Shown here: one piece after another, positions 1 to 64,000 of the stretch | Position numbering within the stretch: the first letter of the stretch is position 1 | How the letters are laid out: the number at the start of each line of letters is the position of its first letter | From: Salibacter halophilus | GTDB taxonomy: Bacteria > Bacteroidota > Bacteroidia > Flavobacteriales_G > Salibacteraceae | DNA: 64,000 nt | Assembly: GCF_008806325.1 (NCBI RefSeq) | Contig: NZ_WACR01000001.1 | Coordinates: forward strand, 310,001 to 374,000 | Direction: 5' to 3' | Translations under genes and position numbers: made by a program | The notes under the pieces: model-generated | What the model saw: the letters and a program-made list of their open reading frames with translations, nothing else | Database searches by the model: none | Told to the model about the DNA's origin: nothing

Positions 1-162
1 AAACCACTCAATTACATCTTCTATTGCTTTGTCGCCTTTTCGTATGCGACCATCAGTTTGTTCAAAACTCCCGTTTGGAACGAGGTTGTTTTGCGCACTG
101 AGCGAAAGAGTAAAAAAAGTACCAACCGCAAGGGTTAAAACTGCTCGAATATTCCTTTTCAT
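1..162 (-). CDS. N-terminal fragment of a secreted protein (NLVPNGSFE type)
   Basis: Fifty-four codons are visible before the window edge, starting at an ATG at 162. The translation opens with a typical signal peptide (MKRNIRAV, a hydrophobic stretch, then SLSAQ as a likely cleavage site) followed by NNLVPNGSFEQ. The phrase NLVPNGSFE right after the signal peptide is frequent in Bacteroidota cell-surface proteins (carbohydrate-binding-like or OmpA-linked), but too little is present to assign a family. It lies 4 bases downstream of the hemE stop on the same strand, so it is probably cotranscribed with hemE. The remainder lies outside the window. Confidence 0.7.
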   Translation of the reverse strand, partial: MKRNIRAVLTLAVGTFFTLSLSAQNNLVPNGSFEQTDGRIRKGDKAIEDVIEWF

Positions 163-166
163 AATT

Positions 167-1201
167 TTAGAATTGATGTTTCTTAACTGTTTCAATAAAT
201 AATTTCACCTTTTCCGGATTTGTATCCGGGTAAACTCCGTGGCCTAAATTAGCAATATATCGCTGACTACCAAAGTCTTCAAGCATTTGCTGAGTTTCTT
301 TTACAAGAACCTCATCGGGTGCATAAAGCGTACAGGGATCTAAGTTACCCTGTAATGTACGCTCATTACCAACTAGTTGCCTGCCTTCTTTACGGTCCAT
401 ATTCCAATCTAAGCCTACTGTATTGCAATTTAATTTTGCAATTTCACTGATGGAGCGGTAAGCACCTTTTGAAAAAACGGTTTTGGGCACAGTGTCAATG
501 CTATCGCAAATTTCTTTGATGTATGGCAAAGCAAATTCCTCGTATTGTTTTTTGGGAAGTATGCCTGCCCAGCTATCAAAGACTTGTACCATATCAGCAC
601 CCGCTTCAATTTGTGCTTTAAGGTAAGTTATTGTGGTTTGTGTTATCTTATTAAGCACAGAGTGTGCCAAAGTTGGATTTTGATATAAAATCTTTCGTGC
701 GTTACTGAATGTTTTTGAGCCGCCACCTTCTACTATATATGAGAATATTGTCCACGGAGCTCCAGCAAATCCAATTAATGGAACACGACCATCGAGTTCT
801 TTTTTCGTGAGTGATATGGCATCGCTAACATATCTCAACTTGTCGTGTGGATCAGGGATAATGAGTGACTCGGCATCGCGCTCGGTTCTGACCGTTGTTT
901 CAAAAATAGGTCCTACTCCCTTTTTCATTTGATAGGTAACGCCCATCGCCTCGGGAACTACAAGTATATCAGAGAAGATGATAGCGGCATCAACTCCCAA
1001 AATATCGACCGGCTGCAAGGTAACTTCACAAGCTAGCTCAGGTGTTTCAACCAGTTCTTTAAACCCTGATAATGAATTGCGAACAGCTCTGTATTCGGGC
1101 AAAATCCTGCCTGCCTGGCGCATTAGCCAAACGGGCACTCTCTCAACTTTCTCGCCTCTTGCGGCTCTGAGTATTAAATCGTTTTTCAATTGTAATTTCA
1201 T
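167..1201 (-). CDS. hemE: Uroporphyrinogen decarboxylase
   Basis: Decarboxylates the four acetate side chains of uroporphyrinogen III to give coproporphyrinogen III in haem synthesis; cytoplasmic. The 344-residue length is normal for the family. The N-terminal signature is clear ([15 protein letters not shown] around residues 23-37), as is IGFAGAPWT near residue 145, and GHGVYPDT near the end. The ATG at 1201 is chosen because a TATATTTG promoter element sits only 10 bases upstream. A terminator separates it from aconitase, so it is probably a separate transcription unit. A copy of the dispersed GGTCAGANCC motif lies at 884-893, encoding Val-Arg-Thr. Confidence 0.97.
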
Positions 1202-1211
1202 TTGAGGTGTT

Positions 1212-1245
1212 CAAATATACAACTTGCTCACTTCTGTTAAGTCAA
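1212..1245 (-). promoter_or_regulatory. hemE promoter
   Basis: On the minus strand TATATTTG (1219-1212) fits the Bacteroidota -7 box TAnnTTTG, and a TTG at 1245-1243 lies 23 bases upstream, at the long end of the accepted spacing. The -7 box ends 10 bases before the hemE ATG, giving a very short leader. Confidence 0.55.
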
Positions 1246-1248
1246 TAA

Positions 1249-1276
1249 AAAACCCCGACAATTTTGCCGGGGTTTT
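1249..1276 (-). terminator. Terminator after aconitase gene
   Basis: AAAACCCCG (1249-1257) pairs with CGGGGTTTT (1268-1276) around a 10-base loop, giving a stem of nine pairs with an A tract on one side and a T tract on the other. It lies between the end of the aconitase gene and the hemE promoter on the same strand. Confidence 0.85.
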
Positions 1277-1296
1277 CTGTTAAGCTCTAGTGTGAA

Positions 1297-3564
1297 TTAG
1301 TTCGCATAGATCTTTTTGATGAGATTCAATGCAGAACCTTCTTTGAACCATTTAATTTGGTTCTCATTGTATGTGTGGTTCACTTTAATGGTATCAGTTG
1401 ATCCATCTTTGTGTTTGATCTCAACAGTAAGCTGCTTATCTGGAGCAAAATCTTTAAGATCAACAAAGTCGAATCTGTCGTCTTCCTGGATTTTGTCATA
1501 ATCAGCTTCATTGTCAAATGTCACAGCTAGTACACCTTGTTTTTTGAGGTTTGTTTCGTGAATACGAGCAAATGATTTTACGATCACTGCTCTCACACCG
1601 AGGTGACGTGGCTGCATTGCTGCGTGCTCACGAGATGATCCCTCTCCGTAGTTGTGATCTCCAACTACAACTGAAGGAATACCTTTAGCTTTGTATTCGC
1701 GCTGTACATCAGGAACTGCTCCGTACTCACCTGTGATTTGACTTTTGACTTTATCAGTCTCCTTATTGTAAGCATTTACAGCTCCTGTAAGTGTATTGTT
1801 TGAAATATTGTCGAGGTGACCTCTATATCTCAACCATGGACCAGCCATTGAAATGTGGTCAGTAGTACACTTACCATAAGCTTTGATAAGAAGAACAGCA
1901 TCAGTTAAGTTTTCACCGTCCCACGCGTCAAATGGTGTAAGAAGTTGTAAACGGTCAGATCCGTCTTTCACTTTTATATCAACACCGCTTCCGTCTTTAG
2001 CCGGCTTTTGGTAACCTGAATCTTCAACAGCAAATCCATCAGATGGAAGCTGAATACCTTGTGGTTCATCGAGTTTTACTTCTTCGCCATCTTCATTGGT
2101 AAGCGAATCTGTCAATGGGTTAAACGCCAAGTCACCTGCAATAGCCATAGCTGTAACGAGCTCTGGAGATGCTACAAATGCGTGAGTATTTGGGTTTCCA
2201 TCATTACGCTTAGCAAAGTTTCTGTTGAATGAAGTAATGATCGAGTTTTTCTTTTCAGGATCATCAGTGTGACGAGCCCACTGACCGATACATGGCCCGC
2301 ATGCATTCGCCAGAACTACTCCGCCCATTTTATCGAACTTTTGGAGAATTCCGTCACGTTCTGCTGTGAATCGAACCTGTTCAGATCCAGGAGTAATTGT
2401 AAACTCAGATTTAGCCTTAAGATTTTTGCTAACCGCCTGATCAGCAATTGAAGCTGAACGAGTAAGATCCTCGTAAGATGAGTTTGTACATGACCCTATA
2501 AGTCCAACTTCAAGCTTTTGTGGCCAACCTTCTTCTTTTACTTTCTTGGCAAATTCAGAAATTGGTGTTGCTAGATCTGGAGTGAAAGGACCATTAATGT
2601 GTGGCTCAAGTTCACTGAGGTTAATTTCAATTACCTGGTCAAAGTATTTTTCAGGATTATCGTAAACATTGTCATCAGCGCGAAGGTGTTCTCTAACACT
2701 TTCAGCGAGTTCAGCTACATCTTCTCTATCGGTATTCTTGAGATAAGTAGCCATTGATGTATCGTAATTGAAAAGCGATGTTGTGGCTCCAATCTCAGCA
2801 CCCATGTTACAGATTGTACCTTTACCAGTACAAGACATAGATTCAGCACCAGGTCCAAAGTATTCTACAATGTGGCCTGTACCACCTTTTACAGTAAGGA
2901 TACCAGCAACTTTGAGGATGACATCTTTAGCTGATGTCCATCCGCTCATTTCACCGGTAAGCTTAACACCAATAAGTTTAGGGAACTTGAGCTCCCATGG
3001 CATTCCGGCCATCACATCAACTGCATCAGCACCACCAACACCAACTGCGAGACTACCGAGTCCGCCTGCGTTAGGAGTGTGAGAATCGGTTCCGATCATC
3101 ATACATCCAGGGAAAGCATAGTTTTCGAGAACTACCTGGTGAATAATACCCGCACCCGGCTTCCAAAAACCGATACCGTATTTGTTAGATACAGATTCGA
3201 GAAAGTTGTATACTTCGTTGTTCTTATTGATCGCTTCCTGTAAATCTTTATCAGCTCCAACTCTTGCCTGGATCAGGTGATCACAGTGTACAGTTGAAGG
3301 AACTGCTGTTTTATCTCTTCCCGATTGCATGAATTGCAAAAGAGCCATTTGAGCAGTAGCATCTTGCATCGCTACACGATCTGGTCTAAAGTCAACGTAA
3401 TCTTTTCCTCGCTTGTACTCTTTTGTTGGGTCACCTTCATCGAGATGAGAATATAGGATTTTCTCTGCCAGCGTTAGTGGGCGTCCCACTATTTCGCGGG
3501 CTTTCTCAATCCTACCAGGCATATTTTTATATGCTTCTTTAATAAGATCTAAATCAAAAGCCAT
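1297..3564 (-). CDS. acn: Aconitate hydratase
   Basis: Interconverts citrate and isocitrate via cis-aconitate in the TCA cycle, using a [4Fe-4S] cluster. The 755-residue protein resembles the mitochondrial-type aconitase common in Bacteroidota. The three cluster cysteines are visible: GSCTNSS near residue 358 and ACGPCIG near 423-426. The C-terminal swivel domain carries [15 protein letters not shown] near 640, including the substrate-binding Ser-Arg. Start ATG at 3564. A motif copy at 1953-1962 encodes Gly-Ser-Asp-Arg between the catalytic and swivel domains. Citrate synthase lies 50 kb away in the same window, so the TCA genes are not clustered. Confidence 0.96.
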
Positions 3565-3752
3565 AGATAATGTTATTGTTTAGTTGTTCAATTTTAGACA
3601 ATTGCGAAAATAGTAATTTGTTGGGAGCTTTAAAAGCCGCGACAGCACTTTGATCACAACATTTTTTATTGGCCGCAAATCGATCATTAGCTCCGATTAT
3701 CATAATTATTTTTCGTCCTTATAAAATTAAGCATTCTGCTCATATATTAACT

Positions 3753-3760
3753 TACTTTTG
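3753..3760 (+). promoter_or_regulatory. -7 box (TACTTTTG) of the permease gene
   Basis: TACTTTTG matches TAnnTTTG and ends 6 bases before the ATG at 3767. It overlaps an in-frame TTG at 3758, which argues against that codon as the start. I see no clear -33 element. The rest of the 3565-3752 spacer between the divergent genes shows nothing I can identify. Confidence 0.45.
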
Positions 3761-3766
3761 AAAGTG

Positions 3767-5002
3767 ATGTCAAGTTTCATAAAACAGAACACAATTATCA
3801 GCCTTAAGGCGATAAAAGGTCAAAAGCTGCGTTCTTCACTTACCGTTTTGATCATCGCATTTGGTATTATGGCACTGGTTGGGATTTTGACAGCCACGGA
3901 TGCTCTCAAAGCTTCAATCAGTGATCAGTTTTCCTCTATGGGTGCTAACTCCTTCACGATTGAACAACTACCGAATACCAGAATAAGAAGGGGCGGTGAA
4001 AGAATTGAGGGCTCAAGACCAATCTCGATTAAGGAGGCTAGTCAATTTATTTCTCGTTTTGATCATCCTTCTATTTTATCTGTCAGTTTCAGAGCCAATT
4101 CCAGTGCAATTGCCAAAAGAAAAGACTACGAGACGAACCCTAACATTCAGGTCACCGGTTCTGACGAGAATTATCTCTCAGTAAAAGGTTATGACCTTGA
4201 GTACGGAAGAAACTTTACCCATACTGAAGTTGAACAGGGCCGTCATGTTTGCATAATTGGATCTGAAATTAAAGAGAAATTATTTCCAAACTCTCAGGCT
4301 ACAGGAAATGAAATAAAGATTGAAAACGTAAAATACGAGGTGGTTGGGGTTCTGAAAGAAAAAGGAAGCTCGATGGGTTTTAGTGGAGACAGAAATATTT
4401 TCATTCCGCTCAAAACTGCCAGAATGTATTTTGCGAGTGGATACACATCTTTTGATATTCATGTAATGTCTTCGTCTCCTGTTGAAATGGAGGTAGCTGT
4501 GCAAGAGGCAATGGGAACAATGCGTATCATCAGAAAAGACGACCTCAAAAGTCCTGAGAGTTTTAGAATTAGACGAAGCGACAGCTTATCTCAACGGCTT
4601 ATTGAAAACATTCAGGTTGTGACAATTGTAGCCTCAATTATCGGAATCATCACGCTTTTTGGAGCTGCGATTGGATTGATGAATATTATGCTGGTTAGTG
4701 TTACTGAGAGAACGAGAGAAATTGGAGTAAGGAAGGCACTTGGCGCAAAAGCTTCTATTATTCTTCAACAATTCCTTATTGAAGCATTGACCATTTGCTT
4801 ACTCGGTGGGTTTGTTGGTATTCTTTTTGGTGTTGGGGCCGGAAATGCTGTTACTGTTTTAACGGAAGCTCCTTTTGTTATTCCGTGGACATGGATTTCA
4901 CTCGGAATTATACTTTGCCTTTTCACAGGTGTGATAGCCGGGTTTTATCCTGCAAAGAAAGCCTCTTCACTCGATCCTATTGATGCGCTGAGATACGAAT
5001 AA
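3767..5002 (+). CDS. ABC transporter permease, MacB/FtsX family
   Basis: A 411-residue inner-membrane permease. One transmembrane segment lies at about residues 20-42, followed by a periplasmic MacB-type domain (about 45-270) and the FtsX domain with three C-terminal transmembrane segments. The coupling-helix signature TREIGVRKALGAK lies between the first two of these. The family exports peptides, macrolides or lipoproteins together with an ATPase and a membrane-fusion partner, neither of which is nearby, so the substrate cannot be told. The ATG at 3767 is preferred over TTG 3758, which lies inside the -7 box. It converges on the rpsF operon across a shared terminator. Confidence 0.9.
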   Translation: MSSFIKQNTIISLKAIKGQKLRSSLTVLIIAFGIMALVGILTATDALKASISDQFSSMGANSFTIEQLPNTRIRRGGERIEGSRPISIKEASQFISRFDHPSILSVSFRANSSAIAKRKDYETNPNIQVTGSDENYLSVKGYDLEYGRNFTHTEVEQGRHVCIIGSEIKEKLFPNSQATGNEIKIENVKYEVVGVLKEKGSSMGFSGDRNIFIPLKTARMYFASGYTSFDIHVMSSSPVEMEVAVQEAMGTMRIIRKDDLKSPESFRIRRSDSLSQRLIENIQVVTIVASIIGIITLFGAAIGLMNIMLVSVTERTREIGVRKALGAKASIILQQFLIEALTICLLGGFVGILFGVGAGNAVTVLTEAPFVIPWTWISLGIILCLFTGVIAGFYPAKKASSLDPIDALRYE

Positions 5003-5003
5003 A

Positions 5004-5035
5004 AAAACCCGAACTCTAAATAGAATTCGGGTTTT
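5004..5035. terminator. Bidirectional terminator, permease / rplI
   Basis: AAAACCCGAA (5004-5013) pairs with TTCGGGTTTT (5026-5035), ten pairs with a 12-base loop. It sits between two convergent genes and has A and T tracts for both directions. Confidence 0.88.
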
Positions 5036-5057
5036 AAATATTGATTTTCGTTATTGA

Positions 5058-5504
5058 TTACTCACCAACAACTTCAAACTTCACAGTTTCAACCACATCT
5101 TTGTGGAACTTGATAGTAGCTTCGTATTCACCAACAGATTTAATTGGCTCCTGATTGATCGAGATGTTTTTACGATCGATATCTACACCTAATTTCTTGA
5201 TGGCTTCAGCAACCTGGATAGTGTTCACAGAACCAAATATCTTGCCCTGATCTCCAACTTTAGCTCCAATTTTCAATGACATATCATTGAGTTTGGCTGC
5301 GTTACTCTTAGCTTCTTCAATAATTTTCTCTTCCTTGTGAGCTCTTTGACGTTGATTTTCTTCAAGCATTTTCTTTGCTGAAGCTGTCGCCAAAATTGCC
5401 TTTCCTTGTGGAATAAGGTAGTTTCTTCCGTACCCTGGTTTTACAGTTACTAATTCACCTGCATCACCGAGGTTTTCTACGTTTTCTTTAAGTATAATGT
5501 CCAT
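5058..5504 (-). CDS. rplI: 50S ribosomal protein bL9
   Basis: A 148-residue L9, the usual length. The N-terminal rRNA-binding domain begins MDIILKENVENLGDAG and carries the GYGRNYLIP signature at about residues 24-32; a long connecting helix and a C-terminal domain follow. It is the last gene of the rpsF-rpsR-rplI operon. Unusually for this phylum it is preceded by a perfect Shine-Dalgarno sequence that overlaps the rpsR stop codon (see the separate entry). Confidence 0.97.
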   Translation of the reverse strand: MDIILKENVENLGDAGELVTVKPGYGRNYLIPQGKAILATASAKKMLEENQRQRAHKEEKIIEEAKSNAAKLNDMSLKIGAKVGDQGKIFGSVNTIQVAEAIKKLGVDIDRKNISINQEPIKSVGEYEATIKFHKDVVETVKFEVVGE

Positions 5505-5512
5505 TTGATTAC

Positions 5513-5518
5513 CCTCCT
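5513..5518 (-). promoter_or_regulatory. Strong Shine-Dalgarno before rplI
   Basis: On the minus strand the rpsR stop TAA runs directly into AGGAGGG, and AGGAGG is followed by 8 bases before the rplI ATG. Bacteroidota ribosomes normally ignore such sites because bS21, bS18 and bS6 shield the 16S 3' end (established for Flavobacterium). I saw no comparably complete site before the other ribosomal genes here. Confidence 0.7.
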
Positions 5519-5781
5519 TATTTTAACATATCACCAACATACGGTAAAATAGCCAGGTGGCGTGCTCTTTTCACAGATGTAGCCACTTTCTTCTGGAACT
5601 TTGTAGAAGTTCCTGTAACCCTGCGAGGAAGAATTTTACCTTGTTCATTAACAAATTTCAAAAGGAACTTGTAATCCTTGTAATCAACGTATTTGATACC
5701 AGCTTTCTTAAAGCGGCAGTACTTTTCTTTTTTTACTTCAATGTTGATTGGTTGAAGATATCTGATTTCTGATTCAGCCAT
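5518..5781 (-). CDS. rpsR: 30S ribosomal protein bS18
   Basis: An 87-residue S18, slightly longer than the E. coli protein through an N-terminal extension. The core is recognisable from [20 protein letters not shown] to the C-terminal [19 protein letters not shown]. It lies 23 bases after rpsF and 13 before rplI. In Flavobacterium ribosomes bS18 and bS6 help bS21 hide the anti-Shine-Dalgarno sequence, which makes the SD directly behind this gene noteworthy. Confidence 0.97.
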
Positions 5782-5804
5782 AATTATAATGCTTTAAAGG
5801 ATTC

Positions 5805-6149
5805 TTAATTTGATGCTTCAGCGGCTTTGTTACGCTGCTTTTCAGCAAACTCAATGTGATTCTTGTTCATCTTAACAGTCAAGAAGCGCAACATGCGCTC
5901 ATCACGTTTCAGTTCAAGCTCAAACTTTGAAATAAAGTCACCATCTGCTTCGAATTCAAAAAGCTGGTAAAAACCGGTAGACTTATTCTGGATAGGATAA
6001 GCGAGCTTTTTAAGCCCCCAGCTTTCTTGATGCTTCACTGTAGCACCGTTTTTCTTTAAGAAGTCCTTTACATTGGTAACTGCTTCCTTTACCTGATCAT
6101 CAGATAAAACGGGAGTTAAAATGAAAACAGTTTCGTACCTTGTACTCAT
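5805..6149 (-). CDS. rpsF: 30S ribosomal protein bS6
   Basis: A 114-residue S6 starting MSTRYETVFILTP. An upstream in-frame start at 6206 would add 19 residues not found in S6 and would place the start before the promoter, so the ATG at 6149 is used. It binds bS18 on the platform of the small subunit. First gene of the rpsF-rpsR-rplI operon. Confidence 0.96.
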   Translation of the reverse strand: MSTRYETVFILTPVLSDDQVKEAVTNVKDFLKKNGATVKHQESWGLKKLAYPIQNKSTGFYQLFEFEADGDFISKFELELKRDERMLRFLTVKMNKNHIEFAEKQRNKAAEASN

Positions 6150-6183
6150 AACTATTGTTTTAATTAAAATAAAAATTGGCCTG

Positions 6184-6213
6184 CAAAAATACAGAAACCC
6201 TGACATTTACAAA
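6184..6213 (-). promoter_or_regulatory. rpsF operon promoter
   Basis: On the minus strand TTTG (6213-6210), 18 bases, then TATTTTTG (6191-6184): a near-ideal Bacteroidota sigma-70-type promoter. The leader would be about 30 bases, too short for the large S6:S18-binding leader seen in some phyla. Confidence 0.8.
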
Positions 6214-6230
6214 ACTGTATCCCATTGATT

Positions 6231-6248
6231 TTTTGGTCAGAACCAAAA
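6231..6248 (+). repeat. GGTCAGAACC motif as a perfect hairpin (intergenic copy)
   Basis: TTTTGGT, CAGA, ACCAAAA: a seven-pair inverted repeat whose centre is the dispersed motif (6235-6244). It is the only one of the 31 copies outside a gene, lying between the divergent rpsF and dnaX, about 20 bases upstream of the rpsF -33 element. Confidence 0.8.
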
Positions 6249-6308
6249 TTAGCTAAGTTTCAGTCAAAACTTCGAGCCCAAATTAATTCTCACATCGCAT
6301 CAAAGGGC

Positions 6309-6316
6309 TATATTTG
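6309..6316 (+). promoter_or_regulatory. -7 box (TATATTTG) of dnaX
   Basis: A perfect TAnnTTTG element ends 8 bases before the dnaX ATG, implying a leader of only a few bases. No convincing -33 element is seen. Confidence 0.5.
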
Positions 6317-6324
6317 TACCACTC

Positions 6325-7419
6325 ATGGATAACTTCATAGTATCAGCACGAAAATATCGCCCAACCGACTGGGATTCGGTTGTTGGACAGGGTTCTATCA
6401 CAGACACTCTGCAGAATGCCATCGATAAAAACCATTTGGCACAGGCTTTCTTATTTTGCGGTCCAAGAGGTGTTGGTAAAACGACAACAGCCCGTATTTT
6501 GGCTAAAGCCGTAAACAAAGAAGCACTATCAAAAGATGGTGATGGTGTTGATGAAAATGAAGATTTTGCCTTTAATATTTTTGAGCTCGATGCAGCCTCA
6601 AACAACGCGGTTGACGATATTAGAAACCTGATCGATCAGGTTCGCATCCCCCCGCAAGTGGGAAGTTACAAAGTGTACATCATTGACGAGGTGCACATGT
6701 TGTCAACAGCCGCTTTCAATGCTTTCCTCAAAACACTTGAAGAACCCCCGGCACACGCTATCTTTATTTTAGCGACAACCGAGAAGCATAAAATAATACC
6801 TACTATATTATCGAGATGTCAGGTTTTTGATTTTCACCGTATTCAAATTAAGGATATGGTTGAGCACTTGAAAGATGTTGCTCAAAAAGAAAACGTGACT
6901 GCGGATGAAGATGCTCTCCACCTCATCGCTGAAAAGGCTGATGGCGGAATGCGAGATGCCTTATCCATTTTTGACCAAATGGTAAGTTATTCAGGTAATG
7001 AAATCTCATATCAGGATGTTATTCAGAACCTGAATATCCTCGATTACGATTACTATTTTAAAACTACAGACCTCATCCTCGATGGAAATGTTCAGGGACT
7101 GTTGAATTTATTTAATGAGGTTCTGGATAACGGGTTTGACGGACACATTTTCATCAATGGCTTGTCTGCTCATTTCCGTAATTTACTTGTTTCAAGTAGT
7201 GACGAAACTGTAAAACTTCTCGAAGCGGGTGACAGTATAAAGCAACGCTACCTCGATCAAGCGAAATCCTGTGATCAGGATTTTTTAATGGCTGCTATTA
7301 AACTATGTACCGAATGTGACTTCAGGTATAAATCCAGTAAAAATCAGCGATTACTGGTCGAGTTAACACTCATGCAGCTTGCTTCAATTCAAAAGCATCC
7401 CGAAAAAAAAAATTACTAG
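6325..7419 (+). CDS. dnaX: DNA polymerase III subunit DnaX, short (gamma-like) form
   Basis: AAA+ clamp-loader subunit that loads the sliding clamp. Visible features: Walker A GPRGVGKTT near residue 46, Walker B IIDEVHML, the SRC sensor region (ILSRCQVFDFHRI) and a collar domain to about residue 355. The four-cysteine zinc module normally found after Walker A is absent (residues about 62-75 have no cysteine), as I recall for flavobacterial DnaX. The zero frame ends KKNY-stop at 364 residues, immediately after a run of ten A (7403-7412). The -1 frame continues openly into the 7470-8078 reading frame, so this is probably the gamma form and frameshifting gives the long form. Confidence 0.9.
   Translation: MDNFIVSARKYRPTDWDSVVGQGSITDTLQNAIDKNHLAQAFLFCGPRGVGKTTTARILAKAVNKEALSKDGDGVDENEDFAFNIFELDAASNNAVDDIRNLIDQVRIPPQVGSYKVYIIDEVHMLSTAAFNAFLKTLEEPPAHAIFILATTEKHKIIPTILSRCQVFDFHRIQIKDMVEHLKDVAQKENVTADEDALHLIAEKADGGMRDALSIFDQMVSYSGNEISYQDVIQNLNILDYDYYFKTTDLILDGNVQGLLNLFNEVLDNGFDGHIFINGLSAHFRNLLVSSSDETVKLLEAGDSIKQRYLDQAKSCDQDFLMAAIKLCTECDFRYKSSKNQRLLVELTLMQLASIQKHPEKKNY
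7403..7412 (+). promoter_or_regulatory. A10 slippery run in dnaX
   Basis: Ten consecutive A, read in the zero frame as GAA AAA AAA AAT. It contains the -1 slippery heptamer A AAA AAA (7404-7410) and is long enough for transcriptional slippage, as reported for Thermus dnaX. The zero frame stops 5 bases later while the -1 frame stays open to 8078. A homopolymer sequencing error is the alternative. Confidence 0.65.
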
Positions 7420-7469
7420 ACCCTGAGTTATCACTTCTCGACTTCCCTATTTTAGCTAATAGCGACCGT

Positions 7470-8078
7470 GTGTCAGGTAAAGCCAATCCCCAAAATCAGT
7501 CTCAAGGTGAGAAAATAAGGCGGGAAGTTCGCAACAATGCTCAAAAAGGATCTGACCAAAACAGTCCTAAAAGGGTAGTTAGACCTTTGCAAGATAAGTT
7601 CAGGAGCAAAAGTGTTATCAGAATTAAAAAGCAAGAGTCTGAGAATTCTTCAAACTCTAACGATAATAAGGATGAATCTGTAGTATCGGGTGAAACGAGA
7701 AACTTCACTAAAGAAGAGTTTGATGCAGCGTGGGAAGAAACTACAGTTGAATTCCTGAATGATGGGAAAAAGTCGCTTGCCAGCATGTTGAAGCGCAGAG
7801 ACCCAGAAGTGGATATTGATAATGCTACTGTCCATATTAAACTCGATCATAAAGCTGCAAAACTGGAATTTGATGGTTATCGATCAGATTTACTGGGAAA
7901 GCTCAAGAGCAAGCTACGCAACGATAATATTCAATTATCATTTGACATCTTGAAACAAAAAGATGATGCTGATAAAGGGAAATTATTCACTAACTCAGAC
8001 AAGTTCAACAAATTGGCTGATAAAAATCCGGCATTAAAAACACTGAGAAAGAAACTTGGGTTAGATTACGATTTTTAA
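7470..8078 (+). CDS. dnaX: DnaX C-terminal (tau-specific) region in the -1 frame
   Basis: This frame is open from the A10 run at 7403 (first -1-frame residues LLDPELSLLDFPIL) to the stop at 8078; a GTG at 7470 could start it independently, but I consider that less likely. A disordered Lys/Ser/Asn-rich linker runs to about residue 65, and includes Gly-Ser-Asp-Gln encoded by a motif copy at 7548-7557. A compact C-terminal domain follows (SLASMLKRRDPEV to KKLGLDYDF) that resembles the C-terminal domain of Bacteroidota DnaX. Joined to 6325-7419 it would give a protein of roughly 580 residues, a normal tau-type length. Confidence 0.8.
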   Translation: MSGKANPQNQSQGEKIRREVRNNAQKGSDQNSPKRVVRPLQDKFRSKSVIRIKKQESENSSNSNDNKDESVVSGETRNFTKEEFDAAWEETTVEFLNDGKKSLASMLKRRDPEVDIDNATVHIKLDHKAAKLEFDGYRSDLLGKLKSKLRNDNIQLSFDILKQKDDADKGKLFTNSDKFNKLADKNPALKTLRKKLGLDYDF

Positions 8079-8079
8079 T

Positions 8080-10104
8080 CTATTTTCTTTTGACGATGTT
8101 TACCATTTTGGTAACTGACTCACTGTCTATTGTTAAATGCACAATATAATTTCCTGATGAAAATTGATTGGTGTTAATTGAAACGATTTGACTTGGACTT
8201 GTCAACCCGATTGAGCGATCTATTAATAGCTGACCAATTGAGCTGTAAACTCTAAGTGTTAAATCTTTATTAGAAAGATCAGATAGTAATAATTTAATTT
8301 CATTCCCCTGAAGAATTGGATTAGGGTAAAGCTTTATTGATTCTTCGTTAAATATCTCCTCAATTCCAGTGGATGTGTAATTGATTACTTGAGAAAAATT
8401 AGACTGGCCACAAATATTGAAAGTAGTTAATTCAACTTCATAATCACCTGATTCATCATAAGAGTGAGTAGGAGAATTTTGGATTGATAATTGACCATCT
8501 CCAAAATTCCAAAGCAAACTATCAAAGTTCCTAGTCAGGTTATTAAAATTAACATTTGCACCTCCTACTATAAAATCAAAGTTAGTTTCAGGAACAGTTT
8601 TAGACTGTACTGAAAGTGTATCTTTATTTATGCAGCCGTGTTTTCCCTCTACAGTAAAAATATAATCCCCGGGCTGAGTAATAAACCTTTCGTGATTTGA
8701 AAAACCATCTTCCCAAAATGATATGAAACCAGAATCAGGTGAAACACTAAACCCATCGCCTTCGCACAAAATGGTGTCTGACTCTATGTTATTAGCAACT
8801 ATCTCATTTTGTACAATAACACTTTCATCGTTCATGCATCCGTTGCTATCCAGAGCGGTAACATGATAAGTGCCTTCTTCCTCTACGAGAATACTCATTC
8901 CATTCTCTCCTGAATCCCAGGAGTAAAAAATAGAAGAGCTTCCCTGAATTGAAACTAATTCAGGTGTGCCATTACACATCCAGGAAGTATCAGGTAATTC
9001 TATAGATGGCAGAGATCTTAGATCAACAAAAACACTATCTGATGAAGCGCATCCTTCAACATTTTCAACTGAAACTTTATAAACTCCTGAATTTGTCACC
9101 TCTATCTGATGGCCCTGGGTTCCGTCATCCCATTGATAATATAGGGACTGAGAGCTACCATTATCAGCATTAATATGAATTGAATCGCCCTGGCACCCTT
9201 TAATTACATCAGGAAGCGATGGTTGAGGTAGGGGTATTTCATCAATGACTATTTCATCAGAAAAATCACAACCATTAGTGTCTTGAATATTTACTGTATA
9301 AATACCTGAATCTGAAATAATTTCTTTTGGTCTGCCTGACTCAAGCTCAACCCAATCGTAAGAAATGAAAGATGTATCAAGCATTAACTCTATTTCATCA
9401 CCTTCGCAAATAAAAGTATCAGCAGGCAAAATAGTTGATGGACCAGCATAATCATTAACCTGATAAGTTTCATTGTTCTCACAACCATTCGTTCCAGTTA
9501 TTGAAACAGTGTAGCTTCCTTCACTGGAAAAAGAAGGGATTGAAGAGTAGCTTCCATTACTCCACTGATAAGTATTGATAGAGGTTGAACTCACATCAAT
9601 TTGTATTGTATCCTCTTCACACTTGTAAAATGGTGAATAATCAGGTAAAGATGGAGTTTGTAAAAGACTCAACTCGAGCACCATCGTGTCATTTTGAGGA
9701 TTTACATCTACATTTCCCGGTTCGAGTTCACTACTTATTAATATTTCATAAGTTCCAAAACCTGAAAAATTAAAATCAGAAATATAAAAGTGCCCGGTAT
9801 TTCCAGGTGATAAATTGCCTGACCATGATGCCACATCAGTAGGGTCATTTTCATTTATATCTTCAAACGAAAAATCAACTTGAGATAAAGTGCTTTGCCC
9901 CATGTTGTGAAAAGGAATTTTCACGCTATCCAAATCATTGATGGTACTCAAGCAGATTGAAACTTTAAATGTTGAATCTAAAGCGACATCATAACTTCCA
10001 TTTTGTTGAGAACTCGAATATTCTTGTGCTGAAAAACGCAAGGGCGTAAACAACATAAATACACAGAGTATAGAAATTGATATTTTATAAGCCTTACCCA
10101 ACAA
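8080..10104 (-). CDS. Secreted Ig-like/PKD repeat protein with T9SS sorting domain
   Basis: A 674-residue cell-surface or secreted protein. A signal peptide (ISISILCVFMLF, cleavage near FSAQ) is followed by a region resembling a CARDB-type domain. Several repeats of about 80 residues come next, each with a Cys-x-Gly-Asp start, a central Tyr/Trp and a terminal G-Y-V-NGC pattern, as in Ig-like adhesin repeats. A PKD domain (LLWNFGDGQ, SYDESGDYEV) and a C-terminal type A sorting domain (IKLYPNPILQGN, ending VNIVKRK) complete it. No enzymatic domain is visible; adhesion or structural role inferred. The start is a TTG at 10104, since the next ATG would remove the charged start of the signal peptide. 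Confidence 0.85.
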   Translation of the reverse strand: MLGKAYKISISILCVFMLFTPLRFSAQEYSSSQQNGSYDVALDSTFKVSICLSTINDLDSVKIPFHNMGQSTLSQVDFSFEDINENDPTDVASWSGNLSPGNTGHFYISDFNFSGFGTYEILISSELEPGNVDVNPQNDTMVLELSLLQTPSLPDYSPFYKCEEDTIQIDVSSTSINTYQWSNGSYSSIPSFSSEGSYTVSITGTNGCENNETYQVNDYAGPSTILPADTFICEGDEIELMLDTSFISYDWVELESGRPKEIISDSGIYTVNIQDTNGCDFSDEIVIDEIPLPQPSLPDVIKGCQGDSIHINADNGSSQSLYYQWDDGTQGHQIEVTNSGVYKVSVENVEGCASSDSVFVDLRSLPSIELPDTSWMCNGTPELVSIQGSSSIFYSWDSGENGMSILVEEEGTYHVTALDSNGCMNDESVIVQNEIVANNIESDTILCEGDGFSVSPDSGFISFWEDGFSNHERFITQPGDYIFTVEGKHGCINKDTLSVQSKTVPETNFDFIVGGANVNFNNLTRNFDSLLWNFGDGQLSIQNSPTHSYDESGDYEVELTTFNICGQSNFSQVINYTSTGIEEIFNEESIKLYPNPILQGNEIKLLLSDLSNKDLTLRVYSSIGQLLIDRSIGLTSPSQIVSINTNQFSSGNYIVHLTIDSESVTKMVNIVKRK

Positions 10105-10220
10105 AATTTCGTTTTAGGTCACCTAAATTATGTAATCTTTTGGAAACAATTGTAATAAAGTTCAAAAGTTTATGAATATTCATTCTAAACAATATCTCCA
10201 AACACCTCTCTAGTAAACAA

Positions 10221-11591
10221 TTAAGGAGTGTTTACAAAGTAAACTAAATCAGTAGCTCTCGTTACCGCAGTGTAGAGCCATCTCAAATAATCCTGATCCA
10301 GCCATTCTTCCTGGAAGAACGATTGATCTATAAAAACTACAGGCCATTGTCCGCCTTGAGATTTATGACAGGTAAAGCTGTAAGCAAACTTTATTTGCAA
10401 GGCATTATAAAGTGGATCAGACTTAACAGCAAGTAAGGCTTTTTTCTTGTGACCAAACTCTTCGTAAAAATAACTCATCCTTTCATTGAATAGTTTTTTT
10501 TGGTCTTCTTGATTCAAATTTGAACTCGCTTCCTTGAGCGTGTTCAAGAGTAAAACAGCGTCAATTTGTTTGTCCTCAGCACTATTTATAAATGTAATAG
10601 ATGCTTCAGCAAATTTGAAGTCTTCAATACTTTCAAAATTTGTAACTCTATCTACCTGAACAATATCTCCATTTGCTATGAAATCTTCACGGTCAGAGCC
10701 CAGCCAGAAATAATTATTGCGTACAATCATAATCAAATCACCGGCATCGATCTCGTTCTCTCGAAAAAGTACAGTTTTTCTCAGCTGTTCATTGTACATA
10801 TTTGCAAGCTTGTTTGACCGTGTGACCACAATAAACCCATCTTCTCCGTACTGACTCATGACACTCTGTACTACATCACTCATTTCATTTGAGTTAATGC
10901 TAAATACATCCTCATTATTAATGATGAACTCTGGTAACTCCTTAACTCCGTCTTCAATATTTTTCCTGATTAGAGTAGCGTTTTCTAGTATCCCTGAGAG
11001 TTCCTCTTGTCTCACAACCTCCTTTAATTCCGCTCCGTCAATGGATAGTTTGTATCGACCCAACATATCTTTGGGAACTAAAGCTGGGCTTAAGTTCGTG
11101 CCAACCGGAGGAAGTTGAGCAATATCTCCTACCAGTATTAATTGATTAGACAAATTCTCGTAAACGAAATCTACTAAATCATCGAGCAAATTACTTTCAC
11201 CTGCAGTTAACTCACCAGATATCATTGAAGCCTCGTCCACTATGAAAATGGTGTTTTTTAATTTATTTTCTTTCCTTGAAAAATGATAACCCTGCTCTCC
11301 TAAATCGAGTAATCGGTAGATGAATTTATGAATTGTAAATGCCGGCTTTTCACTGTAGTTTGACATCACTTTTGCAGCTCGACCTGTTGGTGCAAGCAAT
11401 ATCGTGTTCTGACCAATAGCATTACTCCATTTCACTAAAGCTGAAATACAGGTTGTTTTACCAGTGCCTGCAAATCCTCTTAAAATGAATAGTTGCTTTT
11501 TATCATTAAGAGTAAATTGCTCAAGCCTTGACAAACAATTCACCTGATCTTTAGTAGGCTCGTGATCGATGTAATCAAAAAGTGTTTTCAT
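10221..11591 (-). CDS. RecD/PIF1-like superfamily 1 DNA helicase
   Basis: A 456-residue ATP-dependent 5'-3' type helicase. Visible: Walker A GFAGTGKTT, motif II IVDEASM, motif III VGDIAQLPPVG, and C-terminal UvrD-C2 motifs SFTCHKSQGGQW and YTAVTRATDLVYF. There is no separate N-terminal RecD2 domain, so it is the short form found across Bacteroidota. The ATG at 11591 (MKTLFDYIDHEPTKDQ) is preferred; the upstream 30 in-frame residues look like leader. A motif copy at 10691-10700 encodes Gly-Ser-Asp-Arg. The cellular role (repair or recombination) is inferred from the family. Confidence 0.9.
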   Translation of the reverse strand: MKTLFDYIDHEPTKDQVNCLSRLEQFTLNDKKQLFILRGFAGTGKTTCISALVKWSNAIGQNTILLAPTGRAAKVMSNYSEKPAFTIHKFIYRLLDLGEQGYHFSRKENKLKNTIFIVDEASMISGELTAGESNLLDDLVDFVYENLSNQLILVGDIAQLPPVGTNLSPALVPKDMLGRYKLSIDGAELKEVVRQEELSGILENATLIRKNIEDGVKELPEFIINNEDVFSINSNEMSDVVQSVMSQYGEDGFIVVTRSNKLANMYNEQLRKTVLFRENEIDAGDLIMIVRNNYFWLGSDREDFIANGDIVQVDRVTNFESIEDFKFAEASITFINSAEDKQIDAVLLLNTLKEASSNLNQEDQKKLFNERMSYFYEEFGHKKKALLAVKSDPLYNALQIKFAYSFTCHKSQGGQWPVVFIDQSFFQEEWLDQDYLRWLYTAVTRATDLVYFVNTP

Positions 11592-11645
11592 TGAAAGAGT
11601 TCTGCATTCAATTTGGCTTTTCAATATTAAGGAAATGAATGAGTA

Positions 11646-11674
11646 TTTGTCATTTAAAAAAAATTGTAAGTTTG
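11646..11674 (+). promoter_or_regulatory. Promoter of the 11718 operon
   Basis: TTTG (11646-11649), 17 bases, then TAAGTTTG (11667-11674), matching the Bacteroidota -33/-7 pattern upstream of the five-gene operon beginning at 11718. Confidence 0.65.
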
Positions 11675-11717
11675 TTGGCATTCAAAATTCACACAAACCG
11701 TACAGAATAAGCAAAAG

Positions 11718-12485
11718 ATGAAAGAAACAATATCTCGTTTCGCACCGGCAATAATCTTATTTCTTGCAGGATTAACAGTTATCATTTTTGGAGGTGTAAC
11801 AGGTCAGGATATGCGCTTCATGCTAGGTGGAGGCAGCATTATATTGATTGCAATTTTTGTTACTCTCAACGCTATGGGTATTATCAATGCTAAAATTAGT
11901 GCAGTTGCTTCTATTGTACTCGCTATTTTGAGTATTGTACTACTCTATTTCAATTTTATTAGTATTAAAGAACCTATAGATTTTCGTAAAGAGAAATCAA
12001 AGCGCTACTCTGCCGTTATTCAACGTCTTAAAGATATAAGACAGGCTGAAGTAGAATACAAAAAACAACACGGTGGTTACACTGGTGAATGGGATACACT
12101 TATCAATTTCCTCGTACAGGACAGCATTGCTGTTGTCAAGAAGTTTGGTACAGTTCCAGATTCACTATCAGAACTAGAAGCCATTAAAAGAGGAATTATT
12201 TCTCGTGATACATCTCTTGTACAGGCTAAAGAATACGTTTACGATGAAGATTACATGGATATAAGAGATAACAAGCATGACCTTGTAATTGACTCGTTGA
12301 TGTATATTCCATTTACAAATGGTTCAAAATTTGAACTAGAAGCTGATACTCTTACAAGAGAAAGCGGTATGAAAGTTAGTGTTTTCCAGGTTACTGATAC
12401 TGATCCTTTCGATCCTGAAGATGTCCTTCAGGTAGGTTCACTTTCTCAGCCAACAACATCAGGTAACTGGAGTGAAGAAAAATAA
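11718..12485 (+). CDS. Conserved hypothetical membrane protein
   Basis: Not assigned to a named family. The 255-residue protein has three hydrophobic segments in its first 90 residues (IILFLAGLTVIIFG, IILIAIFVTLNAMG, VASIVLAILSIVLLYF) and then a soluble acidic region. Right after the membrane part comes RLKDIRQAEVEYKKQHGGY, a pattern (Ile-Arg-x-Ala-x3-Tyr-x4-Gly-Gly-Tyr) reminiscent of the segment following the hydrophobic helix in pilins and pseudopilins; it has no prepilin peptidase site, so this is only a resemblance. First gene of an operon with a DUF3822 protein, rsmD, coaD and a thioredoxin-fold protein. Confidence 0.8.
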   Translation: MKETISRFAPAIILFLAGLTVIIFGGVTGQDMRFMLGGGSIILIAIFVTLNAMGIINAKISAVASIVLAILSIVLLYFNFISIKEPIDFRKEKSKRYSAVIQRLKDIRQAEVEYKKQHGGYTGEWDTLINFLVQDSIAVVKKFGTVPDSLSELEAIKRGIISRDTSLVQAKEYVYDEDYMDIRDNKHDLVIDSLMYIPFTNGSKFELEADTLTRESGMKVSVFQVTDTDPFDPEDVLQVGSLSQPTTSGNWSEEK

Positions 12486-12490
12486 ATCAG

Positions 12491-13321
12491 TTGAATAGAT
12501 CAACGACTTTAAATACTATTGAGCATTATGGAAGCAGCCCTTCAAAAGAGGCTGCTTCTTTGTGTTCAGGTGTGGCTGTTTTAGATGTACACCACCTAAC
12601 AGTTGCTTCATTCAATTCTTCAACGAATGAGTTTCAGGAATACTTTGTTTTTGATGTTCCTGAAAACACATCATCACTAAAGGAATTGATGAATAAGCTA
12701 CAGCTAAAAAAGCTGTATGTAGCAGTTCAAAACAACCAATTCACTGTTGTGCCTACTGGTGTTATCACCCCTGAAAATAACACGGAGTACCTCAACTTTA
12801 TTTTGGGAGAAAAACGCAATCAAAAGGAAAGCTCAATGGTGATTAATAATCTAACAGCTAACCTTTTGTATCGGATTGATCAATCAGTTTTCAAGGATCT
12901 GACCAAAAATGGTATTACTGTATTACACCCGGCAGGAAGCGCTTTAGCTTATCACTCTGTTTTTAATGATGACAAAGCTCATCATGCGGTCTTTCTTCAC
13001 ATTTTTGACGAAGCATTTCACATCTATTTTTTCAAAAATGGCTTGTACCACTCTAACTCATTTAAAATTACATCTGATGCTGATATAGCGTACTACACAC
13101 TATATTCAATGGAGCAGTTAGAGATTTCAGTTGAGGATACCCCAGTTCATTACACCGTGCAAACAAGTAAGCAACTGAATCAACTCGATTCTTTGAAAAA
13201 TTATTTACCAAAACTTGCACCTATTGAGCTCGACACATCTTTTGAACTGAACAAAGATCTTCAAGAGACACTTCCAAATGGTGTGGGCATAACACTTTTA
13301 AGTACATTGTTGTGCGAATAA
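12491..13321 (+). CDS. DUF3822 family protein
   Basis: A 276-residue protein of the DUF3822 family, which in Bacteroidota regularly precedes rsmD and coaD. The function is unknown; the fold is thought to be related to the ASKHA ATPase fold, but no clear phosphate loop is visible. The start is a TTG five bases after the stop of the upstream gene. Its 3' end overlaps the rsmD start by 10 bases, suggesting translational coupling. A motif copy at 12895-12904 encodes Asp-Leu-Thr-Lys. Confidence 0.75.
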   Translation: MNRSTTLNTIEHYGSSPSKEAASLCSGVAVLDVHHLTVASFNSSTNEFQEYFVFDVPENTSSLKELMNKLQLKKLYVAVQNNQFTVVPTGVITPENNTEYLNFILGEKRNQKESSMVINNLTANLLYRIDQSVFKDLTKNGITVLHPAGSALAYHSVFNDDKAHHAVFLHIFDEAFHIYFFKNGLYHSNSFKITSDADIAYYTLYSMEQLEISVEDTPVHYTVQTSKQLNQLDSLKNYLPKLAPIELDTSFELNKDLQETLPNGVGITLLSTLLCE

Positions 13322-13845
13322 TCAGTGGTAAATATAAAGGTAGAAAGATAAACACTCCCCGAAATCTTCCAGTAAGGCCAACAACAAATTTCGCGAAGGA
13401 GTCACTGTTCAATATACTTACTACTCAATACAGCGTTGAGGATAAAGTAGTACTCGATTGTTTTGCCGGATCGGGAAATATGAGTTTTGAGTTTTTGTCA
13501 AGAGGAGCAAAGGATGTTTACGGAGTTGACATGAGCACTAAATGCATCAAGCATCTGATTCAAACATCTAAGGAATGGGAAACTGATAACTTCAAGGCCA
13601 TCAAGCGCGATGCTATTAAGTTCGTGAAAAATGCAAAAATTAAATTCGACATTATTTTTGCTGACCCACCTTACGACTGGCCTAATTACAACGAGCTCAT
13701 CAATACTGTTTTTGAAAAAGAGCTCTTAACTGATAAAGGATTACTCATTATAGAGCACGATAAAACGCATCAATTCAAAACGGTTCCTAACTTTGTTGAA
13801 GAACGGATATACGGACATGTCCATTTTTCAATATTTGAATTATGA
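13312..13845 (+). CDS. rsmD: 16S rRNA (guanine-966-N2)-methyltransferase RsmD
   Basis: A 177-residue SAM-dependent methyltransferase that modifies G966 of 16S rRNA. It opens MRIISGKYKGRKI, carries RPTTNFAKESLFNIL, the SAM-binding VLDCFAGSGNMSFE near residue 45 and the catalytic DPPYDWP motif near residue 121. The start is a GTG inside the 3' end of the DUF3822 gene; the 3' end overlaps coaD by 4 bases (ATGA). Confidence 0.94.
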   Translation: MRIISGKYKGRKINTPRNLPVRPTTNFAKESLFNILTTQYSVEDKVVLDCFAGSGNMSFEFLSRGAKDVYGVDMSTKCIKHLIQTSKEWETDNFKAIKRDAIKFVKNAKIKFDIIFADPPYDWPNYNELINTVFEKELLTDKGLLIIEHDKTHQFKTVPNFVEERIYGHVHFSIFEL

Positions 13846-14303
13846 GTAAAAATAAGGTTGCAGTTTTTCCAGGATCATTTGATCCAATTACTGTTGGTCA
13901 CGAAGATATCATCAATCGCGGTAGTGAGCTTTTTGATAAAGTAATTGTGGCAATTGGTGTCAACAGCAGTAAAGAGTACATGCACAGCCTTGATGAAAGG
14001 TTAGAAATGCTACGCAAAACATTCAAAGACAACGACAAGGTTCAAGTTGACACCTATCAAGGACTTACCGTTGAATACTGCAAAGAAAAAAAGGCAAACT
14101 TTTTGCTCCGTGGATTACGAACAACCGGAGATTTTGAATTTGAACAGGGCATTGCAACTATGAATGCGAAGCTCGTTCCTGAGGTGGAAACCATCTTTTT
14201 GATGAGTAATCCACAGCACTCGGCAGTTTCCTCAACAATAGTTAGGGATATAATTCGTAATAACGGAAATGCCCGTCAATTTCTCCCGCAAAATATCCGT
14301 TAA
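13842..14303 (+). CDS. coaD: Phosphopantetheine adenylyltransferase
   Basis: Transfers AMP to 4'-phosphopantetheine, the penultimate step of coenzyme A synthesis. The 153-residue protein has the nucleotidyltransferase motif PGSFDPITVGHEDI near the N-terminus and VSSTIVRDI (the ISSTxxR element) near residue 132. It overlaps rsmD by 4 bases and the next gene by one base (TAATG). Confidence 0.96.
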   Translation: MSKNKVAVFPGSFDPITVGHEDIINRGSELFDKVIVAIGVNSSKEYMHSLDERLEMLRKTFKDNDKVQVDTYQGLTVEYCKEKKANFLLRGLRTTGDFEFEQGIATMNAKLVPEVETIFLMSNPQHSAVSSTIVRDIIRNNGNARQFLPQNIR

Positions 14304-15709
14304 TGAAGCGATTAATCTTCCTTTTCACAGTTCTTTCCCCTCTATTGAGTACCGCACAATTGAGTGGTTCAATAGAAGGTTTTTACGGTCAAAAAATCTA
14401 TCTGCTCAAAACAGTTGAAGCACTCTCGGGGACTTACGACAAACTCGACTCAGGCCTTATTAGTGAAGATGGAAGTTTTTCATTTCGGTCAGAGCCGGAA
14501 TCAGGCTTTTATTACCTCAAAATAGAAGATCGGTACACTCCGTATTTTCACGATCAACGGTGCGATAAACCAATTACTTTAAAAACACCTGAAGACCTCA
14601 ACAACAAGCTCATCCCAGTAGAGGTTGAATATGCATGCTCTTCAAAAAACTATCAATTCTTACATGAAGCAGCTATGTTACAGGATAGTGCAGTAGCTGA
14701 TTTTATTGAACGCAATCCAGCACCAAAAAAAGACACGCTATTTCCCAAAAACTTACGTGATTTTAACGACTCACTCACTTCGGTTCTGACCGAAGCACAT
14801 GAGAAATTCCCGCAACTCAAACAGGACTTAAAATTGAGAGTCACATCGCTCAAAGTACTTTCAGGCGCTAATCGTGATAGTGTCAAAAAGAGTATTTTCA
14901 AGTCTGAGCCAATAAAACCGGAATCAGCAGATTACCTGTCTTTATTCCTGCAGGTGTACAATCGCGACATCGATCATTTCCTGCTCGTCAACAAATCTCG
15001 CTACACAGATTCATTGATTGTTTACAGCGGATTTAAAGCTGTAGTGAACTTATTCCTTTCTGATTCACTTTTTGAAAGAAGAGACATGGCTGAGCTCGCC
15101 CTGATTACAAAACTACATTTCAACGAGCTGCCCAATGTGAAACCATCTCGCAAGAAAACACTGCTCAAACAAGCTATTGAAGATGCTGAAACACCAATTA
15201 TCAAACGTATTGCTTCGAGTATCTTAGCTGACATGTCTCATCTAAAAAAATCGAGTAAAGCACCGGCTATCAATTTGCGTGATACCCTGGGAAATTTGGT
15301 TACCCTCGATCAATTTAAAGGTTCATACGTTTACATCCAGTTTTGGGCAACCTGGAATGAAGCATCTGTTGAGGATCTGGTTTTCATGAATCAACTCTAC
15401 GCAAAATACAAGAATAAAATTGCTTTCCTTAGTATTTCAGGCGATCGCAATCAGGAAGACTTTTACAGCTTTGTTCAGAACCACAGTTATCCCTGGCAGA
15501 TTCTCCATTACAACAAAAAATTCAGCCTGATTGAAAAGTATTCTGTCAGATCCTATCCGATGTATTTCTTAGTTGATCCTGATGGAAAATTAGCCCTTTC
15601 TCCCGCTTACGAACCGAATAGAATGATCGGTTATTTTGACGCTATTATCAACTCAGGTGAGGATGCCGTAAAAGATTTTGAAATTATTCGCGATTATAAG
15701 GAAGATTAG
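14303..15709 (+). CDS. TlpA-like thioredoxin-fold protein lacking the CxxC motif
   Basis: A 468-residue exported protein. Signal peptide (LIFLFTVLSPLLSTAQ), an N-terminal DUF4369-like beta domain, a helical middle, and a C-terminal thioredoxin/AhpC-TSA domain from about residue 325. The expected WCxxC is replaced by WATWNEAS near residue 347, so both redox cysteines are missing and it should not act as a disulfide reductase; a binding or structural role is inferred. Two motif copies lie inside (14487-14496, encoding Arg-Ser-Glu-Pro; 14782-14791, encoding Val-Leu-Thr-Glu). The 3' end overlaps the convergent Nudix gene by 26 bases. Confidence 0.85.
   Translation: MKRLIFLFTVLSPLLSTAQLSGSIEGFYGQKIYLLKTVEALSGTYDKLDSGLISEDGSFSFRSEPESGFYYLKIEDRYTPYFHDQRCDKPITLKTPEDLNNKLIPVEVEYACSSKNYQFLHEAAMLQDSAVADFIERNPAPKKDTLFPKNLRDFNDSLTSVLTEAHEKFPQLKQDLKLRVTSLKVLSGANRDSVKKSIFKSEPIKPESADYLSLFLQVYNRDIDHFLLVNKSRYTDSLIVYSGFKAVVNLFLSDSLFERRDMAELALITKLHFNELPNVKPSRKKTLLKQAIEDAETPIIKRIASSILADMSHLKKSSKAPAINLRDTLGNLVTLDQFKGSYVYIQFWATWNEASVEDLVFMNQLYAKYKNKIAFLSISGDRNQEDFYSFVQNHSYPWQILHYNKKFSLIEKYSVRSYPMYFLVDPDGKLALSPAYEPNRMIGYFDAIINSGEDAVKDFEIIRDYKED
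14780..14793 (-). repeat. GGTCAGAACC motif as a hairpin inside a gene
   Basis: TTCGGT, TCTG, ACCGAA: six pairs around the motif core (14782-14791), extending by one further pair on each side. It is the second copy forming a perfect hairpin, but copies with G or T at the variable position cannot do so, so the hairpin is not the shared property. Confidence 0.7.
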
Positions 15710-16316
15710 GATTGTTGAATATTTCCATTACATCGTTTATCGCTCTGTAAGTGTTTTCACTCACCGCATTTAAGTCGCCTTGCTTGAGCCATTTAACATC
15801 TGTGATATCTTCTTCTAGCTGAGGAATTAGTCGTCCCTCATAGTTTGTTTTCATTGTAAACCAATAGGTCTTTTTCAAAACTCTTCGATCATCTTCCCAA
15901 TATGTGTGATAGGTATCGCAGAGCTTTTTCTCAATTCTGAGTCTGCCCACTCCACATTCCTCCTGCACTTCACGTAAAGCAGCTTCCCTGGGATGTTCAT
16001 CACCATCGAGTTTGCCTTTTGGCAAGTCCCATTTTTTCTTTCTAAAAATAAAAAGCAATTCATCATCTTTATTTTGAACAACACCACCCGCAGCTTTAAC
16101 GAATCGACAAATCCTTCTGAAATAATAAAATAACTCATCAAGATCGTAGTGAAAAACCATTAAACCAATAGCCGTTTTATCGTGTTCAAAAGCTTCAATT
16201 TGCAGTTCCATTTTTTTCTTTGACACAAATCGATGCTTCCCAAAAGAGGTCTCAATAAATTGGTCTGGCCTATCTGTTAAGATAACAGGCCGGTTTGTAA
16301 CGAAAACTTTATACAT
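15684..16316 (-). CDS. Nudix hydrolase
   Basis: A 210-residue protein with a complete Nudix box: Gly, five residues, Glu, seven residues, then REVQEECGV (within the segment beginning GKLDGDEHPREAAL). Family members hydrolyse nucleoside diphosphates linked to another group; the substrate cannot be read from the sequence. About 65 N-terminal residues precede the Nudix domain. Only 8 bases separate its start from the divergent pyrE start, and its 3' end overlaps the upstream operon convergently. Confidence 0.92.
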   Translation of the reverse strand: MYKVFVTNRPVILTDRPDQFIETSFGKHRFVSKKKMELQIEAFEHDKTAIGLMVFHYDLDELFYYFRRICRFVKAAGGVVQNKDDELLFIFRKKKWDLPKGKLDGDEHPREAALREVQEECGVGRLRIEKKLCDTYHTYWEDDRRVLKKTYWFTMKTNYEGRLIPQLEEDITDVKWLKQGDLNAVSENTYRAINDVMEIFNNPNLPYNRE

Positions 16317-16319
16317 TTG
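16312..16319 (+). promoter_or_regulatory. -7 box (TACATTTG) of pyrE
   Basis: TACATTTG matches TAnnTTTG, overlaps the divergent Nudix start codon (16314-16316) and ends 5 bases before the pyrE ATG, predicting a nearly leaderless mRNA. Confidence 0.5.
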
Positions 16320-16324
16320 TTAGT

Positions 16325-16972
16325 ATGAATATTCTTGATGATTCGGCCCTCAAAGTAGCGGAATTTTTATTGCAAATCAAAGCAGTTGTTTTGAACCCGA
16401 ACGACCCTTTTCAATGGTCGAGTGGTTGGCAATCGCCTATTTATTGCGATAACCGCAAAACGCTTTCTTATCCTAAGATCAGAAATTTCATCAGGCAAGA
16501 GTTCGTCAAAACCATTGATGCTCACTTTGGCCGACCTGATGTTATTGCGGGTGTCGCCACGGGCGGTATACCACAAGGCGTTCTGGTAGCACAGGAAATG
16601 GGACTACCATTTGTTTATGTGAGGCCTGAAGCTAAAAAGCACGGGATGACGAATCAAATCGAGGGCGTTCTGGGAAAAGATCAAAGTGTAATCGTCATAG
16701 AAGATCTCATCTCTACCGGAGGTAGTAGTATGAAGGCTATCAAGGCTCTGAAAGAAAATGGAAGTGCTGTAAAAGGCATGGTTGCTATTTTCTCTTATGG
16801 CTTTGATTTGGCAAGGAAAAATTTGAGAGAAGCTCAATGTCCTTATTACACGCTATCGAATTACGATGCACTCATCGAAAAAGCTCTCGAAACGAATTAC
16901 ATCAAGCAAGAAGATGTTGAAGTATTGAGAAACTGGAGAGACAACCCATCTGAATGGACACCTAAAAAATAA
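16325..16972 (+). CDS. pyrE: Orotate phosphoribosyltransferase
   Basis: Joins orotate to PRPP to give OMP in pyrimidine synthesis. The 215-residue protein has the PRPP-binding loop VIVIEDLISTGGSS near residue 120 and the OPRT-specific YCDNRKTLSYP near residue 40. It is followed by an SRPBCC-domain gene with 2 bases between them. The salvage gene upp lies about 7 kb downstream. Confidence 0.96.
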   Translation: MNILDDSALKVAEFLLQIKAVVLNPNDPFQWSSGWQSPIYCDNRKTLSYPKIRNFIRQEFVKTIDAHFGRPDVIAGVATGGIPQGVLVAQEMGLPFVYVRPEAKKHGMTNQIEGVLGKDQSVIVIEDLISTGGSSMKAIKALKENGSAVKGMVAIFSYGFDLARKNLREAQCPYYTLSNYDALIEKALETNYIKQEDVEVLRNWRDNPSEWTPKK

Positions 16973-16974
16973 TC

Positions 16975-17373
16975 ATGGCTAAGATAGAAAGCAAAGAAGT
17001 TACGATAAACGAAAAATCAACTACTCTCTCAAAGTTTTTAGGCAATTTGAATAATCTTCAAAAACTGATGCCTGAAGATAAAATTTCAGACTGGGAATCA
17101 GACGAAGATTCTTGCCGTTTTCAAATAAAAGGTCTCGCAAAAATTGGGATGCGTAAATCATCTGAAGATTCATCCAAAGTTGTTATGGAATCTGAAGGGA
17201 AAAATCCATTTGATTTTACGCTTACGATCAATCTCGATGAAAAGGGTGACGACACTACTGCTAAAATCCTTTTTGACGGAAAGATGAACCCGTTTATGAA
17301 AGCGATGGTTGAAAAGCCTTTGACGAATTTCTTCAACATGCTCGCTGATAAGCTAGCTGCTAATCACGGATAA
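16975..17373 (+). CDS. SRPBCC-like (START superfamily) small protein
   Basis: A 132-residue protein whose pattern (long N-terminal helix with LSKFLGNLNNLQKLMP, alternating beta strands, a C-terminal helix FMKAMVEKPLTNFFNMLADKL) fits the SRPBCC fold that binds hydrophobic ligands. Ligand unknown. It is in tandem with pyrE and its last 14 bases overlap the 3' end of birA on the other strand. Confidence 0.78.
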   Translation: MAKIESKEVTINEKSTTLSKFLGNLNNLQKLMPEDKISDWESDEDSCRFQIKGLAKIGMRKSSEDSSKVVMESEGKNPFDFTLTINLDEKGDDTTAKILFDGKMNPFMKAMVEKPLTNFFNMLADKLAANHG

Positions 17374-18112
17374 GCGCTATTTCTTTAATTTCAAATTTCA
17401 TCGGGTTGCCGAGTTTATCCTCAACCATGAGTCTGCCCTGCTTACTCACTCCTGTAACTTTAAGCACGGCTTGTTCTCCGTTTACTTCGTAATTTTTCCA
17501 CTGGTTAAGACCAAAAAGACTGCGCTCAAACTCTTTATCTAATGATTGAGGGTTTTCTTTCAATCTGATGTAAAGGTGTTCTAGAATTTGACAAAACTCT
17601 TCTAATAGAAATCTCAACTCAAAAAACTTTCCTGTTTGTTGTTTGAGTGATGTCGCGTTACTAGCTGTATCACCAAATTCAATCTGATTAACATTTAACC
17701 CCACTCCTATCACGCTACTTCCAATACGATTTCCTTTCCAGGAATTTTCGATTAAGATCCCTGCTGTCTTGAGGTTCTGAATGTAAATATCGTTAGGCCA
17801 TTTTATTTGAACATCTTCATATAGCTTGTCTCGCAATAATCGCTTAAGCGCTACCGTAACCAGCTTATTCAAAAGAAAGTGATCATCGGGTGCTAAAAAA
17901 CGCGGATACAATACCACGCTAAAAGTGAGGTTTTGATATGCCTGACTCATCCAGTTGTTTCCGCGCTGCCCACGACCCTTATATTGTTCATCAGTCCAAA
18001 TTACTGTTCCTTCGGGAACATTTTGTTTTGATAGGAGTTGTAGAGCGTAACGATTGGTTGAATCGACACGCTGGAGGTGAACAATATTTTGACCTGTAAA
18101 CAATGTATTCAT
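17360..18112 (-). CDS. birA: Biotin--[acetyl-CoA-carboxylase] ligase
   Basis: Attaches biotin to the carboxyl carrier protein. The 250-residue protein has the biotinyl-AMP motif GRGQRGNNWMSQ near residue 48, KWPNDIYI near 105 and GVGLNVNQ near 137. The N-terminal DNA-binding domain of E. coli BirA is missing, so it should be an enzyme only and not a repressor. It diverges from rsfS across 78 bases. Confidence 0.94.
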   Translation of the reverse strand: MNTLFTGQNIVHLQRVDSTNRYALQLLSKQNVPEGTVIWTDEQYKGRGQRGNNWMSQAYQNLTFSVVLYPRFLAPDDHFLLNKLVTVALKRLLRDKLYEDVQIKWPNDIYIQNLKTAGILIENSWKGNRIGSSVIGVGLNVNQIEFGDTASNATSLKQQTGKFFELRFLLEEFCQILEHLYIRLKENPQSLDKEFERSLFGLNQWKNYEVNGEQAVLKVTGVSKQGRLMVEDKLGNPMKFEIKEIALIRD

Positions 18113-18163
18113 ATCTATTCAAGAGATATCATAATATGAAAGTCTGTCATCAATCGAAATTCC

Positions 18164-18171
18164 TATTTTTG
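18164..18171 (+). promoter_or_regulatory. -7 box (TATTTTTG) upstream of rsfS
   Basis: A perfect TAnnTTTG element 19 bases before the rsfS ATG; a -33 element is not clear. It is the likely promoter of the rsfS-ftsH-DUF2007-cdsA run. Confidence 0.5.
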
Positions 18172-18190
18172 CAGGCTGAACACAACAAGA

Positions 18191-18559
18191 ATGACGAAAG
18201 AAAACGAAATTACATCAACCCAATTAGCTGAAACAGCCGTTTTAGGGCTTAAAGAACGCAAAGGAAAAGAAATTAAATTACTTGATTTGCGTGAGATCAG
18301 TAACTCTGTAAGTGATTATTTCGTTATATGCCACGGTTCTTCGAACACTAATGTTGCTTCACTGGCTGAATCTGTACAGGATGAAGTTCGTGAACATCTC
18401 GCTGAAAAGCCCTGGCATGTAGAAGGAACTCAAAATGCTGAATGGATAATTATTGATTATTTCAATGTTGTGGTTCACATTTTTCAGGAAAGCGTTCGTG
18501 AGTTCTATAATTTGGAAGACCTTTGGGCTGATGCCAAAGTTTCAACTATTGAAGATTAA
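18191..18559 (+). CDS. rsfS: Ribosome silencing factor
   Basis: A 122-residue RsfS/YbeB/Iojap protein that binds uL14 and blocks joining of the ribosomal subunits when nutrients are short. The family signature is clear: LDLREISNSVSDYFVICHGSS near residue 37 and EWIIIDYFNVVVHIF near 85. It is followed by ftsH after 15 bases, a common Bacteroidota arrangement. Confidence 0.95.
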   Translation: MTKENEITSTQLAETAVLGLKERKGKEIKLLDLREISNSVSDYFVICHGSSNTNVASLAESVQDEVREHLAEKPWHVEGTQNAEWIIIDYFNVVVHIFQESVREFYNLEDLWADAKVSTIED

Positions 18560-18574
18560 CAGAAACAATATTGA

Positions 18575-20737
18575 ATGAGCAAACAACAAGATTCTAAGCG
18601 CTCTAATAGAGTTAAGGGTAATATTCCCAAGCCGCCAAACAAGAACAACAAAAAGAAAAACAATTTCAATTTTTATTGGATCTACGCTATCATAGCTGTA
18701 GTGCTCATTTCTTTGAACTTGTTCAACTGGGGGCCTTCTCTAACGCCTACTACATTTCCAAAATTCAAGGAAATGGTTCAAAGTGGTGATGTAAATAAGG
18801 TCATCATTTACAATTATGAAAAGGCTAAGGTTTTTATCAAACCTGATTCCCTTGAGAAATATGAAGGAAAACTTCAGCAACCTTTAATTGGTGAGAACTC
18901 TCAAAAAGGACCTCACTTTGAATTCACCCCTCCAAAAGGAGATTTCTTTACTCAACAACTCGATGAGTGGCAAACGGAATACGATTTAGCATACGATTTC
19001 ATTCAACAGGACAACTGGGGAAGAGATATTCTCGGCTGGTTGATTCCAATTGGGTTGATGTTTGGCCTTTGGATACTGATCATGCGCAGAATGAGCGGTG
19101 GCGGTGGTCCTGGCGGACAAATATTCAACATCGGGAAATCAAAAGCTACCCTATTTGACAAAGAACAGGGAGTTAAAATCAACTTTAAAGATGTTGCCGG
19201 TCTAGAAGAAGCTAAAGAGGAAGTAATGGAAATCGTTGATTTCCTCAAAAACCCCAAACGCTACACTGCCCTTGGAGCTAAAATCCCTAAAGGTGCATTA
19301 CTGGTAGGCCCTCCTGGTACAGGTAAAACATTGCTCGCAAAAGCTGTTGCCGGTGAAGCGCAGGTTCCATTCTTCTCACTTTCAGGGTCAGATTTTGTTG
19401 AGATGTTTGTTGGTGTTGGAGCTTCTCGTGTTCGTGACCTCTTTAAACAGGCGAAAGAAAAAGCTCCTTGTATCGTATTCATAGATGAGATTGATGCAAT
19501 TGGTCGTGCTCGTGGTAAAAACGCGATGCAGGGATCAAATGATGAACGCGAAAACACATTGAACCAACTCCTTACTGAGATGGACGGTTTTGGAACAAAT
19601 AGCGGTGTTATCATTTTAGCAGCTACTAACCGTGCTGATGTTCTGGATAGAGCATTACTTCGTCCGGGACGTTTTGATCGTCAAATCAATGTTGATTTGC
19701 CAGAAAAAGAAGAGCGTAAAGCAATTTTCAAAGTTCACTTGAAGCCTTTGAAGCTTAAAGACAATGTGGATATCGAATTCTTAGCGAGCCAAACTCCAGG
19801 GTTTAGTGGTGCTGAAATCGCAAACCTCTGTAACGAAGCAGCGCTTATTGCCGCTCGTAAAAAGAAAAAAGAAATCGATAAGCAGGACTTCTTAGATGCG
19901 GTTGATAGAATCATTGCCGGGCTCGAGAAGAAAAGCAAGATCATTACTCCTGAAGAAAAGAAAACAATCGCTTTTCACGAGGCTGGTCACGCAACAGTGA
20001 GCTGGTTGTTAGAACACGCTTCACCACTTGTGAAAGTAACTATTGTGCCGCGTGGTAGAAGTCTGGGTGCAGCCTGGTATCTACCGGAAGAGCGTCAAAT
20101 CACAACCAAAAAACAGCTCTTTGATGAAATGTGTGCTGCGCTTGGTGGTCGTGCTGCTGAGGAAATCACATTCAACGAAATTTCAACCGGTGCATTGAGT
20201 GATTTGGAGAAAATCACCAAACAAGCTTATGCGATGGTCAAGATGTACGGACTCAATGATAAAATCGGAAACATTAGTTACTACGATTCATCAGGTCAAA
20301 ATGACTACAACTTTACTAAGCCATACAGTGACACAACTGCTGATGTTATTGATAAAGAGGTTAGTAAGCTCATTGAATCCATGTATGTTCGTACGAAGAA
20401 CCTTCTTATCGAAAATCAAGACAAACTGAATGAATTGGCTGAGTTACTTCTCGAAAAAGAGGTTATCTTTAGAGAAGATTTGGAACGCATTTTTGGTAAA
20501 CGTAAATTTGAAACCAAAGCTGACAAAACAGCTGAGCAAATTAGGTTGACTGAAAAGCAAGCTCAGGAAAAAAGCAGTGATAACGGTCAGAGCCAAAAAG
20601 AGCTCCCGTCAAAAGACAAAGATTCTGAGGATAAGCCGAAAAGCGATTCCGGATCTGACCAAAAAACTGATGAAAAGAAAGACTCTGATAAGAGTGATAA
20701 AAAAGAAGAAAGCACTTCAGATAATACGTCTAAATAA
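18575..20737 (+). CDS. ftsH: ATP-dependent zinc metalloprotease FtsH
   Basis: A membrane-anchored AAA+ protease of 720 residues for membrane quality control. Order: a Lys/Asn-rich cytosolic start, first transmembrane helix (about 35-52), periplasmic domain, second transmembrane helix (about 150-170), AAA domain with Walker A GPPGTGKT near 245 and Walker [10 protein letters not shown], then the M41 peptidase with HEAGH near 467. The last roughly 80 residues are a disordered Lys/Glu/Asp/Ser tail. Two motif copies in opposite orientation lie in that tail (20585-20594 and 20651-20660), writing Gly-Gln-Ser-Gln and Gly-Ser-Asp-Gln. Confidence 0.97.
20585..20660. repeat. Inverted pair of GGTCAGANCC motifs in the ftsH tail
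   Basis: GGTCAGAGCC at 20585-20594 and GGATCTGACC at 20651-20660, opposite orientations, 56 bases apart, both in the low-complexity 3' end of ftsH. Confidence 0.85.
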
Positions 20738-20745
20738 CCCGAATT

Positions 20746-20973
20746 ATGAACCCAAAAGATTGGAATTTAGTTTACGAAACAAATGACAAGTTTGATGCTG
20801 AATTAATTCAGGCACATTTGAAAGAAATGGACATTGAAGCTTATGTTTTTGACCATCAAGCGTCTATGTTTAAATCTCTCAATCAAACGAACTACGCTGT
20901 AGGCGTTTATGTTCACCCTGAAAATGTGGACAAAGCAAAAGCTTACATTGAGGAGCATAACAAAAAGTCTTGA
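20746..20973 (+). CDS. DUF2007 domain protein
   Basis: A 75-residue protein opening NPKDWNLVYETNDKFDAELIQ. It has the ferredoxin-like pattern of DUF2007 proteins, labelled putative signal-transducing proteins: a first strand reporting on a substrate, AELIQAHLKEMDIEAYV, and YAVGVYVHPENVDKAKAYI. The molecular role is unknown. It lies 8 bases after ftsH and overlaps the cdsA start by 4 bases, so it is cotranscribed with both. Confidence 0.82.
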   Translation: MNPKDWNLVYETNDKFDAELIQAHLKEMDIEAYVFDHQASMFKSLNQTNYAVGVYVHPENVDKAKAYIEEHNKKS

Positions 20974-21782
20974 GTGAATTAACGGTACGCGCATTATCTG
21001 GAGGCGTATTTGTAGCGGTATTAATCACCGGTGTACTTTTGGGTTCAACTTTTTTTGTTCCGCTTTTAGCATTTTTTTCATTGATTGCGGCAAGCGAATT
21101 TTCTAAACTGGTGAAGTTTGGAAACAAGGATCTTGTACGCGTATTTATTTTGGGCGCCATTGCATTTTGGATAAGTGCTATATCCTGGCAATTCTCAATA
21201 ATTGATATTAACTCGGTTTTCGGAATTGCTATTTTCGTCCTCTTAATCATGTTAGTGGTTGTCCTGTTTAGTAAAACTCCAACCCCATTTCTTGATTCAT
21301 CAGGCGTTATTTTAGGCTTCGTTTACACACAGCTGGGCTTTCTGGGAATCTTCCTTTTTGGGCTATCTCTCGACTCAACATTCAATCCTCATAAAGTACT
21401 TTTCATTCTTATTTTGATTTGGACTAACGATACAATGGCCTACTTAACAGGCAGGGCAATGGGGAAAAACAAACTAAATGAGAGACTCTCTCCAAAAAAG
21501 ACCTGGGAAGGAACGCTTGGAGGTGCAATCGCTTCATTAGCCGGTGCTTTTATTCTTTCAAAATTCATTTTTCACTTCGATAGTAAAGCATGGATCATGG
21601 TAGGCCTTGTTGTCTCAATTTTTGCCACCCTAGGTGATCTTTTTGAATCTATGCTAAAACGCAATGCCGGAGTAAAAGATGCCGGAAACATCATTCCCGG
21701 TCATGGTGGAATACTGGATCGGTTTGACGCTGCACTCTTTGCTATTCCAGCAGCATGGGCATTTATTTTAATTTTCGCTTAA
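20970..21782 (+). CDS. cdsA: Phosphatidate cytidylyltransferase
   Basis: Makes CDP-diacylglycerol from phosphatidate and CTP at the inner membrane. The 270-residue protein has about seven hydrophobic segments, SPKKTWEGTLGG near residue 171 and the C-terminal family signature GDLFESMLKRNAGVKD followed by PGHGGILDRFDA. It starts with TTG in a TTGA overlap with the DUF2007 stop. The product feeds phosphatidylserine synthesis, whose next enzyme psd is directly downstream. Confidence 0.94.
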   Translation: MSELTVRALSGGVFVAVLITGVLLGSTFFVPLLAFFSLIAASEFSKLVKFGNKDLVRVFILGAIAFWISAISWQFSIIDINSVFGIAIFVLLIMLVVVLFSKTPTPFLDSSGVILGFVYTQLGFLGIFLFGLSLDSTFNPHKVLFILILIWTNDTMAYLTGRAMGKNKLNERLSPKKTWEGTLGGAIASLAGAFILSKFIFHFDSKAWIMVGLVVSIFATLGDLFESMLKRNAGVKDAGNIIPGHGGILDRFDAALFAIPAAWAFILIFA

Positions 21783-21799
21783 AGAATGCTGCAATACGT

Positions 21800-21807
21800 T
21801 ATATTTG
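21800..21807 (+). promoter_or_regulatory. -7 box (TATATTTG) of psd
   Basis: A perfect TAnnTTTG element 9 bases before the ATG at 21817. It overlaps an in-frame TTG at 21805, which is therefore rejected as the start. Confidence 0.5.
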
Positions 21808-21816
21808 AAGCCGCTT

Positions 21817-22476
21817 ATGAAATTTCACAAAGAAGGTAGAGTATCCATAACAATTGCTGTAATTGTAGGTTTTATCCTCATTTACCTGGGTACTCAAACA
21901 TTTGGTCACATCGTATGGCTAAAACTATTGCTGGTATTACTGGCGCTATTTATTCTTATTTCAATTCTGCAGTTTTTCAGAAAACCAGATCGCTCATTAG
22001 CAGCGTTACATCCAGATCTTGTTTATGCACCTGCTGACGGTAAAATCGTTGCTATTGAAGAAGTTGAAGAAACTGAATACCTGAAGCGAAAATGCATACA
22101 GGTTTCAATTTTTATGAGTCCGCTCAACGTACACATCAACTGGAATCCGGTTAGCGGGATCGTGAAATATTTCAAATATCACCCGGGCAGGTTTTTAGTT
22201 GCCTGGCACCCAAAATCTTCGACAGACAACGAGCGTACAACGGTTGGTGTTCAAACCAAAAACGGAACTGATGTTCTCTACCGCCAAATTGCCGGTGCTA
22301 TGGCCAGGCGAATTGTTTGGTATGTTGACGAAGGTGACGAAGTAACGCAGGGACAAGAGTTTGGGTTTATCAAATTCGGATCACGCGTTGATATTTTCCT
22401 TCCAACAACGAGCGAGGTTCGGGTTAATCTCAATGAAGAAGTTCGCGGTAACCGATCGATTATCGCTGAGATTTAA
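21817..22476 (+). CDS. psd: Phosphatidylserine decarboxylase
   Basis: Converts phosphatidylserine to phosphatidylethanolamine at the membrane. The protein is 219 residues from the ATG at 21817. Two adjacent hydrophobic segments lie near the N-terminus; PADGKIV and SIFMSPLNVHINWNPVSG are family hallmarks. The autocleavage site is the Gly-Ser of IKFGSRVDIFLP near the C-terminus, where the serine becomes the pyruvoyl group (short, PSD-B-like type). Its 3' end overlaps the convergent HAD gene by 17 bases. Confidence 0.93.
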   Translation: MKFHKEGRVSITIAVIVGFILIYLGTQTFGHIVWLKLLLVLLALFILISILQFFRKPDRSLAALHPDLVYAPADGKIVAIEEVEETEYLKRKCIQVSIFMSPLNVHINWNPVSGIVKYFKYHPGRFLVAWHPKSSTDNERTTVGVQTKNGTDVLYRQIAGAMARRIVWYVDEGDEVTQGQEFGFIKFGSRVDIFLPTTSEVRVNLNEEVRGNRSIIAEI

Positions 22477-23173
22477 GAAAATCAACCATGTGATCGTGGT
22501 GACCGACTTCAATCAACCCTTCATCTGTTCTATCATTGAGCATTTCAATTTGAGGGCTGTAAAAGCATTGCTTCATACCCACTCCTCTGGCTCCAATAAT
22601 ATCTGAGTTCCAATCGTCACCGACCATTAAAGAGTTTCCAGCTTCTGCTTTTGCTTTGGTCAGAGCCTGAAAGAATATTCGCTCATCGGGCTTTTTGTAT
22701 CCAGCACTATCTGATGTTATAACAACATCGAAAAAATGATCTAAACCACAATTTTCAAGTTTGAAATGCTGAACCTCATCAAATCCGTTTGTGATGATAT
22801 GAAGCTCATAATGATCATTGAGTTCTTCCAACATTTCAGCAGTTGATGGTAACAGCTTTTTCTGTTTGGGGCTCTCCTGGATATAGAAGTCTCCCAAATC
22901 CTTTGCTACCGGTTCTGACAAGCAACCTGCCTGTTTCAAAGTATCACCAAACCGTTTTGTACGCAAAACACTCTTTTCAACCTGTCCTTTTCTGTAAAGT
23001 GCCCACAGTTGATCGTTGATTGCTTCGTATTTTTTGATAAACTGCATAGAATCATCAAACCATTGTTGCAAACCAAAATGCTCATAAGCCATTAATAGAG
23101 CTTCACGAGAGTTGGTTTCAAAATCCCAAAGCGTTCTATCTAAATCGAAAAATATGTGTTGTACGTTCTTCAA
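22460..23173 (-). CDS. HAD superfamily hydrolase (YjjG-like)
   Basis: A 237-residue haloacid dehalogenase-type phosphatase. Motif I FFDLDRTLWDF near the start (nucleophile Asp), motif II IITNGFD, motif III KKPD, and motif IV MVGDDWNSDIIGA are all present. YjjG-type enzymes hydrolyse nucleoside monophosphates; the substrate here is inferred only. The start is the TTG at 23173, in a TTGA overlap with the upstream stop and preceded by AAGGAG five bases away. An upstream in-frame start at 23233 would lie inside the neighbouring gene. A motif copy at 22658-22667 encodes Ala-Leu-Thr-Lys. Confidence 0.88.
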   Translation of the reverse strand: MKNVQHIFFDLDRTLWDFETNSREALLMAYEHFGLQQWFDDSMQFIKKYEAINDQLWALYRKGQVEKSVLRTKRFGDTLKQAGCLSEPVAKDLGDFYIQESPKQKKLLPSTAEMLEELNDHYELHIITNGFDEVQHFKLENCGLDHFFDVVITSDSAGYKKPDERIFFQALTKAKAEAGNSLMVGDDWNSDIIGARGVGMKQCFYSPQIEMLNDRTDEGLIEVGHHDHMVDFLKSQR

Positions 23174-23628
23174 AATAACTCCTTTATTGAGTTGATTACT
23201 GGATTGGAAAAATAGGTGAGAACAAAACTCCAAAATACGACTGACATTATGTAAGCAGGAATGGATTTTCGGTCGTTACGGAAATACTTGGCCGAGATAA
23301 GTGCGCTTACCGGAATGGAAATAACTGGAATCAAAAGTGCCATTCCCACTACTCCAAATCGGTTTTTAAATCTGATAATCAGCCTGTTTTTTCTGGTGAA
23401 TTTCCTTTTCGGCCTTTTGCGCTTTTTTCTAAAACTCCTTTCAATCCAACTAAAGAACCAGGCACCAAAATAGAAGAAGAAAAGTGAACCTAGTATTCCT
23501 CCAATGATGTTGATAATGATTGCCTCTGAAGCTGAGTAGCCAGAGGCTAATATAGTTCCCGGGCCCATTAAGAATTTTGTACCGCTCACGACAAGGAGCA
23601 CCAGAATTTTTGAAAACTCTCCCCACAT
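23170..23628 (-). CDS. Small multidrug export family-like membrane protein
   Basis: A 152-residue integral membrane protein with about four hydrophobic segments and a very basic cytosolic loop in the middle (SFRKKRKRPKRKFTRKN). The layout and the GPGTILASGYS and LLIPVISIPVSALIS segments fit the putative small multi-drug export protein family (PF06695), whose transport role is not proven. It is coupled to the HAD gene by a 4-base overlap and follows upp by 11 bases. Confidence 0.72.
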   Translation of the reverse strand: MWGEFSKILVLLVVSGTKFLMGPGTILASGYSASEAIIINIIGGILGSLFFFYFGAWFFSWIERSFRKKRKRPKRKFTRKNRLIIRFKNRFGVVGMALLIPVISIPVSALISAKYFRNDRKSIPAYIMSVVFWSFVLTYFSNPVINSIKELF

Positions 23629-23639
23629 GTTCCCTTACT

Positions 23640-24290
23640 CTACTCTTTTTCTCCGTATGCTAAATCTCCTGCGTCTCCAAGTCCGGGTACGATGTATGCC
23701 TGAGCTGTGAGTTCTTCATCGATAGCGCCCATGTACAACTCTGCATTCTTCCCTATTTTTTCCTTTATGTACTCCACACCTTCATTACTGGCAATAACTG
23801 AAACGATGTAGGTTTTAGCAGGTTTTCCAAATTGCTTAACCAGCGATTGATAGCTTAAATACATAGAGCGGCCTGTCGCCAGCATTGGATCAACGAGAAT
23901 GAGTGTGCGGTTTTCAATATCAGGACAAGAAACGTATTCAACCTCAACTTCAAATTCATCGCCACTGTGATGTTTTCTGTAAGCAGAAATAAAAGCGTTA
24001 TCAGCTTTGTCAAAAACACTTAAAAAACCTTCGTGGAGAGGAAGTCCGGCTCTGAGTACAGTACCTAAAATTGGCTGACTTTTTAAATCGAAACCACTGG
24101 CTTTACCCAAAGGAGTAATGACTTCTCGCTCACTGAAATCGAGCTTTTTCGATATCTCGTAAGCCATCAAACTACCTATGCGCTTTAAATTGGCTCTAAA
24201 ACGCATCCTGTCTTTTTGAATCGTGTTGTCCCTTATCTCATTAAGGTACGTATTGATGATTGAATTTTCTTTTTGAAACTCGCGAACCAT
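23640..24290 (-). CDS. upp: Uracil phosphoribosyltransferase
   Basis: Salvages uracil to UMP with PRPP. The 216-residue protein has the PRPP loop ILVDPMLATGRSM near residue 130 and the uracil-binding end YIVPGLGDAGDLAYG. It sits between a membrane protein gene and a deacetylase gene on the same strand, in a probable operon from radC down to the HAD gene. Confidence 0.95.
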   Translation of the reverse strand: MVREFQKENSIINTYLNEIRDNTIQKDRMRFRANLKRIGSLMAYEISKKLDFSEREVITPLGKASGFDLKSQPILGTVLRAGLPLHEGFLSVFDKADNAFISAYRKHHSGDEFEVEVEYVSCPDIENRTLILVDPMLATGRSMYLSYQSLVKQFGKPAKTYIVSVIASNEGVEYIKEKIGKNAELYMGAIDEELTAQAYIVPGLGDAGDLAYGEKE

Positions 24291-24325
24291 TTCTCAATTG
24301 AATTTCAACAAAGTTAGGTTTTAAA

Positions 24326-25639
24326 TTAATCTTCGTAAATGTATTCCAGCATATCCTCGTACACTTTTCGCCATCCTTTCCATTCTCCGTACTCGCTGAG
24401 TGAATCGTTGTGCCACAAAGTGCATAACAACCCATTTACACTTTTCACACGATCGATTATTGGTTTGAAATAATTCATGGCGTCCTCTGGGTTTTTACCC
24501 ATATAGTATTTCAGCGTTGCCTCCATTAAACTGTAAGGATAAACGCGAAGTCGGGTTTGCCTGTTTTGCTCGAGATCAAAAAACAGAAAAGGGGTGCACG
24601 TTGAAGCTCTAAAACCGAGTTCAGATGCGTAGCCCATTGAATAATCGTTGTAGACTTCAATCTCTAAAAGTTCCCTATAAGATCGCGGAATATCGATTTT
24701 TAAAAAATGCTGCCGGCTATCAGCTACCGGCATGTGAATTATTTCTTTCAACCTGTTGGCTTCCATCTGTAAAAGCTCGGGATCATCAGTTGAAGCATAA
24801 GATGGATGAATCCCAACTTTGCAATAATCATTGACCGATTTAATAAGCGATCTAAACTTTCGGCTCGTGTGGGGAACGTTTTTATCGTTCACGCCATAGT
24901 TGGCCAGCAGAAAAAAGAAAACACTTTTAAAGCCGTATTTTTCAGCTTTCTTCAACACAAAATCGAAAGTGTTAAATGGATCTGACCGTTGACCTATCAA
25001 CGTTTTCAATCTATCGGTCAGATCCGAAAAGTTTAGCTGGATTACTGACCGCAAAATAGCTCCAGTGGATCTCAGCAAACCCTTTTCCATAAAAGCGTAA
25101 GCATTGTCAACATCAATTGTATTGAGATACCTGAACTTCCTGATTGGCGGAGCGCCTCCTTTTTTCCTCAACACATTTGTCACTTCCTGCATCCACATAT
25201 CAATGAGCGGAAGATTCAAAAAACTTTCTCGAAATGCGATGCTTTCCTCAGGTTTGAATCTGCCGTGCTTATCCTTTCCGTGAGGCAAATACTCTTCATA
25301 GCGAGTCACTAAATAAAAAGCGGCCGAAAACAGATCAAATGGAATATCACGACCTCCGGTTCCGAAAAAAACAGGCAACTCTTTCCACTTGAAAAAAGTC
25401 ATTTCCTGCTTCTCGATAATTCGTTCCTTCAAGAGAGCAGCCGGTTGAATGTGGATCGATTTTTCAACCACAGCACGGTGACTGTAGCAAATTGTAAAAA
25501 CACCATCTTTCAGGTCATTTTCATGGTAAACGATGTCCACAGCATATTGCAAAATATCGCCAAAAAGGAAGTTTGCAATGTACTTGAAGCGGCTCGTTTG
25601 AACCTCTGAAAATATTTGGATATGTTTTTTCTCAGGCAT
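24326..25639 (-). CDS. Polysaccharide deacetylase family protein
   Basis: A 437-residue protein. The first 130 residues are a domain I do not recognise (probably DUF7033-like); then a NodB-type fold follows: TIDVDNAYAF near residue 168, GIHPSYAS near 277 and a late LWHN near 412 as candidate metal and catalytic residues. No signal peptide is visible, so a cytoplasmic location is likely and the carbohydrate substrate is unknown. The ATG directly follows the radC stop. Two inverted motif copies lie inside (24978-24987 and 25016-25025). Confidence 0.82.
   Translation of the reverse strand: MPEKKHIQIFSEVQTSRFKYIANFLFGDILQYAVDIVYHENDLKDGVFTICYSHRAVVEKSIHIQPAALLKERIIEKQEMTFFKWKELPVFFGTGGRDIPFDLFSAAFYLVTRYEEYLPHGKDKHGRFKPEESIAFRESFLNLPLIDMWMQEVTNVLRKKGGAPPIRKFRYLNTIDVDNAYAFMEKGLLRSTGAILRSVIQLNFSDLTDRLKTLIGQRSDPFNTFDFVLKKAEKYGFKSVFFFLLANYGVNDKNVPHTSRKFRSLIKSVNDYCKVGIHPSYASTDDPELLQMEANRLKEIIHMPVADSRQHFLKIDIPRSYRELLEIEVYNDYSMGYASELGFRASTCTPFLFFDLEQNRQTRLRVYPYSLMEATLKYYMGKNPEDAMNYFKPIIDRVKSVNGLLCTLWHNDSLSEYGEWKGWRKVYEDMLEYIYED
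24978..25025. repeat. Close inverted pair of GGTCAGANCC motifs
   Basis: GGATCTGACC at 24978-24987 and GGTCAGATCC at 25016-25025: two exact reverse complements 28 bases apart, inside the deacetylase gene. They could form a ten-pair stem with a 28-base loop in single-stranded nucleic acid. They encode Arg-Ser-Asp-Pro and Ser-Asp-Leu-Thr-Asp. Confidence 0.88.
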
Positions 25640-26344
25640 TTATAGCAATCCGTCATCAGCAAAGCTAAGGTAATTTTCATCACCGATAATAAGATGATCA
25701 AGGACTTGTAAATCGAGTAACGATGCTCCTTCTTTCAGTTTTTCAGTGAGCTGGATATCAGCCTGACTAGCTGTGAGGTTACCACTTGGGTGATTGTGTG
25801 CCAGTATAATACTGGAGGCCAGTTTCTCCAAAGCAATTTGAAAAATAATTTTGGCATCAGCCACTGTTCCGCTCACTCCTCCTCTGCTTATGGTTTTATG
25901 AGTCATGATCTTGTTACCGCGGTTGAGCAAAACCACAACAAATTCTTCATGAGGAAGATCAGCCAATAGCGGGTACAGGTATTGGTAAGCGTCCTGACTA
26001 GAAGTGACCTTTTTCTTTTTGATCAATTGGTCAGATCGCCTCCTGCGAGCTAGCTCCATAGCCGCTGAAATCGTAATGGCTTTGGCATCGCCAACACCTT
26101 TGAATTTTTTGAGATCTGATATTGAGAGTTTTCCCAACTCATTGAGGTTTTGATCGCAGGAATTGAGAATTTGTTTTGATAGATCAACAGCTGATACTTT
26201 CGCTGTTCCCGAGCCTAAAATGATGGCTAATAGTTCAGCATCGCTTAAAACACTTTTGCCTTTTAGGAGTAATTTTTCACGCGGGCGATCATCCTCAGCC
26301 CAGGCTTTAATCGCGGAGTAAGGTTCATAGTTAGGGTCATTCAT
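25640..26344 (-). CDS. radC: RadC family protein (JAB/MPN domain)
   Basis: A 234-residue protein with an N-terminal helix-hairpin-helix part (ELLAIILGSG, LKKFKGVGDAKAITI) and a C-terminal MPN metalloprotease-like domain carrying AHNHPSGN near residue 183 with a downstream Asp (LDHLIIGD). The historical DNA-repair assignment is doubtful and the true role is unknown. A 30-base palindrome overlaps the start codon. The stop is immediately followed by the deacetylase ATG. Confidence 0.93.
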   Translation of the reverse strand: MNDPNYEPYSAIKAWAEDDRPREKLLLKGKSVLSDAELLAIILGSGTAKVSAVDLSKQILNSCDQNLNELGKLSISDLKKFKGVGDAKAITISAAMELARRRRSDQLIKKKKVTSSQDAYQYLYPLLADLPHEEFVVVLLNRGNKIMTHKTISRGGVSGTVADAKIIFQIALEKLASSIILAHNHPSGNLTASQADIQLTEKLKEGASLLDLQVLDHLIIGDENYLSFADDGLL

Positions 26345-26372
26345 ACAATTAAATTAACGCGTTTAATTGTAT
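26343..26372. promoter_or_regulatory. Palindrome at the radC start
   Basis: ATACAATTAAA (26343-26353) pairs with TTTAATTGTAT (26362-26372) around TTAACGCG, an 11-base inverted repeat overlapping the radC ATG. It is AT-rich, has no T tract and lies just before, not after, a gene, so it may be an operator. No regulator is identified. Confidence 0.5.
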
Positions 26373-26382
26373 AAAATTAAAA

Positions 26383-26409
26383 AACCCTTACAGAAAATCT
26401 GTAAGGGTT
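26383..26409 (-). terminator. rpsT terminator
   Basis: AACCCTTACAGA (26383-26394), loop AAA, TCTGTAAGGGTT (26398-26409): twelve perfect pairs followed on the minus strand by six T. It lies just after rpsT. Confidence 0.93.
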
Positions 26410-26441
26410 GAATATTTTTAAGTCTTGTCCAGAGACGGCTC

Positions 26442-26693
26442 TTACATATTGTTCACCTGACGGTAAAGGCTAGACTTCAAGTTAGCTGCTTTGTTGTTGT
26501 GAATAATGTTACGTTTAGCAACACGATCAACAAGCGCAACAACCTTTGGCAATTGTTCTGTAGCTTCATTCTTATCTGTTAATTGACGAAAAGCGTTAAC
26601 AGCATTACGCATAGTTCTTGCGTAATAACGGTTGTGAACACGTCTTTTCTCTGAACTTCTGATTCTCTTTAATGCTGACTTGTGATTTGCCAT
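26442..26693 (-). CDS. rpsT: 30S ribosomal protein bS20
   Basis: An 83-residue S20 with the usual start MANHKSALKRIRSSEKRR and end LKSSLYRQVNNM. It lies 44 bases downstream of two tRNA-Glu genes on the same strand. A TAATTTTG -7 box (26731-26724) in between suggests it may have its own promoter in addition to read-through from the tRNAs. Followed by a strong terminator. Confidence 0.96.
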   Translation of the reverse strand: MANHKSALKRIRSSEKRRVHNRYYARTMRNAVNAFRQLTDKNEATEQLPKVVALVDRVAKRNIIHNNKAANLKSSLYRQVNNM

Positions 26694-26723
26694 AATACTT
26701 TAATAATTAGCCCTGTGGGCATT

Positions 26724-26731
26724 CAAAATTA
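26724..26731 (-). promoter_or_regulatory. -7 box (TAATTTTG) before rpsT
   Basis: Matches TAnnTTTG on the minus strand, 30 bases before the rpsT ATG, in the gap after the tRNA genes. No -33 match is seen because that position falls in the tRNA. Confidence 0.4.
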
Positions 26732-26737
26732 TACCTG

Positions 26738-26809
26738 TAGTCCGTACGGGAATCGAACCCGTGTCTCCACCGTGAAAGGGTGGTGTCCTAACCCCTAGAC
26801 GAACGGACC
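26738..26809 (-). tRNA. tRNA-Glu (TTC), copy 2
   Basis: A 72-base cloverleaf on the minus strand: acceptor GGTCCGT / ACGGACT with a closing G-U pair, anticodon stem CCACC/GGTGG with loop CTTTCAC (anticodon TTC), and a T loop GGTTCGATTCC-type arm. CCA is not encoded. Identical to the copy at 26842-26913. Confidence 0.96.
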
Positions 26810-26841
26810 AAAAATAATTAAAATAACGTTACAAAACTTAG

Positions 26842-26913
26842 TAGTCCGTACGGGAATCGAACCCGTGTCTCCACCGTGAAAGGGTGGTGTCCTAACCCCT
26901 AGACGAACGGACC
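26842..26913 (-). tRNA. tRNA-Glu (TTC), copy 1
   Basis: Identical in sequence to the copy at 26738-26809 and separated from it by 32 bases. It is the promoter-proximal copy; both are read leftwards from the promoter at 26943-26972. Confidence 0.96.
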
Positions 26914-26942
26914 ATTGTACAACCCTAAATTTTTAGGGACTG

Positions 26943-26972
26943 CAAAGGTAATAAAAATGTGAACTGGTCAAA
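26943..26972 (-). promoter_or_regulatory. Promoter of the tRNA-Glu pair
   Basis: Minus strand TTTG (26972-26969), 18 bases, TACCTTTG (26950-26943): a strong match to the Bacteroidota consensus, about 30 bases before the first tRNA. Confidence 0.8.
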
Positions 26973-26986
26973 GTGTTTCAAATAAA

Positions 26987-27673
26987 TTACTTCAAATTTA
27001 TTTTGCGCTCTGCGTTCAGTTTAAAGCCGAGCCTTTTCCCTGTTTTCAATTTTAAATTGTTGGAGAGTTGCTGCATCTGACTTACTGAAACAAGCTGTAC
27101 TTTTTTGAAAGGAGGTGTATACAATTCAAAGTTGAGTGCGTACAGAATTGAGCTTTCAACCACGTCAACTATTTTCTCTTCATCCAAAATATCTTCACCA
27201 AAATCCCTGTAGAGTGTATTGAGTTCTTTATTTCCTTCAACATAAAAATGGTTCTCTTTATTGATGAAAATCCTTGAAACGAGGTAGCCCAAATCGTTAT
27301 CGCGATTGTACCTGAACGAATCTGAAAGAAAATTGTAAATGTTAATCACACCACAGTAAGCTCTCAAAGGATCTTCTTCGACATAACCTGTTTTCCAGAT
27401 ATAATTGGATTCATCAAATGAAAACACGTTTGAGTGCATGTGAAAAATGAGCGTATCACCTCCAAACCGAATCCTGGCTTCGTATTCACCTTCCGATTCA
27501 AACTCGACTTTCACCCGCTCATCGAGCGCACAAACTTCTTCCTGATATGAATCAACAACCTGTTTGATAACCTCTTTAAACTTCTTGAATTGAGCAGTTG
27601 TGTTTTCAAAAACATCCTGTTTCGTGCAGGATCTCTCTTTAAAAAGGTCAAATATTCTCTCGCGTTTTGTCAT
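26987..27673 (-). CDS. Conserved hypothetical protein beside proS
   Basis: I do not recognise a named family. The 228-residue protein is soluble, mixed alpha/beta, without signal peptide or membrane segment. Visible blocks include EARIRFGGDTLIFHMHSN near residue 68 and DLGYLVSRIFINKENHFYVEG near 125, suggesting a single compact domain. It begins 5 bases after the proS stop, so it is cotranscribed with proS, and the tRNA-Glu promoter lies at its 3' side. Codon use looks like that of its neighbours. Confidence 0.75.
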   Translation of the reverse strand: MTKRERIFDLFKERSCTKQDVFENTTAQFKKFKEVIKQVVDSYQEEVCALDERVKVEFESEGEYEARIRFGGDTLIFHMHSNVFSFDESNYIWKTGYVEEDPLRAYCGVINIYNFLSDSFRYNRDNDLGYLVSRIFINKENHFYVEGNKELNTLYRDFGEDILDEEKIVDVVESSILYALNFELYTPPFKKVQLVSVSQMQQLSNNLKLKTGKRLGFKLNAERKINLK

Positions 27674-27678
27674 AATAA

Positions 27679-29151
27679 TTAATAAGCTTTTGCAAAAAGT
27701 ACTCGTTCTTTTGACGGATTACCTGAGAATACGCATTTTCCGTCTTCCTTTTTGTTGTTTAATGGAATACAACGAATGGTGGCTTTTGTTGACTCTTTAA
27801 TTTTGTTTTCTGTCTCTGCTGTACCGTCCCAGTGAGCACTCACAAAGCCACCTTTCTTTATCGCCTTTTTAAAATCTTCCCAGTTATCAACTTCAGTTGT
27901 ATTCTCGTCTCTGAATTTTTTAGCTCTATCGAAAAGGTTTTCTTGAATTTCATCCAAAAGGCCCGGGATAATATCAGCAACCTCATCCATAGGTACAAAC
28001 TGCTTTTCGAGTGTATCTCTACGAGCTAACTCAACCGTGCCTTTTTCCATATCTTTTGGTCCGATCGCGATTCGGGTTGGTACTCCTTTAAATTCGTACT
28101 CGGCAAATTTCCAACCGGGCTTGTGTGTATCACGATCATCAAAACGAACGATGAATCCTTTATCCTCGAGTTTTTCTTTTATCTCTTTCGCTTTCTTTGA
28201 AATGGCCTCAAATTGCTCATCATTTTTGTAAATAGGTACAATAGCAACGTGAATGGGTGCTAACTTTGGAGGTATAACCAATCCATTATCATCGCTGTGG
28301 GTCATGATCAGAGCCCCCATCAATCTGGTAGAAACGCCCCATGAAGTTGCCCAAACGTATTCCTCTTTTCCTTCTTTAGATGCGTATTTCACATCAAAAG
28401 CTTTGGCGAAATTTTGACCAAGGAAATGAGATGTTCCGGCCTGTAGTGCTTTACCATCTTGCATAAGTGCTTCGATGCAATATGTTTCAAGTGCTCCGGC
28501 AAATCGTTCACTCTCAGTTTTGATTCCTTTCACAACCGGAATAGCCATATATTTCTCAGCAAACTTCGCATACACTTCCAGCATTTGCTCAGCTTCTTCA
28601 ATAGCTTCGTCTTTTGTCGCGTGAGCCGTGTGACCTTCCTGCCACAAGAACTCTGCAGTGCGAAGGAATAGTCGGGTTCGCATTTCCCAGCGAACAACAT
28701 TTGCCCACTGGTTCAATTTAATGGGGAGGTCACGATAACTCTGAATCCACTTGCGGTAAGAGTTCCAAATAATCGTTTCAGATGTTGGTCTAACGATTAG
28801 CTCCTCTTCCAGTTTAGCTTCAGGATCAACTACAACTCCTTTTCCATCTTCATCATTTTTGAGTCGGTAATGGGTTACAACAGCTGCTTCTTTTGCAAAT
28901 CCCTCAACGTGATCAGCTTCTTTACTCAAATAAGATTTTGGAATGAAAAGCGGAAAATAGGCATTGCTGTGACCTGTTTGCTTGAACATCTTATCGAGTT
29001 GTGATTGCATATTTTCCCAAATGGCATAACCGTGCGGCTTGATGACCATGCAGCCTCTAACGTCACTCGATTCGGCTAAATCGGCTCTGACCACTAACTC
29101 ATTGTACCATTTTGAATAATCCTGCTCTCTTGTCGTGAAATCTTTTGCCAT
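27679..29151 (-). CDS. proS: Prolyl-tRNA synthetase
   Basis: Class II synthetase charging tRNA-Pro, 490 residues from the ATG at 29151; the 15 residues upstream in frame look like leader. It is the archaeal/eukaryotic-like type without the editing insertion: motif 2 region [16 protein letters not shown] and [13 protein letters not shown] are visible, with the C-terminal anticodon-binding region and a terminal FAKAY. A TACTTTTG -7 box lies at 29187-29180. A motif copy at 29083-29092 encodes Val-Arg-Ala near the N-terminus. Confidence 0.95.
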
Positions 29152-29179
29152 CGTTTTTCGTTGTATTTTGTAGAGGCAG

Positions 29180-29187
29180 CAAAAGTA
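29180..29187 (-). promoter_or_regulatory. -7 box (TACTTTTG) of proS
   Basis: Minus-strand match to TAnnTTTG, 28 bases before the proS ATG. No -33 element at proper spacing was found. Confidence 0.45.
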
Positions 29188-29227
29188 ACGAAACACTTTT
29201 CAAAACTTTAAAGAGTTTGTTAATACA

Positions 29228-29258
29228 TTGAACTGCTTTGAGCATTTGTTTATATTTG
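29228..29258 (+). promoter_or_regulatory. Promoter of the Arg/Ser-rich lipoprotein gene
   Basis: TTG (29228-29230), 20 bases, TATATTTG (29251-29258). The -7 box ends 6 bases before the ATG at 29265, which decides against the earlier in-frame TTG at 29238. Confidence 0.7.
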
Positions 29259-29264
29259 AGTATT

Positions 29265-30368
29265 ATGAAGATTAACAGAAAACACCTATTATTTTTATTT
29301 GCTATCAGTTCTTTGGGATTGATTACTAGCTGTTCTTCAAGTAAGTTCAGCAGTACAGGTTCCTATGAATACGATGGCGTATATTTTGCCTCTAACGACT
29401 ACGAGACTCCTGTTAAGCCACAAAACAGGGCTGATGAGTCTGTCGATTACTACTCTTCCAGCGCTGATAGCTCAGGCAGTATTTCCAATTATGATTACTA
29501 CGATCCAGAATTTGCCACGAGAATAAATCCGGCTAGAGGTGGAATTGGTTCTACTTTGCCCAATTATTACCGTTCACCGGCATCGGGATTTAACAATTAT
29601 TCGAGCTTTAATACTTCACTCATGTTTGGAGCCGGATCAGCTTTTTATTCTCCTTCATGGAGATCGGGGCTGTACTATCAAAGTAACATGTATGGATCAC
29701 GTTTTTATGATCCATATGGCTCTTATTACGGTGGTTTTTCTCCTTACTCTCCGTACTCTTACGGAAATACTTTTTACAACCACTATTCTCCATTTTACAA
29801 TCCTTACGGATTATATTCAGGATTTGGACCAAACTATTTTGGACGTGGATCTTACTTCAATCCATCTGGTACAGCTGCTCCCGTAGAGAGCAAGCCTACT
29901 TTCAACAGGCCACGCAATACAGCCGTTCGCTCTTCAAGAACCGGAGTTTCTCAACGGTCAGAGCCACAGAGAAAGCCGAATTTTGATCGCAACTCACCAT
30001 ACTCGGCCGGAAAGCGTAGCTCTGCGTCAGGTTCATCAAACCGTTACAATCCAAATGACAATAGAGGTAACCTGAACAAACCGAACTTTAACAGGGATAA
30101 CTTCAACAAAATTTCGAGAACGAGGAGTTCACGTACCGGTGGATCTGACCGATACACACCAAACAGATCAGGAAATAACCGTTACACTCCATCGAGAGAT
30201 AGAAGTAATTCGAGGGATTATACACCTGACAGAAGTAATCGCAGATATACTCCCAGCAGAAGTTCATCACCGAGCAGGAATATCTCTCCAAGTCCACGAA
30301 GCTCTTCGCCATCGTCATCACCGAGCCGAAGTAGATCGCGTTCACGTCAATATTCACCGCGAAGATGA
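29265..30368 (+). CDS. Tyr/Gly/Ser- and Arg/Ser-rich lipoprotein
   Basis: A 367-residue predicted lipoprotein: lipobox LITSC with Cys23. The middle (about 85-200) is very rich in Tyr, Gly, Pro, Ser, Asn and Phe with no recognisable domain. The C-terminal 150 residues are basic and repetitive, ending in Ser-Arg dipeptides (SRSRSRSRQYSPRR), resembling the RS tails of eukaryotic proteins. It is probably intrinsically disordered at the cell surface; function unknown. Two motif copies (29956-29965, 30141-30150) lie in the disordered part. It overlaps the porin gene by 4 bases (ATGA). Confidence 0.8.
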   Translation: MKINRKHLLFLFAISSLGLITSCSSSKFSSTGSYEYDGVYFASNDYETPVKPQNRADESVDYYSSSADSSGSISNYDYYDPEFATRINPARGGIGSTLPNYYRSPASGFNNYSSFNTSLMFGAGSAFYSPSWRSGLYYQSNMYGSRFYDPYGSYYGGFSPYSPYSYGNTFYNHYSPFYNPYGLYSGFGPNYFGRGSYFNPSGTAAPVESKPTFNRPRNTAVRSSRTGVSQRSEPQRKPNFDRNSPYSAGKRSSASGSSNRYNPNDNRGNLNKPNFNRDNFNKISRTRSSRTGGSDRYTPNRSGNNRYTPSRDRSNSRDYTPDRSNRRYTPSRSSSPSRNISPSPRSSSPSSSPSRSRSRSRQYSPRR

Positions 30369-31843
30369 TTTGGAGAAAATCTGCACTACTCTTCTTTCTT
30401 GTACTTATTAACGCTGTGGGGTTTTCACAAAATGAAACCGATGCCCTCCGTTTAGGCCGTTTAGATTACTCTGGAACAGCTCGTTTCAATGCACTTGGTG
30501 GAGCAATGGGAGCGCTTGGTGGCGATCCGTCAGTTGTGAGTACAAATCCGGCTGGGTTGGGAGTTTTCAGGAGATCAGAGGTGAGTTTAACGCCATCTTA
30601 CTACATCAACAACAGTTCTACTACTTTTAACGGAAATACCAGTGATGCCAACTATAACAACCTGGGGTTAAACAACCTTGCAATGGTCTTTTCTAAGGAA
30701 CAGGACAATGTATCGGGGTTGCTTCAAACTTCGTGGGGAATCGCTTACAACAGACAGGCTAACTTTTTCTCTGAAACGAATCATCAAACGGATAATCCTT
30801 ATTCGTCACTACTCGATATTTTTCGATATGATCTCGAAAATCCAAAGCCGGTAGTTATGCCAAATGAAATTGGCGAATTTGGCATATTTGATTATGACGT
30901 AAAACCGGCTTATGATGCCCGCCTGTTAAATTACGACAGTGCATTTAACGGATATGTTCACGCGAACGAAGGTTATGAAGGAGAACAGCGGAAAACCTAT
31001 CAGGAATCGGGGTCTTTGAGTGAGCTCAACATTGGATATGGCGGAAATTACAACAACCGCATTTATTTTGGAGCCTCTCTCGCCATAACGCTCTACCAAT
31101 TCACTCAAAGGACGACATACAGCGAGTACGATTTGCCAGACTCTGCCCAATTCACAACTTTAAAACAATACAGTTTTGAGGAAGAACTCGATATTTCAGG
31201 TAGTGGTTTCAAAGGGAAATTCGGACTTATTTACAGAGTTAATGATTATTTGAGACTAGGACTCGCCTACCACACACCATCACAAATTACAATTGATGAT
31301 CAATATTCTACTACTGTTGAATCATCTTTCCAAAGTAACGACTTCCAGGCCAGTTCTCCCATAAGTAACTTTGGCTACACAATAAGGCAACCCGGGAGAT
31401 TACAGGCATCGGCCGGAATCATTTTGGGTAAAGCAGGCCTGATCGGTATTGAATATGAATATGCTGATTTCCGTAAGCTCGAATTGCGCGAAGCTGAATC
31501 AGGCTTCTCCTTTGATCCTGTCAACAATACTATTCAGGATATTTACCGTCAAACTCATCATTTGCGAATTGGCGGTGAAGCCAGGTTTAGCCAGTATTTT
31601 GCAAGAGGCGGTTTTCGATATGATCAGGATCCCTATGTCAATGGTATAGAAAATGATTCTCCGGTTTTCACCTACAGCTTTGGTGCAGGATTGAGACAAG
31701 CAGGATTTTATGTTGATATAACCTGGAGGTGGAGACAGTATTCTGAAAACATGTGGATTTACGATCCAGCCTTTATTGAGAAATCTGAAATCACTTATAA
31801 CTCACACGCTATAATGGTGAGTGCCGCTTATCGCTGGAAATAA
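30365..31843 (+). CDS. Outer membrane protein, FadL/OmpP1-like
   Basis: A 492-residue beta-barrel precursor. Signal peptide (LLFFLVLINAVGFSQ), then the family start with DYSGTARFNALGGAMGALGGD and TNPAGLGVF, followed by alternating amphipathic strands and a C-terminal strand ending AYRWK. FadL-type proteins take up hydrophobic compounds across the outer membrane; the ligand cannot be told. Cotranscribed with the upstream lipoprotein. Confidence 0.86.
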   Translation: MIWRKSALLFFLVLINAVGFSQNETDALRLGRLDYSGTARFNALGGAMGALGGDPSVVSTNPAGLGVFRRSEVSLTPSYYINNSSTTFNGNTSDANYNNLGLNNLAMVFSKEQDNVSGLLQTSWGIAYNRQANFFSETNHQTDNPYSSLLDIFRYDLENPKPVVMPNEIGEFGIFDYDVKPAYDARLLNYDSAFNGYVHANEGYEGEQRKTYQESGSLSELNIGYGGNYNNRIYFGASLAITLYQFTQRTTYSEYDLPDSAQFTTLKQYSFEEELDISGSGFKGKFGLIYRVNDYLRLGLAYHTPSQITIDDQYSTTVESSFQSNDFQASSPISNFGYTIRQPGRLQASAGIILGKAGLIGIEYEYADFRKLELREAESGFSFDPVNNTIQDIYRQTHHLRIGGEARFSQYFARGGFRYDQDPYVNGIENDSPVFTYSFGAGLRQAGFYVDITWRWRQYSENMWIYDPAFIEKSEITYNSHAIMVSAAYRWK

Positions 31844-31854
31844 AGAAAATAAAA

Positions 31855-31881
31855 AAGGCGAAAACTTAACGTTTCCGCCTT
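31855..31881. terminator. Bidirectional terminator, porin / coiled-coil gene
   Basis: AAGGCG plus AAAC pairs with GTTT plus CGCCTT around a short loop, with one mismatch, between two convergent genes; A and T tracts flank it. Confidence 0.75.
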
Positions 31882-31907
31882 CATTATCTTTTTACAAAAA
31901 AGCGTGA

Positions 31908-32696
31908 TTACTTAATCACATCTTTTAAGTTTTCTGCTTCTTCGTTAGCGAGTTCTTCGTCAACGAGAATACGTCCACTGTGCTCATCAACGATTACTTT
32001 CTTGCGAGCAGCAATATCGAGAATACGTTGTGGAGGTATGCGGATGAATGATCCACCCGCAGACTCACGCTCGACAGGAACAACGGCCATACCGTTCTTC
32101 ACTTTTTGACGAATACGCTTATAAGCCTTTAACAAACGATCTTCGATACTCTTTTCAGCATCTTTAGATGCTTTTTCGAGTTTTTTCTCGTCCTTCTCAG
32201 TATCAGCAACGATTTTGTCTAACTCACCTTTTTTGTGGTCCAGTTCTTTTTGACGATCGTTCATATCCTCAACTGTGGCTTCGAGAATTTCAGTCTTGTT
32301 TTCAATTCTCGACTTGAATTCTTTGATGCGTTTTTCAGCAAGCTGAATCTCGAGAGACTGAAATTCGATCTCTTTAGAAAGTGAATCGAACTCGCGGTTA
32401 TTGCGAACATTCTTTTGCTGCTCTTCATATTTCTTGATGAGCGCTTCACTTTCTTTGATCGCATTTTTCTTGGCAGAAACATGACCTTCGAGATCAGAAA
32501 TTTCTTCCTTGAGTTTTTCGATTCTTGTGTTGAGGCCTTCAACCTCATCTTCTAAATCCTGAACCTGAAGTGGTAATTCACCTCTAACAGTTCTGATTTT
32601 ATCGATTTGAGTATCGATCAACTGAAGCCTGTAAAGTGCTCTCAGCTTTTCTTCAACACTCAAAAGTTTTGGATCTTTCTCCGCTTTTTTAGCCAT
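31908..32696 (-). CDS. Coiled-coil protein of the zinc-ribbon (DUF164/CdsZ) family, zinc ligands lost
   Basis: A 262-residue protein: a long coiled coil (about 25-190) and a small C-terminal domain. The family normally carries a four-cysteine zinc ribbon around the conserved IPPQ and GRIL. Here IPPQRILDI and SGRILVDEELA are kept but the cysteine positions read SAGGS and VDEHSG, so all four ligands seem replaced. The family has been linked to stress and ribosome or regrowth functions, but the role here is unknown. It is in tandem with the Nif3-like gene (3-base gap), a common Bacteroidota pair. Confidence 0.85.
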   Translation of the reverse strand: MAKKAEKDPKLLSVEEKLRALYRLQLIDTQIDKIRTVRGELPLQVQDLEDEVEGLNTRIEKLKEEISDLEGHVSAKKNAIKESEALIKKYEEQQKNVRNNREFDSLSKEIEFQSLEIQLAEKRIKEFKSRIENKTEILEATVEDMNDRQKELDHKKGELDKIVADTEKDEKKLEKASKDAEKSIEDRLLKAYKRIRQKVKNGMAVVPVERESAGGSFIRIPPQRILDIAARKKVIVDEHSGRILVDEELANEEAENLKDVIK

Positions 32697-32699
32697 AAA

Positions 32700-33794
32700 T
32701 CAGAGATATGATATTGGATTGGTATTTACTTTTGACAAATGGATGGCAAAGGTAGAAAAATTTTGCTGAAGTAATTCCACAAATAATTCTGCTGTAAACT
32801 GCTCACTCTCAAAATGACCTACATCCGCAATGATAATTTTGCCGTCAGCATCAAAAAACTGGTGGTATTTGTAATCTCCCGTGATGAAAACATCGGCCTT
32901 TGCTTTTATTGCGTCATTCAATAAAAAACTCCCGGCACCGCCACAAATAGCGACTTTTTCAATTTTTTCAGATACGATATCAGTATGACGAATCAAGTCT
33001 GTTTGGAGTTTTGTCTTGAGCGATTTCAAAAAACTCATCGCTTCAACCGGCTGCGGTAAAAATCCTACCATTCCACTTCCAACTTCCTGATGTTCCTTCG
33101 TCAACGGATACACATCGTAAGCCACTTCTTCGTAAGGGTGAGCATTTTTCATTTCGGTCAGAACCGAACCGAGCTTCGGCTTTTCAACAATTACCTCAAC
33201 CCTTGTTTCCGGCTCTGAATGTAGTGTTCCTATTTCACCAACGTGCGGATCTGCATCCTCTCCGGCTCTGAATGTGCCCTCACCTTTTAGATTATAACTG
33301 CAGGAATCGTACTCGCCAATTGAGCCGGCTCCGGCTCTGAACATTGCTTCTCTCACATCATTGACGTTGTCGTGAGGAACAAATACAACTACTTTGCTGA
33401 GTATTGAGTTTTTTGGCGACAATATTTCGAGTTTTTCCAGCCCGATTTTTTCTGCGATCTTTTTGTTGACTCCGGTATGAACATTATCCATGTTGGTGTG
33501 AGCAGCAATGATGGCAATGTCGTTCTTAATCGCCTTGATCACCGTTCTTTCAACATAATTAGCACCGGTTAGGCTTTTGAGTCCGCCAAAAACGATTGGA
33601 TGATGGGCCAGAATCACATTGCAATTTTTTTCAATCGCTTCCTGAACCACATCTTCAACACAATCGAGACTGCAGAGAACTCCTTTTACCTCATCGTTCA
33701 CATTTCCTGTAATCAAGCCCGAGTTATCATAACTTTCCTGATATTGGAAAGGTGCCGATTCGTTGATAAAGCCTACTAAATCTCCTATTTTCAT
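32700..33794 (-). CDS. Nif3-like dinuclear metal centre protein
   Basis: A 364-residue Nif3/YqfO protein, often annotated GTP cyclohydrolase 1 type 2; the enzymatic role is uncertain. Metal-binding motifs: ILAHHPIVFGG near residue 60, AAHTNMD near 97, and a C-terminal DVGHFESE. The insertion between the two halves (about 130-240) is the PII/CutA-like domain typical of YqfO. One full motif copy (33156-33165) and three related GGCTCTGAA strings (33211, 33264, 33333) cluster in the insertion's coding sequence. A TAATTTTG -7 box lies at 33818-33811. Confidence 0.92.
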   Translation of the reverse strand: MKIGDLVGFINESAPFQYQESYDNSGLITGNVNDEVKGVLCSLDCVEDVVQEAIEKNCNVILAHHPIVFGGLKSLTGANYVERTVIKAIKNDIAIIAAHTNMDNVHTGVNKKIAEKIGLEKLEILSPKNSILSKVVVFVPHDNVNDVREAMFRAGAGSIGEYDSCSYNLKGEGTFRAGEDADPHVGEIGTLHSEPETRVEVIVEKPKLGSVLTEMKNAHPYEEVAYDVYPLTKEHQEVGSGMVGFLPQPVEAMSFLKSLKTKLQTDLIRHTDIVSEKIEKVAICGGAGSFLLNDAIKAKADVFITGDYKYHQFFDADGKIIIADVGHFESEQFTAELFVELLQQNFSTFAIHLSKVNTNPISYL

Positions 33795-33810
33795 ACCTGG
33801 ACTTTTGCTG

Positions 33811-33818
33811 CAAAATTA
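33811..33818 (-). promoter_or_regulatory. -7 box (TAATTTTG) of the Nif3-like gene
   Basis: Minus-strand match to TAnnTTTG, 16 bases before the ATG at 33794; -33 element not seen. Confidence 0.45.
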
Positions 33819-33872
33819 CGCTATTGAAAAAACTCATGAAATTTGGAACTCAATGTTGTAATTTCGCGCTTA

Positions 33873-34973
33873 ATGAATCCGATTAGATTGTTGTTATTTC
33901 CGTTCGCACTCCTCTACGGAGCCGCGGTTTGGTTGAGAAACCAACTTTACAACATTGGTGTATTTCACGAACACACTTTTGATGTTCCCACTATTGTTGT
34001 TGGGAATTTAACTGTTGGTGGCACAGGAAAGACTCCACATACTGAGTATTTAATCAGATTACTATCAAAAGAATACAACATTGCCACACTCAGCAGAGGA
34101 TACGGCCGAAAAACAAATGGATTTTTGCTTGCTGATATCAACTCAACTCACAAGGATATTGGTGATGAACCCAGGCTTTTCAAACACAAATTTCCGGATC
34201 TGACCGTGAGTGTTGATGGAAACAGGGTTCGGGGAATTCAATCGCTATTGGCTCATGACAGTGGTCTCGACATCATTTTACTCGATGACGCTTTTCAGCA
34301 CAGGAGAGTAAAGCCAGAAGTTAGCATTCTACTTACCGAGTACAGCAAAACATACAAGGAGGATTTCCTTTTGCCGGTTGGGAATTTGCGCGAGCAGGCT
34401 TCTAACAGTCAACGCGCTGATGTCATTATCATCACGAAATGTCCGCCTGTTCTTTCTCCGTTGGACAGAAGGGCATTGAGAGACAAAATCGCTCCTCAAA
34501 CTTATCAAAACGTTTATTTCTCTTACCTCGATTACGGAATTTTACAACCTGTAAACCCAAACCTGAATTCACTACACCACAGGACGGTTTCAAAAGCGCT
34601 GCTCTTTACTGGAATTGCTAATTCAGAGCCGCTACTCTATTTTTTAAAATCTCAAAAAATTGAAATTACTCACCTCAAATACGGAGATCACCACAATTTT
34701 ACTGAAACGGATATTGAACAATTAATCGAGGAGTTTGAACGAATTAACAGAAAGAACGATGCTGTCATCATCACGACTGAGAAAGATTACATGCGCATGA
34801 TTGGCGAAGAAAAATTTGAGCCTGTTCTTTCAAAACCGCTCTATACTCAGCCAATTGAAGTGAAGTTTCACGGTGATGACCGGGAGGAATTTAATGAGCA
34901 AATATTGAATTATGTTAGACGAAATAAAGTCCACAGCGACCTTTCTAAAAAAGAAAATAAATCAAACGCCTGA
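33873..34973 (+). CDS. lpxK: Tetraacyldisaccharide 4'-kinase
   Basis: Phosphorylates the lipid A precursor at the 4' position, at the inner membrane. The 366-residue protein has an N-terminal hydrophobic anchor (LLLFPFALLYGAAVWL), a Walker A TVGGTGKTPH near residue 48, LSRGYGRK near 75 and the DDAFQHRR motif near 145. The ATG at 33873 is preferred over a TTG at 33843. Its last 62 bases overlap the start of the next gene. A motif copy at 34196-34205 encodes Pro-Asp-Leu-Thr-Val. It shows that the cell makes lipid A. Confidence 0.95.
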   Translation: MNPIRLLLFPFALLYGAAVWLRNQLYNIGVFHEHTFDVPTIVVGNLTVGGTGKTPHTEYLIRLLSKEYNIATLSRGYGRKTNGFLLADINSTHKDIGDEPRLFKHKFPDLTVSVDGNRVRGIQSLLAHDSGLDIILLDDAFQHRRVKPEVSILLTEYSKTYKEDFLLPVGNLREQASNSQRADVIIITKCPPVLSPLDRRALRDKIAPQTYQNVYFSYLDYGILQPVNPNLNSLHHRTVSKALLFTGIANSEPLLYFLKSQKIEITHLKYGDHHNFTETDIEQLIEEFERINRKNDAVIITTEKDYMRMIGEEKFEPVLSKPLYTQPIEVKFHGDDREEFNEQILNYVRRNKVHSDLSKKENKSNA

Positions 34974-35757
34974 TATTGTTCTCATTCTTGGATCTGGACT
35001 GGGAGAATTAGCAACTATCCTCAAAGATCCGGTTGAAGTACTTTACAGCGATATTCCACATTTCCCACAAACTACTGTAGCAGGGCACACTGGCAAATTG
35101 ACTTTTGGAGAATTGCACGGCAAAAAGATTCTTATCTTCCAGGGAAGATTTCATTACTATGAAGGCTATTCAATGAACGAGGTTATTTTCCCCATTAGAG
35201 TTGCCGGATACATGGGCGCTAAAAACTTAATCGTCACCAATGCGGCCGGAGGGTTAAATCCTCAATTTGAAGTTGGTGAAATCATGCTCATTACTGATCA
35301 CATCAACCAGATGGGGGATAATCCATTGATCGGAAAGAATATTGATGAATTGGGTCCTCGTTTCCCTGATATGACAAAGACTTACTCTAAGGAAATGAAC
35401 AACTTACTCGTTGATGTAGCCAACAACACTTTTGTATCGTTACAATCGGGAGTGTATGTTGCAGTAAGCGGTCCTACTTATGAAACACCGGCTGAGTTTA
35501 AATACCTGCGCATAATCGGTGGTGATGCTGTTGGGATGTCAACTGTTCCTGAAGTCATTGCCGCAAAACACATGGGTATGAATGTCATGGGAATTTCAGT
35601 AATTACAGACATGGGAACTGATGAAAATATTGAGCCAATATCACACGAAGAAGTTCAAAGAGTAGCCCAAAACACTGGTAAGACCTTAACTAAATTATTA
35701 GAAAACTGGATTAAACAAGTTGATTTGGCGAGCTTACCTGCCAACGAAAACCATTAA
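34912..35757 (+). CDS. Purine nucleoside phosphorylase
   Basis: A 281-residue type I purine nucleoside phosphorylase: phosphorolysis of inosine or guanosine in salvage. Visible: ILGSGLGEL near residue 25, FQGRFHYYEGYSM near 80, NAAGGLNP near 115, GPTYETPAE near 190 and GMSTVPEV near 215. The start must lie about 20 residues before ILGSGLG, which places it inside lpxK, so the 62-base overlap looks genuine. The gene symbol (punA or deoD-like) is left open. Confidence 0.93.
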   Translation: MLDEIKSTATFLKKKINQTPDIVLILGSGLGELATILKDPVEVLYSDIPHFPQTTVAGHTGKLTFGELHGKKILIFQGRFHYYEGYSMNEVIFPIRVAGYMGAKNLIVTNAAGGLNPQFEVGEIMLITDHINQMGDNPLIGKNIDELGPRFPDMTKTYSKEMNNLLVDVANNTFVSLQSGVYVAVSGPTYETPAEFKYLRIIGGDAVGMSTVPEVIAAKHMGMNVMGISVITDMGTDENIEPISHEEVQRVAQNTGKTLTKLLENWIKQVDLASLPANENH

Positions 35758-35762
35758 TTTTG
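35755..35762 (+). promoter_or_regulatory. -7 box (TAATTTTG) upstream of gatB
   Basis: TAnnTTTG match beginning on the stop codon of the preceding gene, 20 bases before the gatB ATG; no -33 element at the right distance. Confidence 0.35.
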
Positions 35763-35782
35763 CGTCATTATTTGAATTGACT

Positions 35783-37225
35783 ATGTACGATAAATACGAA
35801 GCAGTAATAGGACTTGAAGTCCACGCACAATTAAAAACGAAGACAAAGGCATTTTCGTCAGATCCCAATGCATACGGTGAATTACCCAACCATTTGGTTA
35901 CACCAGTATCATTAGGGCATCCCGGTACATTACCACAATTCAATGAGAAGTCGCCAGAGTTTGCGGTGAAACTAGGATTGGCGTGTAACTCAAAAATCAC
36001 GGCTGAAAACCGCTTTTCAAGAAAGAACTATTTCTATGCCGATTTACCTAAAGGCTACCAAATAACTCAGTTTGATACGCCAATCTGCACAGGCGGATAC
36101 ATCGAGATCAAGCTCCAGGAGAGTACAAAAAAGATCAATCTCACCCGTATTCATATGGAGGAAGATTCGGGTAAATCCATTCACGATCAGGATCCGTTTC
36201 ACACATTGATCGACCTCAACCGTGCCGGGGTTCCACTATTGGAAATTGTAACGGAACCGGATATCAGAAGTGGTGAAGAAGCATATCAGTACCTTTCTGA
36301 AGTACGAAAACTGGTTCGCTACCTCGAGATTTGTGATGGAAATATGGAAGAAGGATCGCTTCGTTGTGATGCTAATATTTCGGTCAGACCCAAAGGATCC
36401 AAAGAGTTTGGACAAAAGGTAGAGGTCAAGAACATGAACTCGATTCGCAACGTGCAACGCGCGATTGAACACGAGACGAAAAGACAAATTGAAGCTCTCG
36501 AAAACAACGAAGAAATATTTCACGAAACGCGCACTTTCAATGCTGTAGATGGAACAACTACCAGTATGCGGAGTAAGGAAATGGACAATGATTATCGCTA
36601 CTTCACAGAGCCCGATTTACTTCCGCTGGAAATTACTACGGAGTACATCGAGAAGATGAAAAACGAGCTTCCTCCTCTACCGAATGAGCTTTTCAAAAAG
36701 TATGTGGAGGATTTCAACCTCTCAGATTATGATGCCGGTATCCTTACAGACTCAAAAGAAATCGCACTCTACTTTGAAGAGGTTGTTTCAAACACGAAGA
36801 ACTTCAAAGCTGCAGCAAACTGGGTGATGGTAAATGTGAAGTCTTATCTCAACGAGAACGCATTACACATTTCAGACTTCCCTGTTTCACCAAAACAAAT
36901 TGCAGAGTTGATTCAACTCATTGATGATGGGAAAATCAGTCACTCGGTAGCGTCACAAAACTTATTTCCGGCTCTGACCGAAACATCAAACAAATCACCT
37001 CTCGAACTCGCTAAAGAATTAGATCTTATCCAGGATCAAAATGAGGATAATATCAAGCAGGCTATTGAAAGAGTAATTGAAAATAACCCTGATGAAACTG
37101 AGCGTTACCGCAACGGTGAAAAGAAATTACTAGGCTTTTTCATGGGACAACTCATGAAAGAAACGCGCGGTAAAGCTGATCCTAAAAAATCAAATTCGTT
37201 AATCAGAGAAATGTTAGAATTATGA
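35783..37225 (+). CDS. gatB: Asp/Glu-tRNA amidotransferase subunit B
   Basis: Subunit of GatCAB, which amidates Glu-tRNA-Gln (and Asp-tRNA-Asn). The 480-residue protein starts MYDKYEAVIGLEVHAQL, has the signature LDLNRAGVPLLEIVTEPD (IDLNRAG here) near residue 145 and RCDANIS near 193, and ends with the YqeY-like tail domain (IREML). The ATG at 35783 is used because the upstream in-frame residues are unlike GatB. Motif copies at 36382-36391 (the only one with C at the variable position) and 36970-36979. Confidence 0.96.
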   Translation: MYDKYEAVIGLEVHAQLKTKTKAFSSDPNAYGELPNHLVTPVSLGHPGTLPQFNEKSPEFAVKLGLACNSKITAENRFSRKNYFYADLPKGYQITQFDTPICTGGYIEIKLQESTKKINLTRIHMEEDSGKSIHDQDPFHTLIDLNRAGVPLLEIVTEPDIRSGEEAYQYLSEVRKLVRYLEICDGNMEEGSLRCDANISVRPKGSKEFGQKVEVKNMNSIRNVQRAIEHETKRQIEALENNEEIFHETRTFNAVDGTTTSMRSKEMDNDYRYFTEPDLLPLEITTEYIEKMKNELPPLPNELFKKYVEDFNLSDYDAGILTDSKEIALYFEEVVSNTKNFKAAANWVMVNVKSYLNENALHISDFPVSPKQIAELIQLIDDGKISHSVASQNLFPALTETSNKSPLELAKELDLIQDQNEDNIKQAIERVIENNPDETERYRNGEKKLLGFFMGQLMKETRGKADPKKSNSLIREMLEL

Positions 37226-38334
37226 TACGTACACTTTCGCTTTTAACCTTAATCACATTTGCACTTTTCTCTTGCTCTCCTGAAGAGAAGGGAAATGTAT
37301 CGATTGAAGGAAAAATTGACAATGCTCCTAACCAAACTCAAATTTACCTCTTCCATGTTTCACAGTCAACTCAGGCTGTCGATACGGCTGATTTCAACGA
37401 AGACGGAACTTTTAAAATGATTTATGATGTTGATAAGCCCGGTTATTACAGATTGGGGTTCAATAAGGCTAACAACTATGCTTCGTTGATTTTACAGCCA
37501 AATGATAAGATTACTGTGAATGGTACTTCAGGCAATTTAGAAGGCTACGCTCAGGTTAAGGGCTCTAAAGATGCAGAAGACTTACAGGAGATGCTCCAAT
37601 TACAAATGTCCTATTACACGAAGGCTGATAGCCTCAAAAGGGCAATGCAGTATGCACAGCAGAACAAAGATCCTAATTCTTACAGAGAAGCTCTTGGCGT
37701 TTTGCAAAACTCAAGATCGCAAATGATGGAGTCGATGAAGACTTTCATCAAAAATCACAAGGGATCAATTGCTAACTTAGCTGCTATAGAGCAACTGAGA
37801 CCAAATCAGAATTTTGAGTTGTATAAACAGGTTAGAGATGATCTTTCTGAGAAAATGGAAGGTGTTTACATCTATGATCGTTTTGCTCAACGAGTTGAAG
37901 GTATCGAAAAAACATCGGTTGGCAGTAAAGCTCCAGAATTAGCATTTCCAAATCCAGAAGGAGAAACTGTAAAACTATCTAGCCTACGAGGCGAATATGT
38001 TTTAATCGATTTTTGGGCATCGTGGTGCAAGCCATGTAGAGCTGAAAACCCTAATGTCGTTAGAATGTACAACAAATACAAAGACAAAGGATTTGAAATT
38101 TACGGTGTGTCTTTGGATAAAAAGCGCAACGCATGGCTGCAGGCAATTCAGCAAGACAACATTGAATGGGTTCAGGTCAGCGACTTAAAAGGATGGCAAT
38201 CAGAAGCAGCAGGCATTTACAGCGTTAGCTCTATACCGGCAACATTCCTTCTCAATCCTGAAGGTGAAATCATTGCCAAAAACCTTAGAGGCAGAGAGCT
38301 TGAAAACAAGCTTCAGGAAATATTTGAATCCTAA
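37222..38334 (+). CDS. TlpA-family thiol:disulfide lipoprotein
   Basis: A 370-residue periplasmic lipoprotein: lipobox FALFSC (Cys18), an N-terminal DUF4369 beta domain (VSIEGKIDNAPNQTQIYLF), a helical region, and a C-terminal thioredoxin domain with active site FWASWCKPCRAE near residue 266. It probably reduces or exchanges disulfides in envelope proteins. It overlaps gatB by 4 bases (ATGA). Compare the protein at 14303, which has the same layout but no cysteines. Confidence 0.9.
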   Translation: MIRTLSLLTLITFALFSCSPEEKGNVSIEGKIDNAPNQTQIYLFHVSQSTQAVDTADFNEDGTFKMIYDVDKPGYYRLGFNKANNYASLILQPNDKITVNGTSGNLEGYAQVKGSKDAEDLQEMLQLQMSYYTKADSLKRAMQYAQQNKDPNSYREALGVLQNSRSQMMESMKTFIKNHKGSIANLAAIEQLRPNQNFELYKQVRDDLSEKMEGVYIYDRFAQRVEGIEKTSVGSKAPELAFPNPEGETVKLSSLRGEYVLIDFWASWCKPCRAENPNVVRMYNKYKDKGFEIYGVSLDKKRNAWLQAIQQDNIEWVQVSDLKGWQSEAAGIYSVSSIPATFLLNPEGEIIAKNLRGRELENKLQEIFES

Positions 38335-38335
38335 T

Positions 38336-39331
38336 TTACTTTTTTGAAACAAGTTCAATGAGGTCGGCTAGTCTGGTTGAGTAGCCGATCTCGTTATCGT
38401 ACCAGCCCACAACTTTTACCATATTGCCAATTACACTCGTCAATAATGCATCGAATATACTCGAATGCTTGTTGCCCTGAATATCTACTGAAACAACAGG
38501 GTCTTCTGTATATTCCATAATCCCTTTCAACTCATTTTGAGCAGCTTTTTTGAATGCTTCATTGACCTGTTCAATAGTCAATTCATCTTTGATGATGAAT
38601 GTCATATCTGTCAATGAACCATCGGGTACTGGTACACGGATTCCGGCTCCACCCATGTGGCCGTCTAGCTCGGGAAATATCTTTGTTATTGCCTTTGCAG
38701 CACCCGTTGTTGTTGGAACAATGCTCATAGCTGCTGCTCGAGCTCTTCTCAAATCAGAATGAGGAGCATCCTGTAGTTTTTGATCACTCGTGTAAGAGTG
38801 AACAGTCGTGATGTAAGCGGCTTCTATTTCGGTCAGATCCTTCATAACCTTTACCAAAGGCGCAGCAGAATTGGTAGTACATGAAGCATTGCTAATTATT
38901 TGTTCAGAACCATCAAGAATACCCTCATTGATCCCGATGCAAACACTTTTAATGTCATCACTTTTGGGTGGTGCAGAAAGAATTACCTTTTTGGCTCCGG
39001 CTTTAATGTGTAAACCTGCTTTGTCGATCGTTCTAAAGATACCTGTAGATTCAACTATAATATCAATATTCAAATCTTTCCAGGGTAAATTCTCTGGTGA
39101 ACGTTCACTGAACATTTTAATCTCCTTGCCATCAATTGAAATTGAATTTTCATTCCATGACACATTTCCCTGGTACTTACCATGTACAGTATCGTACTTG
39201 AATAAGTGACCAAGTATAGACGGTTCTGAAAGATCATTAACTGCAACTAGATTGACATCACTACGAGTTATTAACTCTCTAGTGAGCATTCTTCCAATTC
39301 TTCCAAAACCATTTATTGCAACATTTATCAT
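38336..39331 (-). CDS. gap: Glyceraldehyde-3-phosphate dehydrogenase
   Basis: Oxidises glyceraldehyde 3-phosphate in glycolysis, or the reverse. The 331-residue protein has the NAD-binding INGFGRIGR at the start, the active-site NASCTTNSAAP with its Cys near residue 149, and the C-terminal GWYDNEIGYS. It converges on the TlpA gene with one base between stops and follows the terminator of the large T9SS gene. A motif copy at 38831-38840 encodes Asp-Leu-Thr-Glu. Confidence 0.96.
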   Translation of the reverse strand: MINVAINGFGRIGRMLTRELITRSDVNLVAVNDLSEPSILGHLFKYDTVHGKYQGNVSWNENSISIDGKEIKMFSERSPENLPWKDLNIDIIVESTGIFRTIDKAGLHIKAGAKKVILSAPPKSDDIKSVCIGINEGILDGSEQIISNASCTTNSAAPLVKVMKDLTEIEAAYITTVHSYTSDQKLQDAPHSDLRRARAAAMSIVPTTTGAAKAITKIFPELDGHMGGAGIRVPVPDGSLTDMTFIIKDELTIEQVNEAFKKAAQNELKGIMEYTEDPVVSVDIQGNKHSSIFDALLTSVIGNMVKVVGWYDNEIGYSTRLADLIELVSKK

Positions 39332-39370
39332 ATCGAGTGACTTTCCGACAAATTTAACGGCTTATCATAA

Positions 39371-39397
39371 AAAAAGCCTCCAAATTGGAGGCTTTTT
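39371..39397 (-). terminator. Terminator of the T9SS beta-propeller gene
   Basis: AAAAAGCCTCCAA (39371-39383) pairs with TTGGAGGCTTTTT (39385-39397), a very strong hairpin with a T tract, directly after the gene ending at 39430. Confidence 0.92.
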
Positions 39398-39429
39398 CAA
39401 AATATTAACTGAAATAAGTTATCTCATAA

Positions 39430-42400
39430 TTACTTCACTACAATAAAGCGAGCAGTCTTTTTAACGCTGCCATTAGTAATTGTAGCGATATAAGTTCCGC
39501 CTTTAAAGTCTGATACATTTAGGCGAAGCTTTTTCTTACCGGATTGATTTGCTTTATCAGTAAATGATCTAACGAGTTTTCCACTCAGGTCATAGATAGC
39601 GACATCTACTTCTTCGTTTGCTGAAGCTGAGTATTCAAATGTTCCCACATTTGACATTGGATTTGGATACACTTTCATTTCAATGTCTCCATTTTTATCA
39701 GCAAAATCAGGATACTCTGGAGTTGAATTTACAAGATCACTTGTTCTCCAGATACCTCTACCATGAGTACCAGCGTAGATAACTTCATTGTTTGTCGCTT
39801 CAGTCCAACCTAATTTTTGCTGACGAACCTCAAAAACAGGAACGTTAGCTAAAGTTGCATTCTCATTACTCCAGGTAACGTTTGTACCGGAAGTTGAAAA
39901 ATCTGAAGTTGACCAGATACCAAAGTCAGTACCTAGAAGTACAATGTTAGGATCCAACACATGATATTCAGCATCGTAAACCGGGAAATCTTCAAGATTA
40001 CCCTGAGCATTTCTAGCTACAGCTGCACCAGGTGCAGAAACAGCGTTATCTAGTTCATAAACGTGGTTTTGATTTCCGTAATTACCAACTGTTACAAGAA
40101 CTTTCTCAGGATCGTTAGGGTGAATTGCAAAACCAGTTATGTTGTTATTTTGACCAGCACTGAATAAATTCCCATTGTGCGTCAGAACGTTTGCTGGATC
40201 ATCCTCCATATAAAGGTTTCTGAAACCACTAAATCTATGTACACGGCCATTTCGAGTTCCAACGAATAAGTGATTACCATCTTGAGAGAATTTGAGTGAT
40301 CTTATTCCAGTGATCCCCCAAATATCAGCAAGATTATGCCATTCAGGTATAGTGTTATCTAAAACTTCTCTTGAGAAAATGATACCTGCATTTGTAACAG
40401 AAGCCATATATCCTTGTACAGGGTCCTGAATTCTTACAGAGTCTCCAACATTAAGTGCTGTTGTTAGTGTATAATCAAATGGATAATCTAATGTAGCACT
40501 ATTGATTTTTAGCACATCTCCATTGTTAAATGTAGCTGCATAATAACCAAAGAAATCTGACTGATCTGCCGGAGCAGCGTCAAAGCTGAAGCTATAGTCG
40601 TAAGTATTGTAATCAAAAGTACCAACACTATCGCCATCTGTATTTTCTAAAACTCCATCACCATCATAATCATTTACCCTTTGAGGATTTCCTGGTGTTG
40701 GGTTAAAGAAAGAAATACTTCCTGGTGCAATTTCAGCCGCTGGTTGGTTTGGCACAACAGTACCTGAAAATGCTACCTGACTACCTGTGAGTTTTCCTAA
40801 AAACTGCTCTACAGTATCAGCTCTAAAGGTAATTGAATCAATACTTGTTGAATCATCAGCACTTTCCCAAATATCAAACTTTGTGTTAAAAGGAGCTTTT
40901 CCTAAACCAGCGTAAGGTGAAGTAGAATTAAAAGATCCCCTAAACTCAAAAAATGGTGTTGAGGTACTTGGTGGCTCAAACTTGATAATACGGTTGTAAT
41001 AGAGCGAAACGAATCCAATTTCTCCTAGTTTGGAAATCTCGGTATCAAAACCGTCACCACCGGCAACTTCAACTCCATCTGTAGTACCACCGATGTCTGT
41101 ATCACCAGTTTCAAGAAGGAAAGTACCATTATCCTGAGTACCACCTAAAACCTGACCCTGTGGCCCTACAGCAATATCGTAGAATTGAGTAGTAGTAAAA
41201 TTACGGTTTAGCGTAGAAAATGACATACTTCCACTTGTTGCGTTGTAACTTACTCCAACACCACCGTCATTACCAATATACATTGTATTAGGATTGTTAG
41301 GATCAAAAGTGAAGTAGTGCTGATCGGCATGAACGTAAATACCAGAAAATGGACTTGCAAAAGTTTCAGCTACGCGAATCCATGAGCCATCGATTTTGTA
41401 AATCTGAACTCCACCGATCATTAATTTTTCACAATCATTTGGAAATACTTCAAGAGCAAGATCATAGAAACCCTGACCTGTTCCAAATAGGTTAAATGTA
41501 GAATCAAGCGTTGTTGTAGGAGGCAAAGGTGAATTAACTGACCAATTCAAACCACCGTCAGTTGATCTAAATACTCCTCCCAGGTCTCCACTATTAGTTG
41601 TAATAGCGTAAACGTAATTTGGATCAGAGTCACAATAATCTAAATCAATTCTTTCAATAGAAGCCGGGATTTGACCGGGTGCAGGTTGATAGCTGCAGTC
41701 AACAGTGGGATCATCAGAATACCATACACCAATACCAAGTCCAACTAAAACTCTTCCATCTGGAGTAATTTCGATATCCTGAACAAATGCATTATCCTGT
41801 GTGCAATTTGCTGTTAAGGTTTTCAATGGCTTCGTCCAGGTTTCACCACCATCAGTAGATACAAACAATCCATTAGAAGTACCAGCAAATACCTTGTTAT
41901 CGTCATCAGGATGAACTTTAAGTCTGTTAACATAAGACCAATCCTGATTTGTATTGTATGCTGCAGGAATAGTTGATTGTAATTGCTCAAAAGTTTCACC
42001 GCCATCAGTAGATTTAAAAACACCACCACCTGGCATAGGTGCTGAACCTTCAAATTCAGATCCTGTACCCACATAGATTGTTCCATCAGGCCCCTGATCA
42101 ATAGTAGAGATAATTAAACTTGGCATAAGATCATTGATCGGTTCCCAGGTTGATCCACCATTAAAACTCTGGAAAAGACCACCGGAAACACTACCAGCAA
42201 TCAAATGTTGAGAATCTTGATTGTCAACAAGGATTGCTCTTGTACGGCCCCCTTGATTATCAGGGCCCATACTCTCCCAGTTAAGTCCTAATTGAGATGT
42301 TTTATTAGCTCTTTGTCTTGCAACTTTTTCTCTCGCTTCAAAAACGTCTTTTGGTTCAAACTTTCCTGTATTAACGTTTGCTCTCAACTCACTGAAGATT

Positions 42401-42546
42401 TTATCTCCACCCATCAAACGTTTTGCTTCATTATTCCCCTCTTCACGAGGCGCATATTGAGGTGTTTTTGGAATAATTTCTCCAAAAATGAAATACGCCC
42501 CAACTAATCCTGCGGCTATCGAGCTCAGTAAAACTTTAATCTTCAT
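39430..42546 (-). CDS. Large BNR/VPS10-type beta-propeller protein with T9SS sorting domain
   Basis: A 1038-residue exported protein. N-terminal hydrophobic segment (SIAAGLVGAYFIFG), then repeated Asp-box motifs (FNGGSTWEP, STDGGETFE, STDGGETWT, STDGGLNWS) typical of sialidase or VPS10-like propellers, and further propeller blades. The C-terminal 80 residues are a type A sorting domain (MKVYPNPMSNVG, ending KTARFIVVK) directing secretion and surface attachment by T9SS. No catalytic residues for a glycosidase are evident, so substrate binding or proteolysis-linked roles remain open. The 130 bases upstream (42547-42676) contain no recognisable promoter. Confidence 0.88.
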   Translation of the reverse strand: MKIKVLLSSIAAGLVGAYFIFGEIIPKTPQYAPREEGNNEAKRLMGGDKIFSELRANVNTGKFEPKDVFEAREKVARQRANKTSQLGLNWESMGPDNQGGRTRAILVDNQDSQHLIAGSVSGGLFQSFNGGSTWEPINDLMPSLIISTIDQGPDGTIYVGTGSEFEGSAPMPGGGVFKSTDGGETFEQLQSTIPAAYNTNQDWSYVNRLKVHPDDDNKVFAGTSNGLFVSTDGGETWTKPLKTLTANCTQDNAFVQDIEITPDGRVLVGLGIGVWYSDDPTVDCSYQPAPGQIPASIERIDLDYCDSDPNYVYAITTNSGDLGGVFRSTDGGLNWSVNSPLPPTTTLDSTFNLFGTGQGFYDLALEVFPNDCEKLMIGGVQIYKIDGSWIRVAETFASPFSGIYVHADQHYFTFDPNNPNTMYIGNDGGVGVSYNATSGSMSFSTLNRNFTTTQFYDIAVGPQGQVLGGTQDNGTFLLETGDTDIGGTTDGVEVAGGDGFDTEISKLGEIGFVSLYYNRIIKFEPPSTSTPFFEFRGSFNSTSPYAGLGKAPFNTKFDIWESADDSTSIDSITFRADTVEQFLGKLTGSQVAFSGTVVPNQPAAEIAPGSISFFNPTPGNPQRVNDYDGDGVLENTDGDSVGTFDYNTYDYSFSFDAAPADQSDFFGYYAATFNNGDVLKINSATLDYPFDYTLTTALNVGDSVRIQDPVQGYMASVTNAGIIFSREVLDNTIPEWHNLADIWGITGIRSLKFSQDGNHLFVGTRNGRVHRFSGFRNLYMEDDPANVLTHNGNLFSAGQNNNITGFAIHPNDPEKVLVTVGNYGNQNHVYELDNAVSAPGAAVARNAQGNLEDFPVYDAEYHVLDPNIVLLGTDFGIWSTSDFSTSGTNVTWSNENATLANVPVFEVRQQKLGWTEATNNEVIYAGTHGRGIWRTSDLVNSTPEYPDFADKNGDIEMKVYPNPMSNVGTFEYSASANEEVDVAIYDLSGKLVRSFTDKANQSGKKKLRLNVSDFKGGTYIATITNGSVKKTARFIVVK

Positions 42547-42676
42547 AGATTTACGTTCTTTAAACTATTTTTAAAAAATCTGTGCCAATTTATATTATTT
42601 TAACAACTAAGAAAAATTAAATTTAATTTCCGGTAGTTTTCCCTACATATTCGGGATGAAATTGGCGCTTTTCGGC

Positions 42677-43579
42677 TTATTTATCAATGTGTTTCTCGGC
42701 ATGGTAGCTGGATCTAACAAGCGGACCACTCTCCACATATTTAAATCCTTTTTCCAGCCCTATTCTTTTATATTCAGCAAACTTCTCTGGTGTAATAAAC
42801 TCATCTACGGGCAAATGGTTCGGTGTTGGTTGTAAGTATTGTCCCAGAGTCAGGATGGAAACTCCTACTGAACGAAGATCATCCATCGTTTCAATTATTT
42901 CTTCTTCAGTTTCTCCAAGTCCTAACATGATTCCACTCTTGGTTGTCATTCCGCCTTTTTTGAGTCTAAATAGAACTTCTAAGCTTCTATCGTACTTAGC
43001 TTGTATGCGGACTTGCTTTGTCAATCTTCTAACTGTTTCGAGATTATGTGAAACAATTTCAGGAGCTACTTCAATTACTCGCTGAAGGTTTCCCCACTCT
43101 CCTCTAAAATCAGGTATAAGAGTTTCAAGTGTGGTTCCGGGACTCAATCTACGTACGGCTCTGACCGTTTCAGCCCATATTTCAGATCCACCGTCTTTAA
43201 GGTCATCCCGATCGACTGATGTTAAAACGCAATGCTTAACTCCCATCAATTTCACAGATTTTGCTACTCTTACAGGTTCAAATGGATCAACTTTATCTGG
43301 TTTACCGGTTGCCACGTTGCAAAAGCCACAAGACCTGGTACAAACATTCCCGAGAATCATAAAGGTGGCTGTTCCTGCTCCCCAGCACTCACCCATATTT
43401 GGGCAGTTTCCACTCTCGCAAATCGTATGGAGCTTGTAGTTGTCTACAATCTCTCTAACTTCACGGTATTCTTTTCCAGTAGGTAATTTAACACGAAGCC
43501 ATTTTGGCTTGTTTTTCATTACTCTACCTTCTTTGTTGTGAATAGATGTCTTACGTTGCTTTGTAGCTACTTCAGCCAT
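42677..43579 (-). CDS. lipA: Lipoyl synthase
   Basis: Radical-SAM enzyme inserting sulphur into octanoyl groups to make lipoyl cofactors for pyruvate and 2-oxoglutarate dehydrogenases. Of 300 residues; the auxiliary cluster cysteines are in [12 protein letters not shown] near 54-65 and the radical-SAM CxxxCxxC is in CTRSCGFC near 80-87. The first 20 residues may be extra (an internal Met at residue 21 is an alternative start). A motif copy at 43157-43166 encodes Val-Arg-Ala. Confidence 0.96.
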
Positions 43580-43580
43580 A

Positions 43581-44333
43581 TTATATAATCTTCTTTCCGA
43601 ATTGAATATTTAAGTAAAATGTCAACCACAACTGGTTGTTGTCAGTATTTGCCATGATCGGAACCTCTTTGCTATATGCATCTAAAACGGCTCCAACCTC
43701 TAAAGCTTTCAATGTTTTATCGAGCGGTGCGTATTCAAAGTTCATCGCTACTCGTGCCGAAGCTCCCGGCACTAATGAGGAGTTTGCTAACCCGGTAAAA
43801 ATTCCCGCTCTGCCGTGGATTATATTTGGATTATGAATCTCAGGATCGTAGCGCTCTACATTGATAATATCTGGTCTTGCAATTGTACCCTGCTCGGTAA
43901 TTTCTAAATAGACCGGCTTTACTATTCCAAGGATAGGACCTCCAGAATAAACCCAACTAATCTCAACTCCTTTTTTCAACTCTTTCCCAAAAATCACATC
44001 TTGTCTACCAATGTGCATTCTCAAAGAGGTCAATGAATTTATTTTACCAAAAAAGTATCCTCTGGCATTATCATTATACGGGTTATAAACTTTCTTTTCC
44101 TTTGGATGCTTCATCATCAATAACTCGGCACTCCAAATCCGTTTCGATGAACCTGTCAAATATTGAGAATAGCGAAAGTTTACGCCAAAACCATGTGAAT
44201 GGACAACCCCACCGCCAGAATAATCGGCACTGTAATACAGCTTTGTGTCGTCATCACTTTGGGCTCTGACCGAAGTAAAAGCCATAGCGATGATGAATAA
44301 TAGATTAATTGTGATAGCTTTGAGTACTCTCAT
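43581..44333 (-). CDS. Conserved exported hypothetical protein
   Basis: A 250-residue protein with a signal peptide ([16 protein letters not shown]) and alternating strands; it has no named family that I recognise. [19 protein letters not shown] and [15 protein letters not shown] near the ends suggest a small outer-membrane beta-barrel. It lies one base upstream of lipA on the same strand, an arrangement I have seen in Flavobacteriales. A motif copy (44262-44271) forms part of the signal-peptide cleavage region (Ser-Val-Arg-Ala-Gln). Confidence 0.75.
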
Positions 44334-44381
44334 GAAAAAACAAATGTAGTGAAATAACGCATATAGGATTTTAATTGTTTT

Positions 44382-44789
44382 ATGAAAATTGCAGCTTTAG
44401 AATACAAAGGAAATTTAAGAGTTGAATCTGTTCACCTCAATTCAAACCAATTGATTTTTACCGATGCTCCAAAAGACAACAATGGAGAGGGAAGAGCGCA
44501 TTCTCCCACCGATTTATTTTGTGTTTCTCTCGCGAGTTGTATGCTTACGATGATCGGTATTAAAACCAAATCTTTGGATTTTGATCCATCTGGTACAAAG
44601 GCTGAAGTCCACAAAACGATGGATAGTGATCCCAGAAAAATCAAACAAATAGATATTCACTTCCAGTGGAATCAGAAAATTCAAGACAATAAGCTAAGAG
44701 AATTATTGACTCAAACAGCATTGAATTGCCCTGTTAGTTTGAGTATTAACCCTGACATCACTTTAAATACTTACTTCAACTTTGAATAG
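44382..44789 (+). CDS. OsmC family protein
   Basis: A 135-residue OsmC/Ohr-type thiol peroxidase. The two family cysteines are visible in LASCMLTMIG near residue 52 and LNCPVSLS near 115. It removes organic peroxides or acts on fatty acid hydroperoxides; the electron donor is unknown. Its 3' end overlaps the bacillithiol-linked YtxJ gene convergently by 14 bases, putting two thiol-stress genes side by side. Confidence 0.88.
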   Translation: MKIAALEYKGNLRVESVHLNSNQLIFTDAPKDNNGEGRAHSPTDLFCVSLASCMLTMIGIKTKSLDFDPSGTKAEVHKTMDSDPRKIKQIDIHFQWNQKIQDNKLRELLTQTALNCPVSLSINPDITLNTYFNFE

Positions 44790-45108
44790 TGGTTAATGAC
44801 TCAGCTTCAATATTGTTGTGTGACTCATGATGAACCACTTTGCCATTATCTATGACAATCAACTGGGGAGATTCGTGATATACTTTGAAATTATCTGCAA
44901 TTATTTGAGATAATTGCCTGTTGCGAATAACATCAACTTCAAATATATCTACATCAGAAAATTCAGCCTTCCAATCAGACTGAAAAGACCGTTTAACCCA
45001 ACTACTAACACCACAGCGTGAACTGTGCTTAAAAATAGCAAAGCTATATGGCTTCTCCTCTAATAAACGGTTTAACTCTTCCTCACTTTTGAGTTCGTGC
45101 CAACTCAT
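44776..45108 (-). CDS. ytxJ: YtxJ-like bacillithiol-system redox protein
   Basis: A 110-residue thioredoxin-fold protein with a single Cys in the motif FKHSSRCGVSS near residue 32, which fits the YtxJ monothiol bacilliredoxin-like family. It presumably removes bacillithiol from oxidised proteins. It overlaps the tiny lipoprotein gene by 4 bases (ATGA) and faces the OsmC gene. Confidence 0.85.
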   Translation of the reverse strand: MSWHELKSEEELNRLLEEKPYSFAIFKHSSRCGVSSWVKRSFQSDWKAEFSDVDIFEVDVIRNRQLSQIIADNFKVYHESPQLIVIDNGKVVHHESHNNIEAESLTTIQS

Positions 45109-45236
45109 GAACGTACATCAGTCGTTTTTTGAGGAGTTGCATCACCGTAAGCAGGACACTTTTCGTGACTTTTGCAAGAACTTATTAAAACTCCCAATAC
45201 AAATACGACTAAACCAGTTAGGACTACTTTTTTCAT
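45105..45236 (-). CDS. Small 43-residue lipoprotein
   Basis: A gene too short for standard ORF cut-offs. Starts MKKVVLTGLVVFVLGVLISSC (Cys21 in a good lipobox), followed by KSHEKCPAYGDATPQKTT. The KCPAYG motif recurs, from memory, in tiny lipoproteins of Flavobacteria. Function unknown; probably anchored to the inner or outer membrane. The stop overlaps the ytxJ ATG. It has its own good promoter. Confidence 0.8.
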   Translation of the reverse strand: MKKVVLTGLVVFVLGVLISSCKSHEKCPAYGDATPQKTTDVRS

Positions 45237-45259
45237 TAGTTTCGAATTTTAATGTTGAA

Positions 45260-45289
45260 CAAAGGTAAAGGATAATTACAATTATTCAA
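45260..45289 (-). promoter_or_regulatory. Promoter of the small lipoprotein-ytxJ operon
   Basis: Minus strand TTG (45289-45287), 19 bases, TACCTTTG (45267-45260), 23 bases before the ATG at 45236. Same -7 octamer as the tRNA-Glu promoter. Confidence 0.75.
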
Positions 45290-45344
45290 TTTTACCGTTG
45301 TTTAGTTTTCACCATTAAAACGTGAATATCAAACAAGTGTTGCC

Positions 45345-46031
45345 ATGAGTGAGCTAAAAATCAACCCTCAAATAGAACCTTCGTGGTTAGAGGTTTTAAA
45401 AGAAGAGTTCGAAAAAGATTACTTTAAATCGATTAAAGAACATCTTATTGAAGACAAAAAGAACCACACGATCTATCCTCCCGGAAGCATGATTTTTGAG
45501 GCATTCAATCAAACTCCTTTTGATAATACCAAGGTTGTTATTCTAGGTCAGGATCCTTACCACGGACACGGTCAGGCTCACGGAATGTGTTTTTCTGTGC
45601 AAAAAGGAGTTGCCATCCCTCCCTCTCTCAAGAATATTTACCAGGAATTAAAAAAAGACCTTGGAATTGAGCCCCCAAACCACGGACACCTCATGAGTTG
45701 GGCTAAAGAAGGCGTGTTCTTGCTCAATGCATTTTTGACGGTCAGAGCCAAATCACCTGCATCGCACCGCAAAATTGGATGGGAGAAATTTACAGATCAG
45801 GTGATTAAATTACTCTCTGATCATAAAGAACATCTCGTTTTCATCCTCTGGGGAAACTTTGCCAAACAAAAACAAGAATACATTGACACGGATAAACATT
45901 GTGTGATTACCTCACCTCATCCCTCACCTTTTTCAGCAAATAATGGTTTCTTTGGCAGCAAACCCTTTAGCAAAGCAAATGAATACTTACAATCTAAAGG
46001 GATTGAACCCGTTAATTGGGAAATTAAATAA
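45345..46031 (+). CDS. ung: Uracil-DNA glycosylase
   Basis: Removes uracil from DNA in base excision repair. The 228-residue protein has the water-activating loop VILGQDPYHGHGQAHG near residue 63, a catalytic Asp there, and the DNA-intercalation loop HPSPFSANNGFFG near residue 190. It is followed by the Omp85 gene after one base. A motif copy at 45740-45749 encodes Val-Arg-Ala-Lys. Confidence 0.96.
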   Translation: MSELKINPQIEPSWLEVLKEEFEKDYFKSIKEHLIEDKKNHTIYPPGSMIFEAFNQTPFDNTKVVILGQDPYHGHGQAHGMCFSVQKGVAIPPSLKNIYQELKKDLGIEPPNHGHLMSWAKEGVFLLNAFLTVRAKSPASHRKIGWEKFTDQVIKLLSDHKEHLVFILWGNFAKQKQEYIDTDKHCVITSPHPSPFSANNGFFGSKPFSKANEYLQSKGIEPVNWEIK

Positions 46032-46032
46032 A

Positions 46033-47754
46033 GTGAAAATACGGCTAGCATTCATATTTATAGTAGTCGCACAATTTGCTTACTCTCAAAACTGGAGTTT
46101 CCGTTTTCCTATAGACTCAGTAGATGTATCCAAAATTGAACTGGATGAAGAGTCGCTTACTCCGGTAAAAAAATCATTATTGGAAATCCAAAGTGATCTC
46201 TATCAAAACGGTTATTTAGCAGCCTCAATTGATAGTTTCAAAATTGATTCTGCATCAGCAATCATTAGTGTTTATCTCAAGAAAGGAGATTCGTACAAAT
46301 GGACTTCTCTAAACCCCGGCAATACCGATGAAGGAATACTTTCCAAATTAGGTTACCGAACAAAAGTCTATCGAAATAAACCTGTAAACAGTAAACAGGT
46401 TGCAAATCTGCTCGATGATCTCATTACTCATTATGAAAACAATGGATTCCCATTTGCATCAGCCCAATTAGATTCTCTTAAAGTTGATGGAAATGATATT
46501 GAAGCATCTCTCTATGTAGAGAAAGGAACGAAAGTCACAATCGATTCAATAAGGTTTATATCAGAAGATAAACTACCTGAAAACTATTTGGCTAACTACA
46601 TCAACATCACGAAAGGATCTCTGTACAGTGAAAAGAAAATCGGGCAAATTGAAACCCGTTTTCAGGAGCTGTCATTTGCCAATTTATCCAGAAAACCTGA
46701 AGTTCTGTTTGGGAAGAATAACACTATTTTGGTTCTGACCGTGAAAAAAGAAAAAGCGAACAACATTGACGGGGTTTTAGGTTTTCAACCTCAGGAAGAT
46801 GAAAATGAAGACCCAATATTTACTGGCGATGTACAACTGAACTTTAAAAATGCCCTTGGAATAGCCGAAAAAATTGCGCTGCAATGGAAAAGACTCCAGG
46901 ATCAAACTCAACGAATCGATTTGGAAGTTGAGATACCTTACATTTTTAAAACACGTTTTGGTGTATCAGGCGAGTTGGGCATTTACCGGCTAGATACTTC
47001 ATTTACCAATATTGAGCAACAACTCGGCATTCATTATTACTTGCGTGGAGACGATAAAATCACGGCATTTATCAATCAGTCATCAACAAATTTGATCTCA
47101 ACAGAGCAATTTGAACAAAATACATCTCTCCCTGAAAATGCAGATGTCTCTTATTTATCTTACGGCCTGGGAGCAACAATAAGCAACCTTGATTATCGAT
47201 TGAACCCCTCAAAAGGTTATGAATTAAAAATAAAAGGGCTTGTTGGGAATAAAGAAATAGAACGAAATCCGGCACTTGAAAACGTGGATTACGACAGTAT
47301 TGAACTCTCTACTACTCAATACAAAACCCAGCTCAATTTCAATCACTACATTCCATTAGCTGAGCGACTCGTTTTTAACAACAACGTTCAGGGAGGCTTG
47401 CTCTACAACGAATCGCTGTTCAAAAATGAGCTGTTTAGAATTGGCGGATTGCGCACTTTGCGTGGCTTTGATGAGGAAAGTATCTTTGCCTCGAGCTATG
47501 CAATCCATAAATCAGAGATCCGTTATATCTTAGAGCGAAATTCCTTTGTTTATGGCTTTTTCAACTGGGCATGGTACGAACGTGACATTTCAAACGAATT
47601 CGTAACTGATGTGCCTTACGGTTTTGGAGCCGGAGTTAGCTTTGAAACAAAAGCGGGAATTTTCACAATTAATTACGCGCTGGGAAAACAGTTTAATAAC
47701 CCTGTCACATTCAGATCCGGAAAAGTGCATTTCGGATTTGCGAACTTCTTTTAA
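46033..47754 (+). CDS. Omp85/TamA-like outer membrane protein
   Basis: A 573-residue exported protein with POTRA-like repeats (about residues 40-250; patterns LDDLITHYENNGFPFASAQ and KGSLYSEKKIGQIETRFQE) and a C-terminal 16-strand surface-antigen barrel ending GFANFF with the terminal Phe needed for insertion. RGDDK and GGLRTLRGFDEESIF (the conserved RGF motif of the lid loop) are visible. Probably a TamA-like assembly or export protein rather than BamA, as it is shorter. The GTG at 46033 is used because a signal peptide (LAFIFIVVAQFAYSQ) begins there. A motif copy at 46731-46740. Confidence 0.86.
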   Translation: MKIRLAFIFIVVAQFAYSQNWSFRFPIDSVDVSKIELDEESLTPVKKSLLEIQSDLYQNGYLAASIDSFKIDSASAIISVYLKKGDSYKWTSLNPGNTDEGILSKLGYRTKVYRNKPVNSKQVANLLDDLITHYENNGFPFASAQLDSLKVDGNDIEASLYVEKGTKVTIDSIRFISEDKLPENYLANYINITKGSLYSEKKIGQIETRFQELSFANLSRKPEVLFGKNNTILVLTVKKEKANNIDGVLGFQPQEDENEDPIFTGDVQLNFKNALGIAEKIALQWKRLQDQTQRIDLEVEIPYIFKTRFGVSGELGIYRLDTSFTNIEQQLGIHYYLRGDDKITAFINQSSTNLISTEQFEQNTSLPENADVSYLSYGLGATISNLDYRLNPSKGYELKIKGLVGNKEIERNPALENVDYDSIELSTTQYKTQLNFNHYIPLAERLVFNNNVQGGLLYNESLFKNELFRIGGLRTLRGFDEESIFASSYAIHKSEIRYILERNSFVYGFFNWAWYERDISNEFVTDVPYGFGAGVSFETKAGIFTINYALGKQFNNPVTFRSGKVHFGFANFF

Positions 47755-47756
47755 TA

Positions 47757-49049
47757 ATGGAAATAACAACGATCATATTATTAGTTTGCATCGGCATAAT
47801 CGGGTTTGTGATCGGTAAGTTGATCGAGCAAAAAAACACCAGGTCCAGATTAGCAAAATCTGAGAATGAAGCTGTAAAAGCGAGTCAGGAGCTGGAATCT
47901 TCTCAAAAACATACCCAATACTGGCAAAAGCAAGCTGAAAAAGCTGACTTGCGTATTCAACAATTAATTGAAACGAAAGCTTCGCAGGAGAAAACGATCG
48001 AATACCTCCAGGAGCAAACACAAACACTCAAAAAAGTACGGGAAGACTTCAACAAAGAGTTCAACGCCATTGCTGATAAGCTTTTTAAAGAACACGCCAA
48101 ATCGTTTTCTGAAACGAGTAAATCTGAACTCAATCAACATCTACTTCCATTCAAAGATCAACTCAAAAGTTTTGAAGATAAAGTTGAGTCGCTCAAAACA
48201 CGAAACATTGAACAACACGCGGCTCTCAACAATCAGCTCAAGAGTTTAACCGAGCTCAACAAAACAATCGGAAAAGAAGCTGAAAATCTCATCAACGCGC
48301 TAAAAGGAGACAACCAAAAACAGGGAGCCTGGGGAGAAGTTATTTTAGAACGAGTTCTGGAAGAATCTGGACTTCAAAAGAACAGGGAATACGAGGTTCA
48401 ACACTCAACATCCAATCAGGAATCGCGACAAATAAAACCCGATGTCATCGTTCACCTTCCCGAGAACAAACACATTATCATCGACTCTAAAGTTTCACTC
48501 AAAGCCTATGAGCAGTATGTTTCGGCCAATGATACTGAAGAGCGAAAAAAAGCCGGGCAGTTACACGCTGCTTCACTCAAAAAACACATAGCCGGGCTCA
48601 GCCACAAACAATACGAAACAGCCAAAGGCCTCACAGCTCCGGATTTCGTTTTGCTCTTCCTGCCAATCGAAGCTGCTTTTAGCACCGCTTTACAGTCAGA
48701 TCCAAAACTTTTCACCGATGCATGGGAAAAAAGAATCGTGATTGTGAGCCCCACAACCCTGCTGGCAACGCTTAAAACGATTGAATCTATCTGGAAACAG
48801 GAACGACAAAACAACCACACAAAAGAAATTGCTGAGCAAGGTGGGAAGCTTTATGATAAATTTGTAAACTTTATTGCCGATTTGGAGCGTGTAGATAAAG
48901 AATTATCGCAGGCGCAAAAAGCTCTTGATGATGCTCACAACAAATTGCATACAGGGAAAGGAAGTCTCGTTTCAAGAGCTGAAAAAATGAAAAAACTTGG
49001 AGCCAAAGCACGACACCAAATCCCAGATAAATTCACCAACGATGAATAG
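47757..49049 (+). CDS. rmuC: DNA recombination protein RmuC
   Basis: A 430-residue protein: an N-terminal membrane segment (TIILLVCIGIIGFVIGKL), a coiled coil (about 30-190) and the RmuC nuclease-like core with KPDVIVHLPENKHIIIDSKVS near residue 225, whose Asp and Lys fit a PD-(D/E)xK site. RmuC limits inversions and unusual recombination. It overlaps the next gene by 8 bases. Confidence 0.92.
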   Translation: MEITTIILLVCIGIIGFVIGKLIEQKNTRSRLAKSENEAVKASQELESSQKHTQYWQKQAEKADLRIQQLIETKASQEKTIEYLQEQTQTLKKVREDFNKEFNAIADKLFKEHAKSFSETSKSELNQHLLPFKDQLKSFEDKVESLKTRNIEQHAALNNQLKSLTELNKTIGKEAENLINALKGDNQKQGAWGEVILERVLEESGLQKNREYEVQHSTSNQESRQIKPDVIVHLPENKHIIIDSKVSLKAYEQYVSANDTEERKKAGQLHAASLKKHIAGLSHKQYETAKGLTAPDFVLLFLPIEAAFSTALQSDPKLFTDAWEKRIVIVSPTTLLATLKTIESIWKQERQNNHTKEIAEQGGKLYDKFVNFIADLERVDKELSQAQKALDDAHNKLHTGKGSLVSRAEKMKKLGAKARHQIPDKFTNDE

Positions 49050-50325
49050 ATTTTTTTCAATACTCGTCATTGTTCTTGCAGCTTACTTCTTTCAGGGGTG
49101 TGCCTCAACAAAGTCGATCAGTAACAGCAACCTCTCCAGTCTTTACAAACGAGGGAATAAACTCTTAGAACCTGAATTTGATGTTTTTCATAAAAAGCAC
49201 GGACAAACTGATGTCCACTTTAAAGTGAATACCAAACAATTGTTGTACGTCCGCAATCCGGCTGACAGCCTTTACAGCGGAAAAATCAAGATATCGTATT
49301 TACTCTACAAGCATTTCGACTCAAATGAACTTATCGACAGTGCATCAACTGTCCTGACTGATGTTACCGATTCTCTTCAAAGTAAAAATCTCTATGGCAA
49401 GTTTTCACTGACAATACCAATCGGAAACCGATATATATTGCGGGTTAAAACAACAGACCTCAACCGAAAACAAGAAACAGAGAAACTCATTCTCCTCGAT
49501 CGTGAAACACCAACTAACAGGCAAAACTTTTTGGTTCTGAACGAAAAAACAAACCTTCCTTTTTTCAAGAAGTACGGAACCGAAAAAGACTCGTTGAGAG
49601 TTGTGTACAACATGCTTTTAGCTGCTGATGAAGTGACGGTTGATTTTTATCAGCGTGATTTCCCTGTTGCTCCTCCTCCATTTGCCGTTTACAAAAGAGA
49701 GCCTTTCAGTTACGAGCCCGATTCCAGTTTTACAGTAACAACCGGATCTGACAGTAGCTTTCATTTTACTCCTTCAAAAAAAGGCTTTTACCACTTTAAG
49801 GTAGATAGTAAAAGTAGAGAAGGATTGACGTTTTATCACTTTGATAAGCAGTTCCCTGAAATCTACAAAGTTGAGGATATGATCTCAGCTCTACGGTTTA
49901 TCACCAGCAAACGCGAATATGAGCAATTACAAACTGCTCAAAACAAAAAGGTAGCTGTTGACAGTTTTTGGATTCAATTAGCTGATAGCAAAAAAAGAGC
50001 TCGTGAACTCATTAAAACTTTTTATAACCGCGTTCAAAATGCAAACTATTTTTTCACCTCTTACAAAGAAGGTTGGAAAACAGATCGCGGAATTGTCTAT
50101 TTAGTTTTTGGTCCGCCAGAGATTGTCTATAAATCTTCAACAGGTGAAAGCTGGATTTACGGAGAAGAAAATAATTACCTCTCCACTACTTTCAACTTTG
50201 TCAAGATGAACAATCCATTTTCTGATAACGACTACTTACTCAAACGATCTCCAAGTTATAAAAACGCATGGTACCGCGCTGTTGAGAAATGGCGTGAAGG
50301 ACGTGTTTCATCATTAGATTATTAA
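49042..50325 (+). CDS. GWxTD domain lipoprotein
   Basis: A 427-residue lipoprotein: lipobox AYFFQGC (Cys20) and a C-terminal GWxTD domain (EGWKTDRGIVYLVFGPP near residue 343, WIYGEE near 365). Family members are Bacteroidota-specific exported proteins of unknown function. The ATG at 49042 lies within the last codons of rmuC; an earlier in-frame ATG at 48997 would put a polar extension before the signal peptide and is rejected. Near-copies of the dispersed motif occur at 49533 and 49745 (9 of 10). Confidence 0.87.
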   Translation: MNRFFSILVIVLAAYFFQGCASTKSISNSNLSSLYKRGNKLLEPEFDVFHKKHGQTDVHFKVNTKQLLYVRNPADSLYSGKIKISYLLYKHFDSNELIDSASTVLTDVTDSLQSKNLYGKFSLTIPIGNRYILRVKTTDLNRKQETEKLILLDRETPTNRQNFLVLNEKTNLPFFKKYGTEKDSLRVVYNMLLAADEVTVDFYQRDFPVAPPPFAVYKREPFSYEPDSSFTVTTGSDSSFHFTPSKKGFYHFKVDSKSREGLTFYHFDKQFPEIYKVEDMISALRFITSKREYEQLQTAQNKKVAVDSFWIQLADSKKRARELIKTFYNRVQNANYFFTSYKEGWKTDRGIVYLVFGPPEIVYKSSTGESWIYGEENNYLSTTFNFVKMNNPFSDNDYLLKRSPSYKNAWYRAVEKWREGRVSSLDY

Positions 50326-50330
50326 TTATT

Positions 50331-51071
50331 GTGAAGAAAGAACAACTCATTTTTGGAATTCACCCAATCGAAGAAGCGATTGAAGAAGGGAAAACGATTG
50401 AAAAAATTTTCTTGCTTAAAGGTGACACAGGCGAGGGAATTAAAATGGTTCAAAATCTTGCCCGAAACCATGAAATTCCATTTCAATACGTCCCGCATCA
50501 AAAGCTAGAAAGACTAACAAAGAGTAATCACCAGGGAGCAATAGCCATTTTATCTCCGGTTGATTATCATGCCCTGGAAGATGTAGTTGTAGAAGTATTG
50601 GAAAGAGGAGACGATCCTTTTATTCTTCTCCTTGATGGAATTACCGATGTTCGAAATTTTGGCGCTATTGCCAGATCTGCTCAGGCAGCCGGAGTTCACG
50701 CTATCGTTGTTCCAAACAAAGGTGCTGCTCCAATTAATGAAGATGCGATCAAAACATCGGCCGGTGCGCTTTTGAAAATTCCAATTTGCAAGGAAGCACA
50801 CCTCGCTGATGCTGTTTATCTGCTTCAGCAAAGCGGGATTCGCGTAATTAGCCTGACCGAAGAAGGAAAAGAATCGATCTACGACAAAACGATCAATGGT
50901 CCGGTTGGCATTATCATGGGCAACGAAGACAAAGGTATTTCTAAAAAGCTCTTGAAAATCAGCGATGAAACAGCACACATCCCAATGCCTGGGAATTTAG
51001 ATTCCCTCAATGTAAGTGTGGCTTCCGGAGTAACGCTATTCGAAATTGTGCGTCAACGACTTAAAGGTTAA
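50331..51071 (+). CDS. rlmB: 23S rRNA 2'-O-methyltransferase, RlmB-like
   Basis: A 246-residue SpoU/TrmH-type knotted methyltransferase, likely modifying G2251 of 23S rRNA. An N-terminal substrate-binding domain (FGIHPIEEAIEEGKTIEKI) is followed by the SPOUT motifs: LLDGITDVRNFGAIARSAQ near residue 98, IMGNEDKGIS near 197 and IPMPGNLDSLNVSVA near 218. The start is GTG, 5 bases after the upstream stop. Confidence 0.93.
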   Translation: MKKEQLIFGIHPIEEAIEEGKTIEKIFLLKGDTGEGIKMVQNLARNHEIPFQYVPHQKLERLTKSNHQGAIAILSPVDYHALEDVVVEVLERGDDPFILLLDGITDVRNFGAIARSAQAAGVHAIVVPNKGAAPINEDAIKTSAGALLKIPICKEAHLADAVYLLQQSGIRVISLTEEGKESIYDKTINGPVGIIMGNEDKGISKKLLKISDETAHIPMPGNLDSLNVSVASGVTLFEIVRQRLKG

Positions 51072-51081
51072 AAAAACTGCT

Positions 51082-53421
51082 ATGAAAAATTCATTTCTCA
51101 TTCTGTTCCTGTTTTTATCGGTAATGGTCAGATCGCAGGTGACTTACGACAACATGGAAAATCTCCGTTCAGATTCGATCGATGTTTTGCATTATCACCT
51201 CGATTTAGACATGACACAAACCGAAAACCAGTTTATAAGTGGAGCCGCTACCGTGAAATTCAGCTCGCTGGATGACGGATTACAGCACCTACCACTCGAT
51301 CTGCTGGCTCTGACCGTTGATAGCGTAAAACAAGAAAATCAACAATTGAATTTTTCTTATAATGACACACTGCTCATCATTAATCTGGGCAGAGTGGTTG
51401 ACTCTAGCGATGTTGATTCAGTAGTTGTACATTACAGCGGTTCGCCAACTCAGGATGCAACCTGGGGCGGGTTTTTCTTTTCAGGGAACTACGCGTATAA
51501 CATGGGAGTTGGATTTGATGCTAAACCGCACAATTACGGACGTATTTGGCACCCTTGTTTTGATAATTTTAAAGAAAGGGCTACTTACTCATTCAATGTA
51601 AAAACAGATGACAATCAGGTATCGACCTGTAATGGGATTTTGGTCAATGAAACGCAAAATGGACAAGTAACGACAAGACAGTGGGAACTGAATGATGCAA
51701 TCCCGAGTTATTTAGCCTGTATTGCAGTTGCCCCTTACGCAACGGTTCATCAAAACCACCGTAACATCCCGATTGAACTCTACTCACTTCCATCTGACAC
51801 CAACAATTTAAAAGCCTCTTTTTCCACTCTTCCCGATGCGATGGACGCTTACATAGATAATTATGGTCCATATCGATTCAGCAAAGTAGGCTACTCGATT
51901 GTTCCATTTAATGCAGGCGCAATGGAACACGCGACCAATATTGCTTATCCGCGCTATGCGATTGACGGTACACTGGGAAATGAAACACTGATGGCTCATG
52001 AGCTCTCTCATCACTGGTGGGGCGATTTAGCAACTTGTGAAACACCTGAGGAAATGTGGCTCAACGAGGGAATGGCCAGTTTTTCAGAATACCTTTATCT
52101 GGAACACGTTTACGGCTACGATCGTGCAAAACAAGCTATCAAACAAACACTTGAAACAGTGGTCAAGAGAGCTCACATTGACGAAGATGAGTTCAGGCCA
52201 GTATCTGGCGTGCCGCATCAGTACACTTATGGACGCCATGTTTACGACAAAGGATCTCTTGTAGCTCACAACCTGCGTTTCTACCTTGGTGATTCTACAT
52301 TCTTTAACGGAGTTGAATCCTTTCTCGATCAATACAGGTTTAAAACCATGAACTCTGAACAGCTCCGCGATCATCTGAATACTCAATCTACAACTGATAT
52401 TTCTCCGTTTTTTGACGATTGGGTTTTTGGTGCCGGATTTCCAACAATTGAAATCGAAGAGTTTAGTTCGAGCCAATCAGGCAATAATTACGCTATTGAG
52501 CTCACAACTGAGCAAAAGCTGTTTGGAGCTGACGAGTTTTACACGAATGTTCCGGTCAATATCACTTTTTACGGTCAGAACCGGGAGAAGCACACTGTTC
52601 GTGTTGTTCATGATAGTCAGTTTGCAACACATTACATCAACAATGTTCCGTTTGACCCTCAGTTTGTAACAGTAAATGAGGATGTCAAACTTGCGCAAGC
52701 TGTATTAGATGACTTTTACGAGATTGAATCGCCCGGTCAGTTGACAGCCGATTACAGCAATTTTGATCTCGATGTAAAGCAAGTTTCAGACTCTGCTCTT
52801 TTGCGAGTTGAACACTATTATTCAGCCGCTGATGAAGTCGACAAATCTTTTCAGCCATATAAAATCTCAAATACGCATTACTGGCGAGTTGATGGTATTA
52901 TCCCAATTGATTTCCACGCTACAGGATCACTGCAATACAGTGCATCAGGCACAAACTCATTCCTCGACACAGGACTGGTAAGTACAACTGAAGATAGTCT
53001 GATTCTACTTTACAGAGAAATTGGAAGTGACCAATGGAGCGAGTATCCTCACTACTCAAAAAATGTACTTGGGAACCCGAATAACGGTTTTGGTTTGATT
53101 CAGCTCGATACAGTGTTGTTAGGTGAATATGCTTTTGCGAATCTCGATCACTCTGTACTGGGAAAGAGTGAACTAAAAATGCCTTCTGAAAAAGATTACA
53201 AGCTATATCCTAATCCAACTAAAGACTTTGTAAATGTAAGTTGTAATGAATGCAAAGGCTCAAAATTGTCTTTGTTCAATGTGAAAGGACAACTGATCAA
53301 AGAGGATGAATTGACTCAGGATCTGACCAGAATCCAATTACCTGATAGCACAGGCAAATACATTTACATCATCAAAGACGATGATAAAATTCTTGAACGC
53401 GGAACATTGATTTCGCAATAG
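51082..53421 (+). CDS. M1 family metallopeptidase with T9SS sorting domain
   Basis: A 779-residue secreted zinc aminopeptidase-like protein. Signal peptide (FLILFLFLSVMVRSQ), M1 N-terminal beta domain, then the catalytic domain: HELSH near residue 305, 18 residues later NEGMAS with the third zinc ligand Glu. The substrate-recognition GAMEN motif reads GAMEH near residue 278. A C-terminal type A sorting domain (YKLYPNPTKDFVN onwards) sends it through T9SS. Likely releases amino acids or short peptides for nutrition (inference). Three motif copies: 51306-51315, 52573-52582, 53319-53328. The ATG at 51082 overlies the signal peptide; an upstream start at 51046 is rejected. Confidence 0.92.
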   Translation: MKNSFLILFLFLSVMVRSQVTYDNMENLRSDSIDVLHYHLDLDMTQTENQFISGAATVKFSSLDDGLQHLPLDLLALTVDSVKQENQQLNFSYNDTLLIINLGRVVDSSDVDSVVVHYSGSPTQDATWGGFFFSGNYAYNMGVGFDAKPHNYGRIWHPCFDNFKERATYSFNVKTDDNQVSTCNGILVNETQNGQVTTRQWELNDAIPSYLACIAVAPYATVHQNHRNIPIELYSLPSDTNNLKASFSTLPDAMDAYIDNYGPYRFSKVGYSIVPFNAGAMEHATNIAYPRYAIDGTLGNETLMAHELSHHWWGDLATCETPEEMWLNEGMASFSEYLYLEHVYGYDRAKQAIKQTLETVVKRAHIDEDEFRPVSGVPHQYTYGRHVYDKGSLVAHNLRFYLGDSTFFNGVESFLDQYRFKTMNSEQLRDHLNTQSTTDISPFFDDWVFGAGFPTIEIEEFSSSQSGNNYAIELTTEQKLFGADEFYTNVPVNITFYGQNREKHTVRVVHDSQFATHYINNVPFDPQFVTVNEDVKLAQAVLDDFYEIESPGQLTADYSNFDLDVKQVSDSALLRVEHYYSAADEVDKSFQPYKISNTHYWRVDGIIPIDFHATGSLQYSASGTNSFLDTGLVSTTEDSLILLYREIGSDQWSEYPHYSKNVLGNPNNGFGLIQLDTVLLGEYAFANLDHSVLGKSELKMPSEKDYKLYPNPTKDFVNVSCNECKGSKLSLFNVKGQLIKEDELTQDLTRIQLPDSTGKYIYIIKDDDKILERGTLISQ

Positions 53422-53435
53422 AATTTTTACCAAAC

Positions 53436-53467
53436 AAAAAAAGCGAGTGTCTCCACTCGCTTTTTTT
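53436..53467. terminator. Bidirectional terminator, M1 peptidase / gltA
   Basis: Seven A, GCGAGTG (53443-53449), a four-base loop, CACTCGC (53454-53460), seven T. A perfect 14-pair hairpin between convergent genes. Confidence 0.95.
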
Positions 53468-53486
53468 ATGTCTATTTAAAACTCTC

Positions 53487-54773
53487 TTATCGTTTTTTGA
53501 TATCAACGTAATCACGTTGGTTGTGACCTGTATAGATTTGACGCGGACGACCAATTGGTTCTTGATTTTCACGCATCTCTTTCCATTGTGCGATCCAGCC
53601 TGGAAGTCGTCCCATCGCAAACATCACGGTGAACATTTTAGTTGGAATTCCAAGTGCTCTGTAAATGATACCTGAATAGAAGTCAACATTTGGATAAAGT
53701 TTCTTCTCAACAAAGTATTCATCTTTGAGAGCAACTTCTTCAAGCTTCTTAGCTATATCCAATACAGGATCGTTGATTCCGAGACGACCGAGTACATCAT
53801 CTGCCGCTTTCTTAATGATCTTAGCTCTTGGGTCAAAGTTTTTGTAAACTCTGTGTCCAAAGCCCATCAATCTAAATGGATCATTCTTGTCTTTCGCTTT
53901 CTTAATGTATTTCTCAACATCTCCGCCATCAGCTTTAATGTTTTCAAGCATTTCAATTACTGCCTGGTTAGCACCTCCGTGAAGTGGTCCCCAAAGCGCA
54001 TTGATACCTGCAGAGATTGAAGCGTATAGACTTGCGTGAGATGATCCTACGATACGAACTGTTGATGCAGAGCAGTTTTGTTCGTGATCTGCGTGAAGGA
54101 TTAAAAGTTTATCCAACGCGTCAGCAACAACGGGATCAACTTCGAAATCTTCAGCCGGTACTGCAAACATCATCTTAAGGAAGTTCTCAGTATAATTGAG
54201 GCTGTTATCTGGATAGTTTACAGGATGGCCCTGTTCGTTTTTGTAAGCCCAGGCCGCCATAGTTGGCAACTTAGCCAAAATACGAACAATGCTCATATTT
54301 ACTTTTTCCCATGATCTGTTAGGATCAAGAGACTCAGGATAAAAAGCAGTCATTGAACAAACCAGAGACGACAAAACACCCATTGGATGCGAGTTTGAAG
54401 GAAAACCTTCTAAAATCTTACGCATGTCCTCGTGGATCATCGTGTGGTTTTGAATACTTCCTGTGAACTCATCGTATTGAGCTTTAGTTGGAAGTTCACC
54501 GTGAATAAGCAGGTACGTAACTTCGAGGAAGTTTGATTTTTCAGCTAAATCTTCAATCGAATATCCTCTGTAACGTAAAATCCCATTTTCACCATCTAGA
54601 TATGTGATCTCACTCTTAGTAGAACCTGTGTTTTTGAAACCCGGGTCAATAGTAATTGCACCACTTTGAGCGCGCAATTTACCAATGTCAATTCCAGTTT
54701 CATTTTCAGTTCCTGTAACAAGAGGGAGCTGATAAGAATTTCCGTTTAATTTTAACTCTGCAAATTCACTCAT
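53487..54773 (-). CDS. gltA: Citrate synthase
   Basis: Condenses oxaloacetate and acetyl-CoA to citrate. The 428-residue type II enzyme has the catalytic His regions WGPLHGGANQAVIEML near residue 262 and GFGHRVYKNFDPRA near 304, and the catalytic Asp in VDFYSGIIY near 363. It is the last gene of the minus-strand block carA-eno-gltA but lies 99 bases after eno, so it may have its own promoter. Confidence 0.97.
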   Translation of the reverse strand: MSEFAELKLNGNSYQLPLVTGTENETGIDIGKLRAQSGAITIDPGFKNTGSTKSEITYLDGENGILRYRGYSIEDLAEKSNFLEVTYLLIHGELPTKAQYDEFTGSIQNHTMIHEDMRKILEGFPSNSHPMGVLSSLVCSMTAFYPESLDPNRSWEKVNMSIVRILAKLPTMAAWAYKNEQGHPVNYPDNSLNYTENFLKMMFAVPAEDFEVDPVVADALDKLLILHADHEQNCSASTVRIVGSSHASLYASISAGINALWGPLHGGANQAVIEMLENIKADGGDVEKYIKKAKDKNDPFRLMGFGHRVYKNFDPRAKIIKKAADDVLGRLGINDPVLDIAKKLEEVALKDEYFVEKKLYPNVDFYSGIIYRALGIPTKMFTVMFAMGRLPGWIAQWKEMRENQEPIGRPRQIYTGHNQRDYVDIKKR

Positions 54774-54810
54774 TTTTGTAGAACGTTTTTATTTAAATAT
54801 ATGTTGATAC

Positions 54811-54827
54811 AGCTTTCGCTGAAAGCT
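54811..54827. repeat. Inverted repeat between eno and gltA
   Basis: AGCTTTC, GCT, GAAAGCT: seven perfect pairs, 38 bases upstream of the gltA ATG and downstream of eno. There is no T tract, so it is either a weak eno terminator or a gltA operator. Confidence 0.5.
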
Positions 54828-54872
54828 TTGCGAATTTAACAAATCAAATTGTCTTTTAAAAGCTCAATTCGA

Positions 54873-57292
<2,420 letters not shown>

Positions 57293-57305
57293 ATCATTTA
57301 TACAA

Positions 57306-57338
57306 AAAAAGGACAGAACTAAAAGCCCTATCCTTTTT
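57306..57338 (-). terminator. Terminator of the ribosomal protein operon
   Basis: AAAAAGGA plus AG pairs with CT plus TCCTTTTT around an 11-base loop, with one mismatch; a T tract follows on the minus strand. It lies 26 bases after rplQ, before carA. Confidence 0.75.
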
Positions 57339-57364
57339 CAAATAACATTTATGTCATCATCCAA

Positions 57365-57982
57365 TTATTCTGATGATTTGTCATCTTTTTTATCATCTTT
57401 AGCTTCAGACTTTGGAGCCTCTTTCTTTGGCTTCTCTTCTTTCTTTTCCTCAGCTTTCTTTGATTCAGTTTTAGCCTCAGTAGCTTTTTCTTCTTTTTGG
57501 TCAGAGCCAGACTCAGCAGCAGCTTTTTCTGTTGCTTTATTATCTGTAGACTTTTTGCTACCTCCGCCTCTACGACTTCTTCTTGTTTTCGTTTTAGCAG
57601 ACTTCTCTTCTTTTCCGTAAACTTCGTTGAAGTCAACTAATTCGATAAGGCACATTTCAGCTGCATCACCCTGGCGAAAGCCAGTTTTGATGATACGTGT
57701 GTAACCACCCGGCCTGTCAGCTACCTTAGGAGCAACGGATCTGAATAGTTCAGATACTGCATCCTTGCTTTGGAGTTGTTTAAAAACAATTCTACGTGAA
57801 TGTGTAGAATCGGTTTTAGAGCGTGTAATCATAGGCTCTATATAACCTCTCAAAGCTTTAGCTTTAGCTACGGTTGTTACAATTCTTTTATGCTCGATTA
57901 AAGAACAAGCCATATTTGCAAGCATTGCCCTTCTGTGGCCTGCTTTTCTTCCTAAATGATTAAAAGACTTTTTGTGTCTCAT
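57365..57982 (-). CDS. rplQ: 50S ribosomal protein bL17 with long disordered tail
   Basis: The first roughly 115 residues are a normal L17 ([38 protein letters not shown]). They are followed by about 85 residues rich in Lys, Glu, Ala and Ser, a tail seen in several Bacteroidota. The tail carries one motif copy (57499-57508) encoding Gly-Ser-Asp-Gln-Lys, the same peptide as in the FtsH tail. Last gene of the operon. Confidence 0.96.
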
Positions 57983-58027
57983 TGATTCGAGGTTTTCGGA
58001 AGCCCTAAAAGCTTCTTCGTAATGCTA

Positions 58028-59020
58028 TTAATCTTTATCTAATTTGTATTTGGATAGATCCATACCGAACTCCAAACCTTTTCTGTCGATCAATTCATCG
58101 AGTTCAGTAAGCGATTTCTTTCCAAAGTTTCTAAACTTCAACAGGTCGTTGCGCTCGTACTGTACTAAATCACCGAGTGTTTCAACCTCTGCTGCTTTGA
58201 GGCAGTTGAGTGCTCTAACACTTAGGTCTAGATCAGTAAGTTTAGTTTTGAGCAACTGACGCATGTGAAGTGAAGTTTCATCAAACTCTTCTTCAGCTGA
58301 TTTTTCTTCATCATCAAGTGTAATTTTCTCATCAGAGAATAACATGAAGTGATGGATAAGAATTTTAGCAGCTTCTTTAAGAGCGTCTTTAGGATGAATA
58401 CTTCCATCAGTCTCTATATCGAAAACGAGTTTTTCGTAGTCAGTTTTTTGCTCCACTCGATAGTTTTCAATCGCGTATTTTACGTTTCTTATCGGAGTGA
58501 AGATAGAGTCAATGGCAATTTCTCCTATTGGAGGATTTTCGTTTTTGTTCTCTTCAGCAGGAACATAACCACGGCCTTTCCCGATTGTTACATCCATTTG
58601 AATAGAAACGCTTTCGTCCATGTTACAAATAACATGATCAGGGTTTAATACCTGGAAAGCAGAAGTGTATTTACCAATGTCGCCAGCGGTAAATTGCTTT
58701 TTACCGTCAACTTTAACTGTAACAGTTTCAGTATTAGTGTCTTCAATTTGTTGCTTGAAACGAACTTGTTTTAAATTGAGAACAAGTTCAGTAACATCTT
58801 CAATTACACCTTTAATTGTAGAGTACTCGTGGTCAACGCCTTCAATTTTGATATTGGTTATAGCATAACCTTCAAGAGACGAAAGTAAAATACGTCTCAA
58901 GGCATTACCTACAGTAATTCCATAGCCCGGCTCGAGTGGTCTGAATTCAAACTCACCACGGAAATCATCCGAGCTATTCATTATAACCTTATCGGGCTTT
59001 TGAAAATCTAATATTGCCAT
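58028..59020 (-). CDS. rpoA: RNA polymerase alpha subunit
   Basis: A 330-residue alpha subunit. The N-terminal domain ([21 protein letters not shown]) assembles the polymerase; a linker leads to the C-terminal domain ([36 protein letters not shown]) which contacts DNA and activators. Lies between rpsD and rplQ as in other Bacteroidota. Confidence 0.98.
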
Positions 59021-59048
59021 TGCAACTTAACTTTAAATTTATAAGCTA

Positions 59049-59654
59049 TTATTTCGAGTACAACTCGACAATCAACTGTTCTTTAATATTCTCTGGAATA
59101 TCTTCTCTTGTTGGTACACTAAGGAACTTACCTTTTAGAGATGATTTATCAAACTCTAACCATGGGTAACTTCTGTTAGTACCATGAACAGATTCAGTAA
59201 TAGCTTCAAGTGATTTGGATCTTTCTCTTACAGCAATAACATCGCCTGGTTTCATCTCATAAGATGGAATGCTCACGATTTCGTCATTGACAGTAATGTG
59301 TCTGTGATTGACGAATTGACGAGCAGCTCTACGAGTAGGTGCAATACCTAATCTGTAAACTGTATTATCTAAGCGACCTTCACAAAGTTGTAAAAGGTTT
59401 TCACCAGTAATACCTTTAATGCTAGATGCTTTTTCAAACATCTTGCGAAATTGACGCTCAAGAATGCCGTAAGTGTATTTTGCTTTTTGCTTTTCAGCGA
59501 GCTGAACAGCATATTCAGATTGTTTACCTCTTCTTCTCGAGTTTCCGTGTTGTCCCGGACCGTAGTTTTTTCTTTCTAAAACTTTGTCAGGTCCAAAGAT
59601 TGGATCTCTAAAGCGTCTTGCTACTTTCGATTTTGGTCCTCTATATCTAGCCAT
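59049..59654 (-). CDS. rpsD: 30S ribosomal protein uS4
   Basis: A 201-residue S4. [21 protein letters not shown] start, [19 protein letters not shown] and the S4 RNA-binding domain [19 protein letters not shown] near residue 97. It lacks the zinc-binding cysteines of some S4 proteins, so it is the C-minus type. Confidence 0.97.
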
Positions 59655-59673
59655 GATCTAAATTTCTTTTAAA

Positions 59674-60057
59674 TTATACTCTTCTGCGCTTTGGTGGGCG
59701 ACATCCATTGTGAGGTAATGGAGTAATGTCGATGATCTCGCTTACTTCAATACCGCTATTGTGAAGGGTACGTATTGCTGACTCACGGCCTGAGCCTGGA
59801 CCTTTCACATAAACTTTAACTTTTCTCAAACCTGCTTCATAAGCAATCTTAGCGCAGTCCTGTACGGCTACCTGGGCTGCATAAGGAGTATTCTTTTTAG
59901 AACCTCTAAAACCTTGTTTTCCTGCAGATGACCAGGAAATTACCTGACCAGAAGCATTCGTCAATGAAATAATGATGTTATTAAATGACGAATGAATGTG
60001 AGCTTGACCTATTGGATCAACTTTTACTTTTCTTTTTCTTGCTGCTGATTTTGCCAT
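59674..60057 (-). CDS. rpsK: 30S ribosomal protein uS11
   Basis: A 127-residue S11 from the ATG at 60057 ([18 protein letters not shown]). A TTG two codons earlier is possible but less likely. [16 protein letters not shown] and the C-terminal [15 protein letters not shown] are hallmarks. Confidence 0.97.
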
Positions 60058-60076
60058 ATCCAACTAAATCAAATTA

Positions 60077-60454
60077 CTATTTGGTTGCTTTTTTCTTGTT
60101 AGCAACTGTTTTACGCTTACCTTTTCTAGTTCTTGAGTTGTTTTTCGTACGCTGTCCACGCAATGGAAGACTTGCACGATGGCGAACACCTCTGTAACAT
60201 CCAATATCCATCAAACGTTTGATGTTCATTGAAACCTCAGAGCGAAGTGCTCCTTCTACTTTCAACTCATCGTTAATGAAAGATCTAATTTTAGCGAGCT
60301 GGTCATCGTTCCAGTCTTCAACCTTAATACTTTCATCAACTCCTGATTCTTTCAATATTCTTTTTGAAGTAGAAAGACCGATTCCGTAGATGTAAGTCAA
60401 TCCTATTACACCCCTTTTTTGTTTGGGTAAGTCAACTCCTGCAATTCTTGCCAT
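60077..60454 (-). CDS. rpsM: 30S ribosomal protein uS13
   Basis: A 125-residue S13: [26 protein letters not shown] start, [25 protein letters not shown] at the C-terminus, with a Lys-rich end. Confidence 0.97.
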
Positions 60455-60460
60455 AGTAAA

Positions 60461-60577
60461 TTATCCTTGACGTTGTTTAAACTTAGGGTTCTTTTTGTTG
60501 ATCACGTAAAGTCTACCCTTTCTGCGTACAATTTTACAATCAGAACTTCTCTTTTTAAGTGATGCTCTTACTTTCAT
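60461..60577 (-). CDS. rpmJ: 50S ribosomal protein bL36
   Basis: A 38-residue L36 starting [20 protein letters not shown] and ending KFKQRQG. Only one of the four zinc cysteines remains, so it is a zinc-free (C-minus) form. It lies between infA and rpsM as expected. Confidence 0.95.
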
Positions 60578-60585
60578 AATCTAGT

Positions 60586-60804
60586 TTATTTATAGCGGTA
60601 AACAATTCTTCCTTTAGTAAGATCGTAAGGAGACATCTCCACTTTAACTTTATCACCGGGCAAAATTTTAATGTAATGCATTCTCATTTTTCCGGAGATG
60701 TGTGCGGTGATAACGTGCTCATTTTCCAACTCAACACGAAACATCGCATTAGACAAAGCTTCAATTATTGTCCCATCTTGTTCTATAGAAGATTGTTTTG
60801 CCAT
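60586..60804 (-). CDS. infA: Translation initiation factor IF-1
   Basis: A 72-residue IF-1 of standard length with the OB-fold pattern: [42 protein letters not shown] and [13 protein letters not shown]. Lies between secY and rpmJ. Confidence 0.97.
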
Positions 60805-60821
60805 ATATTCAAATTAAATTT

Positions 60822-62159
60822 TTATCCTGCCATACCGAAAGCTGAAGCTCTTCCCTTCAACTTTCCTGATTTCATTAATCCATCGTAATGTCTCATCAAC
60901 AAATAACTTTCTATTTGTTGAAGTGTATCAAGAACAACTCCAACCATAATTAATAGAGATGTTCCTCCGAAAAAGAGTGCAAAGTTATTAGAAACTCCGG
61001 CATTGATAGCAAATGCTGGTAAAATTGCTATAAAAGCAAGAAATATCGCACCTGGTAAGGTTATTCTTGAAAGCACATTATCAAGGAAGTTACTTGTATC
61101 TTGCCCTGGTCGAACTCCTGGAATAAAACCATTATTCTTTTTGAGATCGTCAGCCATTTGCTGTGGATTGATCGTTATTGCTGTGTAGAAATATGTGAAT
61201 AAAATGATCATTACAGCAAAAATAAAGTTGTACCAGAAACCACTGATATCATTGAATAGTGATGCCCATCCTGCGAGTTCTTCACTCTGAGAGAAATTCA
61301 CGAGTGTAATAGGAATCATCATAAGTGCCTGAGCAAATATGATAGGCATAACTCCTGAAGCATTAACTTTTAATGGAATATACTGACGAGCACCTTGTGC
61401 CTGTTGCTGTCCACCGGCAACTTTTCTAGCGAAGTTAACAGGTACCCTTCGAACTCCCTGTACGAGGAGAACAGTCAATAGAATAACAACTAGAAGAATA
61501 AGTACTTCAATCAAAATGATCACGAGGCCACCACCTCCATCTCCCATTTGTTTATCAAACTCAAATAAGAATGCAGTTGGTAGACCAGCAATAATACCGA
61601 TCATAATAATCAGAGAAATACCGTTTCCAATTCCGCGATCTGTTATCTTTTCACCTAACCACATAACGAATAATGTACCAGCTGTAAGAATAACGATTGA
61701 CGGTAATGTAAAAGACATGAATCCAGGATCAACAACCGCAGCATCAGGAACCTGCGTAGCTAAATAGCCCGGTGCTTGTCCTGCAGTAATAGCAATAGTT
61801 AAAAACCTGGTATATTGATTTATTTTTCTACGCCCGCTTTCACCTTCTTTCTGCATTTTTTGTACAGCTGGAACAGCAATTCCTAATAGCTGCATAATAA
61901 TAGATGCAGAGATGTAAGGCATGATACCCAACGCAAACACAGAGGCTCTTGAAAAAGCACCTCCTGCAAATATATTTAACAATGCGGCAAGGCCAGTGGC
62001 ACCTTCAGAAGCTTCCTCGAGAACTATAGGGTCTACTCCGGGGAGAACAACAAAAGATCCAAGTCTGTACACAAGAATGAGACCAAGAGTCAAAAGAATA
62101 CGATCTCTGAGCTCTTCGATCTTAAAAATATTTGCTATGGTATCAAAAAGGCGTTTCAT
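60822..62159 (-). CDS. secY: Preprotein translocase subunit SecY
   Basis: The channel subunit of the Sec translocon. The 445-residue protein has ten hydrophobic segments; the plug region, GIMPYISASIIMQLL near residue 80, and RYIPLKVNASGVMPIIFA near 265 are recognisable. Needed for all the signal-peptide proteins in this window, including T9SS cargo. Three bases after rplO. Confidence 0.97.
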   Translation of the reverse strand: MKRLFDTIANIFKIEELRDRILLTLGLILVYRLGSFVVLPGVDPIVLEEASEGATGLAALLNIFAGGAFSRASVFALGIMPYISASIIMQLLGIAVPAVQKMQKEGESGRRKINQYTRFLTIAITAGQAPGYLATQVPDAAVVDPGFMSFTLPSIVILTAGTLFVMWLGEKITDRGIGNGISLIIMIGIIAGLPTAFLFEFDKQMGDGGGGLVIILIEVLILLVVILLTVLLVQGVRRVPVNFARKVAGGQQQAQGARQYIPLKVNASGVMPIIFAQALMMIPITLVNFSQSEELAGWASLFNDISGFWYNFIFAVMIILFTYFYTAITINPQQMADDLKKNNGFIPGVRPGQDTSNFLDNVLSRITLPGAIFLAFIAILPAFAINAGVSNNFALFFGGTSLLIMVGVVLDTLQQIESYLLMRHYDGLMKSGKLKGRASAFGMAG

Positions 62160-62162
62160 CTA

Positions 62163-62609
62163 CTAAACGGTTTTTGCTTCACCACCTTTATCTTCGATGG
62201 CTTTGCGTGCGGAGTTAGAAAATTTATGTGCTTGAACGGAAACTTTCGACTTAAGTTCACCACGTCCTAAAACTTTAATTTTATCGTGACGATCAGCCAT
62301 TCCATTAGCAATAAAGTCCTCAACTTTTACTTCTTCCAATTTCTTAGCTTCTGCTAACTCAGAAATTGAGTCGAGGTTAATAGGTTTGTATGCAACACGA
62401 TTAATGTTGTGGAAACCAAATTTAGGAAGCCTGCGCTGAAGTGGCATTTGCCCTCCTTCAAATCCTAATTTGCGGCTGTAACCAGATCTTGACTTAGCTC
62501 CTTTGTGACCTCTGGTAGCTGTGTCTCCATTACCAGATCCTTCACCACGAGCAATACGCTTGCGTTTACGAACAGATCCTTTAGCCGGTTTTAAGTTATG
62601 TAATTCCAT
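62163..62609 (-). CDS. rplO: 50S ribosomal protein uL15
   Basis: A 148-residue L15: MELHNLKPAKGSVRKRKRIARG start, GHKGAKSRSGYSRKLGFEGGQ and the C-terminal VSVQAHKFSNSARKAIEDKGG. Confidence 0.97.
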   Translation of the reverse strand: MELHNLKPAKGSVRKRKRIARGEGSGNGDTATRGHKGAKSRSGYSRKLGFEGGQMPLQRRLPKFGFHNINRVAYKPINLDSISELAEAKKLEEVKVEDFIANGMADRHDKIKVLGRGELKSKVSVQAHKFSNSARKAIEDKGGEAKTV

Positions 62610-62628
62610 CAGTTATCTTATTGTGCGA

Positions 62629-62808
62629 TTAAACTTTCTCAACTTCGATAAGGTGATTCACCTTTCTAATCATTCCCTCTATTTGAGGATTTACTTCGTG
62701 CTCAACGCTATGGTTGATTTTTTTCAATCCGAGTGCTTGCAGCGTTCTTTTTTGACGCTGAGGTCTCTTGATTGAAGAGCGCTTTTGAGTTATTTTAATT
62801 TTTGCCAT
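62629..62808 (-). CDS. rpmD: 50S ribosomal protein uL30
   Basis: A 59-residue L30 from the ATG at 62808: [20 protein letters not shown], then [16 protein letters not shown]. An upstream in-frame start at 62877 would overlap rpsE and is rejected. Confidence 0.96.
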
Positions 62809-62818
62809 GAGGGTATCT

Positions 62819-63337
62819 TTATCCGTTAAATACTTTGTCAATACTAATACCTCTTGTTTGTGCAATTGTAGATGCATCTCTAAGTTGAGCTAATGCATCA
62901 ATAGTTGCTTTAACAACATTAGCTGGGTTTGATGAACCTTTTGACTTAGCGAGTACATCTGTTACTCCTACACTTTCAAGTACAGCACGCATAGCACCAC
63001 CGGCAATTACACCAGTACCATGAGATGCTGGTTGAATATAAACACGAGCTCCACCGTATTTACCCAATTGAGCATGTGGGATAGAACCGTTGATTACTGG
63101 AACCTTGATAAGGTTTTTCTTAGCATCATCAATACCTTTTGATATTGCAGTAGTAACTTCTTTTGCTTTACCTAACCCGTGACCAACAACACCGTTTTCA
63201 TCACCTACTACTACAACTGCTGAAAAGCCAAAGGTTCTACCACCTTTTGTAACTTTAGTTACTCTGCGAATATTAACGAGCTTGTCTTTGAGCTCAATAT
63301 CGCTGGATTTAACTTTCTTTATGTTCGTCTTAGCCAT
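62819..63337 (-). CDS. rpsE: 30S ribosomal protein uS5
   Basis: A 172-residue S5: [37 protein letters not shown] and the C-terminal domain ending VDKVFNG-like (ISIDKVFNG). Seven bases before this start lies rplR. Confidence 0.97.
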
Positions 63338-63343
63338 AATATC

Positions 63344-63697
63344 TTAAAATTTTAAACCAGCTTCTCTGGCTGCATCTGCGAAAGCTTTTACTCTACCGTG
63401 ATAGAGATAACCATTTCGGTCGAATACAACTTTATTAATACCTGCTTCAACAGCTTTTTCTGCGGCTAACTTACCTACAAGTTTAGCCTGGTCTATTTTT
63501 GGAATTCCGTGTGCCTCTTTAACATTCAATGATGTTACTGAAAGTAGTGTTTTATCAGTTTTGTCATCAATGATTTGAGCATAAAACTCTTTATTACTTC
63601 TGTACACAGAAAGCCTTGGTCTTTCCGCATCACCAGATAGTGACTTGCGGATTCTTCTCTTGATCTTATTTCTTCTTTCTAACTTCGAGATAGCCAT
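63344..63697 (-). CDS. rplR: 50S ribosomal protein uL18
   Basis: A 117-residue L18 that binds 5S r[27 protein letters not shown] near the start and [21 protein letters not shown] near the end. Confidence 0.97.
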
Positions 63698-63706
63698 AGG
63701 TCAATT

Positions 63707-64000
63707 TTATTTAGCAGCTGCTTTACCAGCTTTTCTGCGAATATGTTCTCCAACAAAACGAATACCTTTTCCTTTGTAAGGCTCTGGTTTTCTAAGTGAT
63801 CTCAATTTAGCAGCGCACATTCCAATGAGCTGTTTGTCATGAGATTCTAAAGTAACAAGTGGATTTTTACCACGCTCAGACACTGCAGTAACTTTAACCT
63901 CTTTAGGAAGTTGGAACACGATATTGTGTGAAAATCCTAATGAAAGCTCAAGGTTCTGACCCTGTGCAGTTGCACGGTAACCTACACCTACTAGTTCCAT
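63707..64000 (-). CDS. rplF: 50S ribosomal protein uL6 (C-terminal part)
   Basis: Ninety-seven residues of L6 are visible, from MELVGVGYRA to the basic end GKAAAK; the N-terminal half lies beyond the window and the Met at 64000 is internal. YKGKGIRFVGEHIRRKAGK is the family's C-terminal signature. A motif copy at 63952-63961 encodes Gly-Gln-Asn-Leu, the only copy in the 6.5-kb ribosomal run upstream of rplQ. Confidence 0.96.
   Translation of the reverse strand: MELVGVGYRATAQGQNLELSLGFSHNIVFQLPKEVKVTAVSERGKNPLVTLESHDKQLIGMCAAKLRSLRKPEPYKGKGIRFVGEHIRRKAGKAAAK

Follow-up and report, generated by a model that had tools for sequence, protein, structure and literature searches.

A dispersed ten-base motif of alternating orientation in Salibacter halophilus: a candidate directional self-DNA signal

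The window, i.e., the whole 64-kb stretch of Salibacter halophilus DNA analyzed here, raises the question of why one ten-base motif, GGTCAGANCC, should recur throughout it on both strands. The first-pass annotation counted 31 exact matches (14 plus, 17 minus) between positions 884 and 63961, set against a chance expectation of about 0.2, and proposed either a DNA uptake sequence or the binding site of an unknown DNA-handling system. We obtained the same counts; the first copy begins at 884, the last ends at 63961, and 100 dinucleotide shuffles of the window gave a mean of 0.21 copies, with a maximum of 1. Nine of the ten bases are fixed and position 8 is variable; the sole C reported at this position was indeed found, at 36382. 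The copies in the window are as follows.

884-893, minus: GGTCAGAACC, sense, URO-D family gene 167-1201
1953-1962, plus: GGTCAGATCC, antisense, aconitase family gene 1297-3564
6235-6244, plus: GGTCAGAACC, intergenic according to the script gene calls
7548-7557, minus: GGTCAGATCC, antisense, gene 7470-8078
10691-10700, plus: GGTCAGAGCC, antisense, RecD2-related helicase gene 10221-11681 (below NCBIfam cut-off)
12895-12904, minus: GGTCAGATCC, antisense, gene 12491-13321
14487-14496, plus: GGTCAGAGCC, sense, AhpC/TSA-domain gene 14303-15709; convergent with 14782
14782-14791, minus: GGTCAGAACC, antisense, AhpC/TSA-domain gene 14303-15709; convergent with 14487
20585-20594, plus: GGTCAGAGCC, sense, FtsH-type gene 18575-20737; convergent with 20651
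20651-20660, minus: GGTCAGATCC, antisense, FtsH-type gene 18575-20737
22658-22667, plus: GGTCAGAGCC, antisense, gene 22460-23233
24978-24987, minus: GGTCAGATCC, sense, DUF7033 gene 24326-25639; divergent with 25016
25016-25025, plus: GGTCAGATCC, antisense, DUF7033 gene 24326-25639
29083-29092, minus: GGTCAGAGCC, sense, prolyl-tRNA synthetase gene 27679-29196
29956-29965, plus: GGTCAGAGCC, sense, gene 29238-30368; convergent with 30141
30141-30150, minus: GGTCAGATCC, antisense, gene 29238-30368
33156-33165, plus: GGTCAGAACC, antisense, NIF3 family gene 32700-33794
34196-34205, minus: GGTCAGATCC, intergenic by script, within LpxK ORF 33843-34973 of the ORF list
36382-36391, plus: GGTCAGACCC, the window's single C at position 8; sense, GatB gene 35720-37225; convergent with 36970
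36970-36979, minus: GGTCAGAGCC, antisense, GatB gene 35720-37225
38831-38840, plus: GGTCAGATCC, antisense, gene 38336-39331
43157-43166, minus: GGTCAGAGCC, sense, gene 42677-43579
44262-44271, minus: GGTCAGAGCC, sense, gene 43581-44333
45740-45749, plus: GGTCAGAGCC, intergenic by script, within ORF 45345-46031 of the ORF list
46731-46740, minus: GGTCAGAACC, antisense, gene 45943-47754
51306-51315, minus: GGTCAGAGCC, antisense, M1 peptidase gene 51046-53421
52573-52582, plus: GGTCAGAACC, sense, M1 peptidase gene 51046-53421; convergent with 53319
53319-53328, minus: GGTCAGATCC, antisense, M1 peptidase gene 51046-53421
57118-57127, minus: GGTCAGATCC, sense, carbamoyl-phosphate synthase small-chain gene 56168-57292
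57499-57508, plus: GGTCAGAGCC, antisense, gene 57365-57982
63952-63961, minus: GGTCAGAACC, sense, gene 63707-64261 (window numbering), which starts past the window end

Abundance, placement and distribution

A genome-wide density test, set beforehand, revealed that the enrichment is not limited to the window: the 3,122,189 bases of the S. halophilus genome contain 739 forward and 743 reverse copies (1482 in total; one per 2.1 kb), versus 3 and 1 (4 in total) for the reversed pattern used as a control. In possessing many exact copies, far above chance and genome-wide, the motif behaves like uptake sequences of the DUS and USS type. A, G and T occupy position 8 at about equal frequency. The flank [A/T][C/T] previously added to the consensus is confirmed in 450 kb of contig 1 (202 sites), with C or T as the 5' neighbor in 97% and A or T one base further 5' in 87%; the DNA on this 5' side is T-rich, and conservation beyond motif and flank is small. 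The motif tolerates changes at its ends: single-mismatch copies are common at positions 1, 2 and 10 (282, where base composition predicts about 35) and are not in excess at positions 3, 7 and 9 (16 versus about 26 expected).

Within the sampled part of this genome, 352 of 385 copies reside in script-called genes, a figure that would suit a motif arising as a side effect of protein coding or of a mobile repeat. However, the copies are spread over five reading frames (sense 78, 28 and 50; antisense 76 and 120; the sixth frame contains a stop), so that one encoded peptide cannot explain them; the small conservation outside the motif and its flank and the scarcity of the reversed pattern contradict this explanation as well, and its probability is negligible. 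The 33 other sites lie in intergenic DNA, which accounts for 11% of the sequence, and there is hence no intergenic enrichment in S. halophilus; the corresponding figures are 86 of 224 sites versus 15% of the sequence in the sister carrier G002, and 111 of 298 outside called genes for the Pasteurellaceae USS (AAGTGCGGT), whose density, enrichment and both-strand occurrence resemble those of the motif. Sense copies are located toward the start and antisense copies toward the end of genes (p = 1.3e-6). The accessible text of PMC2346458 describes a parallel, orientation-linked position bias in genes for Pasteurellaceae uptake sequences, but none was visible in the 187 intragenic USS of our control.

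E. coli-type Chi sites show a leading-strand excess, and KOPS (FtsK-orienting sequences) are short, dispersed and directional and follow the replichore. The motif is likewise short and dispersed, yet contig 1 carries 100 plus and 102 minus sites over 450 kb in which GC skew has one sign in all nine 50-kb bins. The strand-bias test thus gave no bias: with GC skew standing in for origin and terminus, contig 1 shows neither the leading-strand excess of E. coli Chi nor an origin-to-terminus polarity of the KOPS type, and the motif has no replichore bias, as is the case for DUS and USS.

Among 421 genomes of the class, only three, all of one genus, are carriers, with copy numbers from hundreds to well over a thousand: S. 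halophilus (G000), G001 and G002. Two of these are bins named Cryomorphaceae, and the two sister carriers are incomplete (G002, 94%; G001, 83%). The remaining 418 genomes contain at most 65 copies each. The motif is absent from the 200, 100 and 100 kb sampled of three sister genera, where the best 9-mer enrichment ratios (10.6, 7.1 and 5.2) are not comparable with those of S. halophilus (24-32) and G002 (28-30). Clade restriction is accompanied by species variants, as in DUS and USS, since position 8 in G002 is A in 77% of the copies, unlike in S. halophilus. A clade-specific, genome-wide signal with the density and enrichment of an uptake sequence is confirmed.

Orientation of neighboring copies

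Close neighbors are mostly in opposite orientation, which is a new observation. This holds for 26 of the 30 successive pairs in the window, for 103 of 120 neighbors 100-1000 bp apart in S. halophilus (171 of 224 at 100-2000 bp), and for 28 of 30 at 100-1000 bp in G002, so that the rule is present in both genomes sampled. Degenerate copies, which stood outside the set that revealed the alternation, also follow it (131 versus 52, and 27 versus 6). At 100-750 bp in S. halophilus, same-direction pairs are reduced to about a quarter of expectation (16 versus 57) and convergent pairs are about doubled (58 versus 28.5 expected), with 34 divergent pairs (convergent versus divergent, p = 0.016); in G002, there are 15 convergent (11.6 expected) and 9 divergent pairs, and the doubling is clear only in S. 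halophilus. The shortage of same-direction pairs reaches over 1-2 kb.

The sites turn over between the two species, yet both genomes alternate. Of 40 alignable S. halophilus sites in orthologues, 31 show at least four mismatches in G002; conversely, 7 of 16 alignable G002 sites are identical in S. halophilus, and the two arrays are hence only partly independent.

The uptake-sequence control comprised 20 USS-rich genomes, with the family inferred from USS counts. Haemophilus-type USS less than 100 bp apart are opposite in 39 of 43 pairs, but at 100-1000 bp in only 67 of 123 (p = 8e-8 against the 103 of 120 above). Random neighbor orientation beyond close, terminator-type pairs is thus a property of USS as measured here, rather than a textbook one; alternation is consequently not among the features known for uptake signals, and the motif seems to be read with a polarity that the tested uptake sequences lack. 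The 36 Chi sites in 200 kb of E. coli, a small sample, do not alternate either (3 of 5 opposite at 100-1000 bp; 5 of 13 at 100-2000 bp, p = 0.005 against 171 of 224).

A nuclease or recombinase that cuts at the motif would account for the same-direction shortage and its 1-2 kb range if tandem copies annealed and the intervening DNA was deleted, an outcome from which opposite copies would be exempt. USS of similar length show no shortage of same-direction relative to opposite pairs, so that the deletion would need something specific to the motif. We consider this reading very improbable: both the convergent excess in S. halophilus and the multiplication of the motif are left unexplained.

Possible readers of the motif

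The motif resembles DNA uptake sequences in how densely it occurs, in its confinement to one clade, in its tolerant ends and in its dialects, and is probably a self-recognition mark for DNA exchange or repair. We suggest, with a probability of about 0.45, that GGTCAGANCC with its 5' T-rich DNA is a directional self-DNA signal in same-lineage DNA exchange within one genus of the Cryomorphaceae. Motif-bearing DNA would be preferentially taken up or, once inside the cell, preferentially spared and recombined, and such biased import would let copies accumulate. If the reader recognizes the site with a direction, a second same-direction site within 1-2 kb would be redundant, while an oppositely pointing and preferably facing partner would contribute something more, e.g., if both ends of a linear fragment each required their own correctly pointing site; together with import drive, this could generate an alternating array. 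Support for this signal is seen in the genome-wide excess, clade restriction, the position 8 difference between sister species, tolerant ends, alternation despite site turnover, the placement of sense and antisense copies within genes, ComEC in S. halophilus and G002, and the own-DNA preference reported for Riemerella columbina; on the other side stand the only partial independence of the two arrays, the lack of intergenic enrichment in S. halophilus, unlike USS and G002, the missing alternation of USS beyond 100 bp, the convergent doubling clear only in S. halophilus, and the distribution of the pilus genes described below.

It is possible, but doubtful, that the functional unit consists of two copies facing each other at a distance of up to about 1 kb, i.e., a two-site, orientation-dependent self-DNA code that biased import has spread chromosome-wide and whose reader has no relation to ComP. 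To our knowledge, no dispersed signal (DUS, USS, Chi, KOPS or HIP1) uses facing pairs in this way; the USS and the small Chi controls do not show the facing-pair pattern.

In the classical DUS reading, a type IV pilus would bind the motif outside the cell through a minor pilin resembling ComP, and the orientation rule would have a separate cause. S. halophilus has pilus-type genes: a single cluster on contig 13 encodes a pilin, a secretin, a GspE-type ATPase and a protein that resembles prepilin peptidases but scores below the model cut-off, with ComEC on the same contig. The pilin matches the Pfam model ComP_DUS marginally (28.4 bits; cut-off 27.3) and is nearer to PilA and GspG models of NCBIfam, all below cut-offs. 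ComEC also occurs in G002 and was not found in G001 (83% complete). Among the carriers, the T2SSE ATPase, secretin and ComP-like pilin exceed their cut-offs in S. halophilus only and were found in neither incomplete sister bin (G002, 94%; G001, 83%), whereas of 57 motif-free relatives, 16 carry ATPase and secretin together and 4 have a ComP_DUS match above cut-off. The proposal of an uptake sequence finds support in ComEC and the pilus-type cluster of one genome, and is weakened by the sister carriers, the motif-free relatives and an orientation rule that Haemophilus-type uptake sequences lack beyond 100 bp; the alternative proposal of a binding site for another DNA-handling system is at least equally well supported. 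We regard the classical reading as improbable. The ComP-read DUS of Neisseriaceae (ATGCCGTCTGAA and variants) are unrelated in sequence; like the motif, they are 9-12 bases long, number in the hundreds to thousands and have clade-specific variants (PMC3868556 and PMC2346458, as far as their accessible text goes), and their less important peripheral bases (PMC3868556, same scope) resemble its tolerant ends. What sets the motif apart is its alternation over 100-2000 bp, in a comparison for which the control was USS rather than DUS.

The main competitor of a self-DNA exchange signal is a Chi-type signal; setting the latter aside for want of strand bias, as the first-pass annotation did, was too strong. 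An AddAB-like helicase-nuclease acting on broken ends would read the motif from one side and change from degradation to recombination, with break repair as its main job. Chi sites (RecBCD, AddAB) are dispersed as well and, by mechanism, direction-dependent; a redundancy confined to copies that point the same way would agree with this. Alternation is consistent with directional reading of this kind, but simple per-strand redundancy does not predict a convergent excess. An AddB-like open reading frame with a PD-(D/E)XK domain, below the AddB model cut-offs, exists in S. halophilus, and PF12705 is matched in each of the three carriers and in 59 of 60 genomes searched; AddB-like proteins are found in motif-free relatives too, and AddA was not identified in S. 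halophilus. Known Chi sites comprise 5-8 bases and are shared more widely, whereas the motif, with its nine fixed bases, is longer, more enriched, without strand bias and stops at the genus. Together with the missing alternation in the small E. coli sample, this makes a Chi-type role rather unlikely.

The cyanobacterial HIP1 (GCGATCGC) suggests yet another origin, namely creation or maintenance of the motif by a methyltransferase or mismatch-repair process without any role in uptake. According to the accessible text of PMC4390886, HIP1 is frequent and clade-limited, its one-base deviations are biased to the first and last bases, much like the tolerant ends seen here, and it is accompanied by matching methyltransferases. 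HIP1 is a palindrome, however, and thus without direction; the motif is not palindromic and obeys a direction rule, which renders such an origin quite improbable.

The documented uptake signals are those of Neisseriaceae and Pasteurellaceae, and a strong unrelated signal in Bacteroidota would add a third lineage for studying the origin of self-DNA codes. If its reader were a nuclease or pore rather than a pilin, the cell-surface picture of self-recognition would be incomplete; the alternation is a quantitative footprint of the reader, which points to a role of direction and gives the range over which it acts even before a protein has been named. Among relatives of the order, Riemerella columbina (Flavobacteriia) reportedly favors its own DNA in uptake, but the k-mers given for this species and two relatives in the accessible part of that paper are AT-rich runs whose excess over expectation is 3- to 8-fold or lower (PMC7965970). 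The longest stretch without the motif in the sampled DNA spans 43 kb; it is island-like and rich in defense genes, and we count it as support for a self-DNA signal.

Abundance, variants and distribution of the motif

The 10-bp motif GGTCAGANCC, whose eighth base is variable, is present in 31 exact copies in the window, 14 on the plus and 17 on the minus strand, against an average of 0.21 in 100 dinucleotide shuffles; the excess on both strands reported in the first-pass annotation is thus borne out. The enrichment is a property of the entire S. halophilus genome (3,122,189 bases), in which the motif occurs 739 times in the forward and 743 times in the reverse orientation, while the same pattern read backwards, serving as the control, is found 3 and 1 times, respectively. 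Our statistics for this genome cover 850,409 of its bases and 385 of the 1482 sites. In this 850-kb sample, the list of the top 16 enriched 8-, 9-, and 10-mers consists entirely of pieces of the motif. The variable position 8 is occupied about equally by A (108), G (130), and T (139), and rarely by C (8). Copies with a single mismatch are common at positions 1, 2, and 10, where 282 are seen and base composition predicts about 35; they are not frequent at positions 3, 7, and 9 (16 versus about 26 predicted on the same basis). The upstream flank is T-rich, and the base immediately 5' of the motif is C or T. An origin of the motif in a recurring peptide or in codon usage is ruled out by the use of five reading frames among its copies.

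The lack of strand bias noticed in the window extends to contig 1, where the GC skew is negative in nine of nine 50-kb bins and the motif sites are nevertheless divided into 100 on the plus and 102 on the minus strand. Judged from the skew of contig 1, a replichore-polarised signal is therefore unlikely.

Among 60 genomes, that of S. halophilus included, three carry the motif, and all belong to one genus: S. halophilus itself (1482 copies) and the incomplete bins Cryomorphaceae bacterium T3Sed10_378 (G001; 486 copies) and Cryomorphaceae bacterium SRR4030052_bin.21 (G002; 824 copies). The remaining 57 contain between 1 and 38 copies, mostly close to the reversed-pattern control, with mild excesses in a few of them (e.g., 26 versus 0 and 32 versus 4). 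S. halophilus was the sole carrier among 395 genomes sampled from the class, of which 361 were new; the next highest count was 65, and some mild excesses were again seen (e.g., 64 versus 5). Hence, a look at related genomes, as the first-pass annotation had proposed, reveals a genus-restricted motif with three carriers in 421 genomes. In G002, for which the statistics cover 777,393 of about 2.8 Mb and 224 of 824 sites, the consensus is sharper: a run of T followed by GGTCAGARCC, with A at position 8 in 77% of the copies. No other dialect of the motif was detected in the sister genera, of which 200 kb of G003 and 100 kb each of G011 and G014 were inspected.

When 84,980 species were scanned for convergent motif pairs at short distance, the matches listed included the two Cryomorphaceae bins and led to genomes with raised and nearly strand-equal counts of the 10-mer, such as Pseudoteredinibacter (183/183), Stenotrophomonas maltophilia (145/141), and a Parachlamydiaceae bin (40/40). 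The counts in these last three genomes probably reflect hairpin repeats rather than a system built on the motif. No open-access paper was found that contains any of six exact 10-mers as a whole word, a search that longer strings containing them would escape; the partial motif GGTCAGA occurs in one yeast paper among the matches listed. Likewise, among the matches listed, no open-access title or abstract opening about uptake sequences of Flavobacteria, Bacteroidetes, or Cryomorphaceae, about how uptake signal sequences are oriented or alternate, or about Chi mentions the motif or an alternating orientation. Riemerella columbina, a member of the Flavobacteriia, is described as favouring its own DNA, and the k-mers listed for it are AT-rich runs (PMC7965970).

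Orientation of neighbouring copies

Motif copies alternate in direction along the chromosome. The 450 kb of contig 1 contain 138 runs versus 102 expected (z = 5.1), and the z values for the sampled parts of contigs 2 and 3 are 1.8 and 3.4. Overall, 252 of 382 neighbours in the S. halophilus sample are opposite, i.e., either facing each other (convergent) or pointing apart (divergent) (p = 4e-10). The opposite fraction depends on distance: it is 0.8-0.9 below 1 kb, about 0.65 at 1-2 kb, and about one half beyond 2 kb. Among all pairs 100-750 bp apart, 16 point in the same direction versus 57 expected, while 58 are convergent and 34 divergent, each versus 28.5 expected (convergent versus divergent, p = 0.016). 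The total of 108 such pairs is close to the 114 expected, so that the ordering concerns directions.

The window is where the alternation was first spotted; it was then tested on the remainder of the sample, on degenerate copies, and on the G002 genome. Degenerate copies with a mismatch at position 1, 2, or 10, which lie outside the discovery set, can be compared in S. halophilus with the closest perfect copy up to 1 kb away: 131 oppose it and 52 share its direction; copies with inner mismatches follow no clear rule (opposed/same 28/16 in S. halophilus and 9/10 in G002). In G002, neighbours 100-1000 bp apart are opposite in 28 of 30 cases, and degenerate copies within 1 kb of a perfect one are opposed 27 times and aligned six times. 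Its pairs at 100-750 bp comprise three same-direction ones versus 23 expected, as well as 15 convergent and nine divergent ones versus 11.6 each; the avoidance of same-direction neighbours is thus repeated in this genome, and the excess of convergent pairs is not established there. Among the sites listed for G001, 38 of 48 neighbours are opposite and 10 point the same way.

Orthologues of S. halophilus and G002 (112 reciprocal best pairs with a median protein identity of 56%, of which 87 were used) allowed 40 S. halophilus sites to be aligned: seven are identical in G002, two differ by one mismatch, and 31 by four or more. Conversely, seven of 16 alignable G002 sites are identical in S. halophilus. 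The seven identical sites among the 40 exceed the 3% baseline for 10-mers, and the nine with at most one mismatch lie little above the corresponding 15% baseline; five of these nine kept sites fall in one very long gene. Most S. halophilus sites, and slightly more than half of the small number of G002 sites, thus arose independently of the other genome, and alternation is seen in both. The long gene (about 2,865 codons; contig 2, about 45,405-54,002) holds eight copies in the order + - + - + - + +, five of them at the same place in G002 at a protein identity of 64%.

Gene calls come from a simple hexamer script, and intergenic counts are upper bounds, since ORFs cover two of the three sites in the window that the script places between genes. 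With this reading, 352 of 385 S. halophilus copies lie inside called genes and 33 outside (11% of the sequence); for G002, 86 of 224 lie outside (15% of the sequence). A cruder ORF rule leaves 22 of 385 and 83 of 224 sites outside ORFs. Copies in S. halophilus thus show no preference for intergenic DNA, unlike those in G002, where 34 of the 86 extragenic copies are located within 60 bases past a stop codon, by the gene ends of the script. Within S. halophilus genes, sense copies lie nearer the start (mean relative position 0.40) and antisense copies nearer the end (0.54; p = 1.3e-6), an inward bias also present in genes holding a single copy (p = 0.004). The corresponding means in G002 are 0.41 and 0.47. 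A comparable position bias, with a sign that varies by motif, has been reported without explanation for Pasteurellaceae uptake sequences (PMC2346458); it is not visible among 187 intragenic Haemophilus-type uptake sequences (USS) in our own comparison (p = 0.7). Gene position is not the whole cause of the alternation: in 5000 simulations that keep the bias, opposite neighbours less than 1 kb apart number 64.5 (sd 5.8) and at most 86, versus 113 observed.

Pairing of opposite copies as RNA or in cruciforms was likewise rejected. Among pairs up to 1 kb apart, the variable-position letters agree in 16 of 72 convergent ones, 21 of 50 divergent ones, and 10 of 28 same-direction ones, with a chance level of about a third. 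Ordinary oligomers served as a further control: the only six 8-mers of like abundance in the sample, all of them AT-rich, have opposite fractions of 0.39-0.54; no 9-mers of like abundance were found in the sample.

The USS was studied alongside as a known dispersed signal. In 394 genomes of one order, AAGTGCGGT exceeds 600 copies in 22 and reaches at most 122 in the remainder; the count in one genome (G125) is 3,035 in 1.9 Mb. Judged from these counts, the USS-rich genomes would be Pasteurellaceae. In the 20 of them that were sampled, 67 of 123 neighbours at 100-1000 bp are opposite, as in a random arrangement, and the four pair types at 100-750 bp (32, 34, 30, and 35 versus 43.4 expected each) are mildly and about equally reduced. 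Below 100 bp, 39 of 43 are opposite, in line with the published USS terminator pairs (PMC7811141). The USS therefore follows no direction rule beyond 100 bp, whereas the Salibacter motif avoids same-direction neighbours. For E. coli Chi, a small sample of 36 sites in 200 kb gave opposite neighbours in three of five cases at 100-1000 bp and in five of 13 at 100-2000 bp.

Candidate function and machinery

The enrichment of the motif, its confinement to one clade, its variants and tolerant ends, and its turnover at a maintained density are, by analogy, traits of uptake signals, and selection on single sites would hardly yield such a set; preferential import acting as a drive would be the simplest engine. 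We suggest, with a probability of about 0.45, that the motif is a signal in DNA exchange. Dispersed self-DNA signals are already known as a kind, and the motif is an unrelated instance from the Bacteroidota; the new element is the direction rule, which has no counterpart in the USS.

If one site per fragment were enough for uptake, neighbours would be redundant in either direction, as the USS control shows. Same-direction neighbours are avoided and facing ones favoured in S. halophilus, so the reader of the motif probably senses direction, with the two directions serving different ends. Linear fragments have two ends, and a reader working inwards from each would need one site per end. Either a pore or pilus with polar loading of DNA or a helicase-nuclease of the Chi-reading type acting on incoming DNA might be such a reader; we infer these steps from the arrangement of the sites. 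A Chi-type site serving break repair, our second choice, is rather unlikely. An AddB-like nuclease gene is present on contig 1, and relatives possess one as well.

Still less likely, and ranked third, is a plain uptake sequence of the neisserial type read by ComP. The pilin of S. halophilus matches the Pfam family ComP_DUS (28.4 bits; cut-off 27.3), while NCBIfam ranks PilA and GspG types first, under their cut-offs. ComP_DUS exceeds its cut-off in five of the 60 genomes, S. halophilus again being the sole motif carrier among them, just as it is in the 17 genomes in which both the GspE-type ATPase and the secretin do so. Of the uptake genes that the first-pass annotation suggested looking for, S. 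halophilus encodes ComEC, with the pilin, the ATPase, the secretin, and a prepilin-peptidase-like protein (under the cut-off) on the same contig; the ATPase, the secretin, and ComP_DUS stay under their cut-offs in both sister carriers. None of the three exceeds its cut-off in the 94% complete G002; incompleteness could hide one cluster there, but would less readily do so in the two sisters at once. ComEC was detected in G002 but not in the 83% complete G001. No association between the pilus cluster and motif carriage was found among the 60 genomes.

Motif-free DNA and further genes

The longest motif-free stretch in the sample spans 43 kb (contig 3, 84,941-128,289; GC content 43%), and five further gaps exceed 9 kb. 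Ten of its 32 called genes were scanned, and an efflux system, a type I restriction subunit, a prokaryotic Argonaute, and a BstXI-like endonuclease are among them; given this gene content, the stretch may represent an island. The Argonaute (PADLOC pAgo, 843 bits) is flanked by a ResIII-type helicase on one side and a type I restriction subunit on the other (contig 3, about 109,800-119,400), and genes for IrrE-like and BstXI-like endonuclease proteins adjoin this group.

Two genes in the window may be recorded here:
10221-11681: a 486-aa RecD2-related helicase, under the NCBIfam cut-off
47757-49049: an RmuC-family protein
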